Assembly: GCA_016787525.1 (NCBI GenBank)
Contig: JAEUUP010000044.1
Span: forward strand, 96,905 to 160,904
Source: Saprospiraceae bacterium
GTDB taxonomy: Bacteria; Bacteroidota; Bacteroidia; Chitinophagales; Saprospiraceae
Reading direction: 5' to 3'
DNA: 64,000 nucleotides
The notes under the pieces are model-generated. The model saw only the letters and a list, made by a program, of their open reading frames with translations, did no database searches and was not told where the DNA came from. The position numbers and the translations under genes are program-made. Positions 1-64,000 of this stretch are shown in pieces. Each line of letters starts with the position of its first letter. Position 1 is the stretch's first letter.

Positions 1-163
1 TCTCAATATCAAGCCGCATATAACCTCTGAACTGAAGCGGTTGTTGCATTTGCGCTCGATAATCAACAGGAGCAGTGGAAATTGAATCACTGTGTTGTGC
101 TGTTGCTGGATGTACTGAAAAACAAAAAAAGCATAGAATTACATAGCGTTGTCTGAAGTTCAT
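1..163 (-). CDS. Secreted protein, N-terminal fragment
   Basis: Only the first 54 codons are inside the window; the gene runs off the left edge. The ATG at 163 opens a signal peptide (MNFRQRYVILCFFCFS followed by VHPATAQ), with likely cleavage after ATAQ, typical of exported Bacteroidota proteins. The mature part begins HSDSISTAPVDY and continues with RAQMQQPLQFRGY. The next upstream ATG in another register (166-168) hits a stop at once, which supports the start at 163. The family cannot be recognised from this much sequence. Confidence 0.7.
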   Translation of the reverse strand, partial: MNFRQRYVILCFFCFSVHPATAQHSDSISTAPVDYRAQMQQPLQFRGYMRLDIE

Positions 164-319
164 GTCATGGGAAATTAAATTTCAAAAAAATTGTAAGATT
201 ATTCTTTTCCCTTTTCAAGTTTTATGCCAAGTCATTAAACTGACTACCAGTAAGTTAGACTGTTGAAGTCTGTTTGCCATCTTTAGCATAGAAGTATAAT
301 TACCTCTCGGTATAAAAAA

Positions 320-355
320 ATAATGTGTCAGTTTGTTCCCAAACCAACACATTAT
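320..355 (-). terminator. Rho-independent terminator of the DUF937 gene
   Basis: A two-step hairpin: ATAATGTGT pairs with ACACATTAT, and inside it GTTTG pairs with CAAAC around a short loop. On the minus strand it is followed by seven T residues (plus-strand A run at 313-319). It lies 59 bp beyond the stop of the minus-strand gene ending at 414. Confidence 0.85.
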
Positions 356-413
356 GATGTTAATAAAAACCTAATGACGTTTTTATCTAATAAAAGAATA
401 GTGCCTCTCTTAT

Positions 414-1025
414 TTATTTCCCACCAAACATACCACCTAACAACTTAGAGCCAACCATGCCCATGATATCATCTATAGCACTACCATCGCCATCTTGGTC
501 GAGGAAGCGTGTTGCCAATTGCATAAGCGGATTGGAGTTTTGGGTTTGAACCGCATTACCTAACAAGCCAGACAATGCACTCGTATTGAGACCACCTTGT
601 TGTTGATTTTGCTGACCTAAAACACCCATCACCATAGGTGCTAATTTTATCATCATATCCATCACACCATTTTGACTTACGCCACTGGTTTGTGAAATCA
701 TTTGCGCTGCATTTTGTTGCTGACCACCTAAGATATGACCAAGAATACCTGCGCCATTGGTAGTACCACGGCTCTGTTGCATAGCACCAGATACTAACCC
801 CATGACATCATTCAGAATCGAACCATCGTGATCGGTGTCTAATGCACTCAAAATACCAGAAGCCCCCCCCTCAGTAGAAGCATTTTTTGCGAGTCCACCG
901 ATAAGTGTAGAAAATATACCTTGTGCTGCGGTTGCAGTTTGCTCTGGTGCAGCACCTGTTTGTTGGCTCAATTGATTGATAACATCTTCAGTTAAATGTC
1001 CTTGCAAAAGACTCATTAAATCCAT
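414..1025 (-). CDS. DUF937 family protein
   Basis: 203 aa, rich in Gln, Gly, Met and Ala, with no signal peptide or membrane segment. The N-terminus (MDLMSLLQGHLTEDVINQLS), the repeated GLV/GLL segments and the closing GGMFGGK resemble the DUF937/YidB-like family, whose role is unknown. Two Asp-rich loops, DTDHDGS (about residue 63) and DQDGDGS (about 178), look like calcium-binding EF-hand or dockerin-type loops; binding is an inference. The gene stands alone with its own terminator. One TACTGAGGGG copy (867-876, reversed) lies inside the frame. Confidence 0.8.
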   Translation of the reverse strand: MDLMSLLQGHLTEDVINQLSQQTGAAPEQTATAAQGIFSTLIGGLAKNASTEGGASGILSALDTDHDGSILNDVMGLVSGAMQQSRGTTNGAGILGHILGGQQQNAAQMISQTSGVSQNGVMDMMIKLAPMVMGVLGQQNQQQGGLNTSALSGLLGNAVQTQNSNPLMQLATRFLDQDGDGSAIDDIMGMVGSKLLGGMFGGK

Positions 1026-1535
1026 ATCCTAAATTAATTTAGATTGTTAAAAGAAAATTCATACACAAATAAACAGCCAAGTTTTGAATTTGCACTATTC
1101 AGACGCATATTTATTTTCAAGTAACAGAATATTTCATCTTAAAAAAACATTTTAAAATCAACATTAATCGGTTGATAATTTACTTATAATGGAACTTATT
1201 GGCGATTAAAATGCTTTATAATTGTGTTTTCAACACTTTTTTGAAAGTTTTGAAAAATTTGCCCTTGACAAATACACTAAGATAACCTTAACTTGCGGCA
1301 TATTTCAGAACAACATGTCACATCCAACTTTCCAATCGTACAGATACCTTTTCAAAAGGTGTAGTGTTCAATAAATTACATGATAAATTGAGTATCAGTC
1401 AGTTACATTTTTCATTTTTTCCGTCTTTATAATGCAACTATACTGAGGGGATAATCGTAAATTATAACCTATCAGTTGTCGTCATATTTTAGTTATACTG
1501 AAAACCGAAACCTTGAACATATATTTTGTTAAACA
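1026..1535. other. Divergent intergenic region, 510 bp
   Basis: AT-rich spacer between two divergent genes that must hold both promoters. No open frame worth calling was found; the best small one, from 1315, is only 19 codons. A TACTGAGGGG copy lies at 1441-1450. An imperfect promoter-like TATATTTTG lies around 1520-1528, one base longer than the Bacteroidota TAnnTTTG form. Confidence 0.6.
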
Positions 1536-2000
1536 ATGATTTTTAAAACTTTGATTGTTTCACTAAACACAGGTTTCAAACACTGTCAACGCATGAGAGA
1601 AGCAAGTACATCGTCAATGAAATTGAGCTCAAACCCTTGTAACGTCGAAAAAGTAACAACTTACGTTGAATTCTTAGCCAGCAAATTTCGTTTTGCACCA
1701 GACACTTACGGAAATGTTCTCATTAGCTTAACAGAAGCTGTCAATAATGCCATTATACATGGTAATAAACAAGATGAGAACAAAATGGTAGAAGTACTGA
1801 CAGCAACCCGAAACGGCAAGTTGGCTATCACGGTCAAAGATGAAGGCAAAGGCTTCGACTATTCCAATCTACCAGACCCTACTTGTGCAGAAAGGATTCG
1901 TGAATGCGGCGGGCGTGGCGTTTTTTTGATGCGCCAATTAAGTGATCGCTGCCGTTTCCAAGACAATGGTCGAGTTGTAGAAATGGAGTTCAAACTTTAA
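1536..2000 (+). CDS. Anti-sigma regulatory factor, HATPase_c (RsbW/SpoIIAB-like)
   Basis: 154 aa as given. A single GHKL ATPase domain without a histidine phospho-acceptor: N-box EAVNNAIIHGN, G1 box DEGKGFDY, and G2 box GGRGVFLMRQLSD. Such stand-alone ATPases are serine kinases or anti-sigma factors in partner-switching pathways; no sigma factor or anti-anti-sigma partner is next to it. The start is uncertain. In-frame ATGs at 1593 and 1617 give 135 or 127 aa, and the latter (MKLSSNPCNVEKV) matches the usual beginning of the family best. Confidence 0.85.
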   Translation: MIFKTLIVSLNTGFKHCQRMREASTSSMKLSSNPCNVEKVTTYVEFLASKFRFAPDTYGNVLISLTEAVNNAIIHGNKQDENKMVEVLTATRNGKLAITVKDEGKGFDYSNLPDPTCAERIRECGGRGVFLMRQLSDRCRFQDNGRVVEMEFKL

Positions 2001-2033
2001 AACAAAGTCAAAAAACAGGCTCTTTAAGAAACG

Positions 2034-2063
2034 AAGCGGACGAGTTGTAAGGCTCATCCGCTT
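2034..2063 (+). terminator. Terminator after the anti-sigma factor gene
   Basis: AAGCGGACGAG pairs with CTCATCCGCTT around an 8-nt loop (one imperfect pair), followed by a T-rich stretch. It lies 34 bp after the stop at 2000. Confidence 0.75.
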
Positions 2064-2127
2064 TCTGTTTAAAAGTATTTGTGCTTACCTAATTTTGTTT
2101 TCTTTATTTTTTCCTAGTTTTATTTAC

Positions 2128-2222
2128 CAATACTTCGGTAATTCTTTAGTTGAAAAACGGCGGCTTCGCCTTCGGCGGCTATTTTAAGTTATTTTAGGTA
2201 CTAAACAATTACCGAACTATTG
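2128..2222. repeat. 95-bp foldback element
   Basis: Two 23-bp inverted arms (2128-2150 and 2200-2222) match at 21 of 23 positions. The centre, GCGGCTTCGCCTTCGGCGGC, is GC-rich and can fold on itself. The element sits 2 bp from the stop codon of the minus-strand histidine kinase, so it may act as that gene's 3' hairpin or be a small non-autonomous repeat. Confidence 0.7.
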
Positions 2223-2224
2223 AT

Positions 2225-4369
2225 TTATACACCTTGTGCAGGTATAGATATGTAAAACTTAGTTCCCATATTTTCTTCTGAATCAAACCAAATGCGCCCA
2301 TTGTATTTTTCAACGATGTTTTTACAAATAGTCAGACCTATACCCGTTCCTTCAAACTGCCCTTTTTTGTTGAGTTGCTGAAACAAAACGAATACTTTAT
2401 TGCTAAAATCTTTTTTTATACCAATACCATTGTCTGCAATAGTTAGTATTATCTGACCATTATCTTCTTTACCTTCAATGCGTACAATAGGCACTTGGGT
2501 TGTAAATTTGAGCGCATTACCAATTAAATTTTGAAATAACTGTAACAAATGAAGGCGATTCATACGAATACTTGGTAAATTATCGGAATACTCAATTTGG
2601 GCATTCTTAGACTGAATTGCATTGTGTAAGTTGGCTTTTACATCTTCTAAGACTTCCTCAGGGCGAATAACTTCCGCCCCAGGTTGTTGTGATACAACTT
2701 GCGAAAAATCTAACAAATCAGTTAGTAAGCTATACATTCTTTTAACACCTGCATTGACAAACTGCATGTATTCTTTAGCAGAGTCGGGCAAATCTTTACC
2801 ATGCTTCATTTGAATCAAACCAATATACGAGCCAATACTTCTTAATGGTTCTTTCAAGTCGTGAGCTACGACATAGGCAAATTGAGACAAAATCTCATTC
2901 GATTCTTCAAGGCGTTTGTACTGGTTTTGAATCTCTTCATTTTTTAGTTTCAGTGAACGATAATTACGCCCACGCAACTGTATCGTATAACTCAAAAACA
3001 ATACAATCATCAAAAAAACACCAATACTTAATATCAAAAATAAACGATTCTCACGCGCTTTCAATGAATTCAGTTCATTCTCTCTCTTTTCTGAATTGAA
3101 CTTAATTTCCAAACCTGCAACACTACGTGCTTTTTCAATACTAAAAATCGAATCGTTGAGCGCATTCGCTAAATTCAGATATTTTAATGCACTTTCTCTA
3201 TCATTTTTCTCGAAACGAACCAGGAACATCTGATAATTCGCTTTTTGAATAATCTCTTTGTAATCGTATTTATTAGCTAACTCAAGGCCTTTCAAAAATT
3301 CTCGTTCAGCTTCACTTAATCGCTTTTGCTCACGATAAAGCGTTCCAAGTTTGTAATGCAATTCTGCTTGGTCAACATTTATAAATTGAGTCTCGTACTG
3401 TAAGCATTGCTTAAAAAAGTTTTCTGATTGGTCATATTTTTTTTGTTGCTGATACGCTTCTGCAATGAGCATTAGCGTCCGTGCAATATAGGCTTTATAG
3501 TTCATCCCGCGATAAATCGTTAAAGCCTCTTCATATTTTTGAAGTGCTTTGTCATATTGTCCTCGCAAGTCAAGAATTTCACCAAACCTATTGGTCGCAC
3601 TCGCCAACTGAGCCTTGGCTTCCAAATCATCTGGTTTCTGAGCTCTTTGTTGATTGGCTAAACGATAAGCGATATCAATATGTTCTAAGGCTTTATTTAG
3701 TTCTTTAGCCTTCGCATATGTATCAGCAATATCTATATGTGATACTATAAGATCAACAGTTTCTTTAAGATGTGTTGAAATATCAAGCGATTTAAGGTAG
3801 TAAGAAATCGCTTTATCATAAATTCCGACTTCACGATGAAGATGCCCTAAACCATGATAAGCTCCTGCCAACATAAAATAGTCAACAGGTGTGGCTTTTT
3901 CTGCCAATTCCAATACCCGTTCGTAGTAACTATATGAGGCTTTAAAATTGCCAATTTTACGGCTTACAATGGCTAAGTCATTAAAAATCGTTGTTTTAAG
4001 GGTATCATGTAAACCTGTTGCCGTTTTCGCTGCTGACTCATAAGCCTCTATAGCCTTATCTAGTATAGCATTATCTTCATAGATGAAACCAATATCCCGT
4101 TGTACAGAAAAAACTTCTTCAGCAGAGCCCCTTTTACGTGCTTTCTCTAAGGCAACATCGGCATATATAAGTGCAACAGGCATATCACTATATGAATATT
4201 GATTCGCATAACTCAATATTTCTAAAACATTTTTGTTTTGCATTGCCTTATTAATACTATCGCGATTCGATGCAATAGTTGATAAGTCAGCCCCCCTCAG
4301 TAAAAAAGTGCCACATAAAAAAACAAAGCATAAAAACCATCGAAAAGTCCTGTGTAGAGTTCTCTCCAT
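2225..4369 (-). CDS. TPR-containing sensor histidine kinase
   Basis: 714 aa. A signal peptide (residues about 1-27) is followed by a long helical repeat region (about 60-410) with TPR-like units such as GIYDKAISYYLKSLDIS and GQYDKALQKYEEALTIY. Next come a short coiled coil, one membrane helix (about 443-465), a second coiled coil (470-495), a HisKA domain with phospho-acceptor H503 in VAHDLKEPLRSI, and a HATPase domain (NALKF, ADNGIGI, GTGIGLTICK). The TPRs are therefore predicted to be periplasmic and the kinase cytoplasmic. No response regulator is adjacent. Two GG-leader peptide genes lie immediately upstream on the same strand. A TACTGAGGGG copy (4293) lies within the signal-peptide region. 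Confidence 0.92.
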   Translation of the reverse strand: MERTLHRTFRWFLCFVFLCGTFLLRGADLSTIASNRDSINKAMQNKNVLEILSYANQYSYSDMPVALIYADVALEKARKRGSAEEVFSVQRDIGFIYEDNAILDKAIEAYESAAKTATGLHDTLKTTIFNDLAIVSRKIGNFKASYSYYERVLELAEKATPVDYFMLAGAYHGLGHLHREVGIYDKAISYYLKSLDISTHLKETVDLIVSHIDIADTYAKAKELNKALEHIDIAYRLANQQRAQKPDDLEAKAQLASATNRFGEILDLRGQYDKALQKYEEALTIYRGMNYKAYIARTLMLIAEAYQQQKKYDQSENFFKQCLQYETQFINVDQAELHYKLGTLYREQKRLSEAEREFLKGLELANKYDYKEIIQKANYQMFLVRFEKNDRESALKYLNLANALNDSIFSIEKARSVAGLEIKFNSEKRENELNSLKARENRLFLILSIGVFLMIVLFLSYTIQLRGRNYRSLKLKNEEIQNQYKRLEESNEILSQFAYVVAHDLKEPLRSIGSYIGLIQMKHGKDLPDSAKEYMQFVNAGVKRMYSLLTDLLDFSQVVSQQPGAEVIRPEEVLEDVKANLHNAIQSKNAQIEYSDNLPSIRMNRLHLLQLFQNLIGNALKFTTQVPIVRIEGKEDNGQIILTIADNGIGIKKDFSNKVFVLFQQLNKKGQFEGTGIGLTICKNIVEKYNGRIWFDSEENMGTKFYISIPAQGV

Positions 4370-4522
4370 GTCGAGTCATCTGTATTGGTTAAAAATTAGT
4401 TTCATGAAATTCCTATCGGTAAATGCATAATTCAAAAAGTATAAACTGAGAAATGTCTCAAAAATTAGACCACTTCTCAAGCTAAAAAGCCTCAAAAGGG
4501 TTTTTCACTGAAGCTATCTGTT

Positions 4523-4684
4523 TTAGCCATTCGTCTTACAAGGGCTACTTGTTGTTGTGCCACCACCAGGGCGCATACGTCGTTTATCATCATTTTTGCT
4601 CCCTCCCTTAACATGCACCAAATCCTGCGCGTTAAGTATTTCAGTTGCTGTTAGCACTTGTTGGATATTTGCAATTTTTTTCAT
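4523..4684 (-). CDS. Small GG-leader peptide A (RiPP- or pheromone-like precursor)
   Basis: 53 aa, too short for routine long-frame lists. It starts MKKIANIQQVLTATEI and has a Gly-Gly motif at HVKGG (residues 27-28), as in leaders cut by C39-type transporters. The tail is NDDKRRMRPGGGTTTSSPC followed by KTNG. The DDKRRxRPGGG block is shared with the peptides at 4771-4983 and 16152-16325, which is strong evidence that this frame is translated. The tail is rich in Thr and Ser and carries one Cys. Precursor status is inferred from leader shape; no maturation enzyme or transporter is in the window. A secreted signalling peptide is the main alternative. Confidence 0.8.
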   Translation of the reverse strand: MKKIANIQQVLTATEILNAQDLVHVKGGSKNDDKRRMRPGGGTTTSSPCKTNG

Positions 4685-4770
4685 TATACTAAACATAGTT
4701 TTGGACAGGCTCTAAGTAGCTCTGCGTGTTTTTAAATATTATGTCAGAGTTTTAAGATTTTACTGAGGGG

Positions 4771-4983
4771 TCAATGTGTCGAAATACCACCGCCTGGGCG
4801 GTCACGTCTTTTGTCGTCCGCCGTTGCACACAAAGGTCCAACACCATTCCCCTGTACTTCTTCGCTCACATTTGCCAAAACATCTGTGTTGGCAGTACCT
4901 CCACGAATAGCTGACATCTCTGTGGTAGTCAAAGCATTAATAGACTTACCTAATAAAAGACTGATTGAGTTAATTTTTTTCAT
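4771..4983 (-). CDS. Small GG-leader peptide B (RiPP- or pheromone-like precursor)
   Basis: 70 aa. The leader MKKINSISLLLGKSINALTT continues TEMSAIRGG and has the typical Bacteroidota natural-product leader shape (basic start, Leu-rich helix, EM, then GG at residues 28-29). The core is longer than in its relatives and ends CATADDKRRDRPGGGISTH. It has one Cys. Peptide A lies 86 bp downstream and the TPR histidine kinase beyond that, all on the minus strand; co-transcription is possible. A TACTGAGGGG copy (4761-4770) directly abuts the stop codon. Confidence 0.85.
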   Translation of the reverse strand: MKKINSISLLLGKSINALTTTEMSAIRGGTANTDVLANVSEEVQGNGVGPLCATADDKRRDRPGGGISTH

Positions 4984-5043
4984 TGCTTATGAATTTGTGT
5001 TTTAACGAATTTTAGTAAAAAGTAACGATTTCCTTATCACAAC

Positions 5044-5077
5044 CAAAGATATTCCGTGCATAAACCTTGAATTCAAA
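5044..5077 (-). promoter_or_regulatory. Predicted promoter of peptide B
   Basis: On the minus strand TATCTTTG (plus positions 5044-5051) matches the Bacteroidota -7 box TAnnTTTG exactly. A TTTG box (5074-5077) lies 22 bp upstream of it. The predicted transcription start is about 50-60 bp before the ATG at 4983. Confidence 0.65.
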
Positions 5078-5258
5078 TTTTTTTTGAAAAAAATGACAGC
5101 CTATAAAATTAAAATCGCTATAAAATTTTATGCTTACTTCTCTACAAAAAAACAATTTATAACAAAATACCTATAATTTTTTTTATCGTATTGTGCCTAA
5201 GTTTCGGCTAAGATTGGGTTGCGTTTTTTACATGGTTTTTTATTAAAAATTAGAAAAA

Positions 5259-5294
5259 ATGCCCCAAATCTTCAATACTGAAAATTTGAGGCAT
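5259..5294 (-). terminator. Rho-independent terminator of the GIN-domain gene
   Basis: ATGCCCCAAAT and ATTTGAGGCAT pair with one mismatch around a 14-nt loop. Read on the minus strand the hairpin is followed by a TTTTTT run. It lies 37 bp past the stop of the gene at 5331-6029. Confidence 0.8.
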
Positions 5295-5330
5295 CTTCGT
5301 GACAACACCCGAAGCACTGCTAACTGCTAT

Positions 5331-6029
5331 CTATTTCGTCATTTTATTACTTTTCACAGACCCATTGCCAACTCTATTTATTCTTGTCGCTATACCTAAA
5401 CCCGTATTTTCTACGTCACCATTGCCATACAAGTCCACTTCATAGGTCTCGGAGGCATTGAAACGCACATTACCATTGCCTTTCAAATTAACTTTAGCCT
5501 TGGCAGCTGTCAAATCCACAGCATCCACGTCGCCATTACCCTTTAAGTCAATATCCAAAACATCAACTTTCGACCCCCTCAGTAAAATATCCCCATTACC
5601 AAAGTTTTCAGCTCTAAAATAACGACCATTCAAACCCACAATTTGTGCCTCACCATTCGATTTTTGCGTATAAACTGACATCTCAGGCATTGTCACTTTT
5701 ATCACTATATTGTTATTTTTCAACCACGTATTAGAACCCAATTTTTTCTTATCGAGTTTGAAGGTCAATTTATGCTCTTTATTATCTCCTTGAATCAGTA
5801 AAAAATCTGACAAATTATCATCTATTTCTATGTCCAAAGACTTAGCTTGACCAATACGAATCAACACTTTAGCCGAAAAGTCCACCTCAATTTTATCAAA
5901 ATCAATAACATCAGGCTTCACATTCACAATATTTCCAGAGCCTTCTATGCTTCTCCACTGCTCTTGAGCAAGCACCGAAACACTATTCAATAAACCTATG
6001 GCAACAACAAAAACGATTAGATTTTTCAT
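5331..6029 (-). CDS. Secreted DUF2807 (head GIN domain) protein
   Basis: 232 aa with a signal peptide ending SVLAQ. The rest is a beta-helix-like series of short strands with repeated Gly-Asn-Gly turns (FGNGDILLRG, LKGNGDVDAVDL, LKGNGNVRF, LYGNGDVENTG, VGNGSVKSN), the hallmark of the DUF2807/'putative auto-transporter adhesin head GIN' family. Members are exported and of unknown function. A terminator follows. A reversed TACTGAGGGG copy (5575) lies in the frame. Confidence 0.85.
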   Translation of the reverse strand: MKNLIVFVVAIGLLNSVSVLAQEQWRSIEGSGNIVNVKPDVIDFDKIEVDFSAKVLIRIGQAKSLDIEIDDNLSDFLLIQGDNKEHKLTFKLDKKKLGSNTWLKNNNIVIKVTMPEMSVYTQKSNGEAQIVGLNGRYFRAENFGNGDILLRGSKVDVLDIDLKGNGDVDAVDLTAAKAKVNLKGNGNVRFNASETYEVDLYGNGDVENTGLGIATRINRVGNGSVKSNKMTK

Positions 6030-6126
6030 CTTTCGATTAATTTTAAAATTTTAATAGAATTGTTTTTAATTTAAAGCTTTTTCATGGCATCCTCTCAGTA
6101 ATGATTCACAATCAATGTTTTAGAAC

Positions 6127-6972
6127 CTACTTTGAGTGATTTTTTTTTGAAATACTAAACCAAGGCATCACAAACTCTCGACTTTGTGAGTAAGAAGTAC
6201 CTCTCATTTTCCCTTCTTCCAGACAACCTGAATGAAAATAAGTATTGGATTGGTCACTCGTCGTAAAAGAAAAATAAAGTTTGCCCCAAGCCGTGTGAAT
6301 CTGACCATTGGTGAAAGGTGTGCCATAAAAAACACCACTCATTTGACCTTTTTCGACTGCTGTGATAGCAAAATCTTTGACATAAGATTGAGCAGTCGGC
6401 GATGGGCGCAAGTCCAATGACCAAACTCCTATCGCTTGATTGACCAAACGACTTTGAGTAGCCTCCGCCGATTCCTGTTCAAAACGGTATTGATGACGGC
6501 GCAAAAAAGTCTCTGTTCCGTCGTATTTGACTTCTTTAGTGATTATCAGTATTTTATTTGACCACTCAATAGTCTCTCGAATAAGCGATTTTTGGTTGTT
6601 ATCCTCCCCGTTGCAGGTCAATACCATACGATTCTCTCCCCTTTCTATCAGTGTCATAAGGCTTTTATAAAAACTCACTTTGTCACCTTTTTTGGTAACA
6701 AAAATTTCACTCGTATTATACACAGCGTCTCCGTTGGGTTCGATATAGGTCGTATAGACATTCATCTTTTTATCCACAATGGCGAAACTGGCGAATGTGG
6801 TCAACTCCACTTTTGTTTTATCGTCTTGATAGTCCGTGTATTCCAACACGCCTTTCCAATTACCTTGTAAAAAACCAAAATCGTCAATGGACGGTGCTGC
6901 GAGAGGATTTTGTCCAAACGATAAAGCAACGATGAGTAATTTCAATGCGAGAATGATGAGTGCGTTTTTCAT
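6127..6972 (-). CDS. Secreted protein of unknown function
   Basis: 281 aa from the ATG at 6972, which opens a clear signal peptide (MKNALIILALKLLIVALSFG followed by Q). The frame is open a further 25 codons upstream, but that extension would bury the signal peptide. The mature protein is predicted to be beta-rich and starts near DDFGFLQGNWKG, a lipocalin-like opening. A second, similar WSLD/GQMSGVFYG segment around residues 190-220 suggests two beta domains. The family is not recognised with confidence. It is upstream of, and on the same strand as, the GIN-domain gene. Confidence 0.75.
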   Translation of the reverse strand: MKNALIILALKLLIVALSFGQNPLAAPSIDDFGFLQGNWKGVLEYTDYQDDKTKVELTTFASFAIVDKKMNVYTTYIEPNGDAVYNTSEIFVTKKGDKVSFYKSLMTLIERGENRMVLTCNGEDNNQKSLIRETIEWSNKILIITKEVKYDGTETFLRRHQYRFEQESAEATQSRLVNQAIGVWSLDLRPSPTAQSYVKDFAITAVEKGQMSGVFYGTPFTNGQIHTAWGKLYFSFTTSDQSNTYFHSGCLEEGKMRGTSYSQSREFVMPWFSISKKNHSK

Positions 6973-7351
6973 TTTCTTTTGTCTTAATTTTTTTATTGAA
7001 ATAATGATTGTGCGATTTTTAAAAATCATAACACAAAGGTGAGTCAAACGCTCATCGCAATCGCTCCGAATAATGATTTGAACCGCTTCAAATCATTATT
7101 TGACACCTGCATTGATTTGAAGCCATCTAGACTAAAACTCTAATTATATGATAATCAACCACTTAGTACAAAATAAAATTTTAACTTTATAGGAAAAACT
7201 TTCATCACACACTTTGTTTTCATAAAAAAAGGCGTGACAGACACCCCTCAGTATATTGTACAAAAGAGAGGTATTCCAAAAAAAAATGGTCAGGAAGGAC
7301 AAATAAAGCCTGTAATTGAAGAATTAGTTAGGCACTTTTTTTGAAAAATAT

Positions 7352-7381
7352 TTTGATTTCCACCCTAAAGTCTTAATTTTG
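7352..7381 (+). promoter_or_regulatory. Predicted rpsT promoter
   Basis: TTTG (7352-7355), an 18-bp gap, then TAATTTTG (7374-7381), which fits TAnnTTTG. It lies 50 bp before the rpsT ATG. The rest of the 458-bp gap from 6973 holds only a reversed TACTGAGGGG copy at 7244-7253. Confidence 0.75.
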
Positions 7382-7430
7382 CGCTCCGAAATTGTAAACA
7401 ATAATTGAAAATATAAAATCGTCGTATAAA

Positions 7431-7688
7431 ATGGCACATCACGCATCAGCAAAAAAACGTATTCGTCAAATTTCAGCACGCCGTTTGAGAAACCGTTTTT
7501 ACAAAAAAACAACTCGTTCAGCTATTAAATCATTGCGTTCAATGACTTCAAAAGAAGATGCAGAAACATTCCTTCCAAAAGTTATCAGTATGGTTGATAA
7601 ATTAGCGAAACGTGGCAGTTTCCACAAAAACAAAGCATCAAACCTCAAAAGCGGTTTGACAAAACACGTCGCTCACTTAGCAGCTTAA
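7431..7688 (+). CDS. rpsT: 30S ribosomal protein S20
   Basis: 85 aa, the usual S20 length. It begins MAHHASAKKRIRQISARRLR and keeps the characteristic KSxxKRxR-type basic first helix. The second helical part has the conserved SxxxKLAKRGSFHKNKASNL segment. S20 binds the 5' domain of 16S rRNA early in 30S assembly. It is a single-gene unit with its own promoter. Confidence 0.98.
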   Translation: MAHHASAKKRIRQISARRLRNRFYKKTTRSAIKSLRSMTSKEDAETFLPKVISMVDKLAKRGSFHKNKASNLKSGLTKHVAHLAA

Positions 7689-7842
7689 TCTTCACCTCAA
7701 ATATTGAGGGAATATATAAAAAGTGTTTCATTTCATCTGTGTCGTTGAAGTGAAACGCTTTTCCTGTTTTTACAATGCTTACTTTTTTGCTTTCCCAAAT
7801 CCAAACACACGTTCCCTCCGTACGTTTCCTAAAAAAACGGAA

Positions 7843-8388
7843 ATGGCAATCAACAAATATCATTTTATCACACATTGGCGCGTCGAAGCGACTTGCCAAG
7901 AAGTTTACAACACACTCAAAGAAGCAGATGATCTCAAACGCTGGTGGCCTTCTGTCTATCTCGATGTCAAAACCCATAAAAAAGGAGACACCCACGGTTT
8001 AGGAAAAATAGTCGAACTCTACACCAAAGGTTTTCTTCCTTACACCTTGAAATGGCAATTTGAAGTCACCGACGTACAGCCCAACACTTATTCAGGTTTT
8101 TCCCTACGGGCTTTCGGCGATTTTGTCGGACGTGGTATTTGGACTTTTGAGCAAGATGGCAAATTTTGCGAAATTACTTATGACTGGGAACTCGAAGCTG
8201 AGAAGCCCATTTTGAAATATCTTTCATTTTTGATGAAGCCGCTGTTTTCATCGAATCATCATTGGGCAATGCGCAAAGGACAGGAAAGTTTAAAATTGGA
8301 ATTGCGTCGTCGAAATGGCGAGTCAAATGTTGCACCACCGCCGCCGCCAACTTTTCCTCACAATATACTGAATAACAATATTTTGTAA
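7843..8388 (+). CDS. SRPBCC (polyketide cyclase/START-like) family protein
   Basis: 181 aa from the ATG at 7843 (MAINKYHFITHWRVEATCQE). An upstream extension to 7723 is open but unlikely, because family proteins begin close to the HWRVEAT strand. The helix-grip fold pattern is visible: a first strand, then VYNTLKEADDLKRWWPS, alternating strands, and a long C-terminal helix around HHWAMRKGQESL. Such proteins bind hydrophobic ligands; the ligand here is unknown. The tail is Pro-rich (VAPPPPPTF). Confidence 0.8.
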   Translation: MAINKYHFITHWRVEATCQEVYNTLKEADDLKRWWPSVYLDVKTHKKGDTHGLGKIVELYTKGFLPYTLKWQFEVTDVQPNTYSGFSLRAFGDFVGRGIWTFEQDGKFCEITYDWELEAEKPILKYLSFLMKPLFSSNHHWAMRKGQESLKLELRRRNGESNVAPPPPPTFPHNILNNNIL

Positions 8389-8470
8389 GATACACCTACC
8401 CCTCAGTATAATATCAATTTTTAACGCTTTTTAACAAGGTTTTTCAGTTAAAAATATTGAAATTTGCCCC

Positions 8471-8497
8471 GCCTCTCAGAAGCGAGGCTTTTTTTTT
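8471..8497 (+). terminator. Rho-independent terminator after the SRPBCC gene
   Basis: GCCTC pairs with GAGGC around an 8-nt loop, followed by nine T residues. It stands between the SRPBCC gene and moxR. Confidence 0.85.
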
Positions 8498-8541
8498 GAC
8501 GATAAATTATCATTCGCTATAACCAAACCGTACATACTGTT

Positions 8542-9537
8542 ATGACAAGTTACGTTGATATTGAAGCACTCAATCAAGAAATTTATATCGCAAGTTCATT
8601 TGTTGAACGCCTTAATGCTGAAACAGGTAAAGTTATCGTGGGTCAAAACCACATGATCGAACGCCTAATGATTGGTCTTTTGACACGCGGACACGTCCTT
8701 TTGGAGGGCATGCCTGGTCTTGCTAAAACATTGGCTATCAAAACTTTAGCCAGTGCCATCAATGCCAAATTCAGCCGTATTCAGTTTACCCCTGATTTGC
8801 TCCCAGCCGACATCATAGGTACGATGATTTACAATCCAGCTAAAGCGGATTTTACAGTGCGAAAAGGGCCTGTTTTTGCCAATTTTGTTTTGGCAGATGA
8901 GATAAACCGTGCGCCTGCCAAAGTGCAATCGGCTCTTTTGGAAGCCATGCAAGAACGCCAAGTGACCATTGGCGACCACACATATCCACTTTCTGAGCCG
9001 TTTTTAGTTTTGGCGACTCAAAACCCAATTGAGCAAGAAGGCACATACCCGTTGCCCGAAGCACAAGTTGACCGTTTTATGTTAAAAGTCAAAATTGACT
9101 ACCCGAACAAGCAAGATGAGCGCGAAATCATTCGCCGCAATATGCTTGGAGACACCCCCTCAGTATCGCACGTTGTCAACGTAGAAGATATTCTAAAAGC
9201 CCGCCAAGTGGTCGGCAAAGTGTATATGGATGAAAAAATCGAGCAATACATTCTTGACATCGTTTTCGCAACTCGCAACCCACAGCAATATGGTTTAGCT
9301 AATTTGCAAAACCTCATTCAATACGGCGGCAGTCCGCGTGCCAGCATTTCGTTGGCAACAGCTGCCAAAGCCTTAGCGTTTTTGAAACGTCGTGGTTATG
9401 TCATTCCAGAAGACATTCGCAACGTTTGTCCAGATGTTTTGCGCCACCGCATTGGCTTGACTTACGAAGCAGAAGCAGAAAATGTGACTTCGGAAGACAT
9501 CATTAGTCAGATTTTGAACCGTGTGGAAGTACCGTAG
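8542..9537 (+). CDS. MoxR-family AAA+ ATPase
   Basis: 331 aa. Walker A is GMPGLAKT (residues 56-63) and Walker B is VLADEINRAP, with sensor 1 in LATQNP and the MoxR-typical GTYPLPEAQVDRF. MoxR ATPases act as chaperones in assembling or activating partner proteins, usually with DUF58 and VWA proteins. Those partners follow at 10543, 11459 and 12599, so this is the head of a MoxR/Bat module. A reversed TACTGAGGGG copy encodes TPSV at 9156. Confidence 0.95.
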   Translation: MTSYVDIEALNQEIYIASSFVERLNAETGKVIVGQNHMIERLMIGLLTRGHVLLEGMPGLAKTLAIKTLASAINAKFSRIQFTPDLLPADIIGTMIYNPAKADFTVRKGPVFANFVLADEINRAPAKVQSALLEAMQERQVTIGDHTYPLSEPFLVLATQNPIEQEGTYPLPEAQVDRFMLKVKIDYPNKQDEREIIRRNMLGDTPSVSHVVNVEDILKARQVVGKVYMDEKIEQYILDIVFATRNPQQYGLANLQNLIQYGGSPRASISLATAAKALAFLKRRGYVIPEDIRNVCPDVLRHRIGLTYEAEAENVTSEDIISQILNRVEVP

Positions 9538-9541
9538 ATAG

Positions 9542-9576
9542 ACAACTTGAGGTCACAATTTGCGACCTCAAGTTGT
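9542..9576. repeat. 35-bp palindrome upstream of the ORF6N gene
   Basis: Arms of 17 bp (ACAACTTGAGGTCACAA and its near-complement) around a single central base, with one mismatch. It begins 5 bp after the moxR stop and lies 74 bp before the ORF6N start. It is almost the same sequence as the palindrome inside the ORF6N gene at 9853-9885. It could be a terminator for moxR, an operator bound by the ORF6N protein, or both. Confidence 0.9.
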
Positions 9577-9649
9577 AGAATTATTGATGAGAACTATTGA
9601 CTTCAAAGGATAAACAACGATTTTCATTTTCAAAAACTGGGTAAAACAA

Positions 9650-10198
9650 ATGACTATGACTGAAAACTTAATCTTGAAAGAAGATAATATCGCCTCGATA
9701 ATTTACATGATTCGAGGCGAAAAAGTGATGTTAGATGCAGATTTAGCAGCACTTTATGGTGTTGAAACACGCACTTTGAAGCAAGCTGTGAAACGGAATA
9801 TTGAACGATTCCCACTTGATTTTATGTTTGAATTAACAAAAGATGAAGTGGACAACTTGAGATCACAAATTGTGATCTCAAGTTGGGGTGGACGTAGATA
9901 CTTGCCTCATGCTTTCACGGAGCAAGGTGTTGCGATGCTTTCAGGCATTTTGAATAGCGAGCGAGCTATTGCTGTCAACATTGCCATCATGCGTACCTTT
10001 GTTCAAATACGAAAATTGGCGTTGTCCAATTTGGCATTGACACAAAGGGTAGAAAAATTAGAGAGTTTGATACAAGAACATCTGGAAGATTATGGAGAAG
10101 ATATGCGAGACATTTACGAAGCACTCAGCCAACTAACTCAAGAGCCAGAAAATATTGAACCCCGTCGAATCATAGGTTTTAAAAACAACAATACATGA
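9650..10198 (+). CDS. ORF6N (KilA-N-associated) domain protein
   Basis: 182 aa. The ORF6N domain spans about residues 10-95: IIYMIRGEKVMLDADLAALY, then RNIERFPLDFMFEL, then RRYLPHAFTEQGVAMLSGIL. A helical, coiled-coil-like tail follows. ORF6N domains are known from phages and mobile elements and are thought to bind DNA. The gene splits the usual MoxR-DUF58 pair, which suggests insertion. The stretch LRSQIVISSW is encoded by a perfect DNA palindrome (9853-9885). Confidence 0.9.
   Translation: MTMTENLILKEDNIASIIYMIRGEKVMLDADLAALYGVETRTLKQAVKRNIERFPLDFMFELTKDEVDNLRSQIVISSWGGRRYLPHAFTEQGVAMLSGILNSERAIAVNIAIMRTFVQIRKLALSNLALTQRVEKLESLIQEHLEDYGEDMRDIYEALSQLTQEPENIEPRRIIGFKNNNT
9853..9885. repeat. 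33-bp perfect palindrome inside the ORF6N gene
   Basis: Two 16-bp arms (CAACTTGAGATCACAA and its exact complement) around one central A. It lies in the middle of the ORF6N coding sequence and matches the upstream palindrome (9542-9576) at nearly every position. A perfect palindrome of this length inside a conserved domain must be maintained or recently copied. Confidence 0.95.
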
Positions 10199-10509
10199 AA
10201 AAGTTACTCATTATCACGGTTTTAGCATTGCCTACTTTTGCTTTTGGGCAAGATTTTAAATTTCATCTGCCTTGTTCTGAATCAAAAGAGGCTGAAAGAG
10301 ATTTCAAAAAAGGCATTCGACGCTTGTACATTTTCGGTCTTGCGCCTGACCTTCAATATTGTGCCGCTTTGAAAAAAGAAGGCATTGAGCCAGTCATTCA
10401 AGGCTGTGTCGTCCCTTCGGATTTGGAGTGTTACAATAATGTGATGCAAAGGAAAATTGAGGGAGAAAAAGGCATTGGTTTTTTCAATAAATTGAAATTG
10501 GCGAAATAA
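10195..10509 (+). CDS. Small secreted protein, unknown
   Basis: 104 aa. Signal peptide MKKLLIITVLALPTFAFG followed by Q. The mature part has four Cys (in LPCSE, QYCAAL, QGCVV and LECYN), which may form disulfides in the periplasm or outside. Its ATG overlaps the ORF6N stop by 4 bp, so the two are translationally coupled. No family recognised. Confidence 0.75.
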   Translation: MKKLLIITVLALPTFAFGQDFKFHLPCSESKEAERDFKKGIRRLYIFGLAPDLQYCAALKKEGIEPVIQGCVVPSDLECYNNVMQRKIEGEKGIGFFNKLKLAK

Positions 10510-10542
10510 GGCATCATTCAAATCATTGCAAATTAATAATTT

Positions 10543-11412
10543 ATGGAAACCAGCGAACTCATCAAAAAAGTCCGCAAAATTGAGATAAAGACAAAAGGTT
10601 TATCTGCCAACGTCTTTTCGGGCGAATACCACTCGGCGTTCAAAGGTCGGGGTATGTCGTTTTCGGAGGTGCGTGGGTACAGTTACGGCGACGATGTGCG
10701 GAATATTGACTGGAATGTGACCGCCCGCACGGGTACGCCTTTCGTCAAAGTGTTTGAAGAAGAGCGCGAATTGACCGTTATGTTGGTGATTGATATGAGT
10801 CACTCAGCATTTTTTGGCACAAAATCGCAGTTCAAAAGCGATATGATGATTGAAATTTGCGCTGTTTTAGCATTTTCAGCCATCAATAATAACGACAAAG
10901 TAGGTGTCATTTTCTTTTCTGATAAAATAGAAAAATTTATTCCACCCAAGAAAGGGCGCGGACATATTTTGTTGATTATCAGAGAGTTACTCAATTTTGA
11001 GCCGCAAGGCAAAGGCACAAATTTGAGTGTCGGTTTACAATATTTGAATAATGTTATCAAAAAACGCAGTACAGCTTTTTTCATTTCTGACTTCATGGCA
11101 AAAGGCTACGACGATGCTTTGCGCATCGCTGCCAAACGCCACGACATCGTAGGCATACACATCACAGACCCTGCCGAAGAGCAATTGCCCGACGCGGGTT
11201 TATTCCGCGCGCTCGATGCCGAAACGGGTGAACGGATTTGGCTCGACACTTCCGACCCGCGCACACGCCGCAAGTATGCCGATTGGTATGTTGACAATAT
11301 TCAGTATTTCAGAAATGCGTTTTTGAAAACTGGCGCAGACTCGATGAGCATCAAAACGACTGAAAGTTATGTCAACGCACTTTTGAAATTTTTTCAACAA
11401 AGAGGAAAATGA
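10543..11412 (+). CDS. DUF58 domain protein of the MoxR module
   Basis: 289 aa, soluble. It contains the DUF58 signature GRGMSFSEVRGYSYGDDVRN followed by IDWNVTARTGTPFVK, then a VWA-like core with VMLVIDMSHSAFFG. The Bacteroidota module MoxR-DUF58-BatD-BatA works at the cytoplasmic face of the inner membrane; the process it serves is unclear (aerotolerance and envelope stress have been proposed). It is separated from moxR by the ORF6N gene and a small secreted gene. Confidence 0.9.
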   Translation: METSELIKKVRKIEIKTKGLSANVFSGEYHSAFKGRGMSFSEVRGYSYGDDVRNIDWNVTARTGTPFVKVFEEERELTVMLVIDMSHSAFFGTKSQFKSDMMIEICAVLAFSAINNNDKVGVIFFSDKIEKFIPPKKGRGHILLIIRELLNFEPQGKGTNLSVGLQYLNNVIKKRSTAFFISDFMAKGYDDALRIAAKRHDIVGIHITDPAEEQLPDAGLFRALDAETGERIWLDTSDPRTRRKYADWYVDNIQYFRNAFLKTGADSMSIKTTESYVNALLKFFQQRGK

Positions 11413-11419
11413 CCTTTTA

Positions 11420-11450
11420 TACTGTTCACAGAACTCCTTTGGAGAGGGGG
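11420..11450 (+). repeat. Split copy of the 10-mer motif
   Basis: TACTG, then 20 bp containing the small hairpin CTCCTTTGGAG, then AGGGGG. The two ends are exactly the two halves of TACTGAGGGGG. A similar split copy lies at 36647-36678. It is intergenic, between the DUF58 gene and the BatD-like gene. Confidence 0.6.
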
Positions 11451-11458
11451 TACTTCAA

Positions 11459-12499
11459 ATGAAAATTATTAAAAAATTGATAGTCAATAATTTATATAGA
11501 AAAACGAATCGGATAAGCATTTTGAACTTGCGTCAAATTGCTCTGTTTTTATTTTTCATTTTTTTCAAAACTGTTGTTTTTGCACAGCACATCAACACCG
11601 AACCGAAAGCCTATGCGACACTCGATACCAACATGATGCTTATAGGCGACAAAGGCACATTGCATTTGTCAGTTGAGTTGAATGGAGGCGAGCGTGTCGT
11701 TCAAGCTACACCCGATATGCCTTTGGATACAGCCCATTTTGAGATACCAAACGCTGGGAAATGGGGTAATCCAAGTCGTGCCTTAAAATGGGAACGCGAC
11801 ATTGCTTTCGTCGCTTGGGATTCGGGCTTGTACCGCATCGAGCCTGTTGTGTTTACGATTCAGATGGCAAATGGTGAAACCCGTCAAGCACAAACACCAC
11901 CCGTTTTGTTGACTGTCAATAATCCGATTGGCATTGATGCGATGGCCGCTCCTGTGGGTATCAAAGATATTGAGCGTGAAGAATTGACAGCAGAAGATAT
12001 TTTGCCTTATGTTTTAGGTGTGGTTTTGATAGGCGGAATTGCCTTTTTAGCTTGGTTTTTCTATAAAAAATGGAAAAATCGAGACCTCAAGCCCGTTGTT
12101 CAAACAGTTGTACAACCGCCACACATCATTGCTGAACGTCTTTTACAGGAGTTAAAAGCCAAACAGTTGTGGCAAAAAGGCAATGTCAAAGAATATTATT
12201 CTGAATTGAGCCATATACTGAGGGGGTATTTTGAAGACCAATTTACGATGCCTGCACTTGAAAGCACCACCAATGAATTAATAACAATTTTGGAAAAAAG
12301 GGATTTTGAAGAGGCTATTATTACCCAAATGCGCCATTTACTCAAAACAGCCGACTTAGTAAAATTCGCAAAAGTTGAACCTGCAACCGACGTGCATGAT
12401 GGCTTTTGGCACGATGCGGCGGTGATTGTGGAAGCGACTAAGCCTAAACCTGTGGTGGAAGGTGTTGATAATCAAAATATTGTGAAAGAAAATGCTTGA
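11459..12499 (+). CDS. BatD-like membrane protein
   Basis: 346 aa. N-terminal signal anchor ending VVFAQ, a periplasmic beta-rich domain (about 45-170, as in BatD/BamD-type Bat proteins), one membrane helix (about 183-203, LPYVLGVVLIGGIAFLAWFF), and a cytoplasmic helical domain (about 215-320) containing KEYYSELSHILRGYFED. This layout is usual for the gene between DUF58 and BatA in Bacteroidota; direct homology to BatD is an inference. A forward motif copy encodes ILRG at 12216. Confidence 0.75.
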   Translation: MKIIKKLIVNNLYRKTNRISILNLRQIALFLFFIFFKTVVFAQHINTEPKAYATLDTNMMLIGDKGTLHLSVELNGGERVVQATPDMPLDTAHFEIPNAGKWGNPSRALKWERDIAFVAWDSGLYRIEPVVFTIQMANGETRQAQTPPVLLTVNNPIGIDAMAAPVGIKDIEREELTAEDILPYVLGVVLIGGIAFLAWFFYKKWKNRDLKPVVQTVVQPPHIIAERLLQELKAKQLWQKGNVKEYYSELSHILRGYFEDQFTMPALESTTNELITILEKRDFEEAIITQMRHLLKTADLVKFAKVEPATDVHDGFWHDAAVIVEATKPKPVVEGVDNQNIVKENA

Positions 12500-12598
12500 T
12501 GAATATGAAGTAGCACGATATTGCAAACCAAACTTACTGAGGGGTAAAAGCAAAAGTTTCAAAAGCTCTTTATCTTAAAATCATGCGTCTTTGTACTT

Positions 12599-13597
12599 AT
12601 GTTTAAATATATCGAATTTGCAAATCCAGAATTTTTAGGTTTATTGCTGCTTTTGCCTGCAATAGCATGGTGGTATCGCGGTCGTTATCGTACACATTAT
12701 GCACCGATAACGATGTCGAATATTGCCATGTTCAAAGGGCAATCATCGTGGAGAGGTCAGGCACGAGCATTGCTGCCCATACTGAGAGGTCTTGCTTTTA
12801 TCTGCTTAGTTGTGGCTTTGGCTCGTCCACAACGTTTGTTGAGCGAAGAAAATGTAGAAGCCGATGGCATTGACATTATGTTGGCAATGGACTTATCGAG
12901 TAGTATGTTGGCGCAAGATTTTGAGCCAGACCGCCTATTGGTAGCCAAACGTGTAGCCGCCGATTTTGTCGAAAAACGCGAACATGACCGCATTGGCTTA
13001 GTTGTTTTTAGCGGCGAAGCCTTTACGCAATGCCCTTTGACGACTGACCACAAAGTTGTGGAAGATTTTTTGGACAATCTACAAAGTGGTATGTTGCAAG
13101 ATGGCACAGCAATCGGTATGGGTTTGGCAACGGCAGTCAATCGTTTGAAAGATAGTCCTGCGAAGTCAAAAATCATTATTTTGATGACGGATGGTGTCAA
13201 CAATGCTGGCTATTTCAAGCCCGAAGACGCGATGGCTTTAGCTAAAACATTGAATATCAAGACTTATACAATCGGCATTGGCTCAACAGGCGAAGCCATG
13301 TCGCCCGTAGGTCGTCGTGCCGATGGCAAGTATGTTTTCGGACTCGTTCCTGTCGAAATTGACGAAGTTTTGCTACAAAATATTGCAGCCAACACGGGTG
13401 GTAAATATTATCGTGCAACCAATAATCGCGAATTGGTACAAATCTATGACGAGATTGACCGCCTCGAAAAATCCAGAATTGATGTGACAACTATTAAAAA
13501 GCGCAGCGAAGCCTTCAAAAACTGGGTATTGGCGGCACTTTGTTTGATAGCTTTAGAATTGCTGTTGCGTTATACTATTTTTAGAACCATACCTTAA
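12599..13597 (+). CDS. VWA domain protein, BatA-like
   Basis: 332 aa. Two N-terminal hydrophobic segments (about 10-25 and 57-76), a von Willebrand A domain with the metal-binding MIDAS motif D98-x-S-x-S (AMDLSSSM) and the later LMTDGVNN, and a C-terminal membrane helix (about 308-325). This is the BatA arrangement. A BatB gene, often next, is absent; truA follows, overlapping by one base (TAATG). Confidence 0.92.
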   Translation: MFKYIEFANPEFLGLLLLLPAIAWWYRGRYRTHYAPITMSNIAMFKGQSSWRGQARALLPILRGLAFICLVVALARPQRLLSEENVEADGIDIMLAMDLSSSMLAQDFEPDRLLVAKRVAADFVEKREHDRIGLVVFSGEAFTQCPLTTDHKVVEDFLDNLQSGMLQDGTAIGMGLATAVNRLKDSPAKSKIIILMTDGVNNAGYFKPEDAMALAKTLNIKTYTIGIGSTGEAMSPVGRRADGKYVFGLVPVEIDEVLLQNIAANTGGKYYRATNNRELVQIYDEIDRLEKSRIDVTTIKKRSEAFKNWVLAALCLIALELLLRYTIFRTIP

Positions 13598-14343
13598 TGC
13601 GCTATTTCATCGAATTGGCTTACAATGGAACTCGACTGTGCGGTTGGCAACGTCAACCCAATGCCCCCTCAGTACAACAGACAATTGAAGATGTATTTTC
13701 AATGATGTTGCGGCAACCCGTTGAAATAACAGGCTGTGGGCGGACTGACACAGGCGTTCACGCACAACAATATTTTGCTCATTTTGATTTCGACGATAAG
13801 TTCCCTAAAAACTTTCTTGACCGAGCCGATAAATTGGTCGGCAAAGACATCGCTTTACGGCAAATTATGGCTGTCAACAACGAAGCTCATGCGCGTTTTG
13901 ATGCCACGTCAAGGAGTTATGAATACCATATTTCTTTTCAAAAAAGTCCTTTTTTTTCAGAAACAGCGTGGTTTTTTACACAAAAAGACCAATTAGATTT
14001 CGAGAAAATGCAAAAAACAGCCGATTTACTGAGGGGGTACTCAGAGTTTGCACCATTTTGCAAAACACACTCTGATGCCCAAACAATGCGTTGCGCAGTG
14101 ACTCGAAGTGAGTGGATTTTTTCAGAAAACGGAGCTGTGTTTCATATCTCCGCCAATCGTTTTTTGCGGGGAATGGTGCGCTTGATTGTGGGCGCATGTG
14201 TGAATGTCGGTTTGGGACAAATTACTATTGACGATGTGAAAAAAGCCCTTGACAACCAAGAACCTTTGAAAAAAAGCTATTCAGTACCACCGACGGGTTT
14301 GTTTTTGACGGATATTCGTTATCCGTTTTTCAATTTGAAATAA
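13597..14343 (+). CDS. truA: tRNA pseudouridine(38-40) synthase TruA
   Basis: 248 aa. It converts U38-U40 of the tRNA anticodon arm to pseudouridine. The catalytic Asp is D51 in GCGRTDTGVHA; other family blocks are LAYNGTRLCGWQRQ at the start, FDATSRSYEY, and ANRFLRGMVRLIVG near the end. It carries two motif copies in frame (APSV at 13665, LLRG at 14027) without disturbing conserved parts. Confidence 0.96.
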   Translation: MRYFIELAYNGTRLCGWQRQPNAPSVQQTIEDVFSMMLRQPVEITGCGRTDTGVHAQQYFAHFDFDDKFPKNFLDRADKLVGKDIALRQIMAVNNEAHARFDATSRSYEYHISFQKSPFFSETAWFFTQKDQLDFEKMQKTADLLRGYSEFAPFCKTHSDAQTMRCAVTRSEWIFSENGAVFHISANRFLRGMVRLIVGACVNVGLGQITIDDVKKALDNQEPLKKSYSVPPTGLFLTDIRYPFFNLK

Positions 14344-14464
14344 GGCATAGATTATGGAAAAGTATAGGAAAATGTGAAACTTTCTTAAATCTGCCTCTTA
14401 ATACCTACATTTGTATTCAAAATCGCATTTTCACATTTCATTATTCATATTTCATCATTCAATT

Positions 14465-15154
14465 GTGCAATCCAATATCGTTGTTCAACTTAAAGATGCT
14501 GCTGTTTTTCAAGACAAATCGTTGATTCTGAGCGATATAAACTTGACTATATCCGAAGGGGAGTTTTCTTACTTGATTGGCAAAACAGGCAGTGGCAAAT
14601 CATCGCTTCTGAAAACTTTGTATGGGGCGTTGCCTCTACTGAGGGGGGCAGCGACGGTGTGTGGTCACGATTTGGCTAAGCTCAATCGCCGTACGATTCC
14701 TTTTTTGCGCCGACAATTAGGCATCGTTTTTCAAGATTTTAACCTTTTGACAGATAGAAATGTGCGTGAAAATCTCGAATTCGTGTTGAAAGCGACGGGT
14801 TGGAAGGACAAAAAAGCGATGAAAGAACGTATTGATACAGTGCTTTTGTCGGTTGGGATGCCTGATGCACATGAGCGACAACCACACCAACTCTCGGGCG
14901 GCGAGCAACAGCGCATTGTCATTGCACGTGCTTTGTTGAACAAACCCACACTTATCATTGCCGATGAACCGACAGGCAATCTCGACCCTGAAACGAGTGA
15001 CGATATATTAACTTTGCTACGCGATTTGTCCATTCACAACAATACGGCCGTGCTTTTTGCAACGCATGATTATCGTATTTTGCAACACTTTCCAGCTCGC
15101 ATCATTCGTTGTCAAAATGGGAAAGTGCTGGACGAGGAGAATTTTTTAGTTTGA
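14465..15154 (+). CDS. ftsE: ABC transporter ATP-binding protein, FtsE-like
   Basis: 229 aa from a GTG start at 14465 (reads [16 protein letters not shown]). The frame is open back to an ATG at 14411, but the extra 18 residues (MYSKSHFHISLF...) are not typical. Walker A is GKTGSGKSS, the signature is LSGGEQQR, Walker B is LIIADEPTG, and the Q-loop is VFQDFNLL. FtsE works with FtsX at the division site to activate cell wall hydrolases. No ftsX is next to it. An EnvC-like protein, the classical FtsEX target, is in the window at 33249-34547. Confidence 0.85.
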
Positions 15155-15224
15155 TATAGAAGGTCTTTTCTATACCAACTGATGGGACAATAGCGACAAT
15201 GAACAACAGCATAATGATTCATAC

Positions 15225-15878
15225 ATGATAAAAGCAATCAATATCGAAAAAAGCTACGGCTCTCTGAAAGTACTGAGGGGGGTCAATGTAACGATTGAAA
15301 AAGGTGAAATAGTTGCTATTGTCGGCAAATCTGGGGCTGGCAAAAGTACACTGTTACACATCATAGGTACACTCGACCAAGCAGACAAAGGACAAGTCGT
15401 CATCAATGGCGAAGATGTGTCGCGATTCAGTGGTAAACGTTTGGCTGATTTTAGAAATAAAAACATTGGGTTTATTTTTCAATTTCATCACCTACTACCT
15501 GAGTTTTCGGCTCTGGAGAATGTGATGATTCCTGCCTTGATAAGTGGCGGTAAAGACACCGTAGCCCGAAAACGAGCCGCAGAATTACTCGATTATTTGG
15601 GTTTAGCCAATCGGACAACGCACAAACCAACGGAACTATCGGGCGGTGAGCAACAACGTGTGGCCGTCGCACGCGCTTTGATGAATGCACCTGCTGTTGT
15701 GTTTGCGGATGAGCCAACAGGTAATTTAGACTCAGCTTCATCGAAAGATTTGCACGATTTACTGTTTCAGCTGCGCAAGGATTTTCAACAGACTTTTGTG
15801 ATTGTGACGCACAATGACGAATTGGCAGCTATGAGCGACCGCACTTTGACGATGCAAGACGGTTTGATAAAAGAATAA
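15225..15878 (+). CDS. lolD: ABC transporter ATP-binding protein, LolD-like
   Basis: 217 aa. Walker [11 protein letters not shown]-loop [17 protein letters not shown] (typical of LolD), signature [15 protein letters not shown], Walker [14 protein letters not shown]. LolD drives release of lipoproteins from the inner membrane together with LolC/E-type permeases, which are not nearby. MacB-type ATPases are the main alternative. A forward motif copy encodes VLRGV at 15271, exactly where relatives carry VLKGV. Confidence 0.85.
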
Positions 15879-16093
15879 ACCACTATGCGAGTATTAACCC
15901 AGTTGGGTAGTTTTTGTCCTTTGCACCCATTGAAGAGCAGCCGTTTGTGTGTCACATTTTTGTGTTTTTTCTTAAAAAACTGAGTTATAAAAAATTGACT
16001 ATCAGCTTTTTAAACCAAAAATAGACTATAAATCCAAGCAATAAAAGGTCAACAAACTGAGTAAGTTCCAACTTTCGATTACCGATGTCTGCA

Positions 16094-16101
16094 TATATTT
16101 G
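16094..16101 (+). promoter_or_regulatory. Predicted -7 promoter box of peptide C
   Basis: TATATTTG matches TAnnTTTG exactly and lies 50 bp before the ATG at 16152. No clear TTTG -33 box was seen at the expected distance. The rest of the 273-bp gap from 15879 shows nothing else. Confidence 0.5.
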
Positions 16102-16151
16102 AAATGTGATTATAAAAACTCATTAATTAACTATTTCAAATTATCTGACAG

Positions 16152-16325
16152 ATGAGAAGACTCAATGAAATCCGTAGTGAAATGCTCGAAAAAGAAATTT
16201 TAACACCTGCACAAGCTAACCTTATCAAAGGAGGAGGTGCTGACGCAGCTGAGGATGAAAAACGTCGTCCGCGCCCAGGCGGTGGTGGTTCGTCAACACA
16301 CAGTGGTACATGCCCTACGATGTAA
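16152..16325 (+). CDS. Small GG-leader peptide C (RiPP- or pheromone-like precursor)
   Basis: 57 aa, third member of the family. The leader MRRLNEIRSEMLEKEILTPA continues QANLIKGGG with the Gly-Gly motif at residues 27-28. The tail EDEKRRPRPGGGGSSTHSG ends TCPTM and has one Cys. It stands alone, with its own promoter box and a strong terminator, 11.2 kb from the other two. The DNA encoding leader and tail is intact, which argues against a pseudogene. No modifying enzyme is adjacent (neighbours: LolD-like ATPase, ferredoxin). Confidence 0.8.
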   Translation: MRRLNEIRSEMLEKEILTPAQANLIKGGGADAAEDEKRRPRPGGGGSSTHSGTCPTM

Positions 16326-16347
16326 TGAAAAAGGTGCATCAATCAAT

Positions 16348-16383
16348 AACGCCGATTGACTTTTCCATAAGTCAATCGGCGTT
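16348..16383 (+). terminator. Strong terminator after peptide C
   Basis: Perfect 15-bp arms AACGCCGATTGACTT / AAGTCAATCGGCGTT around a 6-nt loop, 22 bp past the stop at 16325. The T-tract is interrupted (GACGTTTTATT). Confidence 0.85.
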
Positions 16384-16423
16384 GACGTTTTATTGATAAA
16401 TATCCTCAAAATGATTGGTATAA

Positions 16424-16457
16424 TTTGTCAGAAACAAGCCAAAACACTTTATTTTTG
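16424..16457 (+). promoter_or_regulatory. Predicted ferredoxin promoter
   Basis: TTTG (16424-16427), a 22-bp gap, then TATTTTTG (16450-16457), fitting TAnnTTTG. The ferredoxin ATG is at 16545; a TACTGAGGGG copy (16508) lies in the leader. Confidence 0.6.
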
Positions 16458-16544
16458 CGCCGCATTTGACCTTATGCTAAACTAAATACTCAAAAATGGT
16501 GTTTGTTTACTGAGGGGTTTAAAAATAAAAATTAGAGATAAGTT

Positions 16545-16892
16545 ATGGCAATTATGATTACGGACGATTGCATCAATTGCGGGGCTTGCGAGCCAGAATG
16601 CCCGAACAATGCAATCTATGAAGGTGGTGTAGAATGGAAAATCAGCGATGGGGCTGGTGTGAGTGGCGATTATGAATTAGGTGACGGAACAATAATTGAT
16701 GTGCACGAAGCACAAACACCTGTTTCTGACGAATATTACTATATCGTACCTGATAAATGTACTGAATGTGTCGGTTTTCATGAAGAGCCACAATGCGCTG
16801 CGGTTTGTCCAGTGGATTGCTGTGTTCCCGACCCTGACCACGAGGAAGATCAAGAGGTTCTATTGGCTCGGAAGGCAAGGCTGCATGTATAG
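16545..16892 (+). CDS. 2[4Fe-4S] ferredoxin
   Basis: 115 aa. The first cluster motif is CINCGACEPECP; the second is CTECVGFHEEPQCAAVCP, with the enlarged loop between the second and third Cys known from YfhL/FdxA-type ferredoxins. It is a small cytoplasmic electron carrier; its redox partner is not evident. The central acidic part (residues 30-60) is also typical. Confidence 0.93.
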   Translation: MAIMITDDCINCGACEPECPNNAIYEGGVEWKISDGAGVSGDYELGDGTIIDVHEAQTPVSDEYYYIVPDKCTECVGFHEEPQCAAVCPVDCCVPDPDHEEDQEVLLARKARLHV

Positions 16893-16929
16893 CCTCCTAT
16901 TTGCTTAACAATGCTTAAAAACATCAACT

Positions 16930-17463
16930 ATGTCTTATCAACGCACTTTCCGTTTTGGAGGAGGTTCGAACAATCCGTTCGGGTCACTTCTGTCGTTACT
17001 GATTTTTGTTGGTGTCTTGGTGGCACTCTTTTTTATGGTGACAGGTTTTGTTAAGCTTCTCTATCTCGTCGCACCCGTTTTATTGATTGCCACACTTTTG
17101 ATTAACTATAAAATTGTGGCAGACTATGTGTTGGGTGTTTTTGAAACGTTCCAAACGGATGTCCTTTTTGGTGTAGTGAAAGTGCTTTTCTCTGTCTTTT
17201 GCTACCCATTTGTTATCGGTTGGCTGTTTGCAAAAGCTATGTTTCATCGTAAAATGAATCAATTGCAGAAAGATATGGAACACCAAATGGGGTCACTAAA
17301 CCATACGTTCCAAAACACCAATCAAGAAACGCAATACACTGATTATGAAGAAATTAGTTCTGACACAAACACGAATGAACCCACTGAAACCCCTAAAATA
17401 ATCGAACTACCCAAGCCTAAAGATAAACTACGCGACGATTTTGACCAATACTTTAAACAATAG
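16930..17463 (+). CDS. Conserved membrane protein of unknown function
   Basis: 177 aa. It starts MSYQRTFRFGGGSNNPFGSL. Two or three membrane helices lie within residues 18-100 (LLSLLIFVGVLVALFFMVTG, then YLVAPVLLIATLLI, then VLFSVFCYPFVIGWLF). A charged, disordered C-terminal tail ends in LRDDFDQYFKQ. This resembles small membrane proteins common in Bacteroidota genomes. The next gene starts 5 bp after its stop, so the two are probably co-transcribed. Confidence 0.75.
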   Translation: MSYQRTFRFGGGSNNPFGSLLSLLIFVGVLVALFFMVTGFVKLLYLVAPVLLIATLLINYKIVADYVLGVFETFQTDVLFGVVKVLFSVFCYPFVIGWLFAKAMFHRKMNQLQKDMEHQMGSLNHTFQNTNQETQYTDYEEISSDTNTNEPTETPKIIELPKPKDKLRDDFDQYFKQ

Positions 17464-17468
17464 TTTTT

Positions 17469-18626
17469 GTGTTCAATACGATTCTTTGGGCCATTGCCTT
17501 GCTTCTCACTTGCCTCTATATCGCTTTCATTTTTTTGTACATAAAATGGTGGCACAAGCTCTCTTTTTTCAAAAATACTGAGGGGTATCAACCTTCGACT
17601 TTTATCTCTGTACTTATTCCTGCACGCAATGAACAGGACAATATTGGTTTGTGCCTCGATACCATCGTCAAAGGGCACTACCCAAAGCCGTTGTTTGAAA
17701 TCATTGTCATTGACGACCATTCCGACGATGCAACCCCTCAGTATGTGCGCAACTTTGCTGCAAAAAATCCAAATATTCGGTTGATTGAACTAAAAAACTA
17801 TGTCAAATTATCTGAAAATCAGCCGTTTAAAAAACGAGCCATCGAAGCTGCCATTGGTGAAGCCCGAGGAGAATTGATTGTCACAACCGATGCAGATTGC
17901 TTGTCGCAACCCGATTGGCTCAACTTTATAGCCGAATTTTATGAAAAAACGGGTAAACAATTCATCGCTGCCCCTGTCAATTTTTATCAAGAGCGGTCGC
18001 TATTTGAACGTTTTCAATCGTTGGATTATATCGGTATGATGGGTATCACAGGTGCTGGAGTTGAAGGTCAGTTCACCAATATGTGCAATGGCGCAAATTT
18101 AGCCTATACCAAGAAAATATTTTATGAAGTGGGCGGCTTCAAAGGCATTGACCACGTAGCCAGTGGTGATGATATGCTTTTGATGCAGAAAATTGCTCGT
18201 TTTTATCCCTATGCTCTGGGTTTTTTGAAAAATCCAGAAGCAACTGTTTTTACAAAAGCCAAACCGACTCTCTCCGAGTTTTTGAGTCAACGGCTTCGTT
18301 GGGCTTCAAAATCATCTTCTTATACGGAGTTTTTTACTGTTTTTCAGTTGGCAAGTGTTTTTGTTTTTTGTTGGTCAATTTTCATAAACTTTTGTTTATC
18401 AATTTTTTATGATCAGGTTTTCATCGTTGTTTTTATCCTTCAGTTGGGTGCAAAAACGGGCGCAGATTATATTTTTTTGAATCAGATGTCTCGTTTTTTC
18501 AAGCGCAGCGATTTGATGCGCCCGTTTTTGCTTTCTCAGTTACTACATATTTCGTATATTATGGTGGTTGGTGCATTGGCCAATGTAAAAAAAACTTACA
18601 CTTGGAAAGGGCGAAAAGTGTCCTGA
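17469..18626 (+). CDS. Family 2 glycosyltransferase, membrane-bound
   Basis: 385 aa from a GTG start. N-terminal membrane helix (about 4-26), then a GT-A domain: SVLIPARNEQDNIG, the nucleotide-binding IIVIDDHSDDATP, the metal-binding TTDADC, and the acceptor-side FKGIDHVASGDDMLL. QRLRW (in SQRLRWASKS) is a QxxRW-type motif of processive enzymes. Three helices follow. It probably makes or extends a surface glycan or glycolipid at the inner membrane. Motif copies at 17576 and 17734 (ATPQYV) lie in frame. Confidence 0.92.
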   Translation: MFNTILWAIALLLTCLYIAFIFLYIKWWHKLSFFKNTEGYQPSTFISVLIPARNEQDNIGLCLDTIVKGHYPKPLFEIIVIDDHSDDATPQYVRNFAAKNPNIRLIELKNYVKLSENQPFKKRAIEAAIGEARGELIVTTDADCLSQPDWLNFIAEFYEKTGKQFIAAPVNFYQERSLFERFQSLDYIGMMGITGAGVEGQFTNMCNGANLAYTKKIFYEVGGFKGIDHVASGDDMLLMQKIARFYPYALGFLKNPEATVFTKAKPTLSEFLSQRLRWASKSSSYTEFFTVFQLASVFVFCWSIFINFCLSIFYDQVFIVVFILQLGAKTGADYIFLNQMSRFFKRSDLMRPFLLSQLLHISYIMVVGALANVKKTYTWKGRKVS

Positions 18627-18629
18627 CCA

Positions 18630-21600
18630 TCACTCTATCACCACTTTCTCAAATCGCCAATGCGTTTTTGATTTCAACTCAAGAATGTACAAACCCTTGG
18701 GCAACCCCTCAGTATTAAGGCGCATCTCAGGCGTTTCTGAAGACGATGAGAACACTGTTTTACCCGAAATGCTTGTCAAAGTAACATCAAATTTTTCCTC
18801 TAAATTGGTATTGACAATCAACAACTTACCATTACCCACAGGGTTCGGATAAATGAATACAGCTACTGTTCTGTCAAAATTTAGAGATTGAATTTTTGAA
18901 TAATTGCTATGCGCATCGTTGTCCACCATTTTCAAACGGTAATACACTTGCCCTGCCATTTCTTCATTGTCGTTGAAAAAATAGCTTCTTTTTTCTGTTG
19001 ACTGACCTACGGCTTTGACTGTGCCAATTTTTTCAAAATACCGTCCATCTTTTGATTTTTCTATGTCAAAATAGGCGATATTTTCTTCGTATTCGGTTGA
19101 CCAATCGAGTTTTGCTTGTTTTTTTCCAACTTTTTGCACATCGAATGCACTCAGCGTGAGCGGTAAAACTGTTTCGCGCATAATTATAAACTGGCTAAAA
19201 GATGTAACTGCTGGCGCATTGAAACCGATGACCCCCTCAGTACCCGACGTTGCCGAACCCGCAGAGCCTACACTGTTACCCCATGTAGCGGCATCTTGTC
19301 CAGATTCGCGTTTGTACAATTTGAAGCCAGAGGGTGTACTCGCTTCGCCTGCACTCACTGCACCATAGCCCGTAAAAGTCATATTTGTCAGATTAGCAAA
19401 TGTTGCATTAGAGCCATAATTGCTTATAATCCAATACTTTGCGCTACTTTGATTGGCATTGGGCAATTCATCGGGTGCATTGCTGATGCGTGTGACGCAC
19501 AGTTCACCATTCGGTAAAGTACCACTTGGAAAGGTTAAAGACAAGCCTGCTGTCGAAAAGTTTTTGACACCACTTGTCGTTACTGTTTGCCTTTCACTCA
19601 CACCACCACCCACTGGTGCAGTTGATGTAACTCTTGTGGCAGAACCCACAAAAGCTGCCGAACCAACTACAACGCGATTGTACACATCGCCCGATGTTTC
19701 GTTGAATTGAAAATAACCTTTCAAGGAGGCATCGGATACTGATTTGGTTAAGTGCATCTGTTCTCGGATTTCGTTTTGGGTCAACGAACGATTGAAAAAA
19801 GCGACTTCATCTATTTTCCCCTTAAAAGTACGGTCGGAACGCCCTCTGTCGCAACCGATGTACCATGAGCGATTGCTCAAATCCATCGCGACGGGGTCAG
19901 CTGTATTCACGGCTGCTTTACCATTCAGATACAGAGTCATGTCTGTCGCCGTAGCCACGAGGGCAACATGCGACCATTTGTCGGCAGGCACAACCAAACC
20001 TGTTGACCACCACCATTGCGAATCATTCCAGTGCAAGCCTAACTCATTGTTGTCGCGCAGATTGAGGTTGACGTTCACTCCGTTGCAACTTAAAATTGCG
20101 GCATAACTGCTTTGCGTACCAGTTGGGCGCACCCAAGCCATGATGGTAATGGTATTTGTTGAACCCAAATCTACTGAGGGGGTCAAAAAATGGTCACCAT
20201 TAGCTGTCGAACTCATAGCTTTACCCGCTACAACTTCGGGGCTACACTCATCTGCAACGATACTGACCATGTTTGAGATCGTTTTGGTGCTTGTTCCGTC
20301 ACCATTCGTCACAGTCAAGGTCACTGAATAGTTGCCTTGGCTGCCAAAAACCACTTTTGGGTTGCGGCTATTGGCATCGCTGATATACTGAGGGGTCGGA
20401 GAAAACGACCATGACCACGATGTACCCACGTGTTTTGTGATAGAATAATCGTCAAAATAAAATGTATCGCGTACGCAACGGCTCGTCTGTTTGTCTGACA
20501 TAGGTTGTGCGATGGGAGCAAAGTTGGTGTTATAGAGGGTAGTTTCCCAAACACCCCGATTGCCTGCAACGCGCAATTTGCCATCTCGATAGAACGGTAA
20601 CATGCGGATAATATCCATAGACGCAGGCAAATTGGTCGAAAAATCTTCCCACGTTGACTTTGAGTTGTCGCGGTAAAACACACGACCTTTACTGTTTACA
20701 GCAGCGATGTAAACGCCCCCCTCAGTATTGCCTGTAAATTGAACCCATTTGATATTCAAATTGTCGAGTGCGTTAGTGGTCATATCTGTCCAAGATGTGC
20801 CGCCGTCGGTACTGCGGTACACTTTGCCTAAGAGCGTGCCACCAATATTGTCAAAAGCTGCCCAGATTACGTTCTCATCTGTCGGACTCAAACTAAAGCG
20901 CATATTGCCCGCATTGCGCGAAACAGGAAGTGTTTTAGCCGTCCAACTGACACCACCATCGGTACTTTTGTAGAAATTAGTTGTTGTGGTAAGATACAGA
21001 ACACTCGGATTACTGCGCGAAATGTCGTAACGACGCACGGTTACTCCAAAATTATAGAGTGCGTTGAAAGTTGCCCCACCATCGATCGTTTTCCACAGTG
21101 TTGTACCTTCACCTAAGTAAATGTGTTTTGCATAACGTGGGTCAATAATCACAGGACTTGAGTTGTAGCCATAACCATCTTCGTTGGGATATTTTGTAAA
21201 ACTAAAACCTGCCCCTGCATTGTCATAAAATGTCTCGGGCAGCGTCCAACCACCTCCTAAATCGCTGAATGAAACGGCTCGCGTTCGCCCATGCAACACA
21301 TAACCTGTACCCGCTTCTGCACCTCCCATACGGAGAGCTTTGCCAGAAGGATAAAAATCTGCCATAGCAGTATTGCCATTGTGATAACGACCACCAACCA
21401 TGATGTCTTCATTCCAACCTTGTCCGAAACCCCAAAAGTCCGTTGCAAAAATGCCATTGTTACGAGATTCTGATTGACTTGTGAAAAAGTCGGTTGAGAT
21501 TGTCAAACCGCCATCGGTTGCAACCCAAGCTTCTGTATCGGTAATAATAGTCTGTTGCAAATCGGGGTGCAATGGAAATGAGCCGCAATATCCCCCCAAA

Positions 21601-22871
21601 TAACTCGACGTTGTACCGCCATCGGTTGATTTATGAATCGAACATAAGCCGAATAAGATATTATTGGCATCGGTTGGCGAAGCAGCTACTGAGAGGTCGT
21701 AGAAACCCTGCCCATTTGTGGCATCACTGATGCCACCCGTGCAAAATGATACGGTACAGGTGGTCCAAGTTTCGCCCTCATCACTGCTTTTCAATAGTCT
21801 TGCGCCTGAGTCAGTTGTGAACAAACCATAAATACGTGAATCATCTGCCGCAGTGACCGCCAAACGTCCTGATGTTGCATTTGAAATACTCATGGCTTTG
21901 GTTGAAAACGTTGCACCGCTGTCAGTAGATTTTAGAAATTCAACATAAGAACCATTCATTTTCAGAAGAAAAACATGATTATTACTGAGGGGGTTAATTT
22001 TAACATCATAACAAGCCGTTGTATAAATACGTGTCCAAGTTGAGCCACCATCCGTTGAACGGAATAATCCTTTTTCTGCAGCTATGAGTATAAGACTCGG
22101 GTCACTTGCCGAAATAGCAATTGTATAAGCCCCTAACCCTGTAAAATTGTAGATAGATGTCCATGTGTCGCCGCCATCCGTTGTTTTGTAAATATTGCTA
22201 TTGACTCCTAAAAATACTGTATTGTGGTCGCTGGGATGAATGGCAATGGCTTCACTCGAACCCCCAAAATTGAATCCATTGGCACAGACTGTCCAGTTTT
22301 GACCTTTGTCCGATGTTTTGAAAACCGCCCCCGTCTCAGTAGCCGCATACATAATGCTGGTGTTCGCCTTATACACATCAAATGCATAAATATTGACCTG
22401 CCAAGGGCAAGCAGGCTGTGAAGAATTGTGGTCTTTGAGCCAATATGTCTCATTGGGACCGATACAAGTCCAATTCGCAGCTGTACTTTCGGGACGATTG
22501 GTGCGCAAGACGTACTGAGCATTATCCGCCTCTAATCGTGCTTGAAATTCTTGATTGGTAGGCAATTTGATGTCACCATTTTCTTGCACAAATGGGGCAT
22601 AAGCTCTTCGCCACCGATGGAAGAAGGTAGTCCAACGGTCTTCAACCTCCCCCTCAGTATGCTTATTCGTTTTTTCATACACTTCAAATACCTCTTCAAT
22701 TTCGGACATATTTATGTTCGATTTGAAGGTCATTTTTACAAATTCGGGCAAAGAATCGTGGTAAACAGGGCGAAAACTCGCTTTAAAAGGTTCATAAAGC
22801 TCTGTATTTTGAGCACTAATGAGAGTGTTTAAGCTGGTTAGAAACAAGATTAGATGAAAATGTTTTTTCAT
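18630..22871 (-). CDS. Giant secreted BNR/PKD/LamG protein with T9SS sorting domain
   Basis: 1413 aa from the ATG at 22871, which opens the signal peptide MKKHFHLILFLTSLNTLISA. About 39 more upstream codons are open but would displace it. Many Asp-box/BNR turns (STDGGxTW, KTSDKGQNW, KSSDEGETW) across residues about 150-830 predict one or two sortilin-type beta-propellers. A PKD-like domain follows (about 850-920, GSQGNYSVTLTVTNGDGTS), then a LamG/concanavalin-like domain (about 945-1100, with WVRPTGTQSSYAAIL). The C-terminus is a T9SS type A sorting domain (YPNPVGNGKLLIVN, GKTVFSS, LPKGLYILEL). It is probably exported through the outer membrane and surface-attached or released. Six exact motif copies lie inside. 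Confidence 0.9.
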   Translation of the reverse strand: MKKHFHLILFLTSLNTLISAQNTELYEPFKASFRPVYHDSLPEFVKMTFKSNINMSEIEEVFEVYEKTNKHTEGEVEDRWTTFFHRWRRAYAPFVQENGDIKLPTNQEFQARLEADNAQYVLRTNRPESTAANWTCIGPNETYWLKDHNSSQPACPWQVNIYAFDVYKANTSIMYAATETGAVFKTSDKGQNWTVCANGFNFGGSSEAIAIHPSDHNTVFLGVNSNIYKTTDGGDTWTSIYNFTGLGAYTIAISASDPSLILIAAEKGLFRSTDGGSTWTRIYTTACYDVKINPLSNNHVFLLKMNGSYVEFLKSTDSGATFSTKAMSISNATSGRLAVTAADDSRIYGLFTTDSGARLLKSSDEGETWTTCTVSFCTGGISDATNGQGFYDLSVAASPTDANNILFGLCSIHKSTDGGTTSSYLGGYCGSFPLHPDLQQTIITDTEAWVATDGGLTISTDFFTSQSESRNNGIFATDFWGFGQGWNEDIMVGGRYHNGNTAMADFYPSGKALRMGGAEAGTGYVLHGRTRAVSFSDLGGGWTLPETFYDNAGAGFSFTKYPNEDGYGYNSSPVIIDPRYAKHIYLGEGTTLWKTIDGGATFNALYNFGVTVRRYDISRSNPSVLYLTTTTNFYKSTDGGVSWTAKTLPVSRNAGNMRFSLSPTDENVIWAAFDNIGGTLLGKVYRSTDGGTSWTDMTTNALDNLNIKWVQFTGNTEGGVYIAAVNSKGRVFYRDNSKSTWEDFSTNLPASMDIIRMLPFYRDGKLRVAGNRGVWETTLYNTNFAPIAQPMSDKQTSRCVRDTFYFDDYSITKHVGTSWSWSFSPTPQYISDANSRNPKVVFGSQGNYSVTLTVTNGDGTSTKTISNMVSIVADECSPEVVAGKAMSSTANGDHFLTPSVDLGSTNTITIMAWVRPTGTQSSYAAILSCNGVNVNLNLRDNNELGLHWNDSQWWWSTGLVVPADKWSHVALVATATDMTLYLNGKAAVNTADPVAMDLSNRSWYIGCDRGRSDRTFKGKIDEVAFFNRSLTQNEIREQMHLTKSVSDASLKGYFQFNETSGDVYNRVVVGSAAFVGSATRVTSTAPVGGGVSERQTVTTSGVKNFSTAGLSLTFPSGTLPNGELCVTRISNAPDELPNANQSSAKYWIISNYGSNATFANLTNMTFTGYGAVSAGEASTPSGFKLYKRESGQDAATWGNSVGSAGSATSGTEGVIGFNAPAVTSFSQFIIMRETVLPLTLSAFDVQKVGKKQAKLDWSTEYEENIAYFDIEKSKDGRYFEKIGTVKAVGQSTEKRSYFFNDNEEMAGQVYYRLKMVDNDAHSNYSKIQSLNFDRTVAVFIYPNPVGNGKLLIVNTNLEEKFDVTLTSISGKTVFSSSSETPEMRLNTEGLPKGLYILELKSKTHWRFEKVVIE

Positions 22872-23042
22872 GAGTTTTTCTTGCAAAAGTCTATTCCTAA
22901 GCTCAATTTTACAAATAAAAGAGTTAAAATTCGTGACAACGAAAATCAAAATAATGGAGTGGCTCGCACTATTCACCGATAAAAACACATAATTTACCTC
23001 AATAATTTCCCTTTTAGACTACCTCTCCTAATTTTGCCACTT

Positions 23043-24137
23043 ATGAAGCGTAAAACGAGGCAAATAATATTGCGTACAGTCGGTGGATTTCTTTTTATGC
23101 TGTTACCGATTTTGTCATCGCCCAATCATTCGATGGATATTTGGGCTAATTTGAGTAACCCAAAGGGGTTGAGCGAAGTGGTGACGTATGCACTCTACCT
23201 GTGTTTCTTTTTTCTTCATTCCGATTTCATTGTCCCACGCTATTTTTTCACTAAAAAATATGTTTTCTATAGTGTGGCTCTGGCTATTTGCTTTGCTGTT
23301 ATCAGCATTCTGCCCATCAAAATGGCGTTTGAAGGTGAGAATAGACCGCCGCACAATCATAATACAACTGCCCCTCCACCCCCTCAGTATTCGGAGGGTT
23401 TTCGTCCACCGCCCAAGCCTATTTCTACGAAGCCACATGACCAAGATAGGTCTATTGGGTTCATCTTTAGCCACTATTTGCCGATGTTTTCGGTTGTGTT
23501 GTTCGTTTCTTTGGCCATGCGACTCAATGGACGTTGGCGCGAGGTCGAGCAGGAAAAACTCAATACGGAGATTTCGTACCTACGCGCTCAGGTAAACCCT
23601 CATTTTCTGTTCAATACGTTGAACAGTATTTATGCTTTATCCATCGAAAAATCGGATGAAACGCCCAACGCAGTGGCGCAACTATCGAGTATGATGCGCT
23701 ATGTTTTGAATGAAACGCAAAAAGATTTTGTACCACTTGCAAAAGAAATAACCTATATCTCAGACTATATTGATTTGCAAAAATTGAGATTTGGCAACAC
23801 GCTCAACCTGACATACATGGTGAATGGTCAGCCCAATGGCAAGCAGATAGCCCCTTTGATTTTGATTACCTTTATCGAAAATGCCTTCAAACATGGTGTC
23901 AATCCAGAAGAAGAATCGAAAATAAGTATTCGGATTGATATAATCGCAGATGAGTTGGTATTGACGGTGGACAATAAGAAAGTGGGTGTCATCGCAGGCG
24001 ACCCGTATCTGAAAAGTGGATTAGGCATCGAGAACGCACGCCACCGTTTGCAACTGCTCTATCCATCGAAACATGAATTGATGATAGCAGATGAAGACAC
24101 TGATTATTTGATTTGCTTAAAAATGACTCTAACATGA
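23043..24137 (+). CDS. LytS-type sensor histidine kinase
   Basis: 364 aa from the ATG at 23043. Four predicted N-terminal membrane helices (about 10-155), interrupted by a Pro-rich loop (PPPPQYSEGFRPPPKP, about 105-120), then the His_kinase family block with phospho-acceptor His in QVNPHFLFNTLNSIYALS. The ATPase part has FIENAFKHG and GLGIENARHRL. The ligand is unknown. It overlaps the next gene by 4 bp, the usual LytS/LytTR operon. Confidence 0.93.
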   Translation: MKRKTRQIILRTVGGFLFMLLPILSSPNHSMDIWANLSNPKGLSEVVTYALYLCFFFLHSDFIVPRYFFTKKYVFYSVALAICFAVISILPIKMAFEGENRPPHNHNTTAPPPPQYSEGFRPPPKPISTKPHDQDRSIGFIFSHYLPMFSVVLFVSLAMRLNGRWREVEQEKLNTEISYLRAQVNPHFLFNTLNSIYALSIEKSDETPNAVAQLSSMMRYVLNETQKDFVPLAKEITYISDYIDLQKLRFGNTLNLTYMVNGQPNGKQIAPLILITFIENAFKHGVNPEEESKISIRIDIIADELVLTVDNKKVGVIAGDPYLKSGLGIENARHRLQLLYPSKHELMIADEDTDYLICLKMTLT

Positions 24138-24829
24138 TGACAGCTATAGCCCTTGACGATGAACCACCTGCACTCAAAGTCATTCAACACTTTTGCAGCA
24201 AAATAGATACTGTTTCGCTCGAAAAAACATTTACGCAGCCCAAAGAGGCATTAACCTACTTGAAAAAGTATCCGATTGACCTACTTTTTCTCGATATTCA
24301 GATGCCTTCGCTCTCGGGATTGGATTTCTATCGAATGCTCAATCAAGAAGCTTTAATCATTTTCACGACGGCACATAGTGAGTACGCGGTCGAAGGCTTT
24401 AATCTCAATGCCGTAGATTATTTGCTCAAACCATTTACATGGGAGCGGTTCAAACAAGCCATTGCGAAGGCTGAAGTATTGTTCGAGGCAAAGAAAAAAG
24501 GTCGGAAGGAGACTCCTCAGTATATTTTCATCAGAGCGGATTATAGTTTGATAAAAATCAATCTGGCGGATATTCTTTATATCGAAGGATTGGACGATTA
24601 TATCCGTATTTTTCAGACCGACAATACACAAGTCGTGGCTCGTATGACGATGAAATCCATACTCGACAAGCTACCCGCAGCGCATTTCATCCGTGTGCAT
24701 CGGTCTTATATCGTTTCCATTAACCATTTGTCGCAGATTCGCAACAAAACCATTTTTTTAGGCGATAAAGAAATACCCGTGAGCCGAAGTTATGAGGCTG
24801 ATTTATTGCGTTTGTTTGACAGCGAATAG
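24134..24829 (+). CDS. LytTR-family response regulator
   Basis: 231 aa from the ATG at 24134 (MMTAIALDDEPPALKVIQHF). Receiver domain with the phospho-acceptor Asp in LLFLDIQMPSLSG, Thr in IFTTAH and Lys in LLKPF. The LytTR DNA-binding domain starts around residue 135 (YIFIRADYSLIKINLADILY). It is partner of the preceding kinase. Its targets may include the neighbouring secreted genes; this is a guess from position only. Confidence 0.93.
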   Translation: MMTAIALDDEPPALKVIQHFCSKIDTVSLEKTFTQPKEALTYLKKYPIDLLFLDIQMPSLSGLDFYRMLNQEALIIFTTAHSEYAVEGFNLNAVDYLLKPFTWERFKQAIAKAEVLFEAKKKGRKETPQYIFIRADYSLIKINLADILYIEGLDDYIRIFQTDNTQVVARMTMKSILDKLPAAHFIRVHRSYIVSINHLSQIRNKTIFLGDKEIPVSRSYEADLLRLFDSE

Positions 24830-25020
24830 TTTGTTTACCTCAAAAAAAGGCTCGTTCACCTCAGTTTTTTTTATATCATCTTTTTTTAAAAGAACTTTAC
24901 GTATCTATTCCAACTTCACTATCCTATCATTAGATATTTTTCATCCATTAAGGAACGCAACGTATCAGCCCTCATTGGGCTTCTATCGAAACCATTATTC
25001 AATATTAAAATTTTTGCAGT

Positions 25021-26031
25021 ATGAAAAGAAAAGATTTCCTCAAAGGACTGGGTTTAGCTGGTATAGGGACAGTTGTAGCCCCACAAGAGGTATTGGCCAA
25101 CTCAAAAAAAGTGGTGGGTGGTCCAGAAGCCTGCCCGACACTCATTCCCACTGAAACAGAAGGCCCTTTCCCTTTGGATTTGACTGAAAACACCACTTAT
25201 TTCCGCAAGGCTATCAACGAAACTAAGACGGGCACGCCTTTGACTGTAAAAATCAGAGTCGTTGGTTCTGCAAACTGCCTACCGATGAAAAACGTGCGGG
25301 TCAATATTTGGCATTGCGATAAGGACGGTTTATATTCAGGTTATAATCAAACCAATAACGCAGGACAAGCGGGTCTGACTTATTGCCGTGGCTATCAATT
25401 CACGGACAATAACGGTGTGGCGACTTTCACGACGATTTTCCCAGGTTGGTATTCAGGTCGCATTTGCCACATTCACTTCAAAATCACGGTTAGTACGTCT
25501 TACTCCGTTGTTTCTCAATTGACTTTCCCTGTTGCGACCAAAAATGCGATTTACGCGGCGGCCTCAGCTCTCTATACCAAAGGGGCAGACCCCATGACTT
25601 TGGCTTCTGACAATATTTTCTCGGATGGCTACGACTCTCAATTAGCCACTTTGACTTCCGTTTCGGGCGGTGGTTATGAAAGTTATTTGGAAGTAACTGT
25701 GAATGGCACTGGCACAACAGGTGTCGGTCATTTGGAAAGACAAGCTGCCAAACAATTTGCTATGGAGCAGAATTTTCCAAATCCATTCACAAAACAAACG
25801 ACTATTCCGTTCAAATTGCTCAACAGCGGCCACGTTAAAATTGACTTATACGACCTCAATGGGCGTAATGTGGCGACCGTTCTGAACAAGGATTTGAGCG
25901 TGGGCGACCATCTTTGCCCTGTCAACTTCCAAGATTTGGGCTTGGCTGTTGCCAACTATGCCTATCAGATAGAAGTGACCAATAGCGAAGGTAAGTTTAC
26001 GGATGTCAAAATGATGACGGCAGCTCAGTAA
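25021..26031 (+). CDS. Exported intradiol ring-cleavage dioxygenase with T9SS sorting domain (1)
   Basis: 336 aa. The N-terminus MKRKDFLKGLGLAGIGTVVA looks like a Tat-type signal, although the twin-Arg is replaced by R-K. The intradiol dioxygenase domain (about 40-200) starts TLIPTETEGPFPLDLT and has likely Fe(III) ligands Tyr105 or Tyr108 (GLYSGY), Tyr144, His150 and His152 (GWYSGRICHIHF). A C-terminal T9SS sorting domain follows (about 248-336, EQNFPNPFTKQTTIPF, VKIDLYDLNGRNVA). It would cleave catechol-type rings outside the cell; the real substrate is unknown. The 281-bp gap after it holds an 8-bp hairpin (26179-26216). Confidence 0.9.
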   Translation: MKRKDFLKGLGLAGIGTVVAPQEVLANSKKVVGGPEACPTLIPTETEGPFPLDLTENTTYFRKAINETKTGTPLTVKIRVVGSANCLPMKNVRVNIWHCDKDGLYSGYNQTNNAGQAGLTYCRGYQFTDNNGVATFTTIFPGWYSGRICHIHFKITVSTSYSVVSQLTFPVATKNAIYAAASALYTKGADPMTLASDNIFSDGYDSQLATLTSVSGGGYESYLEVTVNGTGTTGVGHLERQAAKQFAMEQNFPNPFTKQTTIPFKLLNSGHVKIDLYDLNGRNVATVLNKDLSVGDHLCPVNFQDLGLAVANYAYQIEVTNSEGKFTDVKMMTAAQ

Positions 26032-26312
26032 ACGACTACGCCTTCGCCTTTCATTTGGGTTATCAGCAACACTACTACTCTATCGGCAAATCGTGGTGGC
26101 TCTCTTGCTGAGTCTGTGTTTTTTTGCTTGTAACCCAAATGTTTTCTATTCTTATTTTTTCACTAACCAAAACATATTGCGCTCATTCACACAATTGAGT
26201 TTTATTGGATGAGCGCGACTGTCCGAAAGGAAAACTGCTGACACTCATGCGTCAGCAAGGTTACGGTTGGTATTATTTGTTGAAATAAAATCTAAAATAA
26301 CCATAAATAGAT

Positions 26313-27554
26313 ATGAAGCGTAAACAATTTATCAAAGCAGTCGGTGTCATTGGTGCAGGTTCTGTACTCCCCCTCAGTAAAATAGGCAGTGTACTGAATG
26401 CCGAAAGCATTGGCGAACTGCCTGTGGCATGTACATTGATTCCAAGTGAAACCAGAGGCCCTTTTCCATCCGATGGTTCATATAGTGGCAATCTCAGTCT
26501 CAATCGCACGACCATCAACGAAGACCAAACGGGCGTTGCGTTAGCTTTAACCGTTACAGTCCAAAACCTTAATTGTACACCGATTCCGAATGCACGTGTG
26601 GATGTATGGCATTGCAACAAAAGTGGACAATACTCAGGCTACAGTGTCTCCAATAACCCTGGGCAAGCGGGCAAATCATACTGCCGTGGCTACGCTACAA
26701 CCAATAGCAACGGTCAAGTCACGTTCAATACGATTTTCCCAGGCTGGTATCAAGGTCGTTTGACGCACATTCACGTTGAGGTGTACATTGGTGGTGTGCT
26801 GAAACGCACTTCGCAGTTTGCTTTCCCGCTCGATAGTGTCGCGGGTTCAGAAACTCGTTTGGTGAATGTTGCAAATGGACAAGGCAATAACACCATCACA
26901 GCCTACTCTGGCGACAATGTGTTCAGTGATGGCTATACCGAACAACTTTTGACGCTCTCAGGTAGCGTGGCTGCTGGTTATACGGCAACGCATACGTTTA
27001 TACTCGACTATACCGTACCTGTTGAGTTGTTATCGTTCAAAGCAGGTTTGGAGGATAAAAAGACCATGTTGTGGTGGGCCACTGCCAGCGAAGTGAATTT
27101 TAGTCATTTCGAGATCGAACGCAGTACGCATCCTTCCAAAGGGTTTGAAACCATCGGAAAAGTCGCAGCACAGGGCTACGGAGGCATCACGCAATACAGC
27201 TATCAAGACGAGAAGCCTCTGAATGAGGATGTGGTGTATTATCGTTTAAAAATGGTTGATACCGACGATACCACCCATTACAGCAAAGCCGTTGCCATCA
27301 ACAATAGTATATTGAAAAGCGTCGAATTGTCTCCTAATCCAGCTACGACCGAATTAATTGTCAAACATCCTAAAGCTTTAGCCAATACTTTGGTGCGCAT
27401 TTTATCTATTGACGGCCACGCTGTCGCAACGAGTACCTTGCAAGTAGATTCTACCGCATCCAAGTTTGATGTCAGTGAATTGTCCAAAGGCATTTACTTC
27501 CTTGTTTTTGAAAGTGGGATTGATAGAACAGTGGTTAAATTTGTAAAACAATAA
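26313..27554 (+). CDS. Exported intradiol ring-cleavage dioxygenase with T9SS sorting domain (2)
   Basis: 413 aa, paralogue of the preceding gene. N-terminus MKRKQFIKAVGVIGAGSVLP is again Tat-like. The dioxygenase domain (about 40-225) has likely iron ligands Tyr107 or Tyr110, Tyr146, His152 and His154 (GWYQGRLTHIHV). A linker domain (about 230-330, VELLSFKAGLEDKKTMLWWA) is of the kind that precedes many T9SS sorting domains. The sorting domain closes the protein (LSPNPATTELIVKH, LSKGIYFLVFESG). A reversed motif copy at 26370 encodes LPLSK in the signal region. Confidence 0.9.
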   Translation: MKRKQFIKAVGVIGAGSVLPLSKIGSVLNAESIGELPVACTLIPSETRGPFPSDGSYSGNLSLNRTTINEDQTGVALALTVTVQNLNCTPIPNARVDVWHCNKSGQYSGYSVSNNPGQAGKSYCRGYATTNSNGQVTFNTIFPGWYQGRLTHIHVEVYIGGVLKRTSQFAFPLDSVAGSETRLVNVANGQGNNTITAYSGDNVFSDGYTEQLLTLSGSVAAGYTATHTFILDYTVPVELLSFKAGLEDKKTMLWWATASEVNFSHFEIERSTHPSKGFETIGKVAAQGYGGITQYSYQDEKPLNEDVVYYRLKMVDTDDTTHYSKAVAINNSILKSVELSPNPATTELIVKHPKALANTLVRILSIDGHAVATSTLQVDSTASKFDVSELSKGIYFLVFESGIDRTVVKFVKQ

Positions 27555-27591
27555 GCGTAAAAATTCTTTTCATATATTTTAACAGCTTTTG

Positions 27592-27619
27592 AGCCTCCTC
27601 TACTGAGGGGGCTTTTTTA
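27592..27619 (+). terminator. Terminator built on the 10-mer motif
   Basis: AGCCTCCTC pairs with GAGGGGGCT (one G-T pair) around the loop TACT, followed by six T residues. The loop and right arm are a TACTGAGGGG copy (27601-27610). It ends the dioxygenase gene and, at the same time, covers the stop codon of the convergent gene. Confidence 0.85.
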
Positions 27620-28061
27620 TTCTCTCTTTCCCTTCGTCGGTCATTGCAAAAGAACGTGTCATGGTCTTGATAAAACTTACGCGGCGAAAGCGTAGGGCAG
27701 ACCAGTCTGCATCAATGGCTACCTGACGCACAGGTTCAAAGCCCAGTTCGCCTAATTTTGCCCAACCTGTGTCGCGATTGAAGTCGCATTTGTAGCGCTT
27801 TGATGTGCCTTTTGGGTAAACCACCCATACCACTGCATCCCCCTCAGTATGGACTGCAAGAAAAGTTGCCACCGCATCCACTTCTTCTTGTTTTTGGCAA
27901 AATGATAGGCTGAAGTCTGTTTTTTCGACTTTGTGGAATTGGTCATAAACAGAAGCAAAAACGGCAAAAGCCTGTGCCAATTCGCCCAAATCGGCGGGCA
28001 AATTGTACAGAACCACCTGTTTTTGCTCTTTGAAGTTCAGTTTTTTAAGTAAAGCTTCCAT
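27600..28061 (-). CDS. Conserved protein of unknown function (DUF3052-like)
   Basis: 153 aa, probably cytoplasmic. It has KLNFKEQKQVVLYNLPADLG near the start and WVVYPKGTSKRYKCDFNRDT in the middle, a pattern seen in small Bacteroidota proteins related to DUF3052; the assignment is tentative. It ends IKKPPQ and the last codons plus the TAG stop are provided by a reversed motif copy (27601-27610). A second reversed copy lies at 27840. Confidence 0.7.
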   Translation of the reverse strand: MEALLKKLNFKEQKQVVLYNLPADLGELAQAFAVFASVYDQFHKVEKTDFSLSFCQKQEEVDAVATFLAVHTEGDAVVWVVYPKGTSKRYKCDFNRDTGWAKLGELGFEPVRQVAIDADWSALRFRRVSFIKTMTRSFAMTDEGKERIKKPPQ

Positions 28062-28078
28062 TTTTAGATGAGCATTGG

Positions 28079-29065
28079 TTATTGTACCACAAACTTTAGA
28101 ATTGTCCCATTTTGTCCGACAAGTACCCCCTCAGTATCGAAGGCAAACACATCATAAAAGTCTGATTCGGGCAAGCCTTCGACGGGTTGCCACGTTTTGC
28201 CGCCGTCTGTTGTGTGCCAAAGGACACCGCCTTCACCGCAAATCCACCCCCTCAGTATATCGCTGAAAAAGACGGCTCGAAAACGCGGGTTGCCGATGTT
28301 TCGGCTCTTTTTGAGGTAAAACCAAGTTGCTCCCCCGTTTTCTGTTTTTAAAATGCTTCCGTTTAGTCCCACAATATAGCCAATTTTTTCGGATGGGAAA
28401 CAAACAGATTGATAAAAATCACCTGTTAAATGGTTGTGTGGCTGCCATGTTTTGCCCGCATCCGTGGAACGCAAGACCAAACCGTAGCCAAGAACATGCG
28501 CCGTTGAACTATCCGAAAAACAAACGGCGGATAACTCCTGCGGGAATGTGTCGAGTTGGCAGCGTTTACCTGTACTGAGGTCGAAGCGCACCAATTTGCC
28601 ATGTTGCCAAGCTTGTCCGCCGACCATCAGCCCCGTTGTGCCGCTGACGGCTACATCTCGAAACCACGCATCGTAAGGCGCACCCACCCAACGAAAGAGC
28701 GAATCCCTTTGTGAAAACTCAAAGACATGACCGCTGTTGCCCACAACCCAACATGGACTGCCTGTTCCGCCAAAGGCGTTCTTTGGGAGCGTTCCCACAC
28801 CAAAAAAACCTTTGTTCAAGAGGCTATCGGCTCGCCAAGTCGCGCCACCATCGGCTGTGCGCAACACATAACCGCTTGTCCACGTGTCGCCGCCGCATAT
28901 GAGTCCGTTTTGTGCGTCAAAAAAGTGAACTGCTCGTAAGTCGAAACGCACATGGCTTTCAAGATTGTGCCATGTGGCTTGTACTTTCTCTTTTTGACAC
29001 GACAACAGGCTATAAGTAAGGAAAAATAGCTTTACGCACGTTGCAAGTTTGGATTTGACACGCAT
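28079..29065 (-). CDS. Ycf48-like BNR propeller lipoprotein
   Basis: 328 aa from the ATG at 29065 (a GTG 9 bp upstream is possible). The signal peptide has a lipobox LLSC with Cys23. The mature protein is a seven-bladed propeller of Ycf48/photosystem-II-stability-factor type, with repeated turns RTADGGATW, RSTDAGKTW, KTENGGATW and HTTDGGKTW. In non-phototrophs the function is unknown. It is likely anchored to the outer membrane. Two motif copies (28127, 28248) lie 121 bp apart in its C-terminal part. Confidence 0.85.
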   Translation of the reverse strand: MRVKSKLATCVKLFFLTYSLLSCQKEKVQATWHNLESHVRFDLRAVHFFDAQNGLICGGDTWTSGYVLRTADGGATWRADSLLNKGFFGVGTLPKNAFGGTGSPCWVVGNSGHVFEFSQRDSLFRWVGAPYDAWFRDVAVSGTTGLMVGGQAWQHGKLVRFDLSTGKRCQLDTFPQELSAVCFSDSSTAHVLGYGLVLRSTDAGKTWQPHNHLTGDFYQSVCFPSEKIGYIVGLNGSILKTENGGATWFYLKKSRNIGNPRFRAVFFSDILRGWICGEGGVLWHTTDGGKTWQPVEGLPESDFYDVFAFDTEGVLVGQNGTILKFVVQ

Positions 29066-29284
29066 TTCAACCACATAGTTTGATACCGATATTGAATAGT
29101 GTTACCCAGATTTAGAAAAATTTGAAATTTCCCTAAATTTAAATCATTGACAATCAAATAATCACGTTGGGGAAATTGTCAAAATCCTCCCAACGCTTTA
29201 GTAACTTTTTATGTCGGTATCATAATTTAGTCATTTCTCATTATTCTTTTGCTATTCAATCAATTGAAGAACGACTTACGCTTT

Positions 29285-29545
29285 CTCCCCGCCCTCTGTT
29301 GCTTTCTCCCCGAACCAAGAATCGCTCTCCCCGAGCCAAGAACCTCTCTCCCCGAGCCAAGAATCGCTCTCCCCGAACCAAAATCCGTCTCCCCGAGCCA
29401 AGAACCTCTCTCCCCGAGCCAAGAACCTCTCTCCCTGAACCAAGAACCTCTCTCCCCGAGCCAAGAACCTCTCTCCCCGAGCCAAGAACCTCTCTCCCCG
29501 AATCAAGAATCTCTCTCCCCGAACCAAGAATCTTTCTCCCCGACC
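29285..29545. repeat. 21-bp tandem repeat array, 13 units
   Basis: Unit consensus CTCCCCGAGCCAAGAACCT plus two bases, with CTCCCC at 29285, 306, 327, 348, 369, 389, 410, 431, 452, 473, 494, 515 and 536. One unit (369-388) is 20 bp, which shifts the frame, so a coding role is unlikely although several frames stay open. Variation between units is small (GAGCC/GAACC/GAATC; AACCT/ATCGC). The gap 29066-29284 before it shows nothing else. Confidence 0.95.
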
Positions 29546-29589
29546 TCTAAGTTCATTTTCAATCAATTTCATGCACCTAATAAACCAAA

Positions 29590-29832
29590 GGCTCAATTAT
29601 GATTTCAAGTTGCTGATATTCTTTAAACCCGTAGGGTTGGCATTTTGGTAGAAAATAGCAATAAATACGATTATTGAATGCCGTAGGCAGGGCATTATAA
29701 AGGATTTAATCACTCATTTCTACCAAAATGTCAACCCTCCGGGTTTGAAAACAAACAGGCGGCTTTATTACTACCAAATTGCCAATCCTACGGGTTTAAA
29801 GAATATCAGCAACTTGAAATCATCATTGAGCC
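29590..29832. repeat. 243-bp foldback (MITE-like) element, copy 1
   Basis: Inverted arms of 62 bp (29590-29651 and 29771-29832) with only 3 mismatches. The interior contains AATGCCGTAGGCAGGGCATT, itself partly self-complementary. No open frame. A second, less symmetrical copy lies around 50460-50680; 79 bp (29641-29719 and 50502-50580) match with 2 differences. Target-site duplications were not obvious. It could be a transposase-dependent element or encode a long RNA hairpin. Confidence 0.9.
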
Positions 29833-29837
29833 AAACC

Positions 29838-30029
29838 AAAAAGCCTCAGAAGAACGACGTTTTGGTAACGATGGGAAAGCCCGCCGCCAGACAACACCCC
29901 CGTTCGAGTCCCAAAAAGGCAGCATGTTAACACGTGTCAGCTGCCACTTCTAAGGCGTTCGATACTGAGGGGGCTTAAACGGCACGCAAAACGTGCCGTT
30001 ACCAAAACATCGCTCCTCTGAGGCTTTTT
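29838..30029. repeat. 192-bp foldback element next to copy 1
   Basis: 33-bp arms (29838-29870 and 29997-30029) match at all but a few positions. Both outer ends read like terminators (AAAAAGCCTC / GAGGCTTTTT). Inside lies a second short inverted repeat, ACGGCAC / GTGCCGT, and a TACTGAGGGG copy at 29963. It abuts the previous foldback with a 5-bp gap. Nothing further was seen in 30030-30116. Confidence 0.85.
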
Positions 30030-30116
30030 ATCCCTTATGTGCTTGCTTCAAATATGCCTTCGACACAGTTGTTGAGGACTTCAGAGCAGGGAGACGAGCC
30101 AAAAGCACAACACACA

Positions 30117-32537
30117 CTATTTGGTTTTGACATCCAACAAATTGCCCAAACGCAGAAACTCTTTTTCCCATTCAGAACTCAAATAGCTGCGCTCGCCCGA
30201 CTCATATTCTTTCAACAGGTTGAAATAAAGTGTTTGGCTTTTCCACACATTGGGTCTGATTTTCATCGCATTGAGAATGCTTAAAATCTCGTTCAAACCC
30301 TGCACTCTACTGAGGGGTATGCCGACGTGGGCAGCCGTTTTTATTTCGGAATAAATGCGCTCGCTGGCGGCCAATTTGAATGCGTTTTCGTCGGTAACGG
30401 AAACGCCCCATTTTTGGACTTTATCGAGAATGCTGTTCAATTCATTAATTTTCAATGAATCGCCTAAGAAGAATTTTTTCAAATCACTATTTAAAACATA
30501 TTGCACAGCATTCATAAACACCTCTGGAATGGCAATGCCTGTTGCCAAAAGCCCCGACATGAGCGCGTAATTGTCTGTATAAATCTTACGCAACGAAGAG
30601 TCAACAGACTCCAACCTCCGCGCCATGATGATGTTGATGATGCGTTGTTTTTCTTCCTTAAACAATTGTCCAATCGTGAATTTATCTGGACCAAAATATT
30701 GTTGAAATGCGTTGATGACCGTTGCCAAATCCATACTTTGGAAAGCGGCTTTTGCTTTTTGATACATTTCATCAAACACACTGGCTTCCATATCGAGCGA
30801 AATGTTGCCAATAATATTGAGTTGACCGAGGTACAAAACCGCAAAACTGAAGTGTTTTTCGGAATGTGTGATTTTAGAACGCACAATCGTCCGTCCAAAA
30901 GCCAACATTTGAATACCTGACTCAATGCGGTCGAAGAACTCGCTGGTTGCAATATAATTGAAAAACTCCAAACGGTCGGGATATTCCTCAAACAAGGAGC
31001 TGGCAGCGTAGTGCATCCCTACACGCGTCAAGTCAACGTGTGCAGGTTTGACATTTTTCTCGTAAACCCCGCCGCCGTTTTCGTATTGCGACAAATTGCT
31101 GGGTGCTTGCGAGAGGCGGAATATAAACTCGTCCTCTAAGTCGAGGTCAGCCACTTGTTTGGCATAGTGGACGGCCCGACAGGCGTATTGGAGAATCTGC
31201 CCTGTCTCGATACCCGAAATCTCGTCGAAAAACCAACCGCACGATGTGTACATCAAGATGGCGTTGCGCTGCATTTCGAGCAAGCGCAACAGATGGACAC
31301 GCTCGGTTTCGGATAGTTCGCGCTTGGCATGTTGTTCGATGAATGCATCAATGTTTTCTTCCGAACGGTCTAAAAGAACTGAGATATAGTCGTTGCGAAC
31401 AGCCCAAGGGTCTTTAACATATTGCCTCGCTTGCTCCTCAAAAACGGGAATGAGTTGGTCGCGCAGCCAGTTGAGCGCGTAGCGCAAAGGACCGCGCCAC
31501 TCTTGATGCCAACGACCGTAGCCGCCACCTGCATTGCACCCACAATTGGAACGCCACCGCTCAACGCCATGCACACAAGACCATGAAGAATTTTCGTGGA
31601 TTTGCGCTTCATACTGAGGGGGGAACAGTTCGAGATATTCGCCGTAGTTGGTAATCTTAGCGTCCGTTTCATTCTCGATGCGGTGCAAACAATCGGCTAA
31701 GGCCATTTCACCTAAGCGGTGATGATGCCCATAACTTTCGCCATCGGTTGCCAAATGGACCAGTTGCGGTTCGTCGCTGTTGTGGTCGAATGCGCCCATA
31801 ATGCGGTTGACAAACGCCTTGCCACTGTTCAACAGTCCTTCAAAAGCGACTGCTTGCGAGACATTGCCATTGTAGAAAAACAAAGCAATGGTGTTGCCAG
31901 AGGGCAAACGGCAGAGATACGGGCGGCGGGTGTCAATGTTTTCGTTGACCACATTGATCCAATCGTGGCTGTTGATGCGCCGAAACGCTTTGGCTTGTCG
32001 AGGCGCGAGAATGGTGTATTTGATGCCGTGCGCCGCTAAGACTTCCAAACTTTCGGTATTGGCAGCGGTTTCTGCCAGCCACATGCCTTCGGGTTTGCGT
32101 CCAAAACGATATTCAAAGTCGCGAATGCCCCAAACGACTTGTGTGACTTTATCATTTTGATTTGCCAACGGCAAAATTAAGTGGCTGTGCGCTTGTGCAA
32201 CAGCCGAGCCGTGTCCGCGAAAACGCTTTTGGCTCTTTTTATCCGCCTCTTGAATGAGTTTGTAGGTGTCGGCATCTTCATTTTCCATCCAAGACATGAG
32301 CGTTGGACCGATATTGAAACTGATGCGGGAATAATTATTGAGAATACGAACGATTTTCTGATTAGAATCGAGGATGCGGGCAACAGCATTGGTTGCGTAA
32401 CATTCAAAATTGATGCGTTCATTCCAATCATGAAAGGGTGCTGCTGATTCTTGTAGTTCGATCACTTCTAACCAAGCATTTTCACGGGGCGGCTGGTAAA
32501 AGTGTCCATGAATACAGATATATTTTTGTTTTGCCAT
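30117..32537 (-). CDS. Glycoside hydrolase family 57 / DUF3536 protein
   Basis: 806 aa, cytoplasmic. It starts MAKQKYICIHGHFYQPPREN; the His-x-His followed by QPPREN is the family 57 N-terminal motif. Other conserved stretches are RGHGSAVAQAHSHLILPLAN, GMWLAETAANTESLE and HLATDGESYGHHH, where acid/base and nucleophile residues are expected. Family 57 acts on alpha-glucans (amylase, branching enzyme), so a role in glycogen-type glucan metabolism is likely but not proven. Motif copies at 30308 and 31612 (PPQYE). Confidence 0.88.
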   Translation of the reverse strand: MAKQKYICIHGHFYQPPRENAWLEVIELQESAAPFHDWNERINFECYATNAVARILDSNQKIVRILNNYSRISFNIGPTLMSWMENEDADTYKLIQEADKKSQKRFRGHGSAVAQAHSHLILPLANQNDKVTQVVWGIRDFEYRFGRKPEGMWLAETAANTESLEVLAAHGIKYTILAPRQAKAFRRINSHDWINVVNENIDTRRPYLCRLPSGNTIALFFYNGNVSQAVAFEGLLNSGKAFVNRIMGAFDHNSDEPQLVHLATDGESYGHHHRLGEMALADCLHRIENETDAKITNYGEYLELFPPQYEAQIHENSSWSCVHGVERWRSNCGCNAGGGYGRWHQEWRGPLRYALNWLRDQLIPVFEEQARQYVKDPWAVRNDYISVLLDRSEENIDAFIEQHAKRELSETERVHLLRLLEMQRNAILMYTSCGWFFDEISGIETGQILQYACRAVHYAKQVADLDLEDEFIFRLSQAPSNLSQYENGGGVYEKNVKPAHVDLTRVGMHYAASSLFEEYPDRLEFFNYIATSEFFDRIESGIQMLAFGRTIVRSKITHSEKHFSFAVLYLGQLNIIGNISLDMEASVFDEMYQKAKAAFQSMDLATVINAFQQYFGPDKFTIGQLFKEEKQRIINIIMARRLESVDSSLRKIYTDNYALMSGLLATGIAIPEVFMNAVQYVLNSDLKKFFLGDSLKINELNSILDKVQKWGVSVTDENAFKLAASERIYSEIKTAAHVGIPLSRVQGLNEILSILNAMKIRPNVWKSQTLYFNLLKEYESGERSYLSSEWEKEFLRLGNLLDVKTK

Positions 32538-32756
32538 AACTAATTGGTTATTTTTTGTCTTGGTTGATTATGCAAAGTTAACATTGAGGGGCAGAGTGAC
32601 TAAGCTATTTATCTTTTTTTCTTTTATTTTATTAAAAAACAGGTCATAAACTACTGACTTACAAAGACTTGTAGAATATATTTTTTACAAGATAGCAGCG
32701 GAAATATTTGGTTCGATGCGCATGCTTTGTATTTTTGTCGCTTAAAAACTAGTGCA

Positions 32757-33185
32757 ATGAAAATAAAAATCGCTCAAACAGAAGCCGATATTGCCTTGTG
32801 TCGGTCTGCCATTCTGGCATTACGTCCTCATTTGACGGATGCGGATTTGGTCGCTTTGGTCAAAGAGATTCAATCAGAAGGTTATAAATTGGCATTTGTG
32901 GAGACAGAAGAGGGCGAAGCGGCGGCTATCTGTGGCTACCGCTATTTACAGTTTCTTTTTTGTGGCAAACATTTCTACATTGATGACCTTTCGACTTTGC
33001 CCCAATTTCGAGGGCGAGGCTATGGCTCAGTGTTGCTTGATTTTGTCATTGCAGAAGCGCAATCCTTGGGTTTCAATGTGGTTACGCTCGATTCGGGTCA
33101 TCATCGGCACGATGCGCACCGTTTGTATCTGAACAAAGGTTTTGCGATTTCATCGCACCATTTCACTAAAAAGTTGAACGGATAG
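32757..33185 (+). CDS. GNAT-family N-acetyltransferase
   Basis: 142 aa from the ATG at 32757; 10 more upstream codons are open but start with no better signal. The acetyl-CoA-binding motif A is FYIDDLSTLPQFRGRGYGSV followed by LLDF (R/Q-x-x-G-x-G/A type). The C-terminal TLDSGHHRHDAHRLYLNKGF is also typical. The substrate is unknown. It is a single plus-strand gene between minus-strand blocks. Confidence 0.88.
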   Translation: MKIKIAQTEADIALCRSAILALRPHLTDADLVALVKEIQSEGYKLAFVETEEGEAAAICGYRYLQFLFCGKHFYIDDLSTLPQFRGRGYGSVLLDFVIAEAQSLGFNVVTLDSGHHRHDAHRLYLNKGFAISSHHFTKKLNG

Positions 33186-33248
33186 TGACGGATTGTTCGT
33201 TGCCGAGCGACGCTGTTTCGATTGCGCGTGCATGGTGGTTTGCAGCTT

Positions 33249-34547
33249 TTATTTTGCCAACCATACTGAGGGGTTGAGTTGGGTGCGCTCCAACCAGACT
33301 TCAAAATGCACTTCGGGTTCATTGGTCACAGTATTGGTGGCGGCTCGACCTATCGTTTGGCGTGTTGCCACTTTGTCCCCTTTTTTGAGCGAAACGCCAG
33401 CTAAGTTGGAATAGACTGTATAGTAGTTGCCATGTTGAATCAAAACCACCGTTCCTAAACCTGCAATGCTCGACACCACCGACACCGTACCGCTGAATAC
33501 GGCACTCACTGTCGCACCGCTTTCAGTCTGAATGTCAATACCATTGTTCACCGCCGTTACTTTGTCCAGCACTTTTTGTTTGCCAAAACCCCGCACAATT
33601 GTGCCGATGGCAGGCGGTGGCAGTTTACCCTTGTTCGACCTAAAATCACTCGACAGCGATAAGTTCTCGTTTGAATCAGTCAACACATCCAATTTCTTGC
33701 TGTTTTCTTTAGCCTCCGTCGGTTTCGATGTGCTTGTCTTTTGCGCTTTCGCACGCTCGCGTTTCAGTCGTTCGGCTTCTGCCAAGGCTTTTTTCCTACG
33801 CTCTTCGGCGGCTCGGCGTTTGGCTTCGATTTCGGCAGCGATGAGGTTGGCGATGGCCGCATTGAGTTTGGCGGATTGCTTTTCCGCTGTTTTCAGTTCG
33901 GATGCGATTCGGCTTTCTTCATTTTTCAACTCTTGTATCAGTGCGTCTTTCTGCTTTTTTTCGCTGTTCAGAAAGGCTTTTTGATTTTCATTTGTGCCTA
34001 AAAGAGCCTCTTTATCGTTTTTTTGTTGAATCAATTGGTTGTTTTTTTCTTCCAAAGCCTGTTGCGTTTCGGCAATCAATCGCGCTTGACGCTTTCGGAA
34101 TTTGTCATATTGGCGGAAATACTGCCATTTTTTGTACGATTCTTCAAAATTTTTGGCAGAGAGCATATAGACAAAACTGCTGTTGGGCAATTTCATCTTG
34201 TAGGCACGGCGCAACATCGCGCTGTACTCCACCCGCAACCGTTCGCGGTCTTCATTGAGCGAAATGATGACCCCCTCAGTACGGTCTATGATTCTGTCCG
34301 TTTCTTCTATTTCGTCGTGCAGATTGTTGATGAGTGCCTCGCGGGTTTCGATTTGGTCTTGCAGCATTTCGAGGCGGTCGAGTGCGGCGGTTCTTTCTTT
34401 TTGGGTCTTCCCGAGTTCTTGATTTTTTGTGGTGATTTGTTGCAACAGGAGCTGCCGTTTTTTCTCCAATTCGGCTCTTTTATTTTGTGCCGAAAGTGTG
34501 TTGTGAATCAACAACAAAGTCCCTACACACACCACAATCCTTTTCAG
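33249..34547 (-). CDS. EnvC-like murein hydrolase activator (degenerate LytM/M23)
   Basis: 432 aa in the form given. Signal peptide (KRIVVCVGTLLLIHNTLSAQ), a long coiled coil (about 25-285) with Lys/Glu/Ala-rich repeats, and a C-terminal LytM domain (about 330-430: NNGIDIQTESGATVSAVFSG, LIQHGNYYTVYSNL, EVHFEVW). Two metal-binding positions appear lost (Asn for His before GID; Glu for the first His of HxH), as in EnvC, which activates amidases without cutting peptidoglycan itself. The start is unclear. A signal-peptide-first start would be a CTG at 34547; GTG codons at 34535 and 34532 follow an AGGA; an ATG at 34664 would overlap the upstream gene by 77 bp. Confidence 0.85.
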   Translation of the reverse strand: MKRIVVCVGTLLLIHNTLSAQNKRAELEKKRQLLLQQITTKNQELGKTQKERTAALDRLEMLQDQIETREALINNLHDEIEETDRIIDRTEGVIISLNEDRERLRVEYSAMLRRAYKMKLPNSSFVYMLSAKNFEESYKKWQYFRQYDKFRKRQARLIAETQQALEEKNNQLIQQKNDKEALLGTNENQKAFLNSEKKQKDALIQELKNEESRIASELKTAEKQSAKLNAAIANLIAAEIEAKRRAAEERRKKALAEAERLKRERAKAQKTSTSKPTEAKENSKKLDVLTDSNENLSLSSDFRSNKGKLPPPAIGTIVRGFGKQKVLDKVTAVNNGIDIQTESGATVSAVFSGTVSVVSSIAGLGTVVLIQHGNYYTVYSNLAGVSLKKGDKVATRQTIGRAATNTVTNEPEVHFEVWLERTQLNPSVWLAK

Positions 34548-34587
34548 GCAGTTCCTAAAACTGCCTGAAAAAGCGGGTATGGCGGAC

Positions 34588-35388
34588 TCAATCCATTCTT
34601 CCGTAGTCTTTCGGAATCTCAAAACGGATATTTTTTGGTACATTGACTTCAAGACTTTCAGCATCTACTTCGATTTCGACAGACACTTTGCCTGTCTGCG
34701 TGCTTTCCATTTCTAAGGTGCGAAGATACGAGAAATTCTTATCCGCTTGGTTAGGCACTTTCAAAGTAGCGTAGTTTTTATACGATATTTTCAAAGAGCG
34801 TTTCGCCGCTGGCTCTTCAAACAACATGTCTTTGATAGCAAAATTGGTGGCATCGAGCCTGTAAACTGCTTTCCAGCGCGCATCAGACCCCCTCAGTATA
34901 ATGTCGCCTTCAGACGATTTTTCGACTGTTAGTTTGTTTTTGTCTGTCAAAAACACGGGATTGCCCAGCAAAATATCTTGCATCGTGGCAAAACTCAGCG
35001 GTACGCCAAAGTTTTTTTCGGCATAGGCAATGTCCTTTATCAAATAACTACTTTGCAAATAGTTGATGACAAAAACCGAGTCCTGTGTCACCTGCACACG
35101 CGCCACATTGAAGCCCATTTTTTTCACATTGAGCCAAACCAGCGAATCGCGTCGCCACCGAACAGACGAGGAGACAGCGATATTCATCGGTTTGCCCTTG
35201 TAGTCAATGCCCGCCTCACCACTCATGCGCTCGAAGTCCACGGCATTGGCTGTTAGTTTGTCCAAAACAGCGGCTGTACTGAGGGGGGCTGCATTAGTGG
35301 GTTGTGGTGCAGTGGTCGTGGATTTTTTGGCTGTGTGACAAGCCGTTAGAAAAAACAGAATAATGAAACTGATGTTTTTAAAAGCCAT
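34588..35388 (-). CDS. DUF4292 lipoprotein
   Basis: 266 aa from the ATG at 35388, opening a lipoprotein signal (MAFKNISFIILFFLTACHTA, lipobox Cys17). A further 40 upstream codons are open but bury this signal. The mature part matches the DUF4292 layout, a LolA/LolB-like beta sheet: VRWRRDSLVWLNVKKMGFNV, DSVFVINY, and VNVPKNIRFEIP at the end. Probably attached to the outer membrane and possibly carrying lipid or lipoprotein; this is an inference. It is flanked by the TPR gene and the EnvC-like gene, a common Bacteroidota neighbourhood. Motif copies at 34889 and 35277. Confidence 0.85.
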   Translation of the reverse strand: MAFKNISFIILFFLTACHTAKKSTTTAPQPTNAAPLSTAAVLDKLTANAVDFERMSGEAGIDYKGKPMNIAVSSSVRWRRDSLVWLNVKKMGFNVARVQVTQDSVFVINYLQSSYLIKDIAYAEKNFGVPLSFATMQDILLGNPVFLTDKNKLTVEKSSEGDIILRGSDARWKAVYRLDATNFAIKDMLFEEPAAKRSLKISYKNYATLKVPNQADKNFSYLRTLEMESTQTGKVSVEIEVDAESLEVNVPKNIRFEIPKDYGRMD

Positions 35389-35716
35389 TTTTGTAAATCG
35401 TATGAAAAGTTCGTGGATAGTTTCAGACCGCAAATAGGACTTAGGCGGTGGATGCCGTCGCATTTTTTCTCCTTCCAAAGGGGAAAAGCGGCATCGGCGA
35501 TGTGCCAATCGGTCGAATCGGTGGTCTATTCATCTTTTTCTAATGTGGTATCAAGTTGGATTTTTGAGTGAAAGTAAAAACCTCTTTTTCACATTCAAAA
35601 ACCCGTGCAAGATGACACAAATTATCTTATTCTCAACGCTGGCATGGATTCTTTTATTTTTGATTGCCCAAAAGATGTGTTTTCAGGCGTTTATGTCACA
35701 AATAATGTGAATAAAG

Positions 35717-35755
35717 AAAAAGCCTCTAACGCAGTCGTGGCGTTAGAGGCTTTTT
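35717..35755. terminator. Bidirectional terminator after the TPR gene
   Basis: Perfect 16-bp arms AAAAAGCCTCTAACGC / GCGTTAGAGGCTTTTT with a 7-nt loop. Runs of A and T on both sides allow use on either strand. It lies 16 bp past the stop of the minus-strand TPR gene and so separates it from the DUF4292 gene. Confidence 0.9.
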
Positions 35756-35770
35756 AGCAGCGAGGATGTC

Positions 35771-37489
35771 TTATTCAACAAACAGTTTTTCAGTAATTTT
35801 TTTATCCAAAACAGCCGATTTGGCACCGCGTTCTTTGGCTTTTTGCCAATACTGAACGGCTTTTTGTTTCTCACCCGATTTGAACAAATAGTCGCCAAAG
35901 CCTTCCAATACTGAGGGGTCCGATTCGGCGGTGAGTTTGAGGGCTTCGTCTGCCATTTGTTTGGCTTTTTCGCCTAAACCCTCGCGACCAACCAAGGCGT
36001 TGGCGTAGCGAATCATGGCGATGGGTGATTTGGCATTGAGCTTCAAAGCATCTTCAAAAGTCTTGTCGGACTGTGTATAGTTTTTTGATTTTGAATAAGT
36101 GATACCCAACTCCACCAAAGCATCGAGTTTCAAAGGTGGCTTTTTGGCAGACATCAAAATAGCCTGTTCGAGCGATGACACAGCAGCTTCGTATTTCCCT
36201 TTTCGCTCATTTGCCAAACCGTTGAAATAGAAGGCAATGGCTTGGTTCGGAAACAAATCGGCGGCTTCTTCGCTGGTTTTCAAGAGGTCGTCGTACAAGC
36301 CGAGTTCTTCTTCGGTGTACATTTTTTGTTCCCAAACAGCGTAAATGCTTTTGTTGAGTTCGAGGCATTTTTTGTATTTTGCCAATGCTTCCGTTGCTCG
36401 CCCGTTGTGATAGAGCATATCGCCCAAAAGGGAATAGGATTTGGCATCAGTTGGGTGCGCTCTTTCCACTATTTCCGCCAATTGCAAACCTGCAGTCGCC
36501 AATTGTTTGTCTTTGCCCTCAGCGATTTTGTTCACGTAGGGTAAGATGGCTTTTATTTTTTCATCAATTTTTATCTCAGGTTTTTGGAACACATCGCGCA
36601 GTGAGTTCAAAAAAGCCACATCCGCATTGCCATTAGAAGCATTGGATACTGTCCGAGAGGACTCCGTTGGAGAGGGGGCTTGTTTGACGGCTAAAGCCAT
36701 GCGGGCTTTCGAATCGTTGGGGTCGCGTTTCAAGATGCGCTCGTAGTAGGTCATGGCGGTGGCTTTATCGCCCAATTTCAAAAAATATTCCGCCGCCTGA
36801 TGTTGGTATTCGATGACTTGAGGGTAGGCATCTGCCAGCTTTTTCAGTTCGCCTGCGGCTTTTTTGAGGTCATTCATCACTTCATAAGTCAAGCGTTTTT
36901 TGTCTGTGATGTCCTCGTTGATGCCCGTTTTTTTCTCCAAATCTTCCAAAACTTTTATGGCTTTGCTGGGTTCGTTGACGCGTACATGCGCATGAGCCAG
37001 ACGGAAATACATCTCTTCTGAAAAATCCATCTCAAAATCATTTTTCTCAACGATGGTTTTATAGACATCAATCGCCTCGCGGTCTTTGCCTATTTTTTCG
37101 TAAGTTTCAGCAAGTTGGATTTGATACCACTTGTTTTTGACATCAATGGCAACCGCTTTTTTAGCAAAATCAATAGCGCGCTGGTTGTCGCCCATTTTGT
37201 CGTACAGGCGACTCAACTGAAAGGCACAACCATCGCATTTGGGGTTTTTCTCCAACACTTCGTTGAACAATTTAGCGGCACCGTCCAATTTGCCAATTTG
37301 CTGCTGCACCACAGCACCCATATATTTTTCTTGCAGTTGCACTTCTGCTTCACTGATGCGAGCCGCTTGGGCTTGATTGGTGATTTGTGCCGATATACTG
37401 AGGGGTATGGCACATAATAAAACACTTTGCAGGTGTCTGAAACGCTTGCAAAGTGTGCGATGAGTAATCGAATCGGATAGAAAATTCAT
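35771..37489 (-). CDS. Secreted tetratricopeptide-repeat protein
   Basis: 572 aa with a signal peptide ending PLSISAQ. At least ten TPR-like units follow, e.g. GKLDGAAKLFNEVLEKNPKC, GDNQRAIDFAKKAVAIDVKN, GDKATAMTYYERILKRDPND and GKYEAAVSSLEQAILMSAKK, in two blocks joined by a Ser/Thr-rich linker (about 270-285). It is probably a periplasmic scaffold; the partner is unknown. The linker is where a split motif copy (36647-36678) is translated as SPTESSRTVSN. Exact motif copies lie at 35909 and 37396. Confidence 0.85.
   Translation of the reverse strand: MNFLSDSITHRTLCKRFRHLQSVLLCAIPLSISAQITNQAQAARISEAEVQLQEKYMGAVVQQQIGKLDGAAKLFNEVLEKNPKCDGCAFQLSRLYDKMGDNQRAIDFAKKAVAIDVKNKWYQIQLAETYEKIGKDREAIDVYKTIVEKNDFEMDFSEEMYFRLAHAHVRVNEPSKAIKVLEDLEKKTGINEDITDKKRLTYEVMNDLKKAAGELKKLADAYPQVIEYQHQAAEYFLKLGDKATAMTYYERILKRDPNDSKARMALAVKQAPSPTESSRTVSNASNGNADVAFLNSLRDVFQKPEIKIDEKIKAILPYVNKIAEGKDKQLATAGLQLAEIVERAHPTDAKSYSLLGDMLYHNGRATEALAKYKKCLELNKSIYAVWEQKMYTEEELGLYDDLLKTSEEAADLFPNQAIAFYFNGLANERKGKYEAAVSSLEQAILMSAKKPPLKLDALVELGITYSKSKNYTQSDKTFEDALKLNAKSPIAMIRYANALVGREGLGEKAKQMADEALKLTAESDPSVLEGFGDYLFKSGEKQKAVQYWQKAKERGAKSAVLDKKITEKLFVE
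36647..36678 (+). repeat. Split copy of the 10-mer motif within the TPR gene
   Basis: TACTG, 21 bp containing the hairpin CTCCGTTGGAG, then AGGGGG. It aligns with the intergenic copy at 11420-11450 over nearly its full length. Here it is translated on the minus strand in a flexible linker. Confidence 0.6.
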
Positions 37490-37534
37490 TTTCGTATTTT
37501 CTTAAAAATGACAAATCAATGTATAAAAGGTGGC

Positions 37535-38539
37535 TTAGGATGCAAATTTGGAGTAATCGCTGATGCTCAATTCCGATTTACGTCCTACATACTCAACGAA
37601 ATTTCCGACCATACTGTTGCTCAAATTGGAGTCAATTATCGTGGTTTCTTCCCCTATAACTGAATTTTCGACAATGCTGCTCTCGATAGTCGTATTGCGC
37701 CCAATCGAAACATAAGGCCCAACCACAGAATCCTTGATGCTCACGCCATCGCCGATGAAACACGGTTGGATGATGACCGAATTGCGGGTTTTGGCAGAGG
37801 CAGCCACCATGGGTTCGTTCTTTTTGATGTCCAACATGCGTTTGTTGGCATGTACGACAGCTTCTTTGTTGCCGCAGTCAATCCATTCATCAATACTGGC
37901 GGTACGGAACTTTGCCCCTTTGTTTTTCATATTCTCCAAAACGCTGGTCAGTTGGTACTCCCCCCTCAGTTTGATGTCGTTGTCAATGAGATAATTGATT
38001 TCATCGCGCAATTTTTCACCACTGTTGAAGTAGTAGATACCGACAATTGCCAAATTGGAAATGAAATACTGTGGTTTTTCAATAAAATCAGTGATGTGGT
38101 TGTTTTGGTCCAATTTGACGACCCCAAAAGACGAAGGGTCATCTACTTTCTGAGTCCAGACGATACCATCTTCCTTTGGATTGAAATGAAAATTGGCACG
38201 AAACAAGGTATCAGCAAACGCCACAATCAAATTGCCTGACAAACTGGGCGAGGCACAACCGATGGCATGAGCAATGCCCAACGGTGCGTCCTGTTTGTAA
38301 ATCGTCCCTTTTGCGCCGACAGACTGTGCCACATCCATCAATTGGCTCTCAACATCTTCACCAAAATCACCTGTGATGAATGCGACTTCATCAATTTTAC
38401 CGTTAAAGGATTGTGCTAGATCTTCTACTAAGCGTTGCACAATGGGTTTGCCAGCAACAGCAATTAAAGGTTTCGGTATGGTCAAAGTGTGTGGGCGCAA
38501 ACGAGACCCCTTGCCTGCCATTGGGATGATAATTTTCAT
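37535..38539 (-). CDS. Sugar-phosphate nucleotidyltransferase
   Basis: 334 aa. The nucleotide-binding signature MAGKGSRLRPHTLTIPKPL with AGKP is at the N-terminus, as in glucose-1-phosphate thymidylyl- or uridylyltransferases (RmlA/GalU/GlmU-like). Catalytic-region blocks are VAFADTLF and DFIEKPQ. The C-terminal third has hexapeptide-like left-handed helix repeats (VIIQPCFIGDGVSIKDSVVG, IVENSVIGEETTI). It makes an NDP-sugar; which one cannot be told. Neighbour of dut in the same direction. Confidence 0.88.
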   Translation of the reverse strand: MKIIIPMAGKGSRLRPHTLTIPKPLIAVAGKPIVQRLVEDLAQSFNGKIDEVAFITGDFGEDVESQLMDVAQSVGAKGTIYKQDAPLGIAHAIGCASPSLSGNLIVAFADTLFRANFHFNPKEDGIVWTQKVDDPSSFGVVKLDQNNHITDFIEKPQYFISNLAIVGIYYFNSGEKLRDEINYLIDNDIKLRGEYQLTSVLENMKNKGAKFRTASIDEWIDCGNKEAVVHANKRMLDIKKNEPMVAASAKTRNSVIIQPCFIGDGVSIKDSVVGPYVSIGRNTTIESSIVENSVIGEETTIIDSNLSNSMVGNFVEYVGRKSELSISDYSKFAS

Positions 38540-38644
38540 AGCTTGAAATGCGGGAGTTTGTGATACTTGAAAAATAATCAGGTATAGTTGGTTTAAAAAT
38601 TAGGTTCTTTTGTAAATACTATATGGTTTTGATTGTACAAAACC

Positions 38645-39079
38645 TCATTGAGTTCCTGTACTTCCAAAACCGCCTGCGCCTCGTTCAGTCTCATTCAAAA
38701 CGTTGACCGATTGCCACGTCACTCGCTCATGTTTGGCAATTACCATTTGTGCAATACGTTCGGCTGGCTCAATTGTTTGTGTTTCATTTGAAAGATTAAC
38801 TAATATAACTTTTATTTCGCCCCGATAGTCTGCGTCAATTGTTCCAGGTGAGTTGAGACAAGTCAACCCTCGTTTGGCCGCTAAGCCACTCCGTGGTCGG
38901 ACTTGAGCCTCAAACCCTAATGGCAATTCGATGAAAAGTCCTGTTGGAATCAAAGTGCGCTCAAGTGAGCCTAAAGTGATGGCAGAGTCTATATCAGCAC
39001 GCAAGTCCATACCAGCAGAGCCGTCTGTTTCGTATGTAGGAAGAGGGTTTTTAGAGCGATTGATGATGTTTACTGTCAT
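38645..39079 (-). CDS. dut: dUTP diphosphatase
   Basis: 144 aa, normal for trimeric dUTPases. All five motifs are visible: GSAGMDLRA (I), VRPRSGLA (III-like Ser region), [19 protein letters not shown] (with the catalytic Asp in TIDADYRG), ERIAQMVI (IV) and the C-terminal [10 protein letters not shown] (V), which closes over the nucleotide. It hydrolyses dUTP to dUMP, protecting DNA from uracil and feeding dTMP synthesis. First gene of a minus-strand series dut - nucleotidyltransferase - TPR - DUF4292 - EnvC-like. Confidence 0.97.
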
Positions 39080-39246
39080 AAATTATGATTGAATAATTAC
39101 TTGTCTGTATGAATTAGGCGACGAAAGTAGCCTAATCCATACAAACCTCATATCTATTCGTTTTAATTTTTGATTAAAAATTTATAAAAACAAAATAAAT
39201 ACATAATAAATTCACACTGTAGTATTAAGAGAATAGGATTTTGAAG

Positions 39247-39687
39247 TCAATTTTGTTTTGTCACCTTGTCAATAAAATAAACCGTTTCGCCACGCCACTG
39301 AAATTGCTTGAGATACTGGACGTAGTGCAAGGTCACTCGCTGATTGGTGGCTTCAGCTTCTTGTAAACCTTTTACAACTTCATCTTCGCCGCGTTTGACC
39401 GAAAAAAGCCAAATATTGCCACCTGTGACCATTTGATTGCCATCTGCAGCAGAAGTGATACCAGGCATTTGGAGTTCACCTTCCCATGTTTTAAATACCA
39501 TGCCTTTGTGACTCAATTTACGGATATAGCCCGTTCGTGTGCCTTCGCTGTATGGGTAATAAATATAAAACGCCGCATAAGCGATGAAAAATAAAAGTAC
39601 AATCACTCCTGCCCAAATCAATTTGCGACCTAAATGCCATGATGCTACTTTACTTTTTAGCCCTTCTTGATATTCTTGAATACTCAT
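39247..39687 (-). CDS. Conserved single-span membrane protein
   Basis: 146 aa. One membrane helix (about 22-46, LIWAGVIVLLFFIAYAAFYI) follows a short cytoplasmic N-terminus. The conserved outer part begins YSEGTRTGYIRKLSHKGMVF and continues KTWEGELQM. Near-identical small proteins occur throughout Bacteroidota, without known function. It stands alone. Confidence 0.8.
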   Translation of the reverse strand: MSIQEYQEGLKSKVASWHLGRKLIWAGVIVLLFFIAYAAFYIYYPYSEGTRTGYIRKLSHKGMVFKTWEGELQMPGITSAADGNQMVTGGNIWLFSVKRGEDEVVKGLQEAEATNQRVTLHYVQYLKQFQWRGETVYFIDKVTKQN

Positions 39688-39902
39688 TTTATGCCAATTT
39701 TAATTTTATAGTTGTGATAAAAAAATATCATTTCCCTGTTTTCCAACGACAAAGATAAGTGAGATTTTAAGATTTCAAAAAGACAAAATCCATACTTGAA
39801 AACTCTTATCTGTCTGTTTTACAATGCCTTAAAATACACGCAACTGTTAAAATATTTATTCAGATTCGTACAATTTACTTTTTTATAACAAAAGGAATTT
39901 GC

Positions 39903-39910
39903 TAATTTTG
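39903..39910 (+). promoter_or_regulatory. Predicted -7 promoter box
   Basis: TAATTTTG fits TAnnTTTG, 42 bp before the ATG at 39952. No exact TTTG box was seen 17-23 bp upstream. The rest of the 264-bp gap is AT-rich and featureless. Confidence 0.5.
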
Positions 39911-39951
39911 CTCTGTACAATTCTTTTTTCACATTTCAAACATCCAACACT

Positions 39952-40869
39952 ATGAGTTTTTGCTCAAAAATGGCAGCTATTTTAGTTTTGTTAGCCGCTC
40001 AAGCTACCCCCTCAGTATCGCAGCTACCTGTAACGCAAGTCTTTTGTTTCGACATGGAGCGTGACGGCGCAGGCATCAATGTCAAAAACGCCCGATATAT
40101 GACGGCGTTTAATCCTCGTGGTTACAATAATCAACCACAATGGATGAACAATAACGAGTTGTACCTATCCGTACAAACCCCTTTGGATACAAGCCAAACT
40201 GAAGTTCTCTCTCTCTCGTTGCTCAACAATACGGCTATTCGTGTCACAGCAACGGCTGAGTCGGAATATTCACCTACACCAATGCTCGACCGTCGTTCAT
40301 TCTCTTGCATCCGCGCTGATGTTGCTGCAGCAGGTGGAACGCAGCGGTTGTGGGCTTACCCACTTGACCGTTCAAATGGTGGACGCGACTTGTTGCCTTT
40401 GCAGCAAAATATCGGCTATCACTGTTGGCTATCAGATAAAAAAGTAGCTCTTTTTATTGTCAATGGACAAGAAAACTATCTGAAAATAACCAATATTGAA
40501 GACCAAACCTCAATTGAATTGACCAAAGGCATTGGTCGCAGTCTTGCACGTATGAAAGATGGCAAACTGGCTTTTGTACAAAAAGCCACTGCTCAAACAT
40601 GGTATATCAAATCTCTCGACCCAAATACTTATGAGAGCCAAATCTTAATCGAAACATTGCCGAATGCAGAAGATTATGCCCTTTTGCCTGATGGGACTTT
40701 CATCATGGGCTACGCGTCAAAACTTTATGGGTATAATCCTGCCGACGCGACCAAAGAATGGCGCGAATTAGTAGATTTGTCAAAATATGGTCTAACCAAT
40801 ATCAAACGCCTTGCTATCAGCCGCGACCAAGACAAGATTGCCATCGTCAACGATATTACACCACGATAA
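39952..40869 (+). CDS. Secreted TolB/WD40-like propeller protein
   Basis: 305 aa. Signal peptide MSFCSKMAAILVLLAAQATP followed by SVSQ; the reversed motif copy at 40008 encodes its TPSV cleavage region. The mature part has propeller-like repeats with polar turns (FNPRGYNNQPQWMNNNELYL, LLPDGTFIMGYASKLYG, LAISRDQDKIAIVNDI). This resembles PD40/TolB-type six-bladed propellers. Function unknown. Confidence 0.75.
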   Translation: MSFCSKMAAILVLLAAQATPSVSQLPVTQVFCFDMERDGAGINVKNARYMTAFNPRGYNNQPQWMNNNELYLSVQTPLDTSQTEVLSLSLLNNTAIRVTATAESEYSPTPMLDRRSFSCIRADVAAAGGTQRLWAYPLDRSNGGRDLLPLQQNIGYHCWLSDKKVALFIVNGQENYLKITNIEDQTSIELTKGIGRSLARMKDGKLAFVQKATAQTWYIKSLDPNTYESQILIETLPNAEDYALLPDGTFIMGYASKLYGYNPADATKEWRELVDLSKYGLTNIKRLAISRDQDKIAIVNDITPR

Positions 40870-40942
40870 GATATGACGTATGAAAGCTTGTGCGCTTTTC
40901 ATACGTCACAATCCATAATTACCAAATAACTATTGGTCAAAA

Positions 40943-42502
40943 ATGATAGAAATTGAACTCCGCTTGTCGCCTCAAGAGGCGCACAACCCAGAAGCTATCC
41001 GACGTGCAGCAGCTCAAAAAATCGGCATCAATCCCTCAACCATCAACGATGTGCATGTACTGCGTCGCTCCATTGATGCCAGAAGTCGTGATGTTGTTTT
41101 TCAACTCCGTGTGGCCGTTTATACTGAGGGGTCTGTTTACCAACCTGAACCTGCTTTATTAAAAAATCTAAAAAACGTGGACAATGCGCCTCGTGTCCTC
41201 GTCATCGGCGCAGGACCAGCGGGATATTTTGCAGCATTAGAATTGATTGAATTGGGATTCAAACCCGTCGTTTTTGATAGAGGCAAAGACGTGCGCGCTC
41301 GTCGGCGCGATTTGCGTGCCATCCAACAATTTGGTGTCGTCAATCCACATTCCAACTATTGCTTTGGCGAAGGTGGTGCAGGCACTTATTCCGATGGCAA
41401 ACTGTACACACGAAGCCATAAACGCGGCTCTATCGAAAAAACACTCAAATTATTAGTCGAACACGGCGCAACATCCGACATTCTAATAGACGCACACCCA
41501 CATATCGGCTCTAATAAACTGCCTCAAGTCGTTCAAAACATTCGTGAGACCATCATTCATTTTGGTGGCGAGGTACATTTCGATAGTTTTGTCACAGACT
41601 TTATACTGAGGGGTCAAAAAATAGTTGGTATCGTCACCAATGACAAAGACGAGCATTTTGGCGAAGCCACTATTCTTGCCACAGGGCATTCGGCACGTGA
41701 TATTTATTACCTTTTGCATCGTAAAAACATCAAAATCGAAGCAAAACCCTTTGCCTTAGGTGTGCGCATCGAACACTCGCAAGCCTTTATTGATGAAGTG
41801 CAATATAAAAAACGCGAGCGTGGCGATTTGTTGCCCGCAGCCAGTTATTCGTTGGTTTGTCAAGTCAATGGGCGCGGGGTGTTTAGTTTTTGTATGTGTC
41901 CAGGCGGCTTAGTCGTGCCTGCGGCTACTGCGCCCAACGAGATTGTGGTGAATGGCATGAGTATGAGCCGTCGCGATTCGCCTTTTGCCAATTCGGGTAC
42001 AGTTGTCGCCATCGAAATAGAAGACTTGAAAGGGTTTGAGAAACACGGCGTTTTTGCAGGTTTGGCATTTCAGCAAAGTGTCGAACAAAAGATGTTTACC
42101 GCAGGCGATGGCAGCCAAAAAGCACCTGCCCAACGTTTGACAGACTTCGCTCACCGCAAAATATCGGCAAATTTGCCGCCTACTTCCTATATTCCAGGGC
42201 TTTTCAGTGCGCCTTTGCACGAATTATTACCCCCCTCAGTATTTCATCGCCTACAAAATGGTGTTCAACAGTTCGGCAAAATGATGCGTGGTTATATGAC
42301 CGCCGAAGCCAATGTCATCGGTACAGAAAGCCGTACCAGCGCACCCGTTCGCATTCCTCGAAACGGCTTAACGCTTATGCACGACGAGGTGGCGGGTCTG
42401 TTTCCGTCTGGCGAAGGGGCTGGTTATGCGGGCGGCATCATTTCAGCCGCTATGGACGGTCAGAACGTTGCCAAAGCTGTTGCTAAATGGTTGTTTGCTT
42501 GA
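40943..42502 (+). CDS. FAD-dependent oxidoreductase (NAD(FAD)-utilising dehydrogenase)
   Basis: 519 aa. N-terminal alpha/beta domain of about 85 residues, then the FAD-binding Rossmann motif VLVIGAGPAGYFAALEL, CFGEGGAGTYSDGKLYTRS, and a C-terminal FPSGEGAGYAGGIISAAMDG that contacts FAD. This layout belongs to a widespread group of large uncharacterised flavoproteins, sometimes labelled NAD(FAD)-dependent dehydrogenases. Substrate unknown. Motif copies at 41122 (YTEGS), 41604 (ILRGQ) and 42232 (PPSV). Confidence 0.88.
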   Translation: MIEIELRLSPQEAHNPEAIRRAAAQKIGINPSTINDVHVLRRSIDARSRDVVFQLRVAVYTEGSVYQPEPALLKNLKNVDNAPRVLVIGAGPAGYFAALELIELGFKPVVFDRGKDVRARRRDLRAIQQFGVVNPHSNYCFGEGGAGTYSDGKLYTRSHKRGSIEKTLKLLVEHGATSDILIDAHPHIGSNKLPQVVQNIRETIIHFGGEVHFDSFVTDFILRGQKIVGIVTNDKDEHFGEATILATGHSARDIYYLLHRKNIKIEAKPFALGVRIEHSQAFIDEVQYKKRERGDLLPAASYSLVCQVNGRGVFSFCMCPGGLVVPAATAPNEIVVNGMSMSRRDSPFANSGTVVAIEIEDLKGFEKHGVFAGLAFQQSVEQKMFTAGDGSQKAPAQRLTDFAHRKISANLPPTSYIPGLFSAPLHELLPPSVFHRLQNGVQQFGKMMRGYMTAEANVIGTESRTSAPVRIPRNGLTLMHDEVAGLFPSGEGAGYAGGIISAAMDGQNVAKAVAKWLFA

Positions 42503-42549
42503 TACCTGACACAACTGTTGTATTTCCTAAAAGTCGTTTCCTACCCGAG

Positions 42550-42571
42550 GTTCTACGTTCAGTCGTAGAAC
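42550..42571 (+). terminator. Hairpin after the FAD oxidoreductase gene
   Basis: Perfect 8-bp arms GTTCTACG / CGTAGAAC with a 6-nt loop, followed by ACTTTTCC, 48 bp past the stop. The T-tract is short, so termination strength is uncertain. Confidence 0.6.
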
Positions 42572-42669
42572 ACTTTTCCTGTGTCGCTACAAAATTTTCA
42601 GTTTTTTAAAAAAATTTTGCAAAAACTAAAACTCTTCTCTTGCGCAATTCGTTTTATGATTGTACTTTT

Positions 42670-42701
42670 AGCGAAAATTCGCTGAATTGCGAATTTTCGC
42701 T
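42670..42701. promoter_or_regulatory. 32-bp palindrome upstream of the acyl-CoA dehydrogenase gene
   Basis: Perfect 13-bp arms AGCGAAAATTCGC / GCGAATTTTCGCT around TGAATT, 82 bp before the ATG at 42784. There is no T-tract, so an operator for a dimeric repressor of fatty-acid genes is more likely than a terminator. No regulator gene is adjacent. Confidence 0.65.
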
Positions 42702-42783
42702 GAATGTAAATTCTGCAAGTATTTTAAAATCAATATTTTACAACAATTCAGTATTTTTCTAAAAATATTAAAACTAATAAAAC

Positions 42784-44586
42784 ATGACCGATATACTTGA
42801 AAAAAGCGAAGTCCTCAATGGCGGGGCGTTTATTATTCAAGATTCTACGCCCGACTCAACTTTCATTCCCGAAGAGTTGAACGAAGAACAACTCATGGTA
42901 AAAGCGATGATTCAAGACTTTCTGAAAAATGATATTGACCCGAATCGCGCTGCTCTCGAAAAACAAAAAGAAGGTTTAGCACCCAGCTTACTCGAAAAAA
43001 TGGGTGATTTAGGTCTGCTCGGTACACACATGCCTGAAATCTACGGCGGTACAGCTATGGACACCAATACAAATACGATGATTTGCGACGCACTCGGCCC
43101 TGCGGGCGGTTTCACTGTATCGTATGCGGTTCAGACGGGTATTGGTATGTTGCCGATTTTCTATTTCGGTACTGAAGAACAAAAGGCGAAATACTTGCCC
43201 GAAACCATCAGTGGCAGACTTAAAGTGGCTTATTGCTTGACAGAGCCAGGCAGTGGTTCAGATGCTTTGGCAGCTAAAACACGTGCTGACCTTTCGGCTG
43301 ATGGGACACATTATGTTATCAATGGTCAAAAAATGTGGATTTCAAACGGTGGTTTTGCCGATATGTTCATTGTTTTTGCCAAGATTGATGGTGCGAAGTT
43401 CACGGGCTTCATGGTTGACCGCCATACTGAGGGGGTCACTTTGGGTGCAGAGGAAGATAAGCTCGGTATCAAAGGCTCATCAACACGTCAGATTTTCTTT
43501 GAAAACGTGAAAGTCCCTGTTGAGAATGTTTTAGGCGAAATCGGCAAAGGTCACTTGATTGCTTTCAACGTATTGAATGTCGGTCGTTTCAAATTAGGTG
43601 CATTGTGTTTGGGTGGTGCGAAAGCTGTCGCGACGATGGGCATCAAATACGCCAATGAGCGTCAACAATTCAAACAACCTATTGCCAACTTCGGCGCAAT
43701 TCAGCACAAGATTGCCGAAATGGGTATCAAAATCTTCGTGGGCGACTCGTCTCAATACCGTATTTCTCACTTGATGCAAGAACATATCCACAATTCGTTG
43801 GAAAATGGCAAATCTTACTCAGAAGCTACGCTTGATGCTGCCGAAGAATACTCCATCGAATGTGCGCTCATCAAATTCATCGGCTCAGAGGCATTGGGTT
43901 ACGTGGTGGATGAAAATGTGCAAATTCACGGTGGTATGGGCTTTTCGGAAGAAGGTCAAGCTGCACGTGCTTATCGTGACAGCCGCATCAACCGCATTTA
44001 TGAAGGCACGAACGAAATCAACCGCCTTTTGTCAGTTGATATGTTGTTGAAAAAAGCGATGAAAGGCAAGCTCGACATCGTTGGACCCGCTTGGGCTGTT
44101 CAGAAAGAGTTGGCTTCGATGCCGTCATTCGGTCGTCCCGATGGCGAATATGGCGAGGAATATACAGCCTTGAAAGATTTCAAAAAAATCATCTTGATGG
44201 TAGCTGGTGGTGCGGCTAAGATGCAGATGGACGGCAAAATCAATCTTCAAACCGAACAAGAGATTTTGATGAATGTCGCTGATATGTTAGCTGAAACCTT
44301 CAACTGCGAATCAACGCTCTTGCGTGTTCACAAATTGGCAGGCATGATGAACAGACCCCTCAGTATGGAGGTTTATGAAGCCATCCTAAAAGTTCAATTT
44401 GCAGATGCGACGACACGCATTTCTAAATGGGCAACCGATGCTTTGTGCGGTTTTGCAGAAGGGGACTTGTTGAAAACTTTCTTGATGGGCTTGAAACGTT
44501 TTACGAAATATCCACCAGTCAATGTAAAAAAGGAACGTCGTACTATTGCTGCCGCTATGATTGCAGCAAACGAGTTCTGTTTCTAA
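42784..44586 (+). CDS. Acyl-CoA dehydrogenase
   Basis: 600 aa, the long form with an extra C-terminal domain as in very-long-chain enzymes. Family signatures: CLTEPGSGSDA (about residue 150), MWISNGGFADMFIVFAK (FAD contact), IQIHGGMGFSEE-type sequence VQIHGGMGFSEEGQAARAY, and the catalytic Glu in IYEGTNEINRL. It oxidises acyl-CoA to trans-2-enoyl-CoA, passing electrons to an electron-transfer flavoprotein, in fatty-acid oxidation. Motif copies at 43425 (HTEGV) and 44356 (PLSM). Confidence 0.95.
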   Translation: MTDILEKSEVLNGGAFIIQDSTPDSTFIPEELNEEQLMVKAMIQDFLKNDIDPNRAALEKQKEGLAPSLLEKMGDLGLLGTHMPEIYGGTAMDTNTNTMICDALGPAGGFTVSYAVQTGIGMLPIFYFGTEEQKAKYLPETISGRLKVAYCLTEPGSGSDALAAKTRADLSADGTHYVINGQKMWISNGGFADMFIVFAKIDGAKFTGFMVDRHTEGVTLGAEEDKLGIKGSSTRQIFFENVKVPVENVLGEIGKGHLIAFNVLNVGRFKLGALCLGGAKAVATMGIKYANERQQFKQPIANFGAIQHKIAEMGIKIFVGDSSQYRISHLMQEHIHNSLENGKSYSEATLDAAEEYSIECALIKFIGSEALGYVVDENVQIHGGMGFSEEGQAARAYRDSRINRIYEGTNEINRLLSVDMLLKKAMKGKLDIVGPAWAVQKELASMPSFGRPDGEYGEEYTALKDFKKIILMVAGGAAKMQMDGKINLQTEQEILMNVADMLAETFNCESTLLRVHKLAGMMNRPLSMEVYEAILKVQFADATTRISKWATDALCGFAEGDLLKTFLMGLKRFTKYPPVNVKKERRTIAAAMIAANEFCF

Positions 44587-44626
44587 AAATTTCCATTTTT
44601 TGATACACAATCAAAAACGATTAATG

Positions 44627-44656
44627 AAGGCTGCTCTGCATGGGCAGCCTTTTTTG
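44627..44656 (+). terminator. Terminator of the acyl-CoA dehydrogenase gene
   Basis: AAGGCTGC / GCAGCCTT with a 9-nt loop, then a run of T, 41 bp past the stop. Confidence 0.85.
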
Positions 44657-44679
44657 TTACAAAATCATGTAGCAAACGC

Positions 44680-44708
44680 TTGGCTTCAAACTTAGCACAC
44701 TATATTTG
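44680..44708 (+). promoter_or_regulatory. Predicted promoter of the ECF sigma gene
   Basis: TTG (44680-44682), 18 bp, then TATATTTG (44701-44708), an exact TAnnTTTG. The ATG of the sigma gene lies 28 bp downstream. This is the housekeeping-type promoter, so the sigma gene is probably not purely self-activated. Confidence 0.75.
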
Positions 44709-44735
44709 TCTGTCACTAAGCAACCAAATTATAAA

Positions 44736-45296
44736 ATGCCTAACGAAAACTATCTGGATCGGCTCATACTCAAGGCTTTGCGCGACGATGACGACAAAGC
44801 TCTGAGCCATTTGTTTGAAAGCCAATACAATCGGCTTTTTCGCAGTGGTGTCAAGTGGGGGGCAGACTCGGAGTTGGTGAAAGAAAGCATCCAAGCTGTT
44901 TTCCAAGACTTGTGGCAATATCGGCACAGCTTAGGAGATATTCAATCGTTCGAGGCTTATTTGAAGGCGGCTTTGAAACGTCGCATCTTTAAGGAACTTA
45001 CCAAAGAACAAAAAATCAAAATCACGGATGAATCGGAGCTAAATGAACACGTTTTGTCTGTGCCTTCATACGAGGAGATACTCATAGCCCAACAAACACA
45101 AAGCGATGTCAAACAACGTCTGATGATATTGCTCGAACAGTTGACACCTCGCCAAAAAGAAATCGTCATGTTGAAATACTTTGAAGAATTGTCTTACACG
45201 GACATCGCCGAGCGCACGTCTTTGCAGGTGGAGACCATTTATAAGATACTGCACGAAGCCATCAAGAGATTGAAGGCTATCCTACCCCCTCAGTAA
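44736..45296 (+). CDS. ECF (FecI-like) RNA polymerase sigma factor
   Basis: 186 aa from the ATG at 44736. Region 2 is around residues 15-80 (ALSHLFESQYNRLFRSGVKW, FQDLWQYRHSLGDIQSFEAY) and region 4 around 125-180 (LTPRQKEIVMLKYFEELSYT followed by DIAERTSLQVETIYKILHEA). Together with the FecR and TonB genes that follow, it should form a cell-surface signalling system that switches on a nutrient-uptake operon. Its last codons and stop (PPQ, TAA) are supplied by a reversed motif copy at 45286-45295. Confidence 0.93.
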   Translation: MPNENYLDRLILKALRDDDDKALSHLFESQYNRLFRSGVKWGADSELVKESIQAVFQDLWQYRHSLGDIQSFEAYLKAALKRRIFKELTKEQKIKITDESELNEHVLSVPSYEEILIAQQTQSDVKQRLMILLEQLTPRQKEIVMLKYFEELSYTDIAERTSLQVETIYKILHEAIKRLKAILPPQ

Positions 45297-45494
45297 AAGC
45301 ACGACAAAGCAAGACTTTTGTAGTGGCACATCAAGCAAAGCAAATTTTTTTTTATTTTTTTTTCAAAAAGCAGGAAGAAATTGTCTGAGACTGTCCTCTA
45401 TACCAATAAACAACGGCATTTAAGTTTTCATACTTTATAATTGGTGAGTGTCACAGCCTCGTTTAGGGGCTGTTTTCACCTTTCAATCCATAAG

Positions 45495-46589
45495 ATGACT
45501 TTTAAAAATACATATACAATTCCAGATCTTCTGACCAACGAGTCGTTTTTGAATTTCTATTTCCAAAGAAATGAGGATGACATCTTGGATTGGGAAGATT
45601 GGCGCGACGAGAATCCTGACAATGAGCAATTGATCAAACAAGCCTTTGACCTTTTGGACCGACTCTCGTTGAAGTGGAATGAAACGGAAATCAAACAGCG
45701 TTTTGCTGAACTCAAACACCGCTTAGAGCCAGAGGCTGTGCTGGAAGAGGTGGACAGACCTGTTCTTGTCGCCTCTTATTGGCGAAGATGGGTGGCGGCG
45801 GCGACTGTTTTGATTGTGGTGTCTTTGGGTATTGGTCTGTACCTCGACAATCGGGTGGCACGCCAATGGATTGTCGAGAACAGTGATGCGTCTAAGCCAG
45901 CGATTCATACACTTAAAGATGGTTCAAAAGTGACTTTGATGGGCAAAAGTCATTTGGAAATTGCCCAAAATTTCAATGAGACATCCAGAACGGTCAAATT
46001 AGTCGGCGAGGCTTTCTTTGAAGTGGCGCATAATCCCGATAAGCCGTTCTTTGTCATCACTGATAATATCGTCACCAAGGTTTTGGGAACGAGTTTTTTT
46101 GTAAAATCGCCTATTGAGGAGAACGGGGCGGGCGGTAAGAGCGACAAAAACAGTAAAGCCATCGAAATTGAGGTCGTCACGGGCAAAGTTTCTGTTTTCA
46201 CAAAGGATAAAACGAGCAAAACGAGTGAATCCATCGAGAACGGTGTGATTTTGACACCGAATCAAAAGGTCACTTATTGGGCAGAAAAGAAAAACTTTGT
46301 GGTGGGACTCGTTGCCAAGCCTGTTCTTATCGAAAAGGTGAACAAAGAACCCAACGTGGAGCAGTTCCGTTTCGATGAAACACCTTTGTCGGAGGCTTTG
46401 ACGAAATTGGAAAAGGCTTATGGGATTCAAATTGTTCTGTCGAATGACAAGATGAATGAATGTCCCATCACTGCCAACTTGGGTAAGCAGCCTTTATTTG
46501 GCAAATTGGACTTGTTGTGTGCGATTTTGAAAGCGAGTTATGAGGTGCAAGGCACACAAATATTGATAACAGGACGTGGTTGCGAATAA
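45495..46589 (+). CDS. FecR-family anti-sigma factor
   Basis: 364 aa from the ATG at 45495. The cytoplasmic N-terminal part (1-96) binds the sigma factor, and a membrane helix spans about 97-117 (WRRWVAAATVLIVVSLGIGL). The periplasmic FecR domain follows (about 130-240, HTLKDGSKVTLMGKSHLEIA, FEVAHNPDKPFFVIT), then a DUF4974 domain at the end (about 290-360, FDETPLSEALTKLEKAYGIQ). It relays the TonB receptor signal to the sigma factor. Confidence 0.93.
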   Translation: MTFKNTYTIPDLLTNESFLNFYFQRNEDDILDWEDWRDENPDNEQLIKQAFDLLDRLSLKWNETEIKQRFAELKHRLEPEAVLEEVDRPVLVASYWRRWVAAATVLIVVSLGIGLYLDNRVARQWIVENSDASKPAIHTLKDGSKVTLMGKSHLEIAQNFNETSRTVKLVGEAFFEVAHNPDKPFFVITDNIVTKVLGTSFFVKSPIEENGAGGKSDKNSKAIEIEVVTGKVSVFTKDKTSKTSESIENGVILTPNQKVTYWAEKKNFVVGLVAKPVLIEKVNKEPNVEQFRFDETPLSEALTKLEKAYGIQIVLSNDKMNECPITANLGKQPLFGKLDLLCAILKASYEVQGTQILITGRGCE

Positions 46590-46776
46590 GTCTTTAACAA
46601 TCGGGCAGAAGAAGCAATTTATCTCTTTTATATATTAACAAACCCGTTTCATTTATCATTTTCTAACGAGAATTTCAGATTTCATGGAGGCTCTGCCTTC
46701 TGGAATCCAGCCAGTTTATTGTGTCAACTCAACTCTTTTTACTCAACTCTTTATATCAACTAAAAACAAGTTTCAG

Positions 46777-49700
46777 ATGGAAAAACAACAACAATGTATG
46801 ACAAGCAAGCTCGAACAGCTTATGAAACTATCTCTATCACAACTATTCCTATCTCTTCTGTTCACGACACTCTCTTTCGCAAGTCCTAAAGCGCAAGACA
46901 TTTTAGAGAAGAAAGTAACGATTCGTCTGGACAATGTTGAGTTGCGCAACGCCTTACAGGAGCTTGAAAAGGAAGCCAATGTCCAATTTGGCTACTCTTC
47001 AAAAGCCATCAAGGTGCAGCGCAAGGTCTCTGTCAACGCTCAAAACCAACGTTTGGCAGAAGTGTTGAATACTATTTTCAACCCGATGCGTATTTCTTAC
47101 AGAGTGGTGAATGATCAAATCATCTTAACCAATATCAACAGCAGCGAAACGCCCCCCCTCAGTACAGAGTTGGGCAATAGCCGCCTCGAAAGCAACAAAG
47201 CGGCGGTCACTATCGGCGGAACAGTGCGCGATGAGAAAGGTGAACCCATTCCAAGTGTCAATATCACCGTCAAAGGAATAACTAAAGGGATCCAAACTGG
47301 GATGGACGGGCGATTTCAAATGGAAGTTAATGTGGGCGATGTGCTTGTTATTAGCTCTGTGGGCTATACTAAGCAAGAAATTACGGTCACTGGCAAAGAT
47401 CAATCGAATCTGAGCATCGTTCTGAAAGAAGACCAATCCACTTTGGGCGAAGTGACGGTCGTGGGTTCTCGTTTTACCAAGTCTCGTACCGATGTGGAAC
47501 GCCCTGTGCCGATTGATGTCATCAATATCAAGGAGTTACAAGCCACAGGTCAGGTGGATTTGGGACAATCATTGCACTATTCTGCGCCTTCTTTCAATGC
47601 TTATAAGTTCGGTATCAATGATGGCGCGCCTTTCGTGGACCCTGCGACACTGAGGGGTCTCGGTCCCGACCAAGTTTTGGTCTTGGTCAACAACAAACGT
47701 CGCCACAAAGTCTCGTTTTTAAGTATCAACGACGGTGTTGGTAAAGGTCAAGTGGGTACAGACATCAATATTGTCCCGTCTTTAGCCGTCAAACGGGTCG
47801 AAGTTTTGCGCGATGGGGCGGCTGCTCAGTATGGTTCGGATGCCATCGCAGGTGTTATCAATATGCAATTGAACAATGCCTCTTCGGGTGGTACAGTGAC
47901 CGCTTATTATGGTCAAGGTTACAGCAAACCCAATTTAGATGTCAAAAACGTCATTACACCCAAACTGACTCAAGATGGTAAAACCTACAGTATGGCTGCC
48001 AATTTTGGTTTGAAATTAGCTCAAAAAGGCTTTTTGAATACAACTTTGACATTCAACAAACACGATGGCTACGACCGTTCTGGTACTTATTCTTCGTCGA
48101 ATGGCTACTACACAAAGGTCAAAGCAACCGACGACAGTTTGGTTAAAGCCAGAGGCATCAATTTGGATAGAGCCTTCTTGGGTTCTGCAAAAAGCGAGAC
48201 TTATGGTGCGTTTATCAATGCAGGTTTGCCTATCAACAAGAACTGGGATGCGTATGCCTTTGGTGGTTATACATTCAAACACGTGACAACCTTCGTTTTC
48301 ACGCGTCCACCTTCCAATACACGCCGCTCTGTTTTGTCTAAATTCCCCGATGGTTACAACCCCATTGCCCCTGCTGACATGAATGACTTCGCTCTGACAG
48401 CAGGTGCGAAGGGAAAAGTGGGCAATGGCTGGAATCTCGACCTCAGTGTCAATCAAGGTTCAAACAGAGTGGATTGGAATGCGGAGAATACAGTCAATCC
48501 AAGTTTAGGTGATGCCTCTCCAACTGAATTTTACGTCGGTCAAACTCGTGTTATGCAGTCCATCTTGAACGCCGACCTTTCCAAAACTTTCAATGAAGGC
48601 AGCTATCCCAACTTCAGCATCGCCGCAGGAACGGAAGCTCGCCGCGAAAACTTCCGTCAAAAGGCTGGTGACAAAGCTGCTTACGAGGCAGGCCCACTGA
48701 AAACAACCAAAGATGTGGGTTCAAGCGGTCGTGAAGGCTTTAGTGACAAAACAGCTGGCAATTGGAACAGAACCAATGTAGGCATCTATGTCGAAGGTGA
48801 GAGTGATTTGAACAAACACATCCTATTGGGTGCAGCGGCTCGTTTTGAGAATTACAGTGATTTTGGCTCTGACGTGTCTTACAAACTCAATACACGCATC
48901 AAAATCATTGACCAACTCTCTGTTCGTGGTTCGTTCAGCCGTGGTTTCCGTGCGCCCAATATCACACAGTCACATTACAGCAACTATGTCAACATTTCCT
49001 TCGACAATGCAGGTAATTCGATCCTCAACCCCATCATTCCCGCAGATGGTAGTTTAGCCGCTGCCTTGGGTTTGGGTCTGGACAATGGTTTGAAAAAAGA
49101 AACCTCTAACGACATTTCAACAGGTTTGACTTTAAAACTCGGTGAAGACTTCTTGTTCACAGCCGACTATTACAATATCAAAGTGAAAGACCGTATTCAG
49201 TTGTCGGGCGGTATCAATGTTGCCAATATTCCCGCTTTTGTATCAGCAGGCTTCAATCAAACAGCCAATGTCTTTGTCAATGCCTTCAATACCACCACGA
49301 ATGGTATCGAATTGGTCGCTGCTTACAACAAAAAGATAGGCACAGACAGCCGTTTGAACATCAACTTGGCATTTTCTTCGATGAATACTGAGGCGGACAC
49401 CAGCAGCATCAAAAAAACAAGTCAAGGCACAAACGTGGTGGACAATGCTTCTTTGATATACATCACGGATGGTCAACCGCGCAACAAGCTCATCGGCTCA
49501 ATTGGCTACGATTTTAAAAAATTCGGCATCACTTTCCGCACCACACGCTTTGGTGAAGTGATTGACCCATTGGCAACATTGACAACTGCTGACCCAAAAA
49601 CAGGTCTGAAATACCAAACTTTGTCTGCCAAGACCTTGTTCGACGTGGCTTTGACATACAGACCTTTGGATAAGCTGTCTCTTCAATTGGCTGTCAACAA

Positions 49701-49830
49701 TATGACCGATGTTTATCCCGACTTATTGGCTGTGCCGCAGACGACCAACGAAGTTGTCTTCTCACGCCGCACCAACCAGTTCGGTACACAAGGTCGCTTC
49801 ATCAGTTTGACCGCTACTTACAATTTCTAA
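46777..49830 (+). CDS. TonB-dependent outer membrane receptor with STN signalling domain
   Basis: 1017 aa from the ATG at 46777 (31 further upstream codons are open). Signal peptide about 1-36. An STN (secretin/TonB short N-terminal) domain at about 47-120 contacts FecR; a carboxypeptidase-D-regulatory-like domain is at about 146-217; the plug domain is about 225-350 (GLGPDQVLVLVNNKRRHKVS, VEVLRDGAAAQYGSDAIAG). The 22-stranded barrel ends in Phe (SLTATYNF), as needed for BAM. No SusD partner follows, so a siderophore-, vitamin- or other single-component transporter is more likely than a SusC. The substrate is unknown. Confidence 0.93.
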   Translation: MEKQQQCMTSKLEQLMKLSLSQLFLSLLFTTLSFASPKAQDILEKKVTIRLDNVELRNALQELEKEANVQFGYSSKAIKVQRKVSVNAQNQRLAEVLNTIFNPMRISYRVVNDQIILTNINSSETPPLSTELGNSRLESNKAAVTIGGTVRDEKGEPIPSVNITVKGITKGIQTGMDGRFQMEVNVGDVLVISSVGYTKQEITVTGKDQSNLSIVLKEDQSTLGEVTVVGSRFTKSRTDVERPVPIDVINIKELQATGQVDLGQSLHYSAPSFNAYKFGINDGAPFVDPATLRGLGPDQVLVLVNNKRRHKVSFLSINDGVGKGQVGTDINIVPSLAVKRVEVLRDGAAAQYGSDAIAGVINMQLNNASSGGTVTAYYGQGYSKPNLDVKNVITPKLTQDGKTYSMAANFGLKLAQKGFLNTTLTFNKHDGYDRSGTYSSSNGYYTKVKATDDSLVKARGINLDRAFLGSAKSETYGAFINAGLPINKNWDAYAFGGYTFKHVTTFVFTRPPSNTRRSVLSKFPDGYNPIAPADMNDFALTAGAKGKVGNGWNLDLSVNQGSNRVDWNAENTVNPSLGDASPTEFYVGQTRVMQSILNADLSKTFNEGSYPNFSIAAGTEARRENFRQKAGDKAAYEAGPLKTTKDVGSSGREGFSDKTAGNWNRTNVGIYVEGESDLNKHILLGAAARFENYSDFGSDVSYKLNTRIKIIDQLSVRGSFSRGFRAPNITQSHYSNYVNISFDNAGNSILNPIIPADGSLAAALGLGLDNGLKKETSNDISTGLTLKLGEDFLFTADYYNIKVKDRIQLSGGINVANIPAFVSAGFNQTANVFVNAFNTTTNGIELVAAYNKKIGTDSRLNINLAFSSMNTEADTSSIKKTSQGTNVVDNASLIYITDGQPRNKLIGSIGYDFKKFGITFRTTRFGEVIDPLATLTTADPKTGLKYQTLSAKTLFDVALTYRPLDKLSLQLAVNNMTDVYPDLLAVPQTTNEVVFSRRTNQFGTQGRFISLTATYNF

Positions 49831-49840
49831 ACGACTTCTC

Positions 49841-49878
49841 TGTTTGGGGAACGCATCATGCACAACGTTCCCCAAACA
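49841..49878 (+). terminator. Terminator-like hairpin after the TonB receptor gene
   Basis: Perfect 13-bp arms TGTTTGGGGAACG / CGTTCCCCAAACA with a 12-nt loop, 11 bp after the stop. It is followed at once by a reversed motif copy (49882-49891), without a T-tract. Confidence 0.8.
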
Positions 49879-49907
49879 GGCCCCCTCAGTATTTTCATTG
49901 ATTTGAA

Positions 49908-50392
49908 GGATTCTTGCAACATTCAGAGGTCTTTTTCCAAAAATCACCTCCGAACTTTGCAACTTTCTCTCTGACTTTTGCAATGTTCCGAGGTCTTTTT
50001 TAAAAAATCACCTCCGAATCTTGCAACTTTCTCTTTGACTTTTGCAATGTTCCGAGGTCTTTTTTAAAAAATCACCTCCAAACCTTGCAACTTTCTCTCT
50101 GACTTTTGCAATGTTCCGAGGTCTTTTTCCAAAAATCACCTCCGAATCTTGCAACTTTCTCTTTGATTCTTGCAAAGTTCAGAGGTCTTTTTTAAAAAAT
50201 CACCTCCGAACTTTGCAACTTTCTCTCTGACTTTTGCAATGTTCCGAGGTCTTTTTCCAAAAATCACCTCCGAACTTTGCAACTTTCTTGCTGATTCTTG
50301 CAATGTTCAGAGGTCTTTTTCCAAAATCACCTCCGAACCTTGAAACTTTCTTGCTGACTTTTGCAATGTTCAGAGGTCTTTTTCCGATTTCC
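49908..50392. repeat. 64-bp tandem array of eight near-palindromic units
   Basis: GAGGTCT recurs at 49926, 49990, 50054, 50118, 50182, 50246, 50310 and 50373: seven steps, six of 64 bp and the last 63 bp. Each unit is a large imperfect palindrome: TTGCAATGTTCCGAGGT, a T-run/A-run centre, then ACCTCCGAA and TTGCAA. Units differ mainly at 5-6 positions (CCG/CAG, TTAA/CCAA, CTT/TCT). No sensible reading frame. Each unit could form a hairpin or cruciform, or bind a dimeric protein. Confidence 0.95.
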
Positions 50393-50459
50393 TTTGTTCA
50401 GAATTGAAAATCCGAAAGAACAATTGAACACTACATAGGCATTTTAGAAAAGCTCAATC

Positions 50460-50680
50460 AGGATTTCAAATTGGGGGTGCTCTTAAAACCCATAGGGTTG
50501 CCATTTTGGTAGAAAATAGCAATAAATACGATTATTGAATGCCGTAGGCATGGCATTACAAAGGATTTAATCACTCATTTTCTTCACAAAATACCATGCC
50601 TACGGCATTGAAAACAAACAGGTGCTTTATTGCTACCCAAATGCCGACCCTACGGGTTTAAATTAGAGAGCTACGCCCTC
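50460..50680. repeat. Foldback element, copy 2 (degenerate)
   Basis: Same orientation as the element at 29590-29832. The interior 79 bp (50502-50580) differ at only 2 positions. The outer arms have diverged: AAACCCATAGGGTTG (from 50486) still pairs imperfectly with the stretch around 50650. An extra inner pair, AATGCCGTAGGCATGG / CCATGCCTACGGCATT, is better kept here than in copy 1. Confidence 0.85.
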
Positions 50681-50706
50681 ATTTTGATGTAAAACAAAAC
50701 AGAAAG

Positions 50707-50778
50707 CTACCAACGTTCAGCACCTCTGGTGCATGAGACAACGAAATCTAAAGCACCAGAGGTGCTAAACGTTGGTAG
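50707..50778. repeat. 72-bp foldback with 26-bp arms
   Basis: Arms at 50707-50732 and 50753-50778 differ at one position; each arm holds a smaller palindrome (GCACCTCTGGTGC). The loop is 20 bp. Unrelated in sequence to the neighbouring foldback. Nothing else was seen between 50779 and the next gene. Confidence 0.9.
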
Positions 50779-50903
50779 AATAGCACCAAAAGCGACATTC
50801 ATCGGTGCGCAGCACCATAACTTTTATAACATACTTTGACCATATTGAAAAACAAGAAAGAACAACTTAAAAACTTTTCGTTACAATAAAAACACTTGAT
50901 GCA

Positions 50904-52400
50904 ATGCAAAAATGTGATGTAATCGTTGTGGGCAGTGGCAATGCCGCTTTGTGTGCAGGCATTTCAGCACTCGAACATGGTGCGCGAGTTCTCATCGTCG
51001 AGAAAGCCACTTTTGAAGAAATGGGCGGCAACAGCCGCTACACAGCAGGCGCGATGCGTTTCGCTTACGACTCCAACGAAGACCTGCTGCCGCTTTTGAA
51101 AGATCCCAACGATGAACGGATAGCGATAACAGACTTTGGCAGTTATCCTAAAGAAAAATTCCTCGCCGACCTCAAACACTTCAACGAAGGCGAACCCATT
51201 ACGGAACTGCAACAGTTTCTGGTGGACGAAAGCCTGCCTGCTTTACAATGGTTGGCCACACACCACATCAAATTCGCGCCGATTTACAGCCGTCAGTCTT
51301 TTATGAAGGACGGCAAATACATCTTTTGGGGCGGTTTGACCCTTGAGGCAGAAGGTGAAGGCAATGGTTTGGTGATGGACGAGCTGAAACGGTTTCAGGA
51401 CTTAGGTGGTACAATATTGTACGACTGTGCCGCAACAGAAATCGTGACAGACAAGGGTAAAATCGTCGGTCTGACATGCCACTACCAAGGTCAAGACGCA
51501 TTTTTCGAGACCCCCTCAGTCATTTTAGGCTGTGGCGGCTTTGAAGCCAACAAAGAATTACGTATCCGATACTTGGGCGATAAATGGGGCGATGCGAAAG
51601 TACGTGGCACACGCCACAATCTTGGTCATGGACTGACGATGGCGACACAACTCGGGGCGGCATTGAATGGTTATTTCGGTGGTTGTCATGCGACACCGAT
51701 GGACAGATACATGCCCGAATATGGTAACTTAAACATTCCGCACATCGAGCGCAAACATTATCGCAAAATCAGCTACCTATTCGGGGTCATGCTCAATGCC
51801 AACGGCGAGCGATTCGTAGATGAGGGCGCAGATTTCCGCAACTACACCTATGCCCAGTTCGGTAAAGCCGTCTTGGAGCAACCCCTCAGTATCGCTTGGC
51901 AAATCTTCGATGCCAAAGTCTGGCACTTGCTCTATGGGGAATATAAAACCTCGGATGCCAGCTTTGTGGAAGCCAACACTTTAGAAGAGTTGGTGGCACA
52001 ACTCACCGATGTCAACCCACAACAAGCCCTCGAAACCCTCAGAAACTACAATGCGGCTGTCCGTCAAGACAAACCATTCGACCCAACCATCAAAGATGGT
52101 CGCTGTACTGAGGGGTTGACGCTGAACAAAACGAATTGGGCGAACGTGTTGGACACACCTCCTTTCCGAGCCTATCCTGTCACGGGCGGTATCACGTTCA
52201 CCTACGGCGGTTTGAAGGTCAATCAGAGAGGAGAAGTGCTGAATACTGAGGGGGTTCCCATTGCAGGTCTCTTTGCTTGTGGCGAAATGGTCGGAGGTGT
52301 TTTCTTTCACGGCTATCCAGGCGGCTCGGGTCTGACATCAGGGACTATTTTCGGGCGATATGCGGGCCAGTCGGCAGCTCAATTTTGTTCTTTGATATGA
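50904..52400 (+). CDS. tcuA: FAD-dependent tricarballylate dehydrogenase-like protein (TcuA)
   Basis: 498 aa, a soluble member of the fumarate reductase/succinate dehydrogenase flavoprotein group. FAD motif CDVIVVGSGNAALCAGISAL at the N-terminus, substrate/FAD contact EEMGGNSRYTAGAMRF, and the C-terminal GGITFTYGGLKVNQRGEVL followed by GLFACGEMVGGVFFHGYPGG. TcuA oxidises tricarballylate to cis-aconitate. The assignment to this subfamily is likely; the substrate is inferred, supported by the PrpF-like gene nearby. Motif copies at 51882 (PLSI), 52106 and 52244 (TEG). Confidence 0.82.
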   Translation: MQKCDVIVVGSGNAALCAGISALEHGARVLIVEKATFEEMGGNSRYTAGAMRFAYDSNEDLLPLLKDPNDERIAITDFGSYPKEKFLADLKHFNEGEPITELQQFLVDESLPALQWLATHHIKFAPIYSRQSFMKDGKYIFWGGLTLEAEGEGNGLVMDELKRFQDLGGTILYDCAATEIVTDKGKIVGLTCHYQGQDAFFETPSVILGCGGFEANKELRIRYLGDKWGDAKVRGTRHNLGHGLTMATQLGAALNGYFGGCHATPMDRYMPEYGNLNIPHIERKHYRKISYLFGVMLNANGERFVDEGADFRNYTYAQFGKAVLEQPLSIAWQIFDAKVWHLLYGEYKTSDASFVEANTLEELVAQLTDVNPQQALETLRNYNAAVRQDKPFDPTIKDGRCTEGLTLNKTNWANVLDTPPFRAYPVTGGITFTYGGLKVNQRGEVLNTEGVPIAGLFACGEMVGGVFFHGYPGGSGLTSGTIFGRYAGQSAAQFCSLI

Positions 52401-52409
52401 CGAAAGTTT

Positions 52410-52442
52410 ACCGTCATCGAGGTTTTGAACCTCGATGACGGT
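52410..52442. terminator. Bidirectional terminator hairpin between convergent genes
   Basis: Perfect 15-bp arms ACCGTCATCGAGGTT / AACCTCGATGACGGT with a 3-nt loop. It lies 9 bp after the tcuA-like stop and 11 bp before the end of the convergent gene. Confidence 0.85.
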
Positions 52443-52453
52443 GATTGACAATA

Positions 52454-53086
52454 TTAGTTTCCGTTTATTTGATTGATGTATGTCTTTACTTGATTTAAAA
52501 TAGCGACAATTTGATAAATATCCTTTTGAGACGCTACAAAAGCATCACTTACAGCATAGTCTTTTCCATTGAGTACAACGAAAAACCAATTTCGTCCAAT
52601 GACATAGCAGCCATACATTGGAAATTCAACATTATTGCGGTGTTGTGCCACTAAAAGTTCAGATAACAATTGACCTTTTGGATCACTTGACCCCCGCTTA
52701 GTTTCTTGCTTGTATTCGTGAATAAAAAAGTAAGGTTGAATAGGTTTTTGTTTGCCTTTCGCAATCATAAAATCAACTCGACCTCCGATTTCTATGCCGT
52801 TGATGGTGGCACTCAAAGGACGTTGTGAAAAAACAGTATAGACTCTTGAAGAATAATCAACAATATCTAAAATAGGGCTTATCCCCTGCATTTTGAGTTC
52901 GTCTTCATTCCAATAATCGGCGTACTCAAAATATTTATTGCTCAGTTTATCTAAACGTTTTTTAGTTACATCATCAAAAGTAGCCGTCGCACTGAGCCAA
53001 TCGTTTAGCAATGTTGAATTGTAATCTTGTACTAAGCCAAATTCTGTTTCTAAATCTTGAGTTTCCCAGTTTTCAAAATTTCGCAT
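52454..53086 (-). CDS. Hypothetical protein with PD-(D/E)xK nuclease-like core
   Basis: 210 aa, no signal or membrane segment. The core GGRVDFMIAKGKQKPIQPYF followed by FIHEYKQE fits the Asp ... Glu-x-Lys pattern of restriction-endonuclease-like folds. The rest (DPKGQLLSELLVAQ, YGCYVIGRNWFFVVLNG) is like Bacteroidota proteins that resemble type I/III restriction or transposon nucleases. It is oriented against the surrounding catabolic genes, which suggests insertion. Nuclease activity is an inference. Confidence 0.65.
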   Translation of the reverse strand: MRNFENWETQDLETEFGLVQDYNSTLLNDWLSATATFDDVTKKRLDKLSNKYFEYADYWNEDELKMQGISPILDIVDYSSRVYTVFSQRPLSATINGIEIGGRVDFMIAKGKQKPIQPYFFIHEYKQETKRGSSDPKGQLLSELLVAQHRNNVEFPMYGCYVIGRNWFFVVLNGKDYAVSDAFVASQKDIYQIVAILNQVKTYINQINGN

Positions 53087-53123
53087 AAGCTGATTCTTTT
53101 TTGGGCAAAATTATATATTTTCA

Positions 53124-54341
53124 ATGGATAAATCAATTTTAATTAAAAGACAAAGACAGAGTGGTAAGACCTTAATGTTTGCTGTTGTTATCTCAACCAT
53201 TTTTATAACAATAGGTTGTAAAACACCAACAATCACCCAAACAGCCGTCCATACTGAGGGGGTCAGAAAAACTGTCTTCGACGATGGCGTAGCTTGCACC
53301 TATATGCGCGGAGGAACATCGAAAGGTCCATTCTTCGACATGCGAGATTTGCCACAAGACGTGAATGAACGCAATAAATTCTTGCTAAAAGTCATGGGTT
53401 CGCCCGATGCAAAGCAAATTGATGGCTTAGGCGGCACTGTCACCGTCACGAGTAAGGTCGTGATGGCGCAACCCTCAAAGCGCAAGGGCATAGATGTGGA
53501 TTATCTGTTCGCACAAGTGGACATTGAGAACCCTGTGGTGGACACGACACCACCTTGTGGCAATATGATGGCAGGCGTGGGACCTTTTGCCATCGAAAAA
53601 GGCTGGGTGAAGGCGACAAGTCCTGAGACGCGGGTGATGGTGTACAATATCAACACCAACTCAGTCATCGAGGAAATCGTCCAAACGCCCAATGGCAAAG
53701 TCGAATACAACGGTACGATGAAAATTGATGGCGTACCCGGCACAGCTGCCCCTGTGGTGATGAATCTCTTTGACCAAGTGGGCGGTAAGACGGGCAAATT
53801 GCTGCCAACGGGCAAAATCAAAGAACAAATACAGGGCATAGATGTCACCTTATTGGATGCAGGCTCGACGATGGTGCTGATGAAAGCCAGTGATTTGGGC
53901 ATGGACGGTACTGAGGGGGAGGATTTTTTCAAAAAGAATAAAGATTTGATGACAAAAATCGAGAACATTCGCCTCGAAGCAGGTCAACGCATGGGTTTGG
54001 GCGATGTCCGCAACAGTGTTCTCCCCAAAGTGGGCATCCTCTCGAAACCCCGCAAGACAGGTGGCAATATTACGTCGCGTTATTTGACACCACACACGCT
54101 GCATCCGTCTCATGCGGTCACAGGAGCGATTTGTATCGGCACAGCCTTAAAGATAAAAGGCTCAATAGCCGCAGAAGTCGGCGTGACGAATGGACAAGAC
54201 AAAGAGATGGTCGTGATAGAACATCCGTCGGGCGTGATTGAAGTCAATATCGAGATAGAGAAAAAAGGTGAAACGATAAATGTCAAAAAGGTGGGTACAG
54301 TACGCACCGTGCGCAAGATTATGGAAGGCAAAGTATTTTAG
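53124..54341 (+). CDS. PrpF/4-oxalomesaconate tautomerase-like isomerase with lipoprotein signal
   Basis: 405 aa. The catalytic part has all PrpF-family marks: YMRGGTSKGPFFDMRDLP, DGLGGTVTVTSKVVMAQPS, TTPPCGNMMAGVGPFAIEKG and HPSHAVTGAICIGTALKIKG. These proteins isomerise aconitate-type tricarboxylates (2-methylaconitate, 4-oxalomesaconate). Unusually, a hydrophobic N-terminus (about 17-31) ends in a lipobox-like ITIGC with Cys32, predicting export as a lipoprotein, whereas known family members are cytoplasmic. The motif copy 53252 (HTEGV) joins signal and catalytic domain. Confidence 0.85.
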   Translation: MDKSILIKRQRQSGKTLMFAVVISTIFITIGCKTPTITQTAVHTEGVRKTVFDDGVACTYMRGGTSKGPFFDMRDLPQDVNERNKFLLKVMGSPDAKQIDGLGGTVTVTSKVVMAQPSKRKGIDVDYLFAQVDIENPVVDTTPPCGNMMAGVGPFAIEKGWVKATSPETRVMVYNINTNSVIEEIVQTPNGKVEYNGTMKIDGVPGTAAPVVMNLFDQVGGKTGKLLPTGKIKEQIQGIDVTLLDAGSTMVLMKASDLGMDGTEGEDFFKKNKDLMTKIENIRLEAGQRMGLGDVRNSVLPKVGILSKPRKTGGNITSRYLTPHTLHPSHAVTGAICIGTALKIKGSIAAEVGVTNGQDKEMVVIEHPSGVIEVNIEIEKKGETINVKKVGTVRTVRKIMEGKVF

Positions 54342-54444
54342 TCATTTCAGAGATAATGATTGAGGTTTGTTTATTTTTGAGGAATCTAAGTATCAAAAAT
54401 GGCTGCTCACCGAGCCTTGTTTATTACAAATTACGCATTGTTTT

Positions 54445-55341
54445 ATGAAAATTACTGTCCTAAAGGACTCCATCGGAGACGGGGTCAAATACATGCTGAT
54501 AAGCACCTTTTGTTTCACAGTCATGCAAGGACTTATCAAATATTTGCCGCAAAATCGTATCCCAACGGTGGAACAAATGTTCTTTCGTTCCATCATACCA
54601 GCCGTGTGTTGTTCTGTTTTTATGGTCAAAAATCAGATTTCATTCAAAATAAAAAATATGAAGCTGATTTGGATACGCTCAATTGTCGGAACGTTTTCGA
54701 TGTTCGCCTTTTTTTACGTGTTGCCGCGTATGCCTTTAGGAACATCGGTGACGGTCAAGTATTTGTCGCCCGTCTTTACGGCTCTTTTTGCAGGAGTGAT
54801 GCTGAATGAGGTGATAAAACCGCGACAATGGGTCTATATCGTCATGGCATTCGTCGGTGTTCTTTTACTCAAAGGCTTTGACAGCCGTGTAGCGACGATG
54901 GATTTGTTCATTGCTCTGATTTCTGCGATAACAGGCGGTTTACTTTATATCATTTTGCGACAAATTGGCGACGATGACCACCCTTTCACCGTTGTTTTTT
55001 ACTTCATGTTGATTGCAAGCGGCTTATCGGCGATGGCGATGCTCCCTTATTGGGTCACACCGAACATGGAAGACGGTTTGGTGTTTCTGGGGATTGGCAT
55101 TGCGGGCTTCATTGCGCAGATTTATATGACAAAAGCGTTTCAGGAGAAAGACGATGCCAATTTTTTGGCCCAATTCAAGTATTTAGAAGCTGCTTATGCC
55201 ATCATCATTGGCTATTTTGTGTTCGATGAGGCTTATACTGTGTTGAGCTTTTTGGGTATAGTCCTCATTTTCACAAGCCTCATCTTAACCATTCGCCTCA
55301 AATCGAAAGAAAAAATCGAAAAAAGCATCGAAAATGCTTAA
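54445..55341 (+). CDS. EamA/DMT-family transporter
   Basis: 298 aa from the ATG at 54445; an upstream extension of 26 codons is open but less likely. Ten predicted membrane helices in two EamA repeats (about 15-140 and 150-285), the first with MPLGTSVTVKYLSPVFTALF, typical of the family. DMT transporters export or import small metabolites. Its place between PrpF-like and MFS genes suggests an organic acid or intermediate. Confidence 0.88.
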   Translation: MKITVLKDSIGDGVKYMLISTFCFTVMQGLIKYLPQNRIPTVEQMFFRSIIPAVCCSVFMVKNQISFKIKNMKLIWIRSIVGTFSMFAFFYVLPRMPLGTSVTVKYLSPVFTALFAGVMLNEVIKPRQWVYIVMAFVGVLLLKGFDSRVATMDLFIALISAITGGLLYIILRQIGDDDHPFTVVFYFMLIASGLSAMAMLPYWVTPNMEDGLVFLGIGIAGFIAQIYMTKAFQEKDDANFLAQFKYLEAAYAIIIGYFVFDEAYTVLSFLGIVLIFTSLILTIRLKSKEKIEKSIENA

Positions 55342-55417
55342 CCCTACTGAGGGGGTCCTCTTCTGTTTTTAATATATTAATGCAACCAGCGAAACCTTCG
55401 CTATTAAACAAAACAAA

Positions 55418-56686
55418 ATGAATAAAAGATACCAACTTGCTATTGTCTTCGTCGTTTTTGCGGTCATCACTTACCTCGACCGCAACTCCATCTCGTCAAT
55501 CGGCTCGATGATTACCGACGAACTGGGCTTAACCGATATTCAATGGGGCTTAGTGTTGTCTGCCTTCTCATTTGCTTACGGTGCATTTGAGATTCCGACG
55601 GGCATCATGGTAGATAAAATCGGCCCTCGGCGCACCATGTTCCGTATTGTCATCTGGTGGTCTGTTTTCACGATTCTCACAGGCTTTGCTTCGGGCTTAT
55701 ATTTCCTTTTGATAGTCCGTTTTCTCTTTGGTGCGGGCGAAGCAGGGGCTTTCCCGACAGCCTCAGTCGCCATCGGGCGGTGGTTTCCGCTGAAAGAGCG
55801 CGGCGGTATTCAATCCATCATGTGGATGGGCAGTCGTTTGGGCGGTGCGCTCGCCCCGATTTCCTCTATTTGGTTGGCTGACCAGTTTGGTTGGCGAGGT
55901 GTGTTCTGGCTTTTCGGAAGTTTGGGTCTTTTTTGGGCTGCTTACTGGTGGTTTTGGTTCAAAGACGAACCCCGCGACATCAAAGGCATCAGCGAAGCCG
56001 AAGTACAGCTGATAGAGAGCGAGCGCAGCATCAAAAAACCCTCGCACACGCTCCTACCGTGGAAAACCGTCTTTGCAAACAAGAGCGTTTGGGGCTTAAT
56101 GTTGATGTATCATTGCTTGTTGTACGGAGCTTATTTCTATATGAGCTGGATGCCCAAGTACCTCGAAAAAGGTCGCCACATCGCTAAAGCCGATTTGGGC
56201 TGGATGGTCTCTTTGCCCTTCGTTTTGGGCATGGGAGGTTGCCTTTTGGGCGGTTTTGCCTCCGATTATTTTGCTAAAAAACGTGGTTTGACGTTTGGTC
56301 GGCGTTATGTTGGTATGGTTGGCTTGGTCATGGCGGGTATTTGTATGATTTTAGGTTCTTTCTCGCAGGATAACACGACTGCCATCATCTTTTTAGGTTT
56401 GGGTCTGGCGTTCAAAGACTTTACGCTACCTGTTGCATGGGCCGCAGCGACGGATATTGGTGGCAAATACGCAGGTTCTGTCGGTGGCACGATGGGTTTG
56501 GCAGGTCAGTTGGGTTCTGTGGTGATGGCCTCCGCTTTTGGCTATATCTTGAGCCTCACTAAAGGCTGGTACGGTCAAGCAGACTATGAATTGCCCGTGC
56601 GCATCATCGGTGTGATTGTCTCTTTGGGTGGATTGTTGTGGTTTATGGTGGATGCAGGCAAGCCCATCGTCATTGAAGAAGATTAA
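55418..56686 (+). CDS. MFS transporter, anion:cation symporter type
   Basis: 422 aa, twelve predicted helices. The start (VFVVFAVITYLDRNSISS) and the loop motif GIMVDKIGPRRTM are typical of the ACS group (hexuronate, phthalate, tartrate and other organic anions). With the TcuA-like and PrpF-like enzymes it probably imports a tricarboxylate. A motif copy (55345-55354) lies in the leader between the EamA gene and this one. Confidence 0.9.
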   Translation: MNKRYQLAIVFVVFAVITYLDRNSISSIGSMITDELGLTDIQWGLVLSAFSFAYGAFEIPTGIMVDKIGPRRTMFRIVIWWSVFTILTGFASGLYFLLIVRFLFGAGEAGAFPTASVAIGRWFPLKERGGIQSIMWMGSRLGGALAPISSIWLADQFGWRGVFWLFGSLGLFWAAYWWFWFKDEPRDIKGISEAEVQLIESERSIKKPSHTLLPWKTVFANKSVWGLMLMYHCLLYGAYFYMSWMPKYLEKGRHIAKADLGWMVSLPFVLGMGGCLLGGFASDYFAKKRGLTFGRRYVGMVGLVMAGICMILGSFSQDNTTAIIFLGLGLAFKDFTLPVAWAAATDIGGKYAGSVGGTMGLAGQLGSVVMASAFGYILSLTKGWYGQADYELPVRIIGVIVSLGGLLWFMVDAGKPIVIEED

Positions 56687-56792
56687 AAGACTCTTTCCAT
56701 GGGTTTTGACTATTTCAAAGAGACATTCAAAACCCATTTACATAAACTGGGCTTCTATTTAATGTTGAAAATTTTTTGATTGAGGCGAGCGA

Positions 56793-56834
56793 TACTGAGG
56801 GGGTGCTGTCAAAACGCAAACCTACCCCTCAGTA
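56793..56834. terminator. Inverted pair of 10-mer motifs between convergent genes
   Basis: A forward copy (56793-56802) and a reversed copy (56825-56834) face each other and, with one flanking pair on each side, form a hairpin stem GATACTGAGGGG / CCCCTCAGTATC with a 22-nt loop. The convergent MFS and pnuC genes end on either side; the right arm ends exactly where the pnuC stop codon begins. It most likely terminates both. Confidence 0.85.
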
Positions 56835-57494
56835 TCAGAGCCTTTTTGCATTGTTTTGCGCATAAATCTGCAACCAGTTGTACAAAGCAAACGAAGCCAA
56901 CCCTAAGAAAATGACATATTCAAACGTAATGAGCAAAATTCCTTTCTGAAAGTAGAGAATAGGCGCGAGAATATCCACCAAAACCCATAACACCCACGAT
57001 TCTATCTTTTTCATGGTCAATAAAAAATTGCCAACGATGCTCATCGTCATCACCAGCGTATCGGCATAGGGAAATGCCGCCTCGGTGGGGAAAAGTTTCG
57101 GATACCACGTATGCAAATGCGTGACAACCCAGCCCAAACCAATCGTCGAAATCACAATACCTACGGCAATCCACATTTGTTGCGTTCGCGACAACCACTT
57201 GATGGTCACTTCTTTCTCATTCGTGTTGGCTTTTCGTTTCGACCAAAGCCACCAGCCATAAATATTGGTCAAGAAGAAGTAAATTTGAAGGAAAAAGTCT
57301 GAATACAAACTCAATTTATAGAAAATAATGCCCGATAGGAAGACATTGATAAGCCCAATGCCCCAATTGGCAATGTGTTCGCGCGCACTCAACCACACCG
57401 CAAGCAAACCCGCCACCGTGGCAATCAATTCGAGCCAGCTCATTTGGTAGTTGAGCAGTTCAAAGGCGATATTATTGATGTCAAAAAAGCTCAT
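56835..57494 (-). CDS. pnuC: PnuC-family nicotinamide riboside transporter
   Basis: 219 aa with seven predicted helices. Family features: LIATVAGLLAVWLSAREHIA near the start, the WGIGLINVFLSGIIFYK and NIYGWWLWSK segments, and WVLWVLVDILAPILYFQKG. PnuC proteins bring in nicotinamide riboside by facilitated diffusion for NAD synthesis. Related members move thiamine (PnuT), so vitamin specificity is not certain. The stop lies 3 bp before the next gene's ORF in the same direction. Confidence 0.9.
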   Translation of the reverse strand: MSFFDINNIAFELLNYQMSWLELIATVAGLLAVWLSAREHIANWGIGLINVFLSGIIFYKLSLYSDFFLQIYFFLTNIYGWWLWSKRKANTNEKEVTIKWLSRTQQMWIAVGIVISTIGLGWVVTHLHTWYPKLFPTEAAFPYADTLVMTMSIVGNFLLTMKKIESWVLWVLVDILAPILYFQKGILLITFEYVIFLGLASFALYNWLQIYAQNNAKRL

Positions 57495-57497
57495 TGT

Positions 57498-59210
57498 TTA
57501 TTGGTTTATATCGAATTCCGTCTCCACTTCCCAATCCGCTCTCAAACCTTCGATGGTTTTCCAAAAGATGCGTTCGGGTTGCGTTTTTTTGTCATAATTA
57601 CCTGTGTCCCAACGGCGATTCCTGTTGGTATCTTCCACCACTTTCAGTTTGTATTCGTCGGGTTGCATCATTTCGATGCGTTTCTCAAGAGCCGTTTTAT
57701 TATCCACAAAGAACTCGGCTTCCACAAGCCCCGAACCACTCAAAACCTGCACGACATAGTGCTTCAAACTGTCCAAACCTTTGACTTTGATGATGATTGT
57801 GCCTAATTCTGCTTTTTTCTGCACTTGGATTTTCGTCGTCACGGTATCATTTTTCAGACCAAAAATATCCGTCAAGGCATCGGGTTGTACAGTCAGATTG
57901 TAAGGCACACCTTCCACCCAGTTGGCTTCAAAAATCAGCCTGCGTTGACTCGATGAATCGCGACGAATACTGAGGGGGGTGCTTTTTTTAGCCGAATCTA
58001 AAAGAATAATTTTTTGATTGTCAATGTTTTCTATCGGATTGGCAAAGGTCAGACTGAATGCTTTGGCAGGATTCTTTGCAAAACTGGACTGCATATTGAG
58101 AGGTACAAGCGTTTTGTTCTTTTTGAAAAAGTCAACACGCCCTCTCGGGCGAATGCGAATCGTATCGGTTTGCGAGGTGTCGTTTTTGACATAGACATTC
58201 CAAGCCGCATCGCCCGAAGGCAAATCGTAGTAGAGCAAAATCGTGTCTTTGCTGATTTCAGTCGCTATCTTTTGATTCACATTGTCGAAAGTCACTTTTG
58301 ACCCCGTTGGGTCTTGATTGGCAATGAGTTTTATGACACCATATTTGTCTGTTTCTTTGGTCAACAGTTGCCATTTTTTAGGCGGGTCGAACAGGCGGAT
58401 ATTTATCAATCCCGAGTTGGCTTGCGCGACCCTTTTCAAACTGTCGGCTTTGCTTAGAGAGTCGCGCTTGGTTATTTTAGCCGTATCCGAACGCAGTTTT
58501 GAAGCTGTGAATTCTGCTGTGACATTAAAGAAATCGTCGGGAAAACCAATTTTTTCTACATCTTGATTGAACAAATAATTCAAATCCTTATCCAACAAAG
58601 CAAAAACCTTAAACTTACCTTCGCGCACATTTTCGATGATGGCTTCACCGTTCTTGTCGGTTTTTCCAAAATAAAAAGGTTTTATCTTCCTGACCACTGA
58701 ATCTGCCAAATTGTCGTACAACATCAAAACGGCCCCCTCAGTAGGAACACCCGTCACAGCATCAATCACCCGTCCACGCACCGTCAGAGAATCAATGATA
58801 GCCCCTGTTGAAAACACAAAGCGCAGATCTTTAGCAGGATTGCCTTCACTCAAATCTTTCACAGCGTTGCCAAAATTGATGGTATAAGTCGCGTTCTCAC
58901 GCAAGACTTCGTTTTTTCCGAATTCAAAAACGATTTTTTTATTGACCTGCTCTACTTTAGGCTGCTCGTTCAAAGGCGGCGACACTACGACTTGATTGAA
59001 AGCATCTTCCAACTTAACCCATTCATCGAAGGTCAATTCGATGCGTTGTTTTTTAAAATTCGTTTGAAAATTAGGCGTTGATTTGCTTTCCACGATTTTG
59101 GGCGGCGTTGTGTCTTTATTACCACCTGTGGGCGCGACGATATTGGCACAACTTTGCAAAAGGGCAATCGAAACAAGGAAGAAGACACTGTTTTTTATAT
59201 TCAATCTCAT
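57498..59210 (-). CDS. Ig-like (Big_5) domain lipoprotein
   Basis: 570 aa. Lipobox at Cys21 (LLQSC). The mature start NIVAPTGGNKDTTPPKIVES leads into a SbsA-type Ig-like domain (about 30-130, IELTFDEWVKLEDAFNQVVV), then a carboxypeptidase-regulatory-like repeat (about 142-220, VRGRVIDAVTGVPTEGAVLM), and further beta domains. The end (NRRWDTGNYDKKTQPERIFW) is well conserved in Bacteroidota. Probably an outer-membrane-anchored structural protein. Gene symbol not assignable. Motif copies at 57968 and 58734. Confidence 0.85.
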   Translation of the reverse strand: MRLNIKNSVFFLVSIALLQSCANIVAPTGGNKDTTPPKIVESKSTPNFQTNFKKQRIELTFDEWVKLEDAFNQVVVSPPLNEQPKVEQVNKKIVFEFGKNEVLRENATYTINFGNAVKDLSEGNPAKDLRFVFSTGAIIDSLTVRGRVIDAVTGVPTEGAVLMLYDNLADSVVRKIKPFYFGKTDKNGEAIIENVREGKFKVFALLDKDLNYLFNQDVEKIGFPDDFFNVTAEFTASKLRSDTAKITKRDSLSKADSLKRVAQANSGLINIRLFDPPKKWQLLTKETDKYGVIKLIANQDPTGSKVTFDNVNQKIATEISKDTILLYYDLPSGDAAWNVYVKNDTSQTDTIRIRPRGRVDFFKKNKTLVPLNMQSSFAKNPAKAFSLTFANPIENIDNQKIILLDSAKKSTPLSIRRDSSSQRRLIFEANWVEGVPYNLTVQPDALTDIFGLKNDTVTTKIQVQKKAELGTIIIKVKGLDSLKHYVVQVLSGSGLVEAEFFVDNKTALEKRIEMMQPDEYKLKVVEDTNRNRRWDTGNYDKKTQPERIFWKTIEGLRADWEVETEFDINQ

Positions 59211-59370
59211 ATTTTCTTTTAAAAAACTAAAAAACTAAGGCGTGAAGGTACGGCATTTTAAACGTGTCACACATACTATAACGTATTGACGGCTCTATTT
59301 TTCAGATATTATCTCAAGAAATTAGCTTTTATTGCCACAATTTAGAAACAAACTATACATCAGTTGACGA

Positions 59371-60585
59371 TTAACTTCCTTTCACTTTCGCCCAGTCAAA
59401 TTTTTTCAAAAAATCAGCTGCCGCTTTTGCACCACGGACAAACAAATCAATCTTTTCGGCAGTGGTCAAATCAAAGTCGAGCCAATGATAAGTACCCGTA
59501 TCCACATAACCGATACTGTTTTTGTAGGCGACATGGCTTTGAATGAATTCAAAATCGCGGAGTTGCATCGCAGCATCGAAGCTCACACCCAAGATGTCGA
59601 GCGCAGAGTCGAGGGTATTGTAGCGGTTGCGGTCGAAACCTAATTTGATGCCGAAGGTCGGTCGTGCAGGCGTTTGTGGATCATTGACAAAAGCGTCAAT
59701 CGGGAAATTGGACAAAGTGCCACCATCCACAAAATATACTGAGGGGGGGATCTCACCTGTATAGCCTGCGGTTTTTATCCATTTTTCTTTATAATTTGTT
59801 GTTTTTTCTATTTTTGATATATCTACTTTGACGGGTTCAAAAAAGACAGGCACGCTCATTGAGCAACGTATGAATTTGGCGGCAGGTTCTTGCGCTGTGT
59901 TTTTAAAATACAAATCGCCCATAGCTGGAAATACGACCTTTGTTTCGGTAGTCAAATCGGCAGCGACAACCGCCATTTTAGCTTTGATATTTTGCTTTTT
60001 CAGCGATTCAGGCAAGTCGTTCATATTGTCCAACACTTGTTGTACGGTCGCATGGCCAATATTCGTATCAAGCCAATTGTAAAAATCATTACCCGGATTT
60101 AAGCCCATTTTGTTTTTGATATCGTCAATATTTCGCAACGTGGACAACGTGCCACCGACCGTTTGCACAGCTTTTCTATCCGAAAAAAGGGCTTTCACAA
60201 GCCTTTGAGCATCTTTGCCGCCATCCACAAATTCGTTAAAATCTTTGTTGGCAATCAATTCGACAACGATCGGGCTTTTGATGCTATTGGGTTTGCCCAA
60301 AGCACCGAGAAACAGTGTATTGATACTACCCGCCGACGTACCAGCCAAACTCAAAAACCGTATGCCCATGATTTCGAGAATGTAGGTATAGCCCACAAGT
60401 GCGATACCCAATACACCACCGCCCTCTTGCACCAAGTTGACATATTGCAGACCTTTGTCGTCTCGGACGTCTGAAAAGTCGAAGGATTTCTTGTTTTTTT
60501 CGAAATAAAGTAGCAAATCGTCTATAATTGACTGAGTTGCTGCTGTAAATTCACCACCTTTGATGGTCATCTGATTATTTTCCAT
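59371..60585 (-). CDS. Patatin-like phospholipase
   Basis: 404 aa without a signal peptide. Oxyanion motif GGGVLG (about 55-60), nucleophile Ser84 in GTSAG, and the catalytic Asp in VDGGTLSNFPIDAF (about residue 280) form the Ser-Asp dyad of patatins. It is expected to hydrolyse acyl esters of lipids. Between them lies a large variable region. The motif copy at 59737 encodes PPSVYF just before the catalytic DGG. Confidence 0.9.
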   Translation of the reverse strand: MENNQMTIKGGEFTAATQSIIDDLLLYFEKNKKSFDFSDVRDDKGLQYVNLVQEGGGVLGIALVGYTYILEIMGIRFLSLAGTSAGSINTLFLGALGKPNSIKSPIVVELIANKDFNEFVDGGKDAQRLVKALFSDRKAVQTVGGTLSTLRNIDDIKNKMGLNPGNDFYNWLDTNIGHATVQQVLDNMNDLPESLKKQNIKAKMAVVAADLTTETKVVFPAMGDLYFKNTAQEPAAKFIRCSMSVPVFFEPVKVDISKIEKTTNYKEKWIKTAGYTGEIPPSVYFVDGGTLSNFPIDAFVNDPQTPARPTFGIKLGFDRNRYNTLDSALDILGVSFDAAMQLRDFEFIQSHVAYKNSIGYVDTGTYHWLDFDLTTAEKIDLFVRGAKAAADFLKKFDWAKVKGS

Positions 60586-60885
60586 GATTGGCTTTTTGTA
60601 ATGTATCCTAATTTTTATTCAAAAGATGAAGCGAAATTAGTTGTGGTCTGTCCTAAAGGATAAATATTTTCAATGAATAGTCAGAAAATTTCAACCAACG
60701 GAGATTGTGACGTTTTGTCATATATTTTCGCATTTTTACTGACAGTTTTTCAACACAAGCCATAAAAGAATAAAAAAAGCCGTCATTTCTTCACTAAAAG
60801 CGGATTGGTTTCTAATTTGATGCTTCAAATTTGTGTTTTCAAAAAAACAAGAATCCATCAACAATAATCAATATTCAATAAAATA
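60586..60885. other. Divergent spacer between patatin and clpB genes
   Basis: 300 bp that must hold both promoters. No exact TAnnTTTG, no CIRCE-type heat-shock repeat and no credible small frame (the longest, from 60673, is 30 codons) were seen. Confidence 0.55.
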
Positions 60886-63519
60886 ATGACTTACGACAAT
60901 TTCACTATCAAAGCACAAGAAAGCATACTTAAAGCACAGCAATTAGCAGGCGAAAACAACCAGCAGATGGTAGATACTTCGCATTTACTGAGGGGTATCC
61001 TAACGGAAGATGAGAGTGTTGCTGGTGTGTTGCTTAAAAAAATTGGTGTGACTGTTTCAGCCTTAGAATCTGAAATAGACAAACTGATTGCTGCCATTCC
61101 ACGCATTCAAGGCGGTGTCGAAAAACAATATTTGTCGAGCGAAGCCAACAAAGTGCTGAGTAAAGCCAAATCGTTGGCCAAAGAATTTGGCGATGAATAC
61201 ATACCCATCGAACTCGTTTTGTTAGCCATCCTACAAGGCAGCGACAAAACGGCAAGAACGCTGCGTGAGTTGGGCGCAAATGAAGAAAACCTTAAAAAAG
61301 CGATTACAGACATGAGAAAAGGTAGAAAAGTAACAGATTCGGGCGCAGAAAACCAGTATAATGCGCTCGGCAAATATGCCATTAACCTCAACGAACGAGC
61401 CGAGTCAGGCAAACTCGACCCAATCGTTGGGCGCGACGAAGAAATCAGACGTGTCTTACACATTTTGAGCCGTCGCCAAAAAAACAATCCGATTGTGATT
61501 GGCGAAGCAGGTGTGGGCAAAACTGCCATTGTGGAAGGTATAGCACACCGTATCGTGCGTGGCGACGTGCCAGAAAGTTTGAAAACTAAAAAAATCATGA
61601 GCCTCGACATGGCGGCTCTCATTGCTGGTGCAAAATACAAAGGCGAATTTGAGGAACGCCTGAAAGCTGTTGTCAAAGAAGTAGAGGAATCGGAAGGCGA
61701 AATTATTTTGTTCATTGACGAAATCCACACGCTGATTGGTGCAGGAGGCGGCAATGGTGCTATGGATGCTGCTAACATCTTAAAACCTGCTTTGTCGCGT
61801 GGTGAATTGCGGACGATTGGCGCGACCACTTTGGACGAGTATCAAAAGTATTTTGAAAAAGACAAAGCCTTAGTGCGCCGCTTCCAACCCGTCATCGTGG
61901 ATGAGCCGAGCGTCGAAGATACCATCTCGATACTGAGGGGGGTGCAAGAACGCTATGAAAACTACCACAAAATCAAGATTTTAGACGAGGCTTTGGTATC
62001 TGCGGCTGAGTTGAGCCATCGCTACATTGCAGATCGTCATCTGCCCGACAAGGCGATTGACTTGATTGATGAAGCGGCTGCCAAATTGCGTTTAGAGCTT
62101 GATAGTGTTCCAGAAGAAATTGACGAGTTGGACAGAAAATTACGTCAATTGGAAATAGAACGCGAAGCCATCAAACGCGAAAAAGATACCAAAAAATTGG
62201 AGATTCTGAACCGTCAAATTGCTGATTTGCAAGAAAAACTCAACGGCGTACGCGGCAAATGGGACGAAGAAAGAGCGATTGTAGAAGCCATTCAGACTGC
62301 CAAACGCAAAATTGAGGAGTTGGAACTCAAAGCCCAACGAGCTGAGCGTGAATCCAATTTTGAGCTAGTTGCCAAAATTCGATACGGTGAAATCAAAGAA
62401 GAAGAAAAAATACTGAGGGGTGCAGAAGAACAGCTGAAAGAACTCGCCCCCGAAAACCGATTGACCAAAGAGGAAGTCACCGCAGACGATATTGCCGAAG
62501 TCGTCGCACGTTGGACGGGCATACCCGTTGCCAAAATGCTGCAATCCGAAAAAGATAAATTGCTCAAATTGGAAGACGAAATCGGCGGACGTGTCATTGG
62601 TCAGCGTGAGGCAGTAGAGGTGGTGTCTGATGCTATTCGTCGGTCAAGAGCTGGTTTGCAAGATGAAAAACGTCCCATCGGTTCGTTCATTTTTTTGGGG
62701 CCAACAGGTGTCGGCAAAACGGAATTGGCAAAAGCCTTAGCTGAAGTCATATTTGACGACGAATCAGCGATGACCCGTATTGATATGTCCGAATATCAAG
62801 AGAAACATACAGTTAGCCGTTTGGTAGGTGCGCCTCCAGGCTATGTAGGCTATGATGAAGGTGGTCAATTGACCGAAGCAGTCCGTCGTCGTCCTTATCA
62901 GATCATTTTGTTGGACGAAATTGAAAAAGCGCATCCCGATACATTCAATATCTTGCTCCAAGTGCTGGACGATGGTCGTTTGACGGACAATAAAGGACGA
63001 GTAGCCAATTTCAAAAATACGCTCATCATCATGACCTCAAATATGGGTTCAGACAAAATTCTGGACAATTTCGATGGTTTAGAAGACGTGACAGAAGCAC
63101 AAAGAGCCGACATCATCGAAGAAACCAAAAAAGAAGTTTTGGATATTCTGAAAGACAACCTACGTCCCGAGTTTCTGAATCGGATAGACGAAACTGTCGT
63201 TTTCCATCCCCTCAGTAAGTCGGATATTAAAGCCATTTTGGTATTGATGATAAAAGGCTTGAACGAGATGTTGAAAAAACAAGAATTGTTTGTCTATCCA
63301 ACAGATGCCGCTTTCGATTTCTTAGCTAAAGAAGGTTACGATCCACAATTTGGCGCAAGACCTCTACGTCGTACTCTACAAAAAGAATTGATAAACGAGC
63401 TATCGAAAGAAATTTTAATGGGCAAATTTTCAAAAGGCGATAAAATATTGGTCAACGCCATAGGCGATAAACTCACGTTTGAAGTTAAAAAAGGCGAAAA
63501 AGAAGCCGAAAATATATAA
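60886..63519 (+). CDS. clpB: ATP-dependent chaperone ClpB
   Basis: 877 aa, normal for ClpB. N-domain (1-145), first AAA+ domain with Walker A GEAGVGKT (206-213), a long coiled-coil middle domain (about 405-525), second AAA+ domain with GPTGVGKT (about residue 605), and the usual GYVGYDEGGQLTEAVRRRPY pore-loop region. The middle domain separates it from ClpA/ClpC. It disaggregates proteins together with DnaK. Motif copies: 60986 (LLRG), 61931 (ILRGV), 62411 (ILRGA) and 63208 (PLSK). Confidence 0.97.
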   Translation: MTYDNFTIKAQESILKAQQLAGENNQQMVDTSHLLRGILTEDESVAGVLLKKIGVTVSALESEIDKLIAAIPRIQGGVEKQYLSSEANKVLSKAKSLAKEFGDEYIPIELVLLAILQGSDKTARTLRELGANEENLKKAITDMRKGRKVTDSGAENQYNALGKYAINLNERAESGKLDPIVGRDEEIRRVLHILSRRQKNNPIVIGEAGVGKTAIVEGIAHRIVRGDVPESLKTKKIMSLDMAALIAGAKYKGEFEERLKAVVKEVEESEGEIILFIDEIHTLIGAGGGNGAMDAANILKPALSRGELRTIGATTLDEYQKYFEKDKALVRRFQPVIVDEPSVEDTISILRGVQERYENYHKIKILDEALVSAAELSHRYIADRHLPDKAIDLIDEAAAKLRLELDSVPEEIDELDRKLRQLEIEREAIKREKDTKKLEILNRQIADLQEKLNGVRGKWDEERAIVEAIQTAKRKIEELELKAQRAERESNFELVAKIRYGEIKEEEKILRGAEEQLKELAPENRLTKEEVTADDIAEVVARWTGIPVAKMLQSEKDKLLKLEDEIGGRVIGQREAVEVVSDAIRRSRAGLQDEKRPIGSFIFLGPTGVGKTELAKALAEVIFDDESAMTRIDMSEYQEKHTVSRLVGAPPGYVGYDEGGQLTEAVRRRPYQIILLDEIEKAHPDTFNILLQVLDDGRLTDNKGRVANFKNTLIIMTSNMGSDKILDNFDGLEDVTEAQRADIIEETKKEVLDILKDNLRPEFLNRIDETVVFHPLSKSDIKAILVLMIKGLNEMLKKQELFVYPTDAAFDFLAKEGYDPQFGARPLRRTLQKELINELSKEILMGKFSKGDKILVNAIGDKLTFEVKKGEKEAENI

Positions 63520-63530
63520 TTTTGAAACGT

Positions 63531-63564
63531 CCTGCTTTGAACAAATCAAAGCAGGATATTTTTT
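63531..63564 (+). terminator. clpB terminator
   Basis: Perfect 10-bp arms CCTGCTTTGA / TCAAAGCAGG with a 5-nt loop, then seven or more T residues. Confidence 0.92.
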
Positions 63565-63585
63565 TCAAAAAAATACACATAAAAA

Positions 63586-63618
63586 TTTGCTATTCTGACT
63601 TTCATGCTTGTATATTTG
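63586..63618 (+). promoter_or_regulatory. Predicted tRNA-Val promoter
   Basis: TTTG (63586-63589), 21 bp, then TATATTTG (63611-63618). The tRNA begins 20 bp downstream. This is the cleanest promoter in the window. Confidence 0.75.
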
Positions 63619-63637
63619 CACCGCTTTACGGCACTAA

Positions 63638-63712
63638 GGTCTGTTAGCTCAGTTGGTTTAGAGCACCTGCCTTACAAGCAGGGGGTCGTCGGTTCGAATC
63701 CGCCACGGACCA
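63638..63712 (+). tRNA. tRNA-Val (anticodon UAC)
   Basis: 75 nt cloverleaf. Acceptor stem GGTCTGT / ACGGACC (one G-U), D arm with AGCTCAGTTGGTTTAGAGC, anticodon stem CCTGC / GCAGG with loop CTTACAA (anticodon TAC at 63673-63675), T loop GGTTCGAATCC. The discriminator is A and CCA is not encoded. Confidence 0.97.
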
Positions 63713-63722
63713 CTTTTAAAAA

Positions 63723-63770
63723 CCTTGATAATCAACTATTTATATTGATTATTAAGGCTTTTTTATTTTT
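63723..63770 (+). terminator. tRNA-Val terminator
   Basis: CCTTGATAATCAA / TTGATTATTAAGG (one G-U) with a 9-nt loop, followed by a T-rich tract. Confidence 0.85.
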
Positions 63771-63825
63771 ACCTAAATTCTCGGTTTAAACATAGTTTAA
63801 ACTTTAGATTTATTTTTCAGACAAA

Positions 63826-63859
63826 AAAGCCCATTGACTCATCAGAATCAATGGGCTTT
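63826..63859 (-). terminator. Terminator of the gene at the right edge
   Basis: Perfect arms AAAGCCCATTGA / TCAATGGGCTTT with a 10-nt loop. On the minus strand it ends in TTTTTT. It lies 14 bp past the stop at 63874. Confidence 0.9.
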
Positions 63860-63873
63860 ACTTTTTCAATTAC

Positions 63874-64000
63874 TCAATTTTCAGCCTTTAAAGTGAATTG
63901 CGGAACAGTTAAATTTTTCGCAGATTCTGTATTATCATTAGGTATTGGAGGGGCAACAGGTTTTTCAATTTCGACATTTTTCTTTTTCGGTTTTCTTTTA
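63874..64000 (-). CDS. C-terminal fragment of an unknown protein
   Basis: The last 41 residues of a gene entering from the right. They read KRKPKKKNVEIEKPVAPPIP and then NDNTESAKNLTVPQFTLKAEN, a Lys/Pro-rich disordered tail. It is supported by the open frame up to the edge and the terminator just behind. Family unknown. Confidence 0.6.
   Translation of the reverse strand, partial: KRKPKKKNVEIEKPVAPPIPNDNTESAKNLTVPQFTLKAEN

Follow-up and report, generated by a model that had tools for sequence, protein, structure and literature searches.

The 10-bp word TACTGAGGGG, followed by G or T, is probably a DNA-uptake signal, a putative one that would have spread by molecular drive and would be read by a receptor other than a pilus. 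Within the window, i.e. the whole 64-kb stretch analysed here, exact copies number 63, with 34 on the forward and 29 on the reverse strand (Table 1). The first lies at 867 and the last at 63208-63217, and the base after the word is G in 40, T in 21 and A in two cases. Recounting thus reproduced both the copy number and the preference for G or T (61/63) given in the initial annotation. Allowing up to one mismatch yields 71 matches in the window vs. 1.22 ± 1.04 expected from 100 dinucleotide shuffles. This abundance is genuine and extends through the whole genome, as the 7.27-Mb assembly contains 6,920 exact copies (0.95/kb) vs. three of the reversed control word, and TACTGAGGGGK occurs 6,552 times vs. 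two for its reversed counterpart. The count outside the window is therefore far from random, and the proposed frequency of about one copy per kb without orientation bias holds genome-wide, with copies split 3,457/3,463 between the strands. Strong replication-strand polarity, the other outcome that the initial annotation named as refuting, was not found either, since the contigs lack strand bias (chi2 = 23.3, 21 df, p = 0.33). Most single-mismatch forms (134/146) deviate at T1 and G7-G10, and ACTGA is the near-invariant part of the word. Past approximately 12 bp, base conservation is not strong and consists only of AT phasing.

Table 1. Copies of the word in the 64-kb window, as exact matches to TACTGAGGGG in window positions; "aligned" marks copies aligned to the congener.
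Feature	Position	Strand	Basis
motif copy	867..876	-	exact match
motif copy	1441..1450	+	exact match
motif copy	4293..4302	-	exact match
motif copy	4761..4770	+	exact match
motif copy	5575..5584	-	exact match
motif copy	7244..7253	-	exact match
motif copy	8399..8408	-	exact match
motif copy	9156..9165	-	exact match; aligned
motif copy	12216..12225	+	exact match
motif copy	12535..12544	+	exact match
motif copy in truA-like gene 13597-14343	13665..13674	-	exact match
motif copy in truA-like gene 13597-14343	14027..14036	+	exact match
motif copy	14637..14646	+	exact match
motif copy in ABC-transporter ATPase gene 15225-15878	15271..15280	+	exact match
motif copy	16508..16517	+	exact match
motif copy	17576..17585	+	exact match
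motif copy	17734..17743	-	exact match
motif copy	18705..18714	-	exact match
motif copy	19233..19242	-	exact match
motif copy	20172..20181	+	exact match
motif copy	20386..20395	+	exact match
motif copy	20718..20727	-	exact match
motif copy	21983..21992	+	exact match
motif copy	22650..22659	-	exact match
motif copy	23380..23389	-	exact match
motif copy	26370..26379	-	exact match
motif copy	27601..27610	+	exact match
motif copy	27840..27849	-	exact match
motif copy	28127..28136	-	exact match
motif copy	28248..28257	-	exact match
motif copy	29963..29972	+	exact match
motif copy	30308..30317	+	exact match
motif copy	31612..31621	+	exact match
motif copy	33264..33273	+	exact match
motif copy	34272..34281	-	exact match
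motif copy	34889..34898	-	exact match
motif copy	35277..35286	+	exact match
motif copy	35909..35918	+	exact match
motif copy	37396..37405	+	exact match
motif copy	40008..40017	-	exact match
motif copy	41122..41131	+	exact match
motif copy	41604..41613	+	exact match; aligned
motif copy	42232..42241	-	exact match; aligned
motif copy	43425..43434	+	exact match; aligned
motif copy	44356..44365	-	exact match; aligned
motif copy	45286..45295	-	exact match
motif copy in TonB-dependent receptor gene 46684-49830	47155..47164	-	exact match
motif copy	49882..49891	-	exact match
motif copy	51882..51891	-	exact match; aligned
motif copy	52106..52115	+	exact match; aligned
motif copy	52244..52253	+	exact match; aligned
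motif copy	53252..53261	+	exact match
motif copy	53909..53918	+	exact match; aligned
motif copy	55345..55354	+	exact match
motif copy, left arm of inverted pair between convergent genes	56793..56802	+	exact match
motif copy, right arm of inverted pair between convergent genes	56825..56834	-	exact match
motif copy	57968..57977	+	exact match
motif copy	58734..58743	-	exact match; aligned
motif copy	59737..59746	+	exact match
motif copy in clpB gene 60886-63519	60986..60995	+	exact match
motif copy in clpB gene 60886-63519	61931..61940	+	exact match; aligned
motif copy in clpB gene 60886-63519	62411..62420	+	exact match; aligned
motif copy in clpB gene 60886-63519	63208..63217	-	exact match; aligned

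The copies are spaced more evenly than under random placement (CV 0.745 vs. 0.999, with a minimum of 0.890 among 1,000 random placements), a pattern that Karlin, as cited in PMC1939737, once took to indicate a function in replication, repair or compaction. Short intervals are depleted, with 120 vs. 244.5 expected below approximately 300 bp, 17 vs. 89.4 below 100 bp, and 10 vs. 45.7 for pairs within 50 bp, and word-free stretches of 3-6 kb are present in the chromosome. Use in terminators, suggested earlier, does not hold as a general feature, because only 4/344 neighbouring pairs lie closer than 80 bp and close pairs are depleted. One inverted pair, at 56793/56825 in the window, is located between convergent genes. 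In a 1.08-Mb sample, 762/1,013 copies fall inside crude ORF calls, where five frame/orientation classes are used and the sixth, which would read TGA, has zero copies, in agreement with the frame usage initially described.

Among the 395 other sampled genomes of the order, none contains more than 14 copies, and the single congener compared has three. A DUS-like 10-mer was not found in 371 kb of the congener. Of 20 family genomes sampled at 5-20 kb, two gave stretches that were too short, and the remaining 18 yielded nothing of this kind except simple repeats. The suggested count in the genome and its relatives thus gave approximately 6,900 copies in the genome, whereas neither the motif nor a visible dialect of it is shared by the congener or the relatives sampled. 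Judging from the alignment to the congener, the copies are base replacements in situ and not insertions, because 53/55 alignable copies have no indel in the core, and core identity is 42.5% compared to 64.2% in the flanks. An earlier alignment with other gap costs gave 16/21 ungapped sites and identities of 45% vs. 68%. The view that the motif was selected in place and not inserted is thus upheld, and in-place conversion is what molecular drive predicts according to PMC1939737. Since the congener shows no enrichment, the two genomes together offer a natural experiment on the rise of thousands of sites.

The word is also dense in five IMG/VR contigs. Three of these, whose host we infer to be this lineage, were annotated in inner stretches and all three encode an integrase; they contain 28 copies in 36.8 kb, 14 in 42.0 kb, and 30 in 42.3 kb, although one inner stretch is low (four copies in 19 kb). 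For comparison, HP1 has 17 USS in 32.4 kb, and Pasteurellaceae prophages are described as accumulating USS (PMC6776037).

A new observation is that the AT content around the word oscillates with a period of approximately 10.6 bp. The oscillation is carried by AA/TT steps and keeps its phase from about -130 to +205 bp. This two-sided zone of approximately 330 bp was divided into five segments (-129 to +205), and in every one the amplitude surpasses that of all 1,000 shifted controls, so that helically spaced AT tracts are present beside the core. Motif-free sites with equal near flanks show no downstream and only partial upstream phasing, and the near-flank phasing is the same at phage copies. 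At 55 homologous sites where the congener lacks the word, its phasing is weak but of similar phase (0.015 upstream and 0.016 downstream, noise 0.010) compared to 0.035 and 0.019 in the genome studied here. Part of the phasing may thus predate the word.

Regarding competence genes, a comF-comEC-HhH cluster and dprA are encoded as open frames. A type IV pilus/T2SS ATPase (PF00437) was not detected above the family cut-off in this 98% complete genome; four matches lie below it (E 7e-5 to 2e-4), one of which falls in clpB. The suggested search for a competence apparatus was therefore successful for ComF, ComEC, the HhH protein, and DprA, but not for the pilus ATPase. Relatives in which the word is not enriched also have ComEC, HhH, and DprA, so the presence of these proteins does not account for the word. 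Riemerella has been reported to transform with the same inner set although it lacks pilus homologues (PMC8459023), and the inner half of such a pilus-free route is encoded here. Because no pilus ATPase passed the cut-off, the receptor is presumably not a type IV pilin and may belong to a Riemerella-like route consisting of an outer-membrane barrel, a periplasmic HhH protein, ComEC, ComF, and DprA. A surface receptor would bind the word on double-stranded DNA, self DNA would be pulled in, and recombination after uptake would let molecular drive multiply the word to the present 6,920 copies. The phased flanks might bend the DNA so that the core is displayed at a loop or kink for threading through the outer-membrane pore. 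The initial reading as an uptake signal is thus supported in part. It agrees with the density, even spacing, in-place origin, integrase-bearing phages, and competence genes, while the pilus ATPase below cut-off, the lack of a visible dialect in the sampled relatives, and the weak link to terminators do not fit.

The phased flanks, two-sided and approximately 330 bp long, also match a hallmark of gyrase sites and count against the uptake reading. In E. coli, these sites are described as spanning 130 bp with 10.75-bp periodic GC flanks around a degenerate motif (PMC6379681). An unlikely alternative is accordingly a chromosome-organising or topology site, at which gyrase or a nucleoid protein, positioned once per kb by the 10-bp word, wraps approximately 300 bp of phased flanks. 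The bilateral AA/TT phasing, its recurrence at phage copies, and the repulsion of copies below about the length of the phased zone are consistent with this, and the flank phasing, which exceeds that of known DUS and USS, may leave room for a DNA-wrapping function. However, the core is near-invariant at ACTGA, and the GyrA-type subunits (873 and 908 aa) are ordinary compared to those of relatives (860-919 aa). Small integrase regions that lack the word are tolerated, and thousands of in-place conversions in one species, with three copies in its congener, would be hard to achieve by weak per-site selection without drive.

The same drive could spread a Chi-like or self-marking signal that acts after entry, sparing DNA from a nuclease or starting recombination, as post-entry protection would promote accumulation just as uptake does. 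The word is G-rich, asymmetric, and also present in phage DNA, but the replicating-strand skew of Chi is lacking at the contig level, neither the congener nor 394 further genomes of the order (≤14 copies each) are enriched, and the chromosome contains the word-free stretches mentioned above, making this explanation distinctly improbable. Chi follows vertically inherited helicase-nucleases, and we know of no role for helical phasing of double-stranded flanks in its recognition. It is very unlikely that, instead of directing the uptake of free DNA, the word marks DNA to be packaged or sorted into a gene-transfer agent, phage, or vesicle for transfer between cells. Its occurrence with phased near flanks in integrase-bearing phage contigs would fit, but Pasteurellaceae prophages acquire USS while residing in a competent host (PMC6776037), and roughly one site per kb appears denser than packaging needs. 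A mobile repeat dispersed by thousands of insertions would account for the high copy number, yet it is hardly credible, as the ungapped cores contradict an added block, strong base conservation ends close to the core, and genes stay open with five coding frames in use.

If the word is an uptake signal, a density like that of DUS and USS without detectable pilus ATPases would mean that DNA self-recognition evolves independently of the pilus. Used as bait, the word would provide a handle on the outer-membrane receptor of Bacteroidota transformation, and with phased flanks of this length it becomes testable whether the shape of DNA across hundreds of bp contributes to the signal. More tentatively, and with somewhat less than even confidence, we propose a third, independently evolved system of sequence-specific self-DNA recognition, which would be the first known from Bacteroidota and also the first to operate without type IV pili. 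It would place a 10-bp address in a helically phased, nucleosome-like bending envelope of approximately 330 bp, read by a new class of outer-membrane receptor that senses base sequence and DNA shape, and would have arisen de novo in one lineage after the split from its genus-mate.

Neisseriaceae and Pasteurellaceae take up DNA with type IV pili, the DUS receptor ComP being a type IV minor pilin, and known uptake signals run as dialects through families. Both families are described as carrying uptake signals (PMC7811141). Like the USS of Pasteurellaceae, as characterised in PMC7811141 and PMC6776037, with its 9-10 bp core and AT-rich tracts offset by about one helical turn, the word occurs about once per kb on both strands and within genes, and is gathered by prophages. 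USS has two tracts on the 3' side, in contrast to the two-sided phasing found here (about -130 to +205). Analysed as a yardstick, 248 USS sites showed tracts (+13 and +24) in a single flank, with amplitudes of 0.003 at -65..-3 (noise 0.004), 0.005 at 44..75 (noise 0.006), and a small isolated 0.011 at 76..139. With the DUS of Neisseriaceae, described as a 10-12-mer with thousands of copies, a 'CTG' core, and one frame that contains a UGA stop (PMC3630211), the word shares these general properties, its near-invariant part being ACTGA. USS rides on type IV pilus machinery and DUS on a pilus machine with ComP, whereas no pilus ATPase exceeded the cut-off here, and the congener shares no motif, unlike the family-wide dialects of DUS. 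The cyanobacterial HIP1 is likewise a very abundant short genome-wide word, but GCGATCGC is palindromic and associated with orphan methyltransferases (PMC4390886), whereas the present word is no palindromic octamer and differs from its own reverse complement, as correctly stated in the initial annotation. The flanks of the DNA gyrase cleavage motif and the Mu strong gyrase site resemble those found here in their periodic base composition (approximately 10.7 bp), but a degenerate motif of 130 bp (PMC6379681) differs from an exact 10-mer within approximately 330 bp; periodic flanks are present here, a degenerate centre is not. Within Bacteroidota, Riemerella is similar in its ComEC, ComF-like, HhH, and DprA proteins and in having no pilus ATPase above the cut-off, but PMC7965970 gives no established uptake sequence for it, reporting that R. 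columbina prefers its own DNA and that the words obtained by counting k-mers were mostly A-rich and uncertain in their role. Since the tests for pilus machinery, family dialects, and one-sided tracts gave a different picture from both, the word is classed under neither DUS nor USS. Still, it would work like them, being an over-represented, non-palindromic word, alike on both strands, that arises by point changes in place and accumulates in temperate phages.

The initial annotation had counted 63 exact copies of the 10-mer TACTGAGGGG (the word) in the window, with G or T following 61 of them. Both figures were reproduced on recounting (34 forward and 29 reverse copies), and with at most one mismatch the window holds 71 matches vs. 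1.22 expected from shuffled sequence. It had also proposed a genome-wide count, which proved far above chance: the source assembly (7.27 Mb, 169 contigs, 98% complete) contains 6,920 exact copies (3,457 and 3,463 by strand), compared to three of the reversed word used as a control. When one mismatch is allowed, the counts are 7,931 and 141, respectively, so that exact copies outnumber single-mismatch copies by approximately 7:1. In the 1.08 Mb sampled (15% of the genome, in stretches picked non-randomly by contig number, with the wholly N contigs C25 and C115 outside the count), 1,013 copies were found. The one-mismatch forms in this sample (n = 146) differ mostly at T1 or G7-G10 (n = 134) and only rarely inside the near-invariant ACTGA (n = 12). 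The preceding base is A in 59% of 665 copies, and the following base is G in 58% and T in 36%.

The copies are spaced more evenly than expected at random, with a coefficient of variation of 0.745 vs. 0.999 (minimum of 0.890 across 1,000 random placements). Both short intervals (<100 bp, 17 vs. 89.4 expected) and long ones (>4 kb, 8 vs. 22.1 expected) are depleted. As noted for the window, no strand or orientation bias was detected by contig (p = 0.33). Crude ORFs contain 762 of the 1,013 copies in five frame and orientation classes, and none of these copies falls in the sixth class, which would read a stop. Density is higher outside ORFs (1.40/kb) than inside (0.86/kb), and intergenic density decreases from tail-to-tail (1.81/kb) over tandem (1.57/kb) to head-to-head gene pairs (1.17/kb). 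A use in terminators, as suggested initially, was not borne out genome-wide, and a terminator element was rejected, as close pairs are depleted and the tail-to-tail preference is only mild. One inverted pair in the window looks like a terminator, but words are seldom found this close together elsewhere in the genome. A bias toward gene ends, as described for Pasteurellaceae (PMC2346458), was not seen here (61-85 per gene decile). The word-sparse 4,340-aa open frame (see table) is perhaps a recent or repetitive gene.

A total of 55 copies could be aligned to DNA of the congener G384, which was the single further representative of the genus in the comparison. The core is free of indels in 53 of these, and its identity to the congener is 42.5% vs. 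64.2% in the flanks, corresponding on average to between five and six differing bases per ten. These alignments show replacement in place, in agreement with the initial reading that the motif seemed selected in place and not inserted. An insertion or repeat family was rejected on the same evidence, although other gap costs applied to an earlier set placed gaps in 5 of 21 cores (16 ungapped).

The congener contains 3 exact copies and, with at most one mismatch, 49, which is lower than its reversed control (116), and the 395 other genomes sampled from the same order, the congener among them, contain at most 14 copies each. No DUS-like 10-mer was found in 371 kb of the congener, where the commonest 10-mers belong to one long repeat, nor, simple repeats aside, in stretches of 5-20 kb from each of 18 family genomes (of 20 sampled; the remaining two stretches were one of 3.5 kb and one of 1 kb, the latter all N). 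A scan of 84,980 species for word pairs 462-492 bp apart, which is geared to a dense exact word and misses sparser or variant motifs and maybe the source or very near genomes, matched two places, compared to up to ~170 expected from an equally dense genome (9 pairs per 377 kb in the richest spacing bin). The two genomes contain 3 and 10 copies in total, and both matches are chance or local repeats. Among the matches listed in the open-licence literature, we found no established uptake signal in Bacteroidota, and those to the word or its reverse complement had unrelated titles.

Coordinates of features. L numbers denote sampled stretches (L070, L115, L145, and L146 from the source genome, L023-L042 from the congener G384).
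Location	Feature	Remarks
Window 56793-56834	Inverted word pair, 22 bp apart	Near a T run, convergent genes on either side
L070:5718-18740	4,340-aa open frame	Higher-GC stretch (0.46), word sparse, gaps of 5.2 and 5.9 kb
L023-L042	GC-rich, long, dispersed repeat, unrelated to the word	10-mers CCGCGTTCCA, GGAACGCGGA, CGCGGATGAC; 44-48 copies/371 kb
L267:4358-8267; L269:9720-13359	Integrase regions	In word-free gaps of 3.6-3.9 kb, flanks word-bearing; one integrase match contains an internal stop
L115:4773-12789	comF-like phosphoribosyltransferase, comEC, and four-fold HhH (ComEA-like) gene in a row	Beyond the HhH gene, a 3D/MltA-like gene, then a TonB-linked-type outer-membrane barrel
L115:4773-7319	Outer-membrane barrel	Domains OMP_b-brl_3, CarboxypepD_reg, Plug; follows comF-comEC-HhH-3D immediately
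L145:7414-10428; L146:244-2490	Two T9SS-tailed DUF5689 proteins	Exo_endo_phos (below cut-off) or PLD domain

The flanks of the word are helically phased. AT content oscillates with peaks at approximately -11, -22, and -32 and at +16, +26, and +37, the downstream comb being offset from the upstream one by ~5.8 bp, or half a turn; AA and TT carry the phasing, against GC and GG/CC. The Fourier amplitude of each of five segments from -129 to +205 exceeds all 1,000 codon-frame-preserving shifts, the outermost two narrowly (0.0069 vs. a maximum of 0.0061, and 0.0062 vs. 0.0060), and is at noise level from -210 to -130. Phasing holds among 794 isolated copies and is reproduced in random halves, but +140..+205 drops to 0.0035 in one half. 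Protein alpha-helix periodicity was rejected as the cause, since intergenic copies are phased too: upstream amplitudes (0.030-0.040) are similar for these and all five coding classes, whereas downstream the phasing is clear in intergenic and reverse copies (0.020-0.028) and drops to 0.016 and 0.008 in the forward classes (noise of 0.004 and 0.006, respectively). At motif-free positions of the same genome, matched for equally phased near flanks, the downstream signal is gone (0.0013 vs. 0.0171 at the word for 44..75, 0.0006 vs. 0.0121 for 76..139), and about a third to under half is kept upstream (0.0048 vs. 0.0151 for -65..-34, 0.0030 vs. 0.0069 for -129..-66; noise 0.0007). Generic genome periodicity thus explains at most part of the far phasing, most of which belongs to the word. 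The phased flank DNA is predicted to be bent or wrapped. At the 55 homologous sites of the congener, amplitudes are 0.015 upstream and 0.016 downstream (noise 0.010), with a similar phase, and part of the phasing may be older than the word.

Four virus-contig scans, the last without a match, yielded five contigs dense in the word (28 copies in 36.8 kb, 14 in 42.0 kb, 3 in 4.5 kb, 30 in 42.3 kb, and 12 in the 11.9-kb portion examined of the fifth). Inner stretches annotated for three of them encode an integrase in all cases and a tape-measure protein in two; one such stretch is word-poor (4 copies in 19 kb). The 52 usable virus sites show near-flank phasing as in the host (r = 0.73 upstream, 0.43 downstream), and the word itself suggests this lineage as the host of these phages. 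In Pasteurellaceae, prophages are described as gathering USS and large, likely lytic phages as not doing so (PMC6776037); in the 32.4 kb of phage HP1, we counted 17 USS cores. The phage copies of the word therefore fit an uptake signal acquired in residence.

Of the competence genes proposed for inspection, comEC, an HhH gene, and dprA are present in the source genome, but no PilB/PilT/GspE-type ATPase scored above cut-off. T9SS tails, TonB-linked barrels, and the ComEC matches point to Bacteroidota as the phylum of the source genome. Riemerella, a member of the Bacteroidota, is described as transforming without pilus homologues and as needing ComEC, ComF, DprA, RecA, an HhH protein, an outer-membrane protein, a predicted fimbrial DUF5689 protein, and a DUF1343 protein (PMC8459023). 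The comF-comEC-HhH cluster and DprA thus indicate that the inner half of a Riemerella-type route is present, and the adjacent barrel may supply the outer-membrane step that is otherwise missing. In the congener, comEC, HhH, and 3D are retained, but the next gene is cinA and the barrel was not found there. Competence genes alone do not imply the word, because relatives have the same genes. The DUF5689 proteins were rejected as a Riemerella-type surface receptor; their T9SS tails and domains make them possibly secreted nucleases, and the congener has the PLD type.

Taken together, these facts single out a force, acting across the genome and phages of one lineage, that converts sites toward the exact word with shaped flanks. 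We know of no process but biased uptake with recombination that has done so at this density. Molecular drive of this kind would be expected to give replacement in place (PMC1939737). We favor the word as a DNA-uptake signal, which we regard as probable though far from certain. The main rival is a wrapping or topology site, since the Escherichia coli gyrase motif, which spans 130 bp with flanks periodic at 10.75 bp (PMC6379681), is the closest published analogue that we found for flank length and period; we nevertheless consider this unlikely, and no extra domain fused to gyrase or Topo IV was seen, as judged by protein length. A Chi-like site or self mark acting after entry of the DNA seems more doubtful still.

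As a yardstick for an uptake signal, we used USS sites (n = 248 after deduplication) taken from virus contigs and phage HP1, in 76 loci where the USS core is dense. Their AT tracts are restricted to one side, at +13 and +24, with an amplitude of 0.062 for 12..43, falling to 0.005 for 44..75 and 0.003 for -65..-3 (noise 0.004-0.006), apart from a small isolated signal (0.011) at 76..139. In Haemophilus influenzae, uptake is helped by such AT tracts, for which a rigid and slightly bent structure is predicted (PMC7811141). The word would work like DUS and USS, but the genome yielded no pilus ATPase above cut-off, the relatives sampled showed no dialect of it, and its AT tracts are not limited to one side, and we therefore do not class it as a member of either. 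Its flanks follow the same principle as those of the USS, but are two-sided and several times longer.
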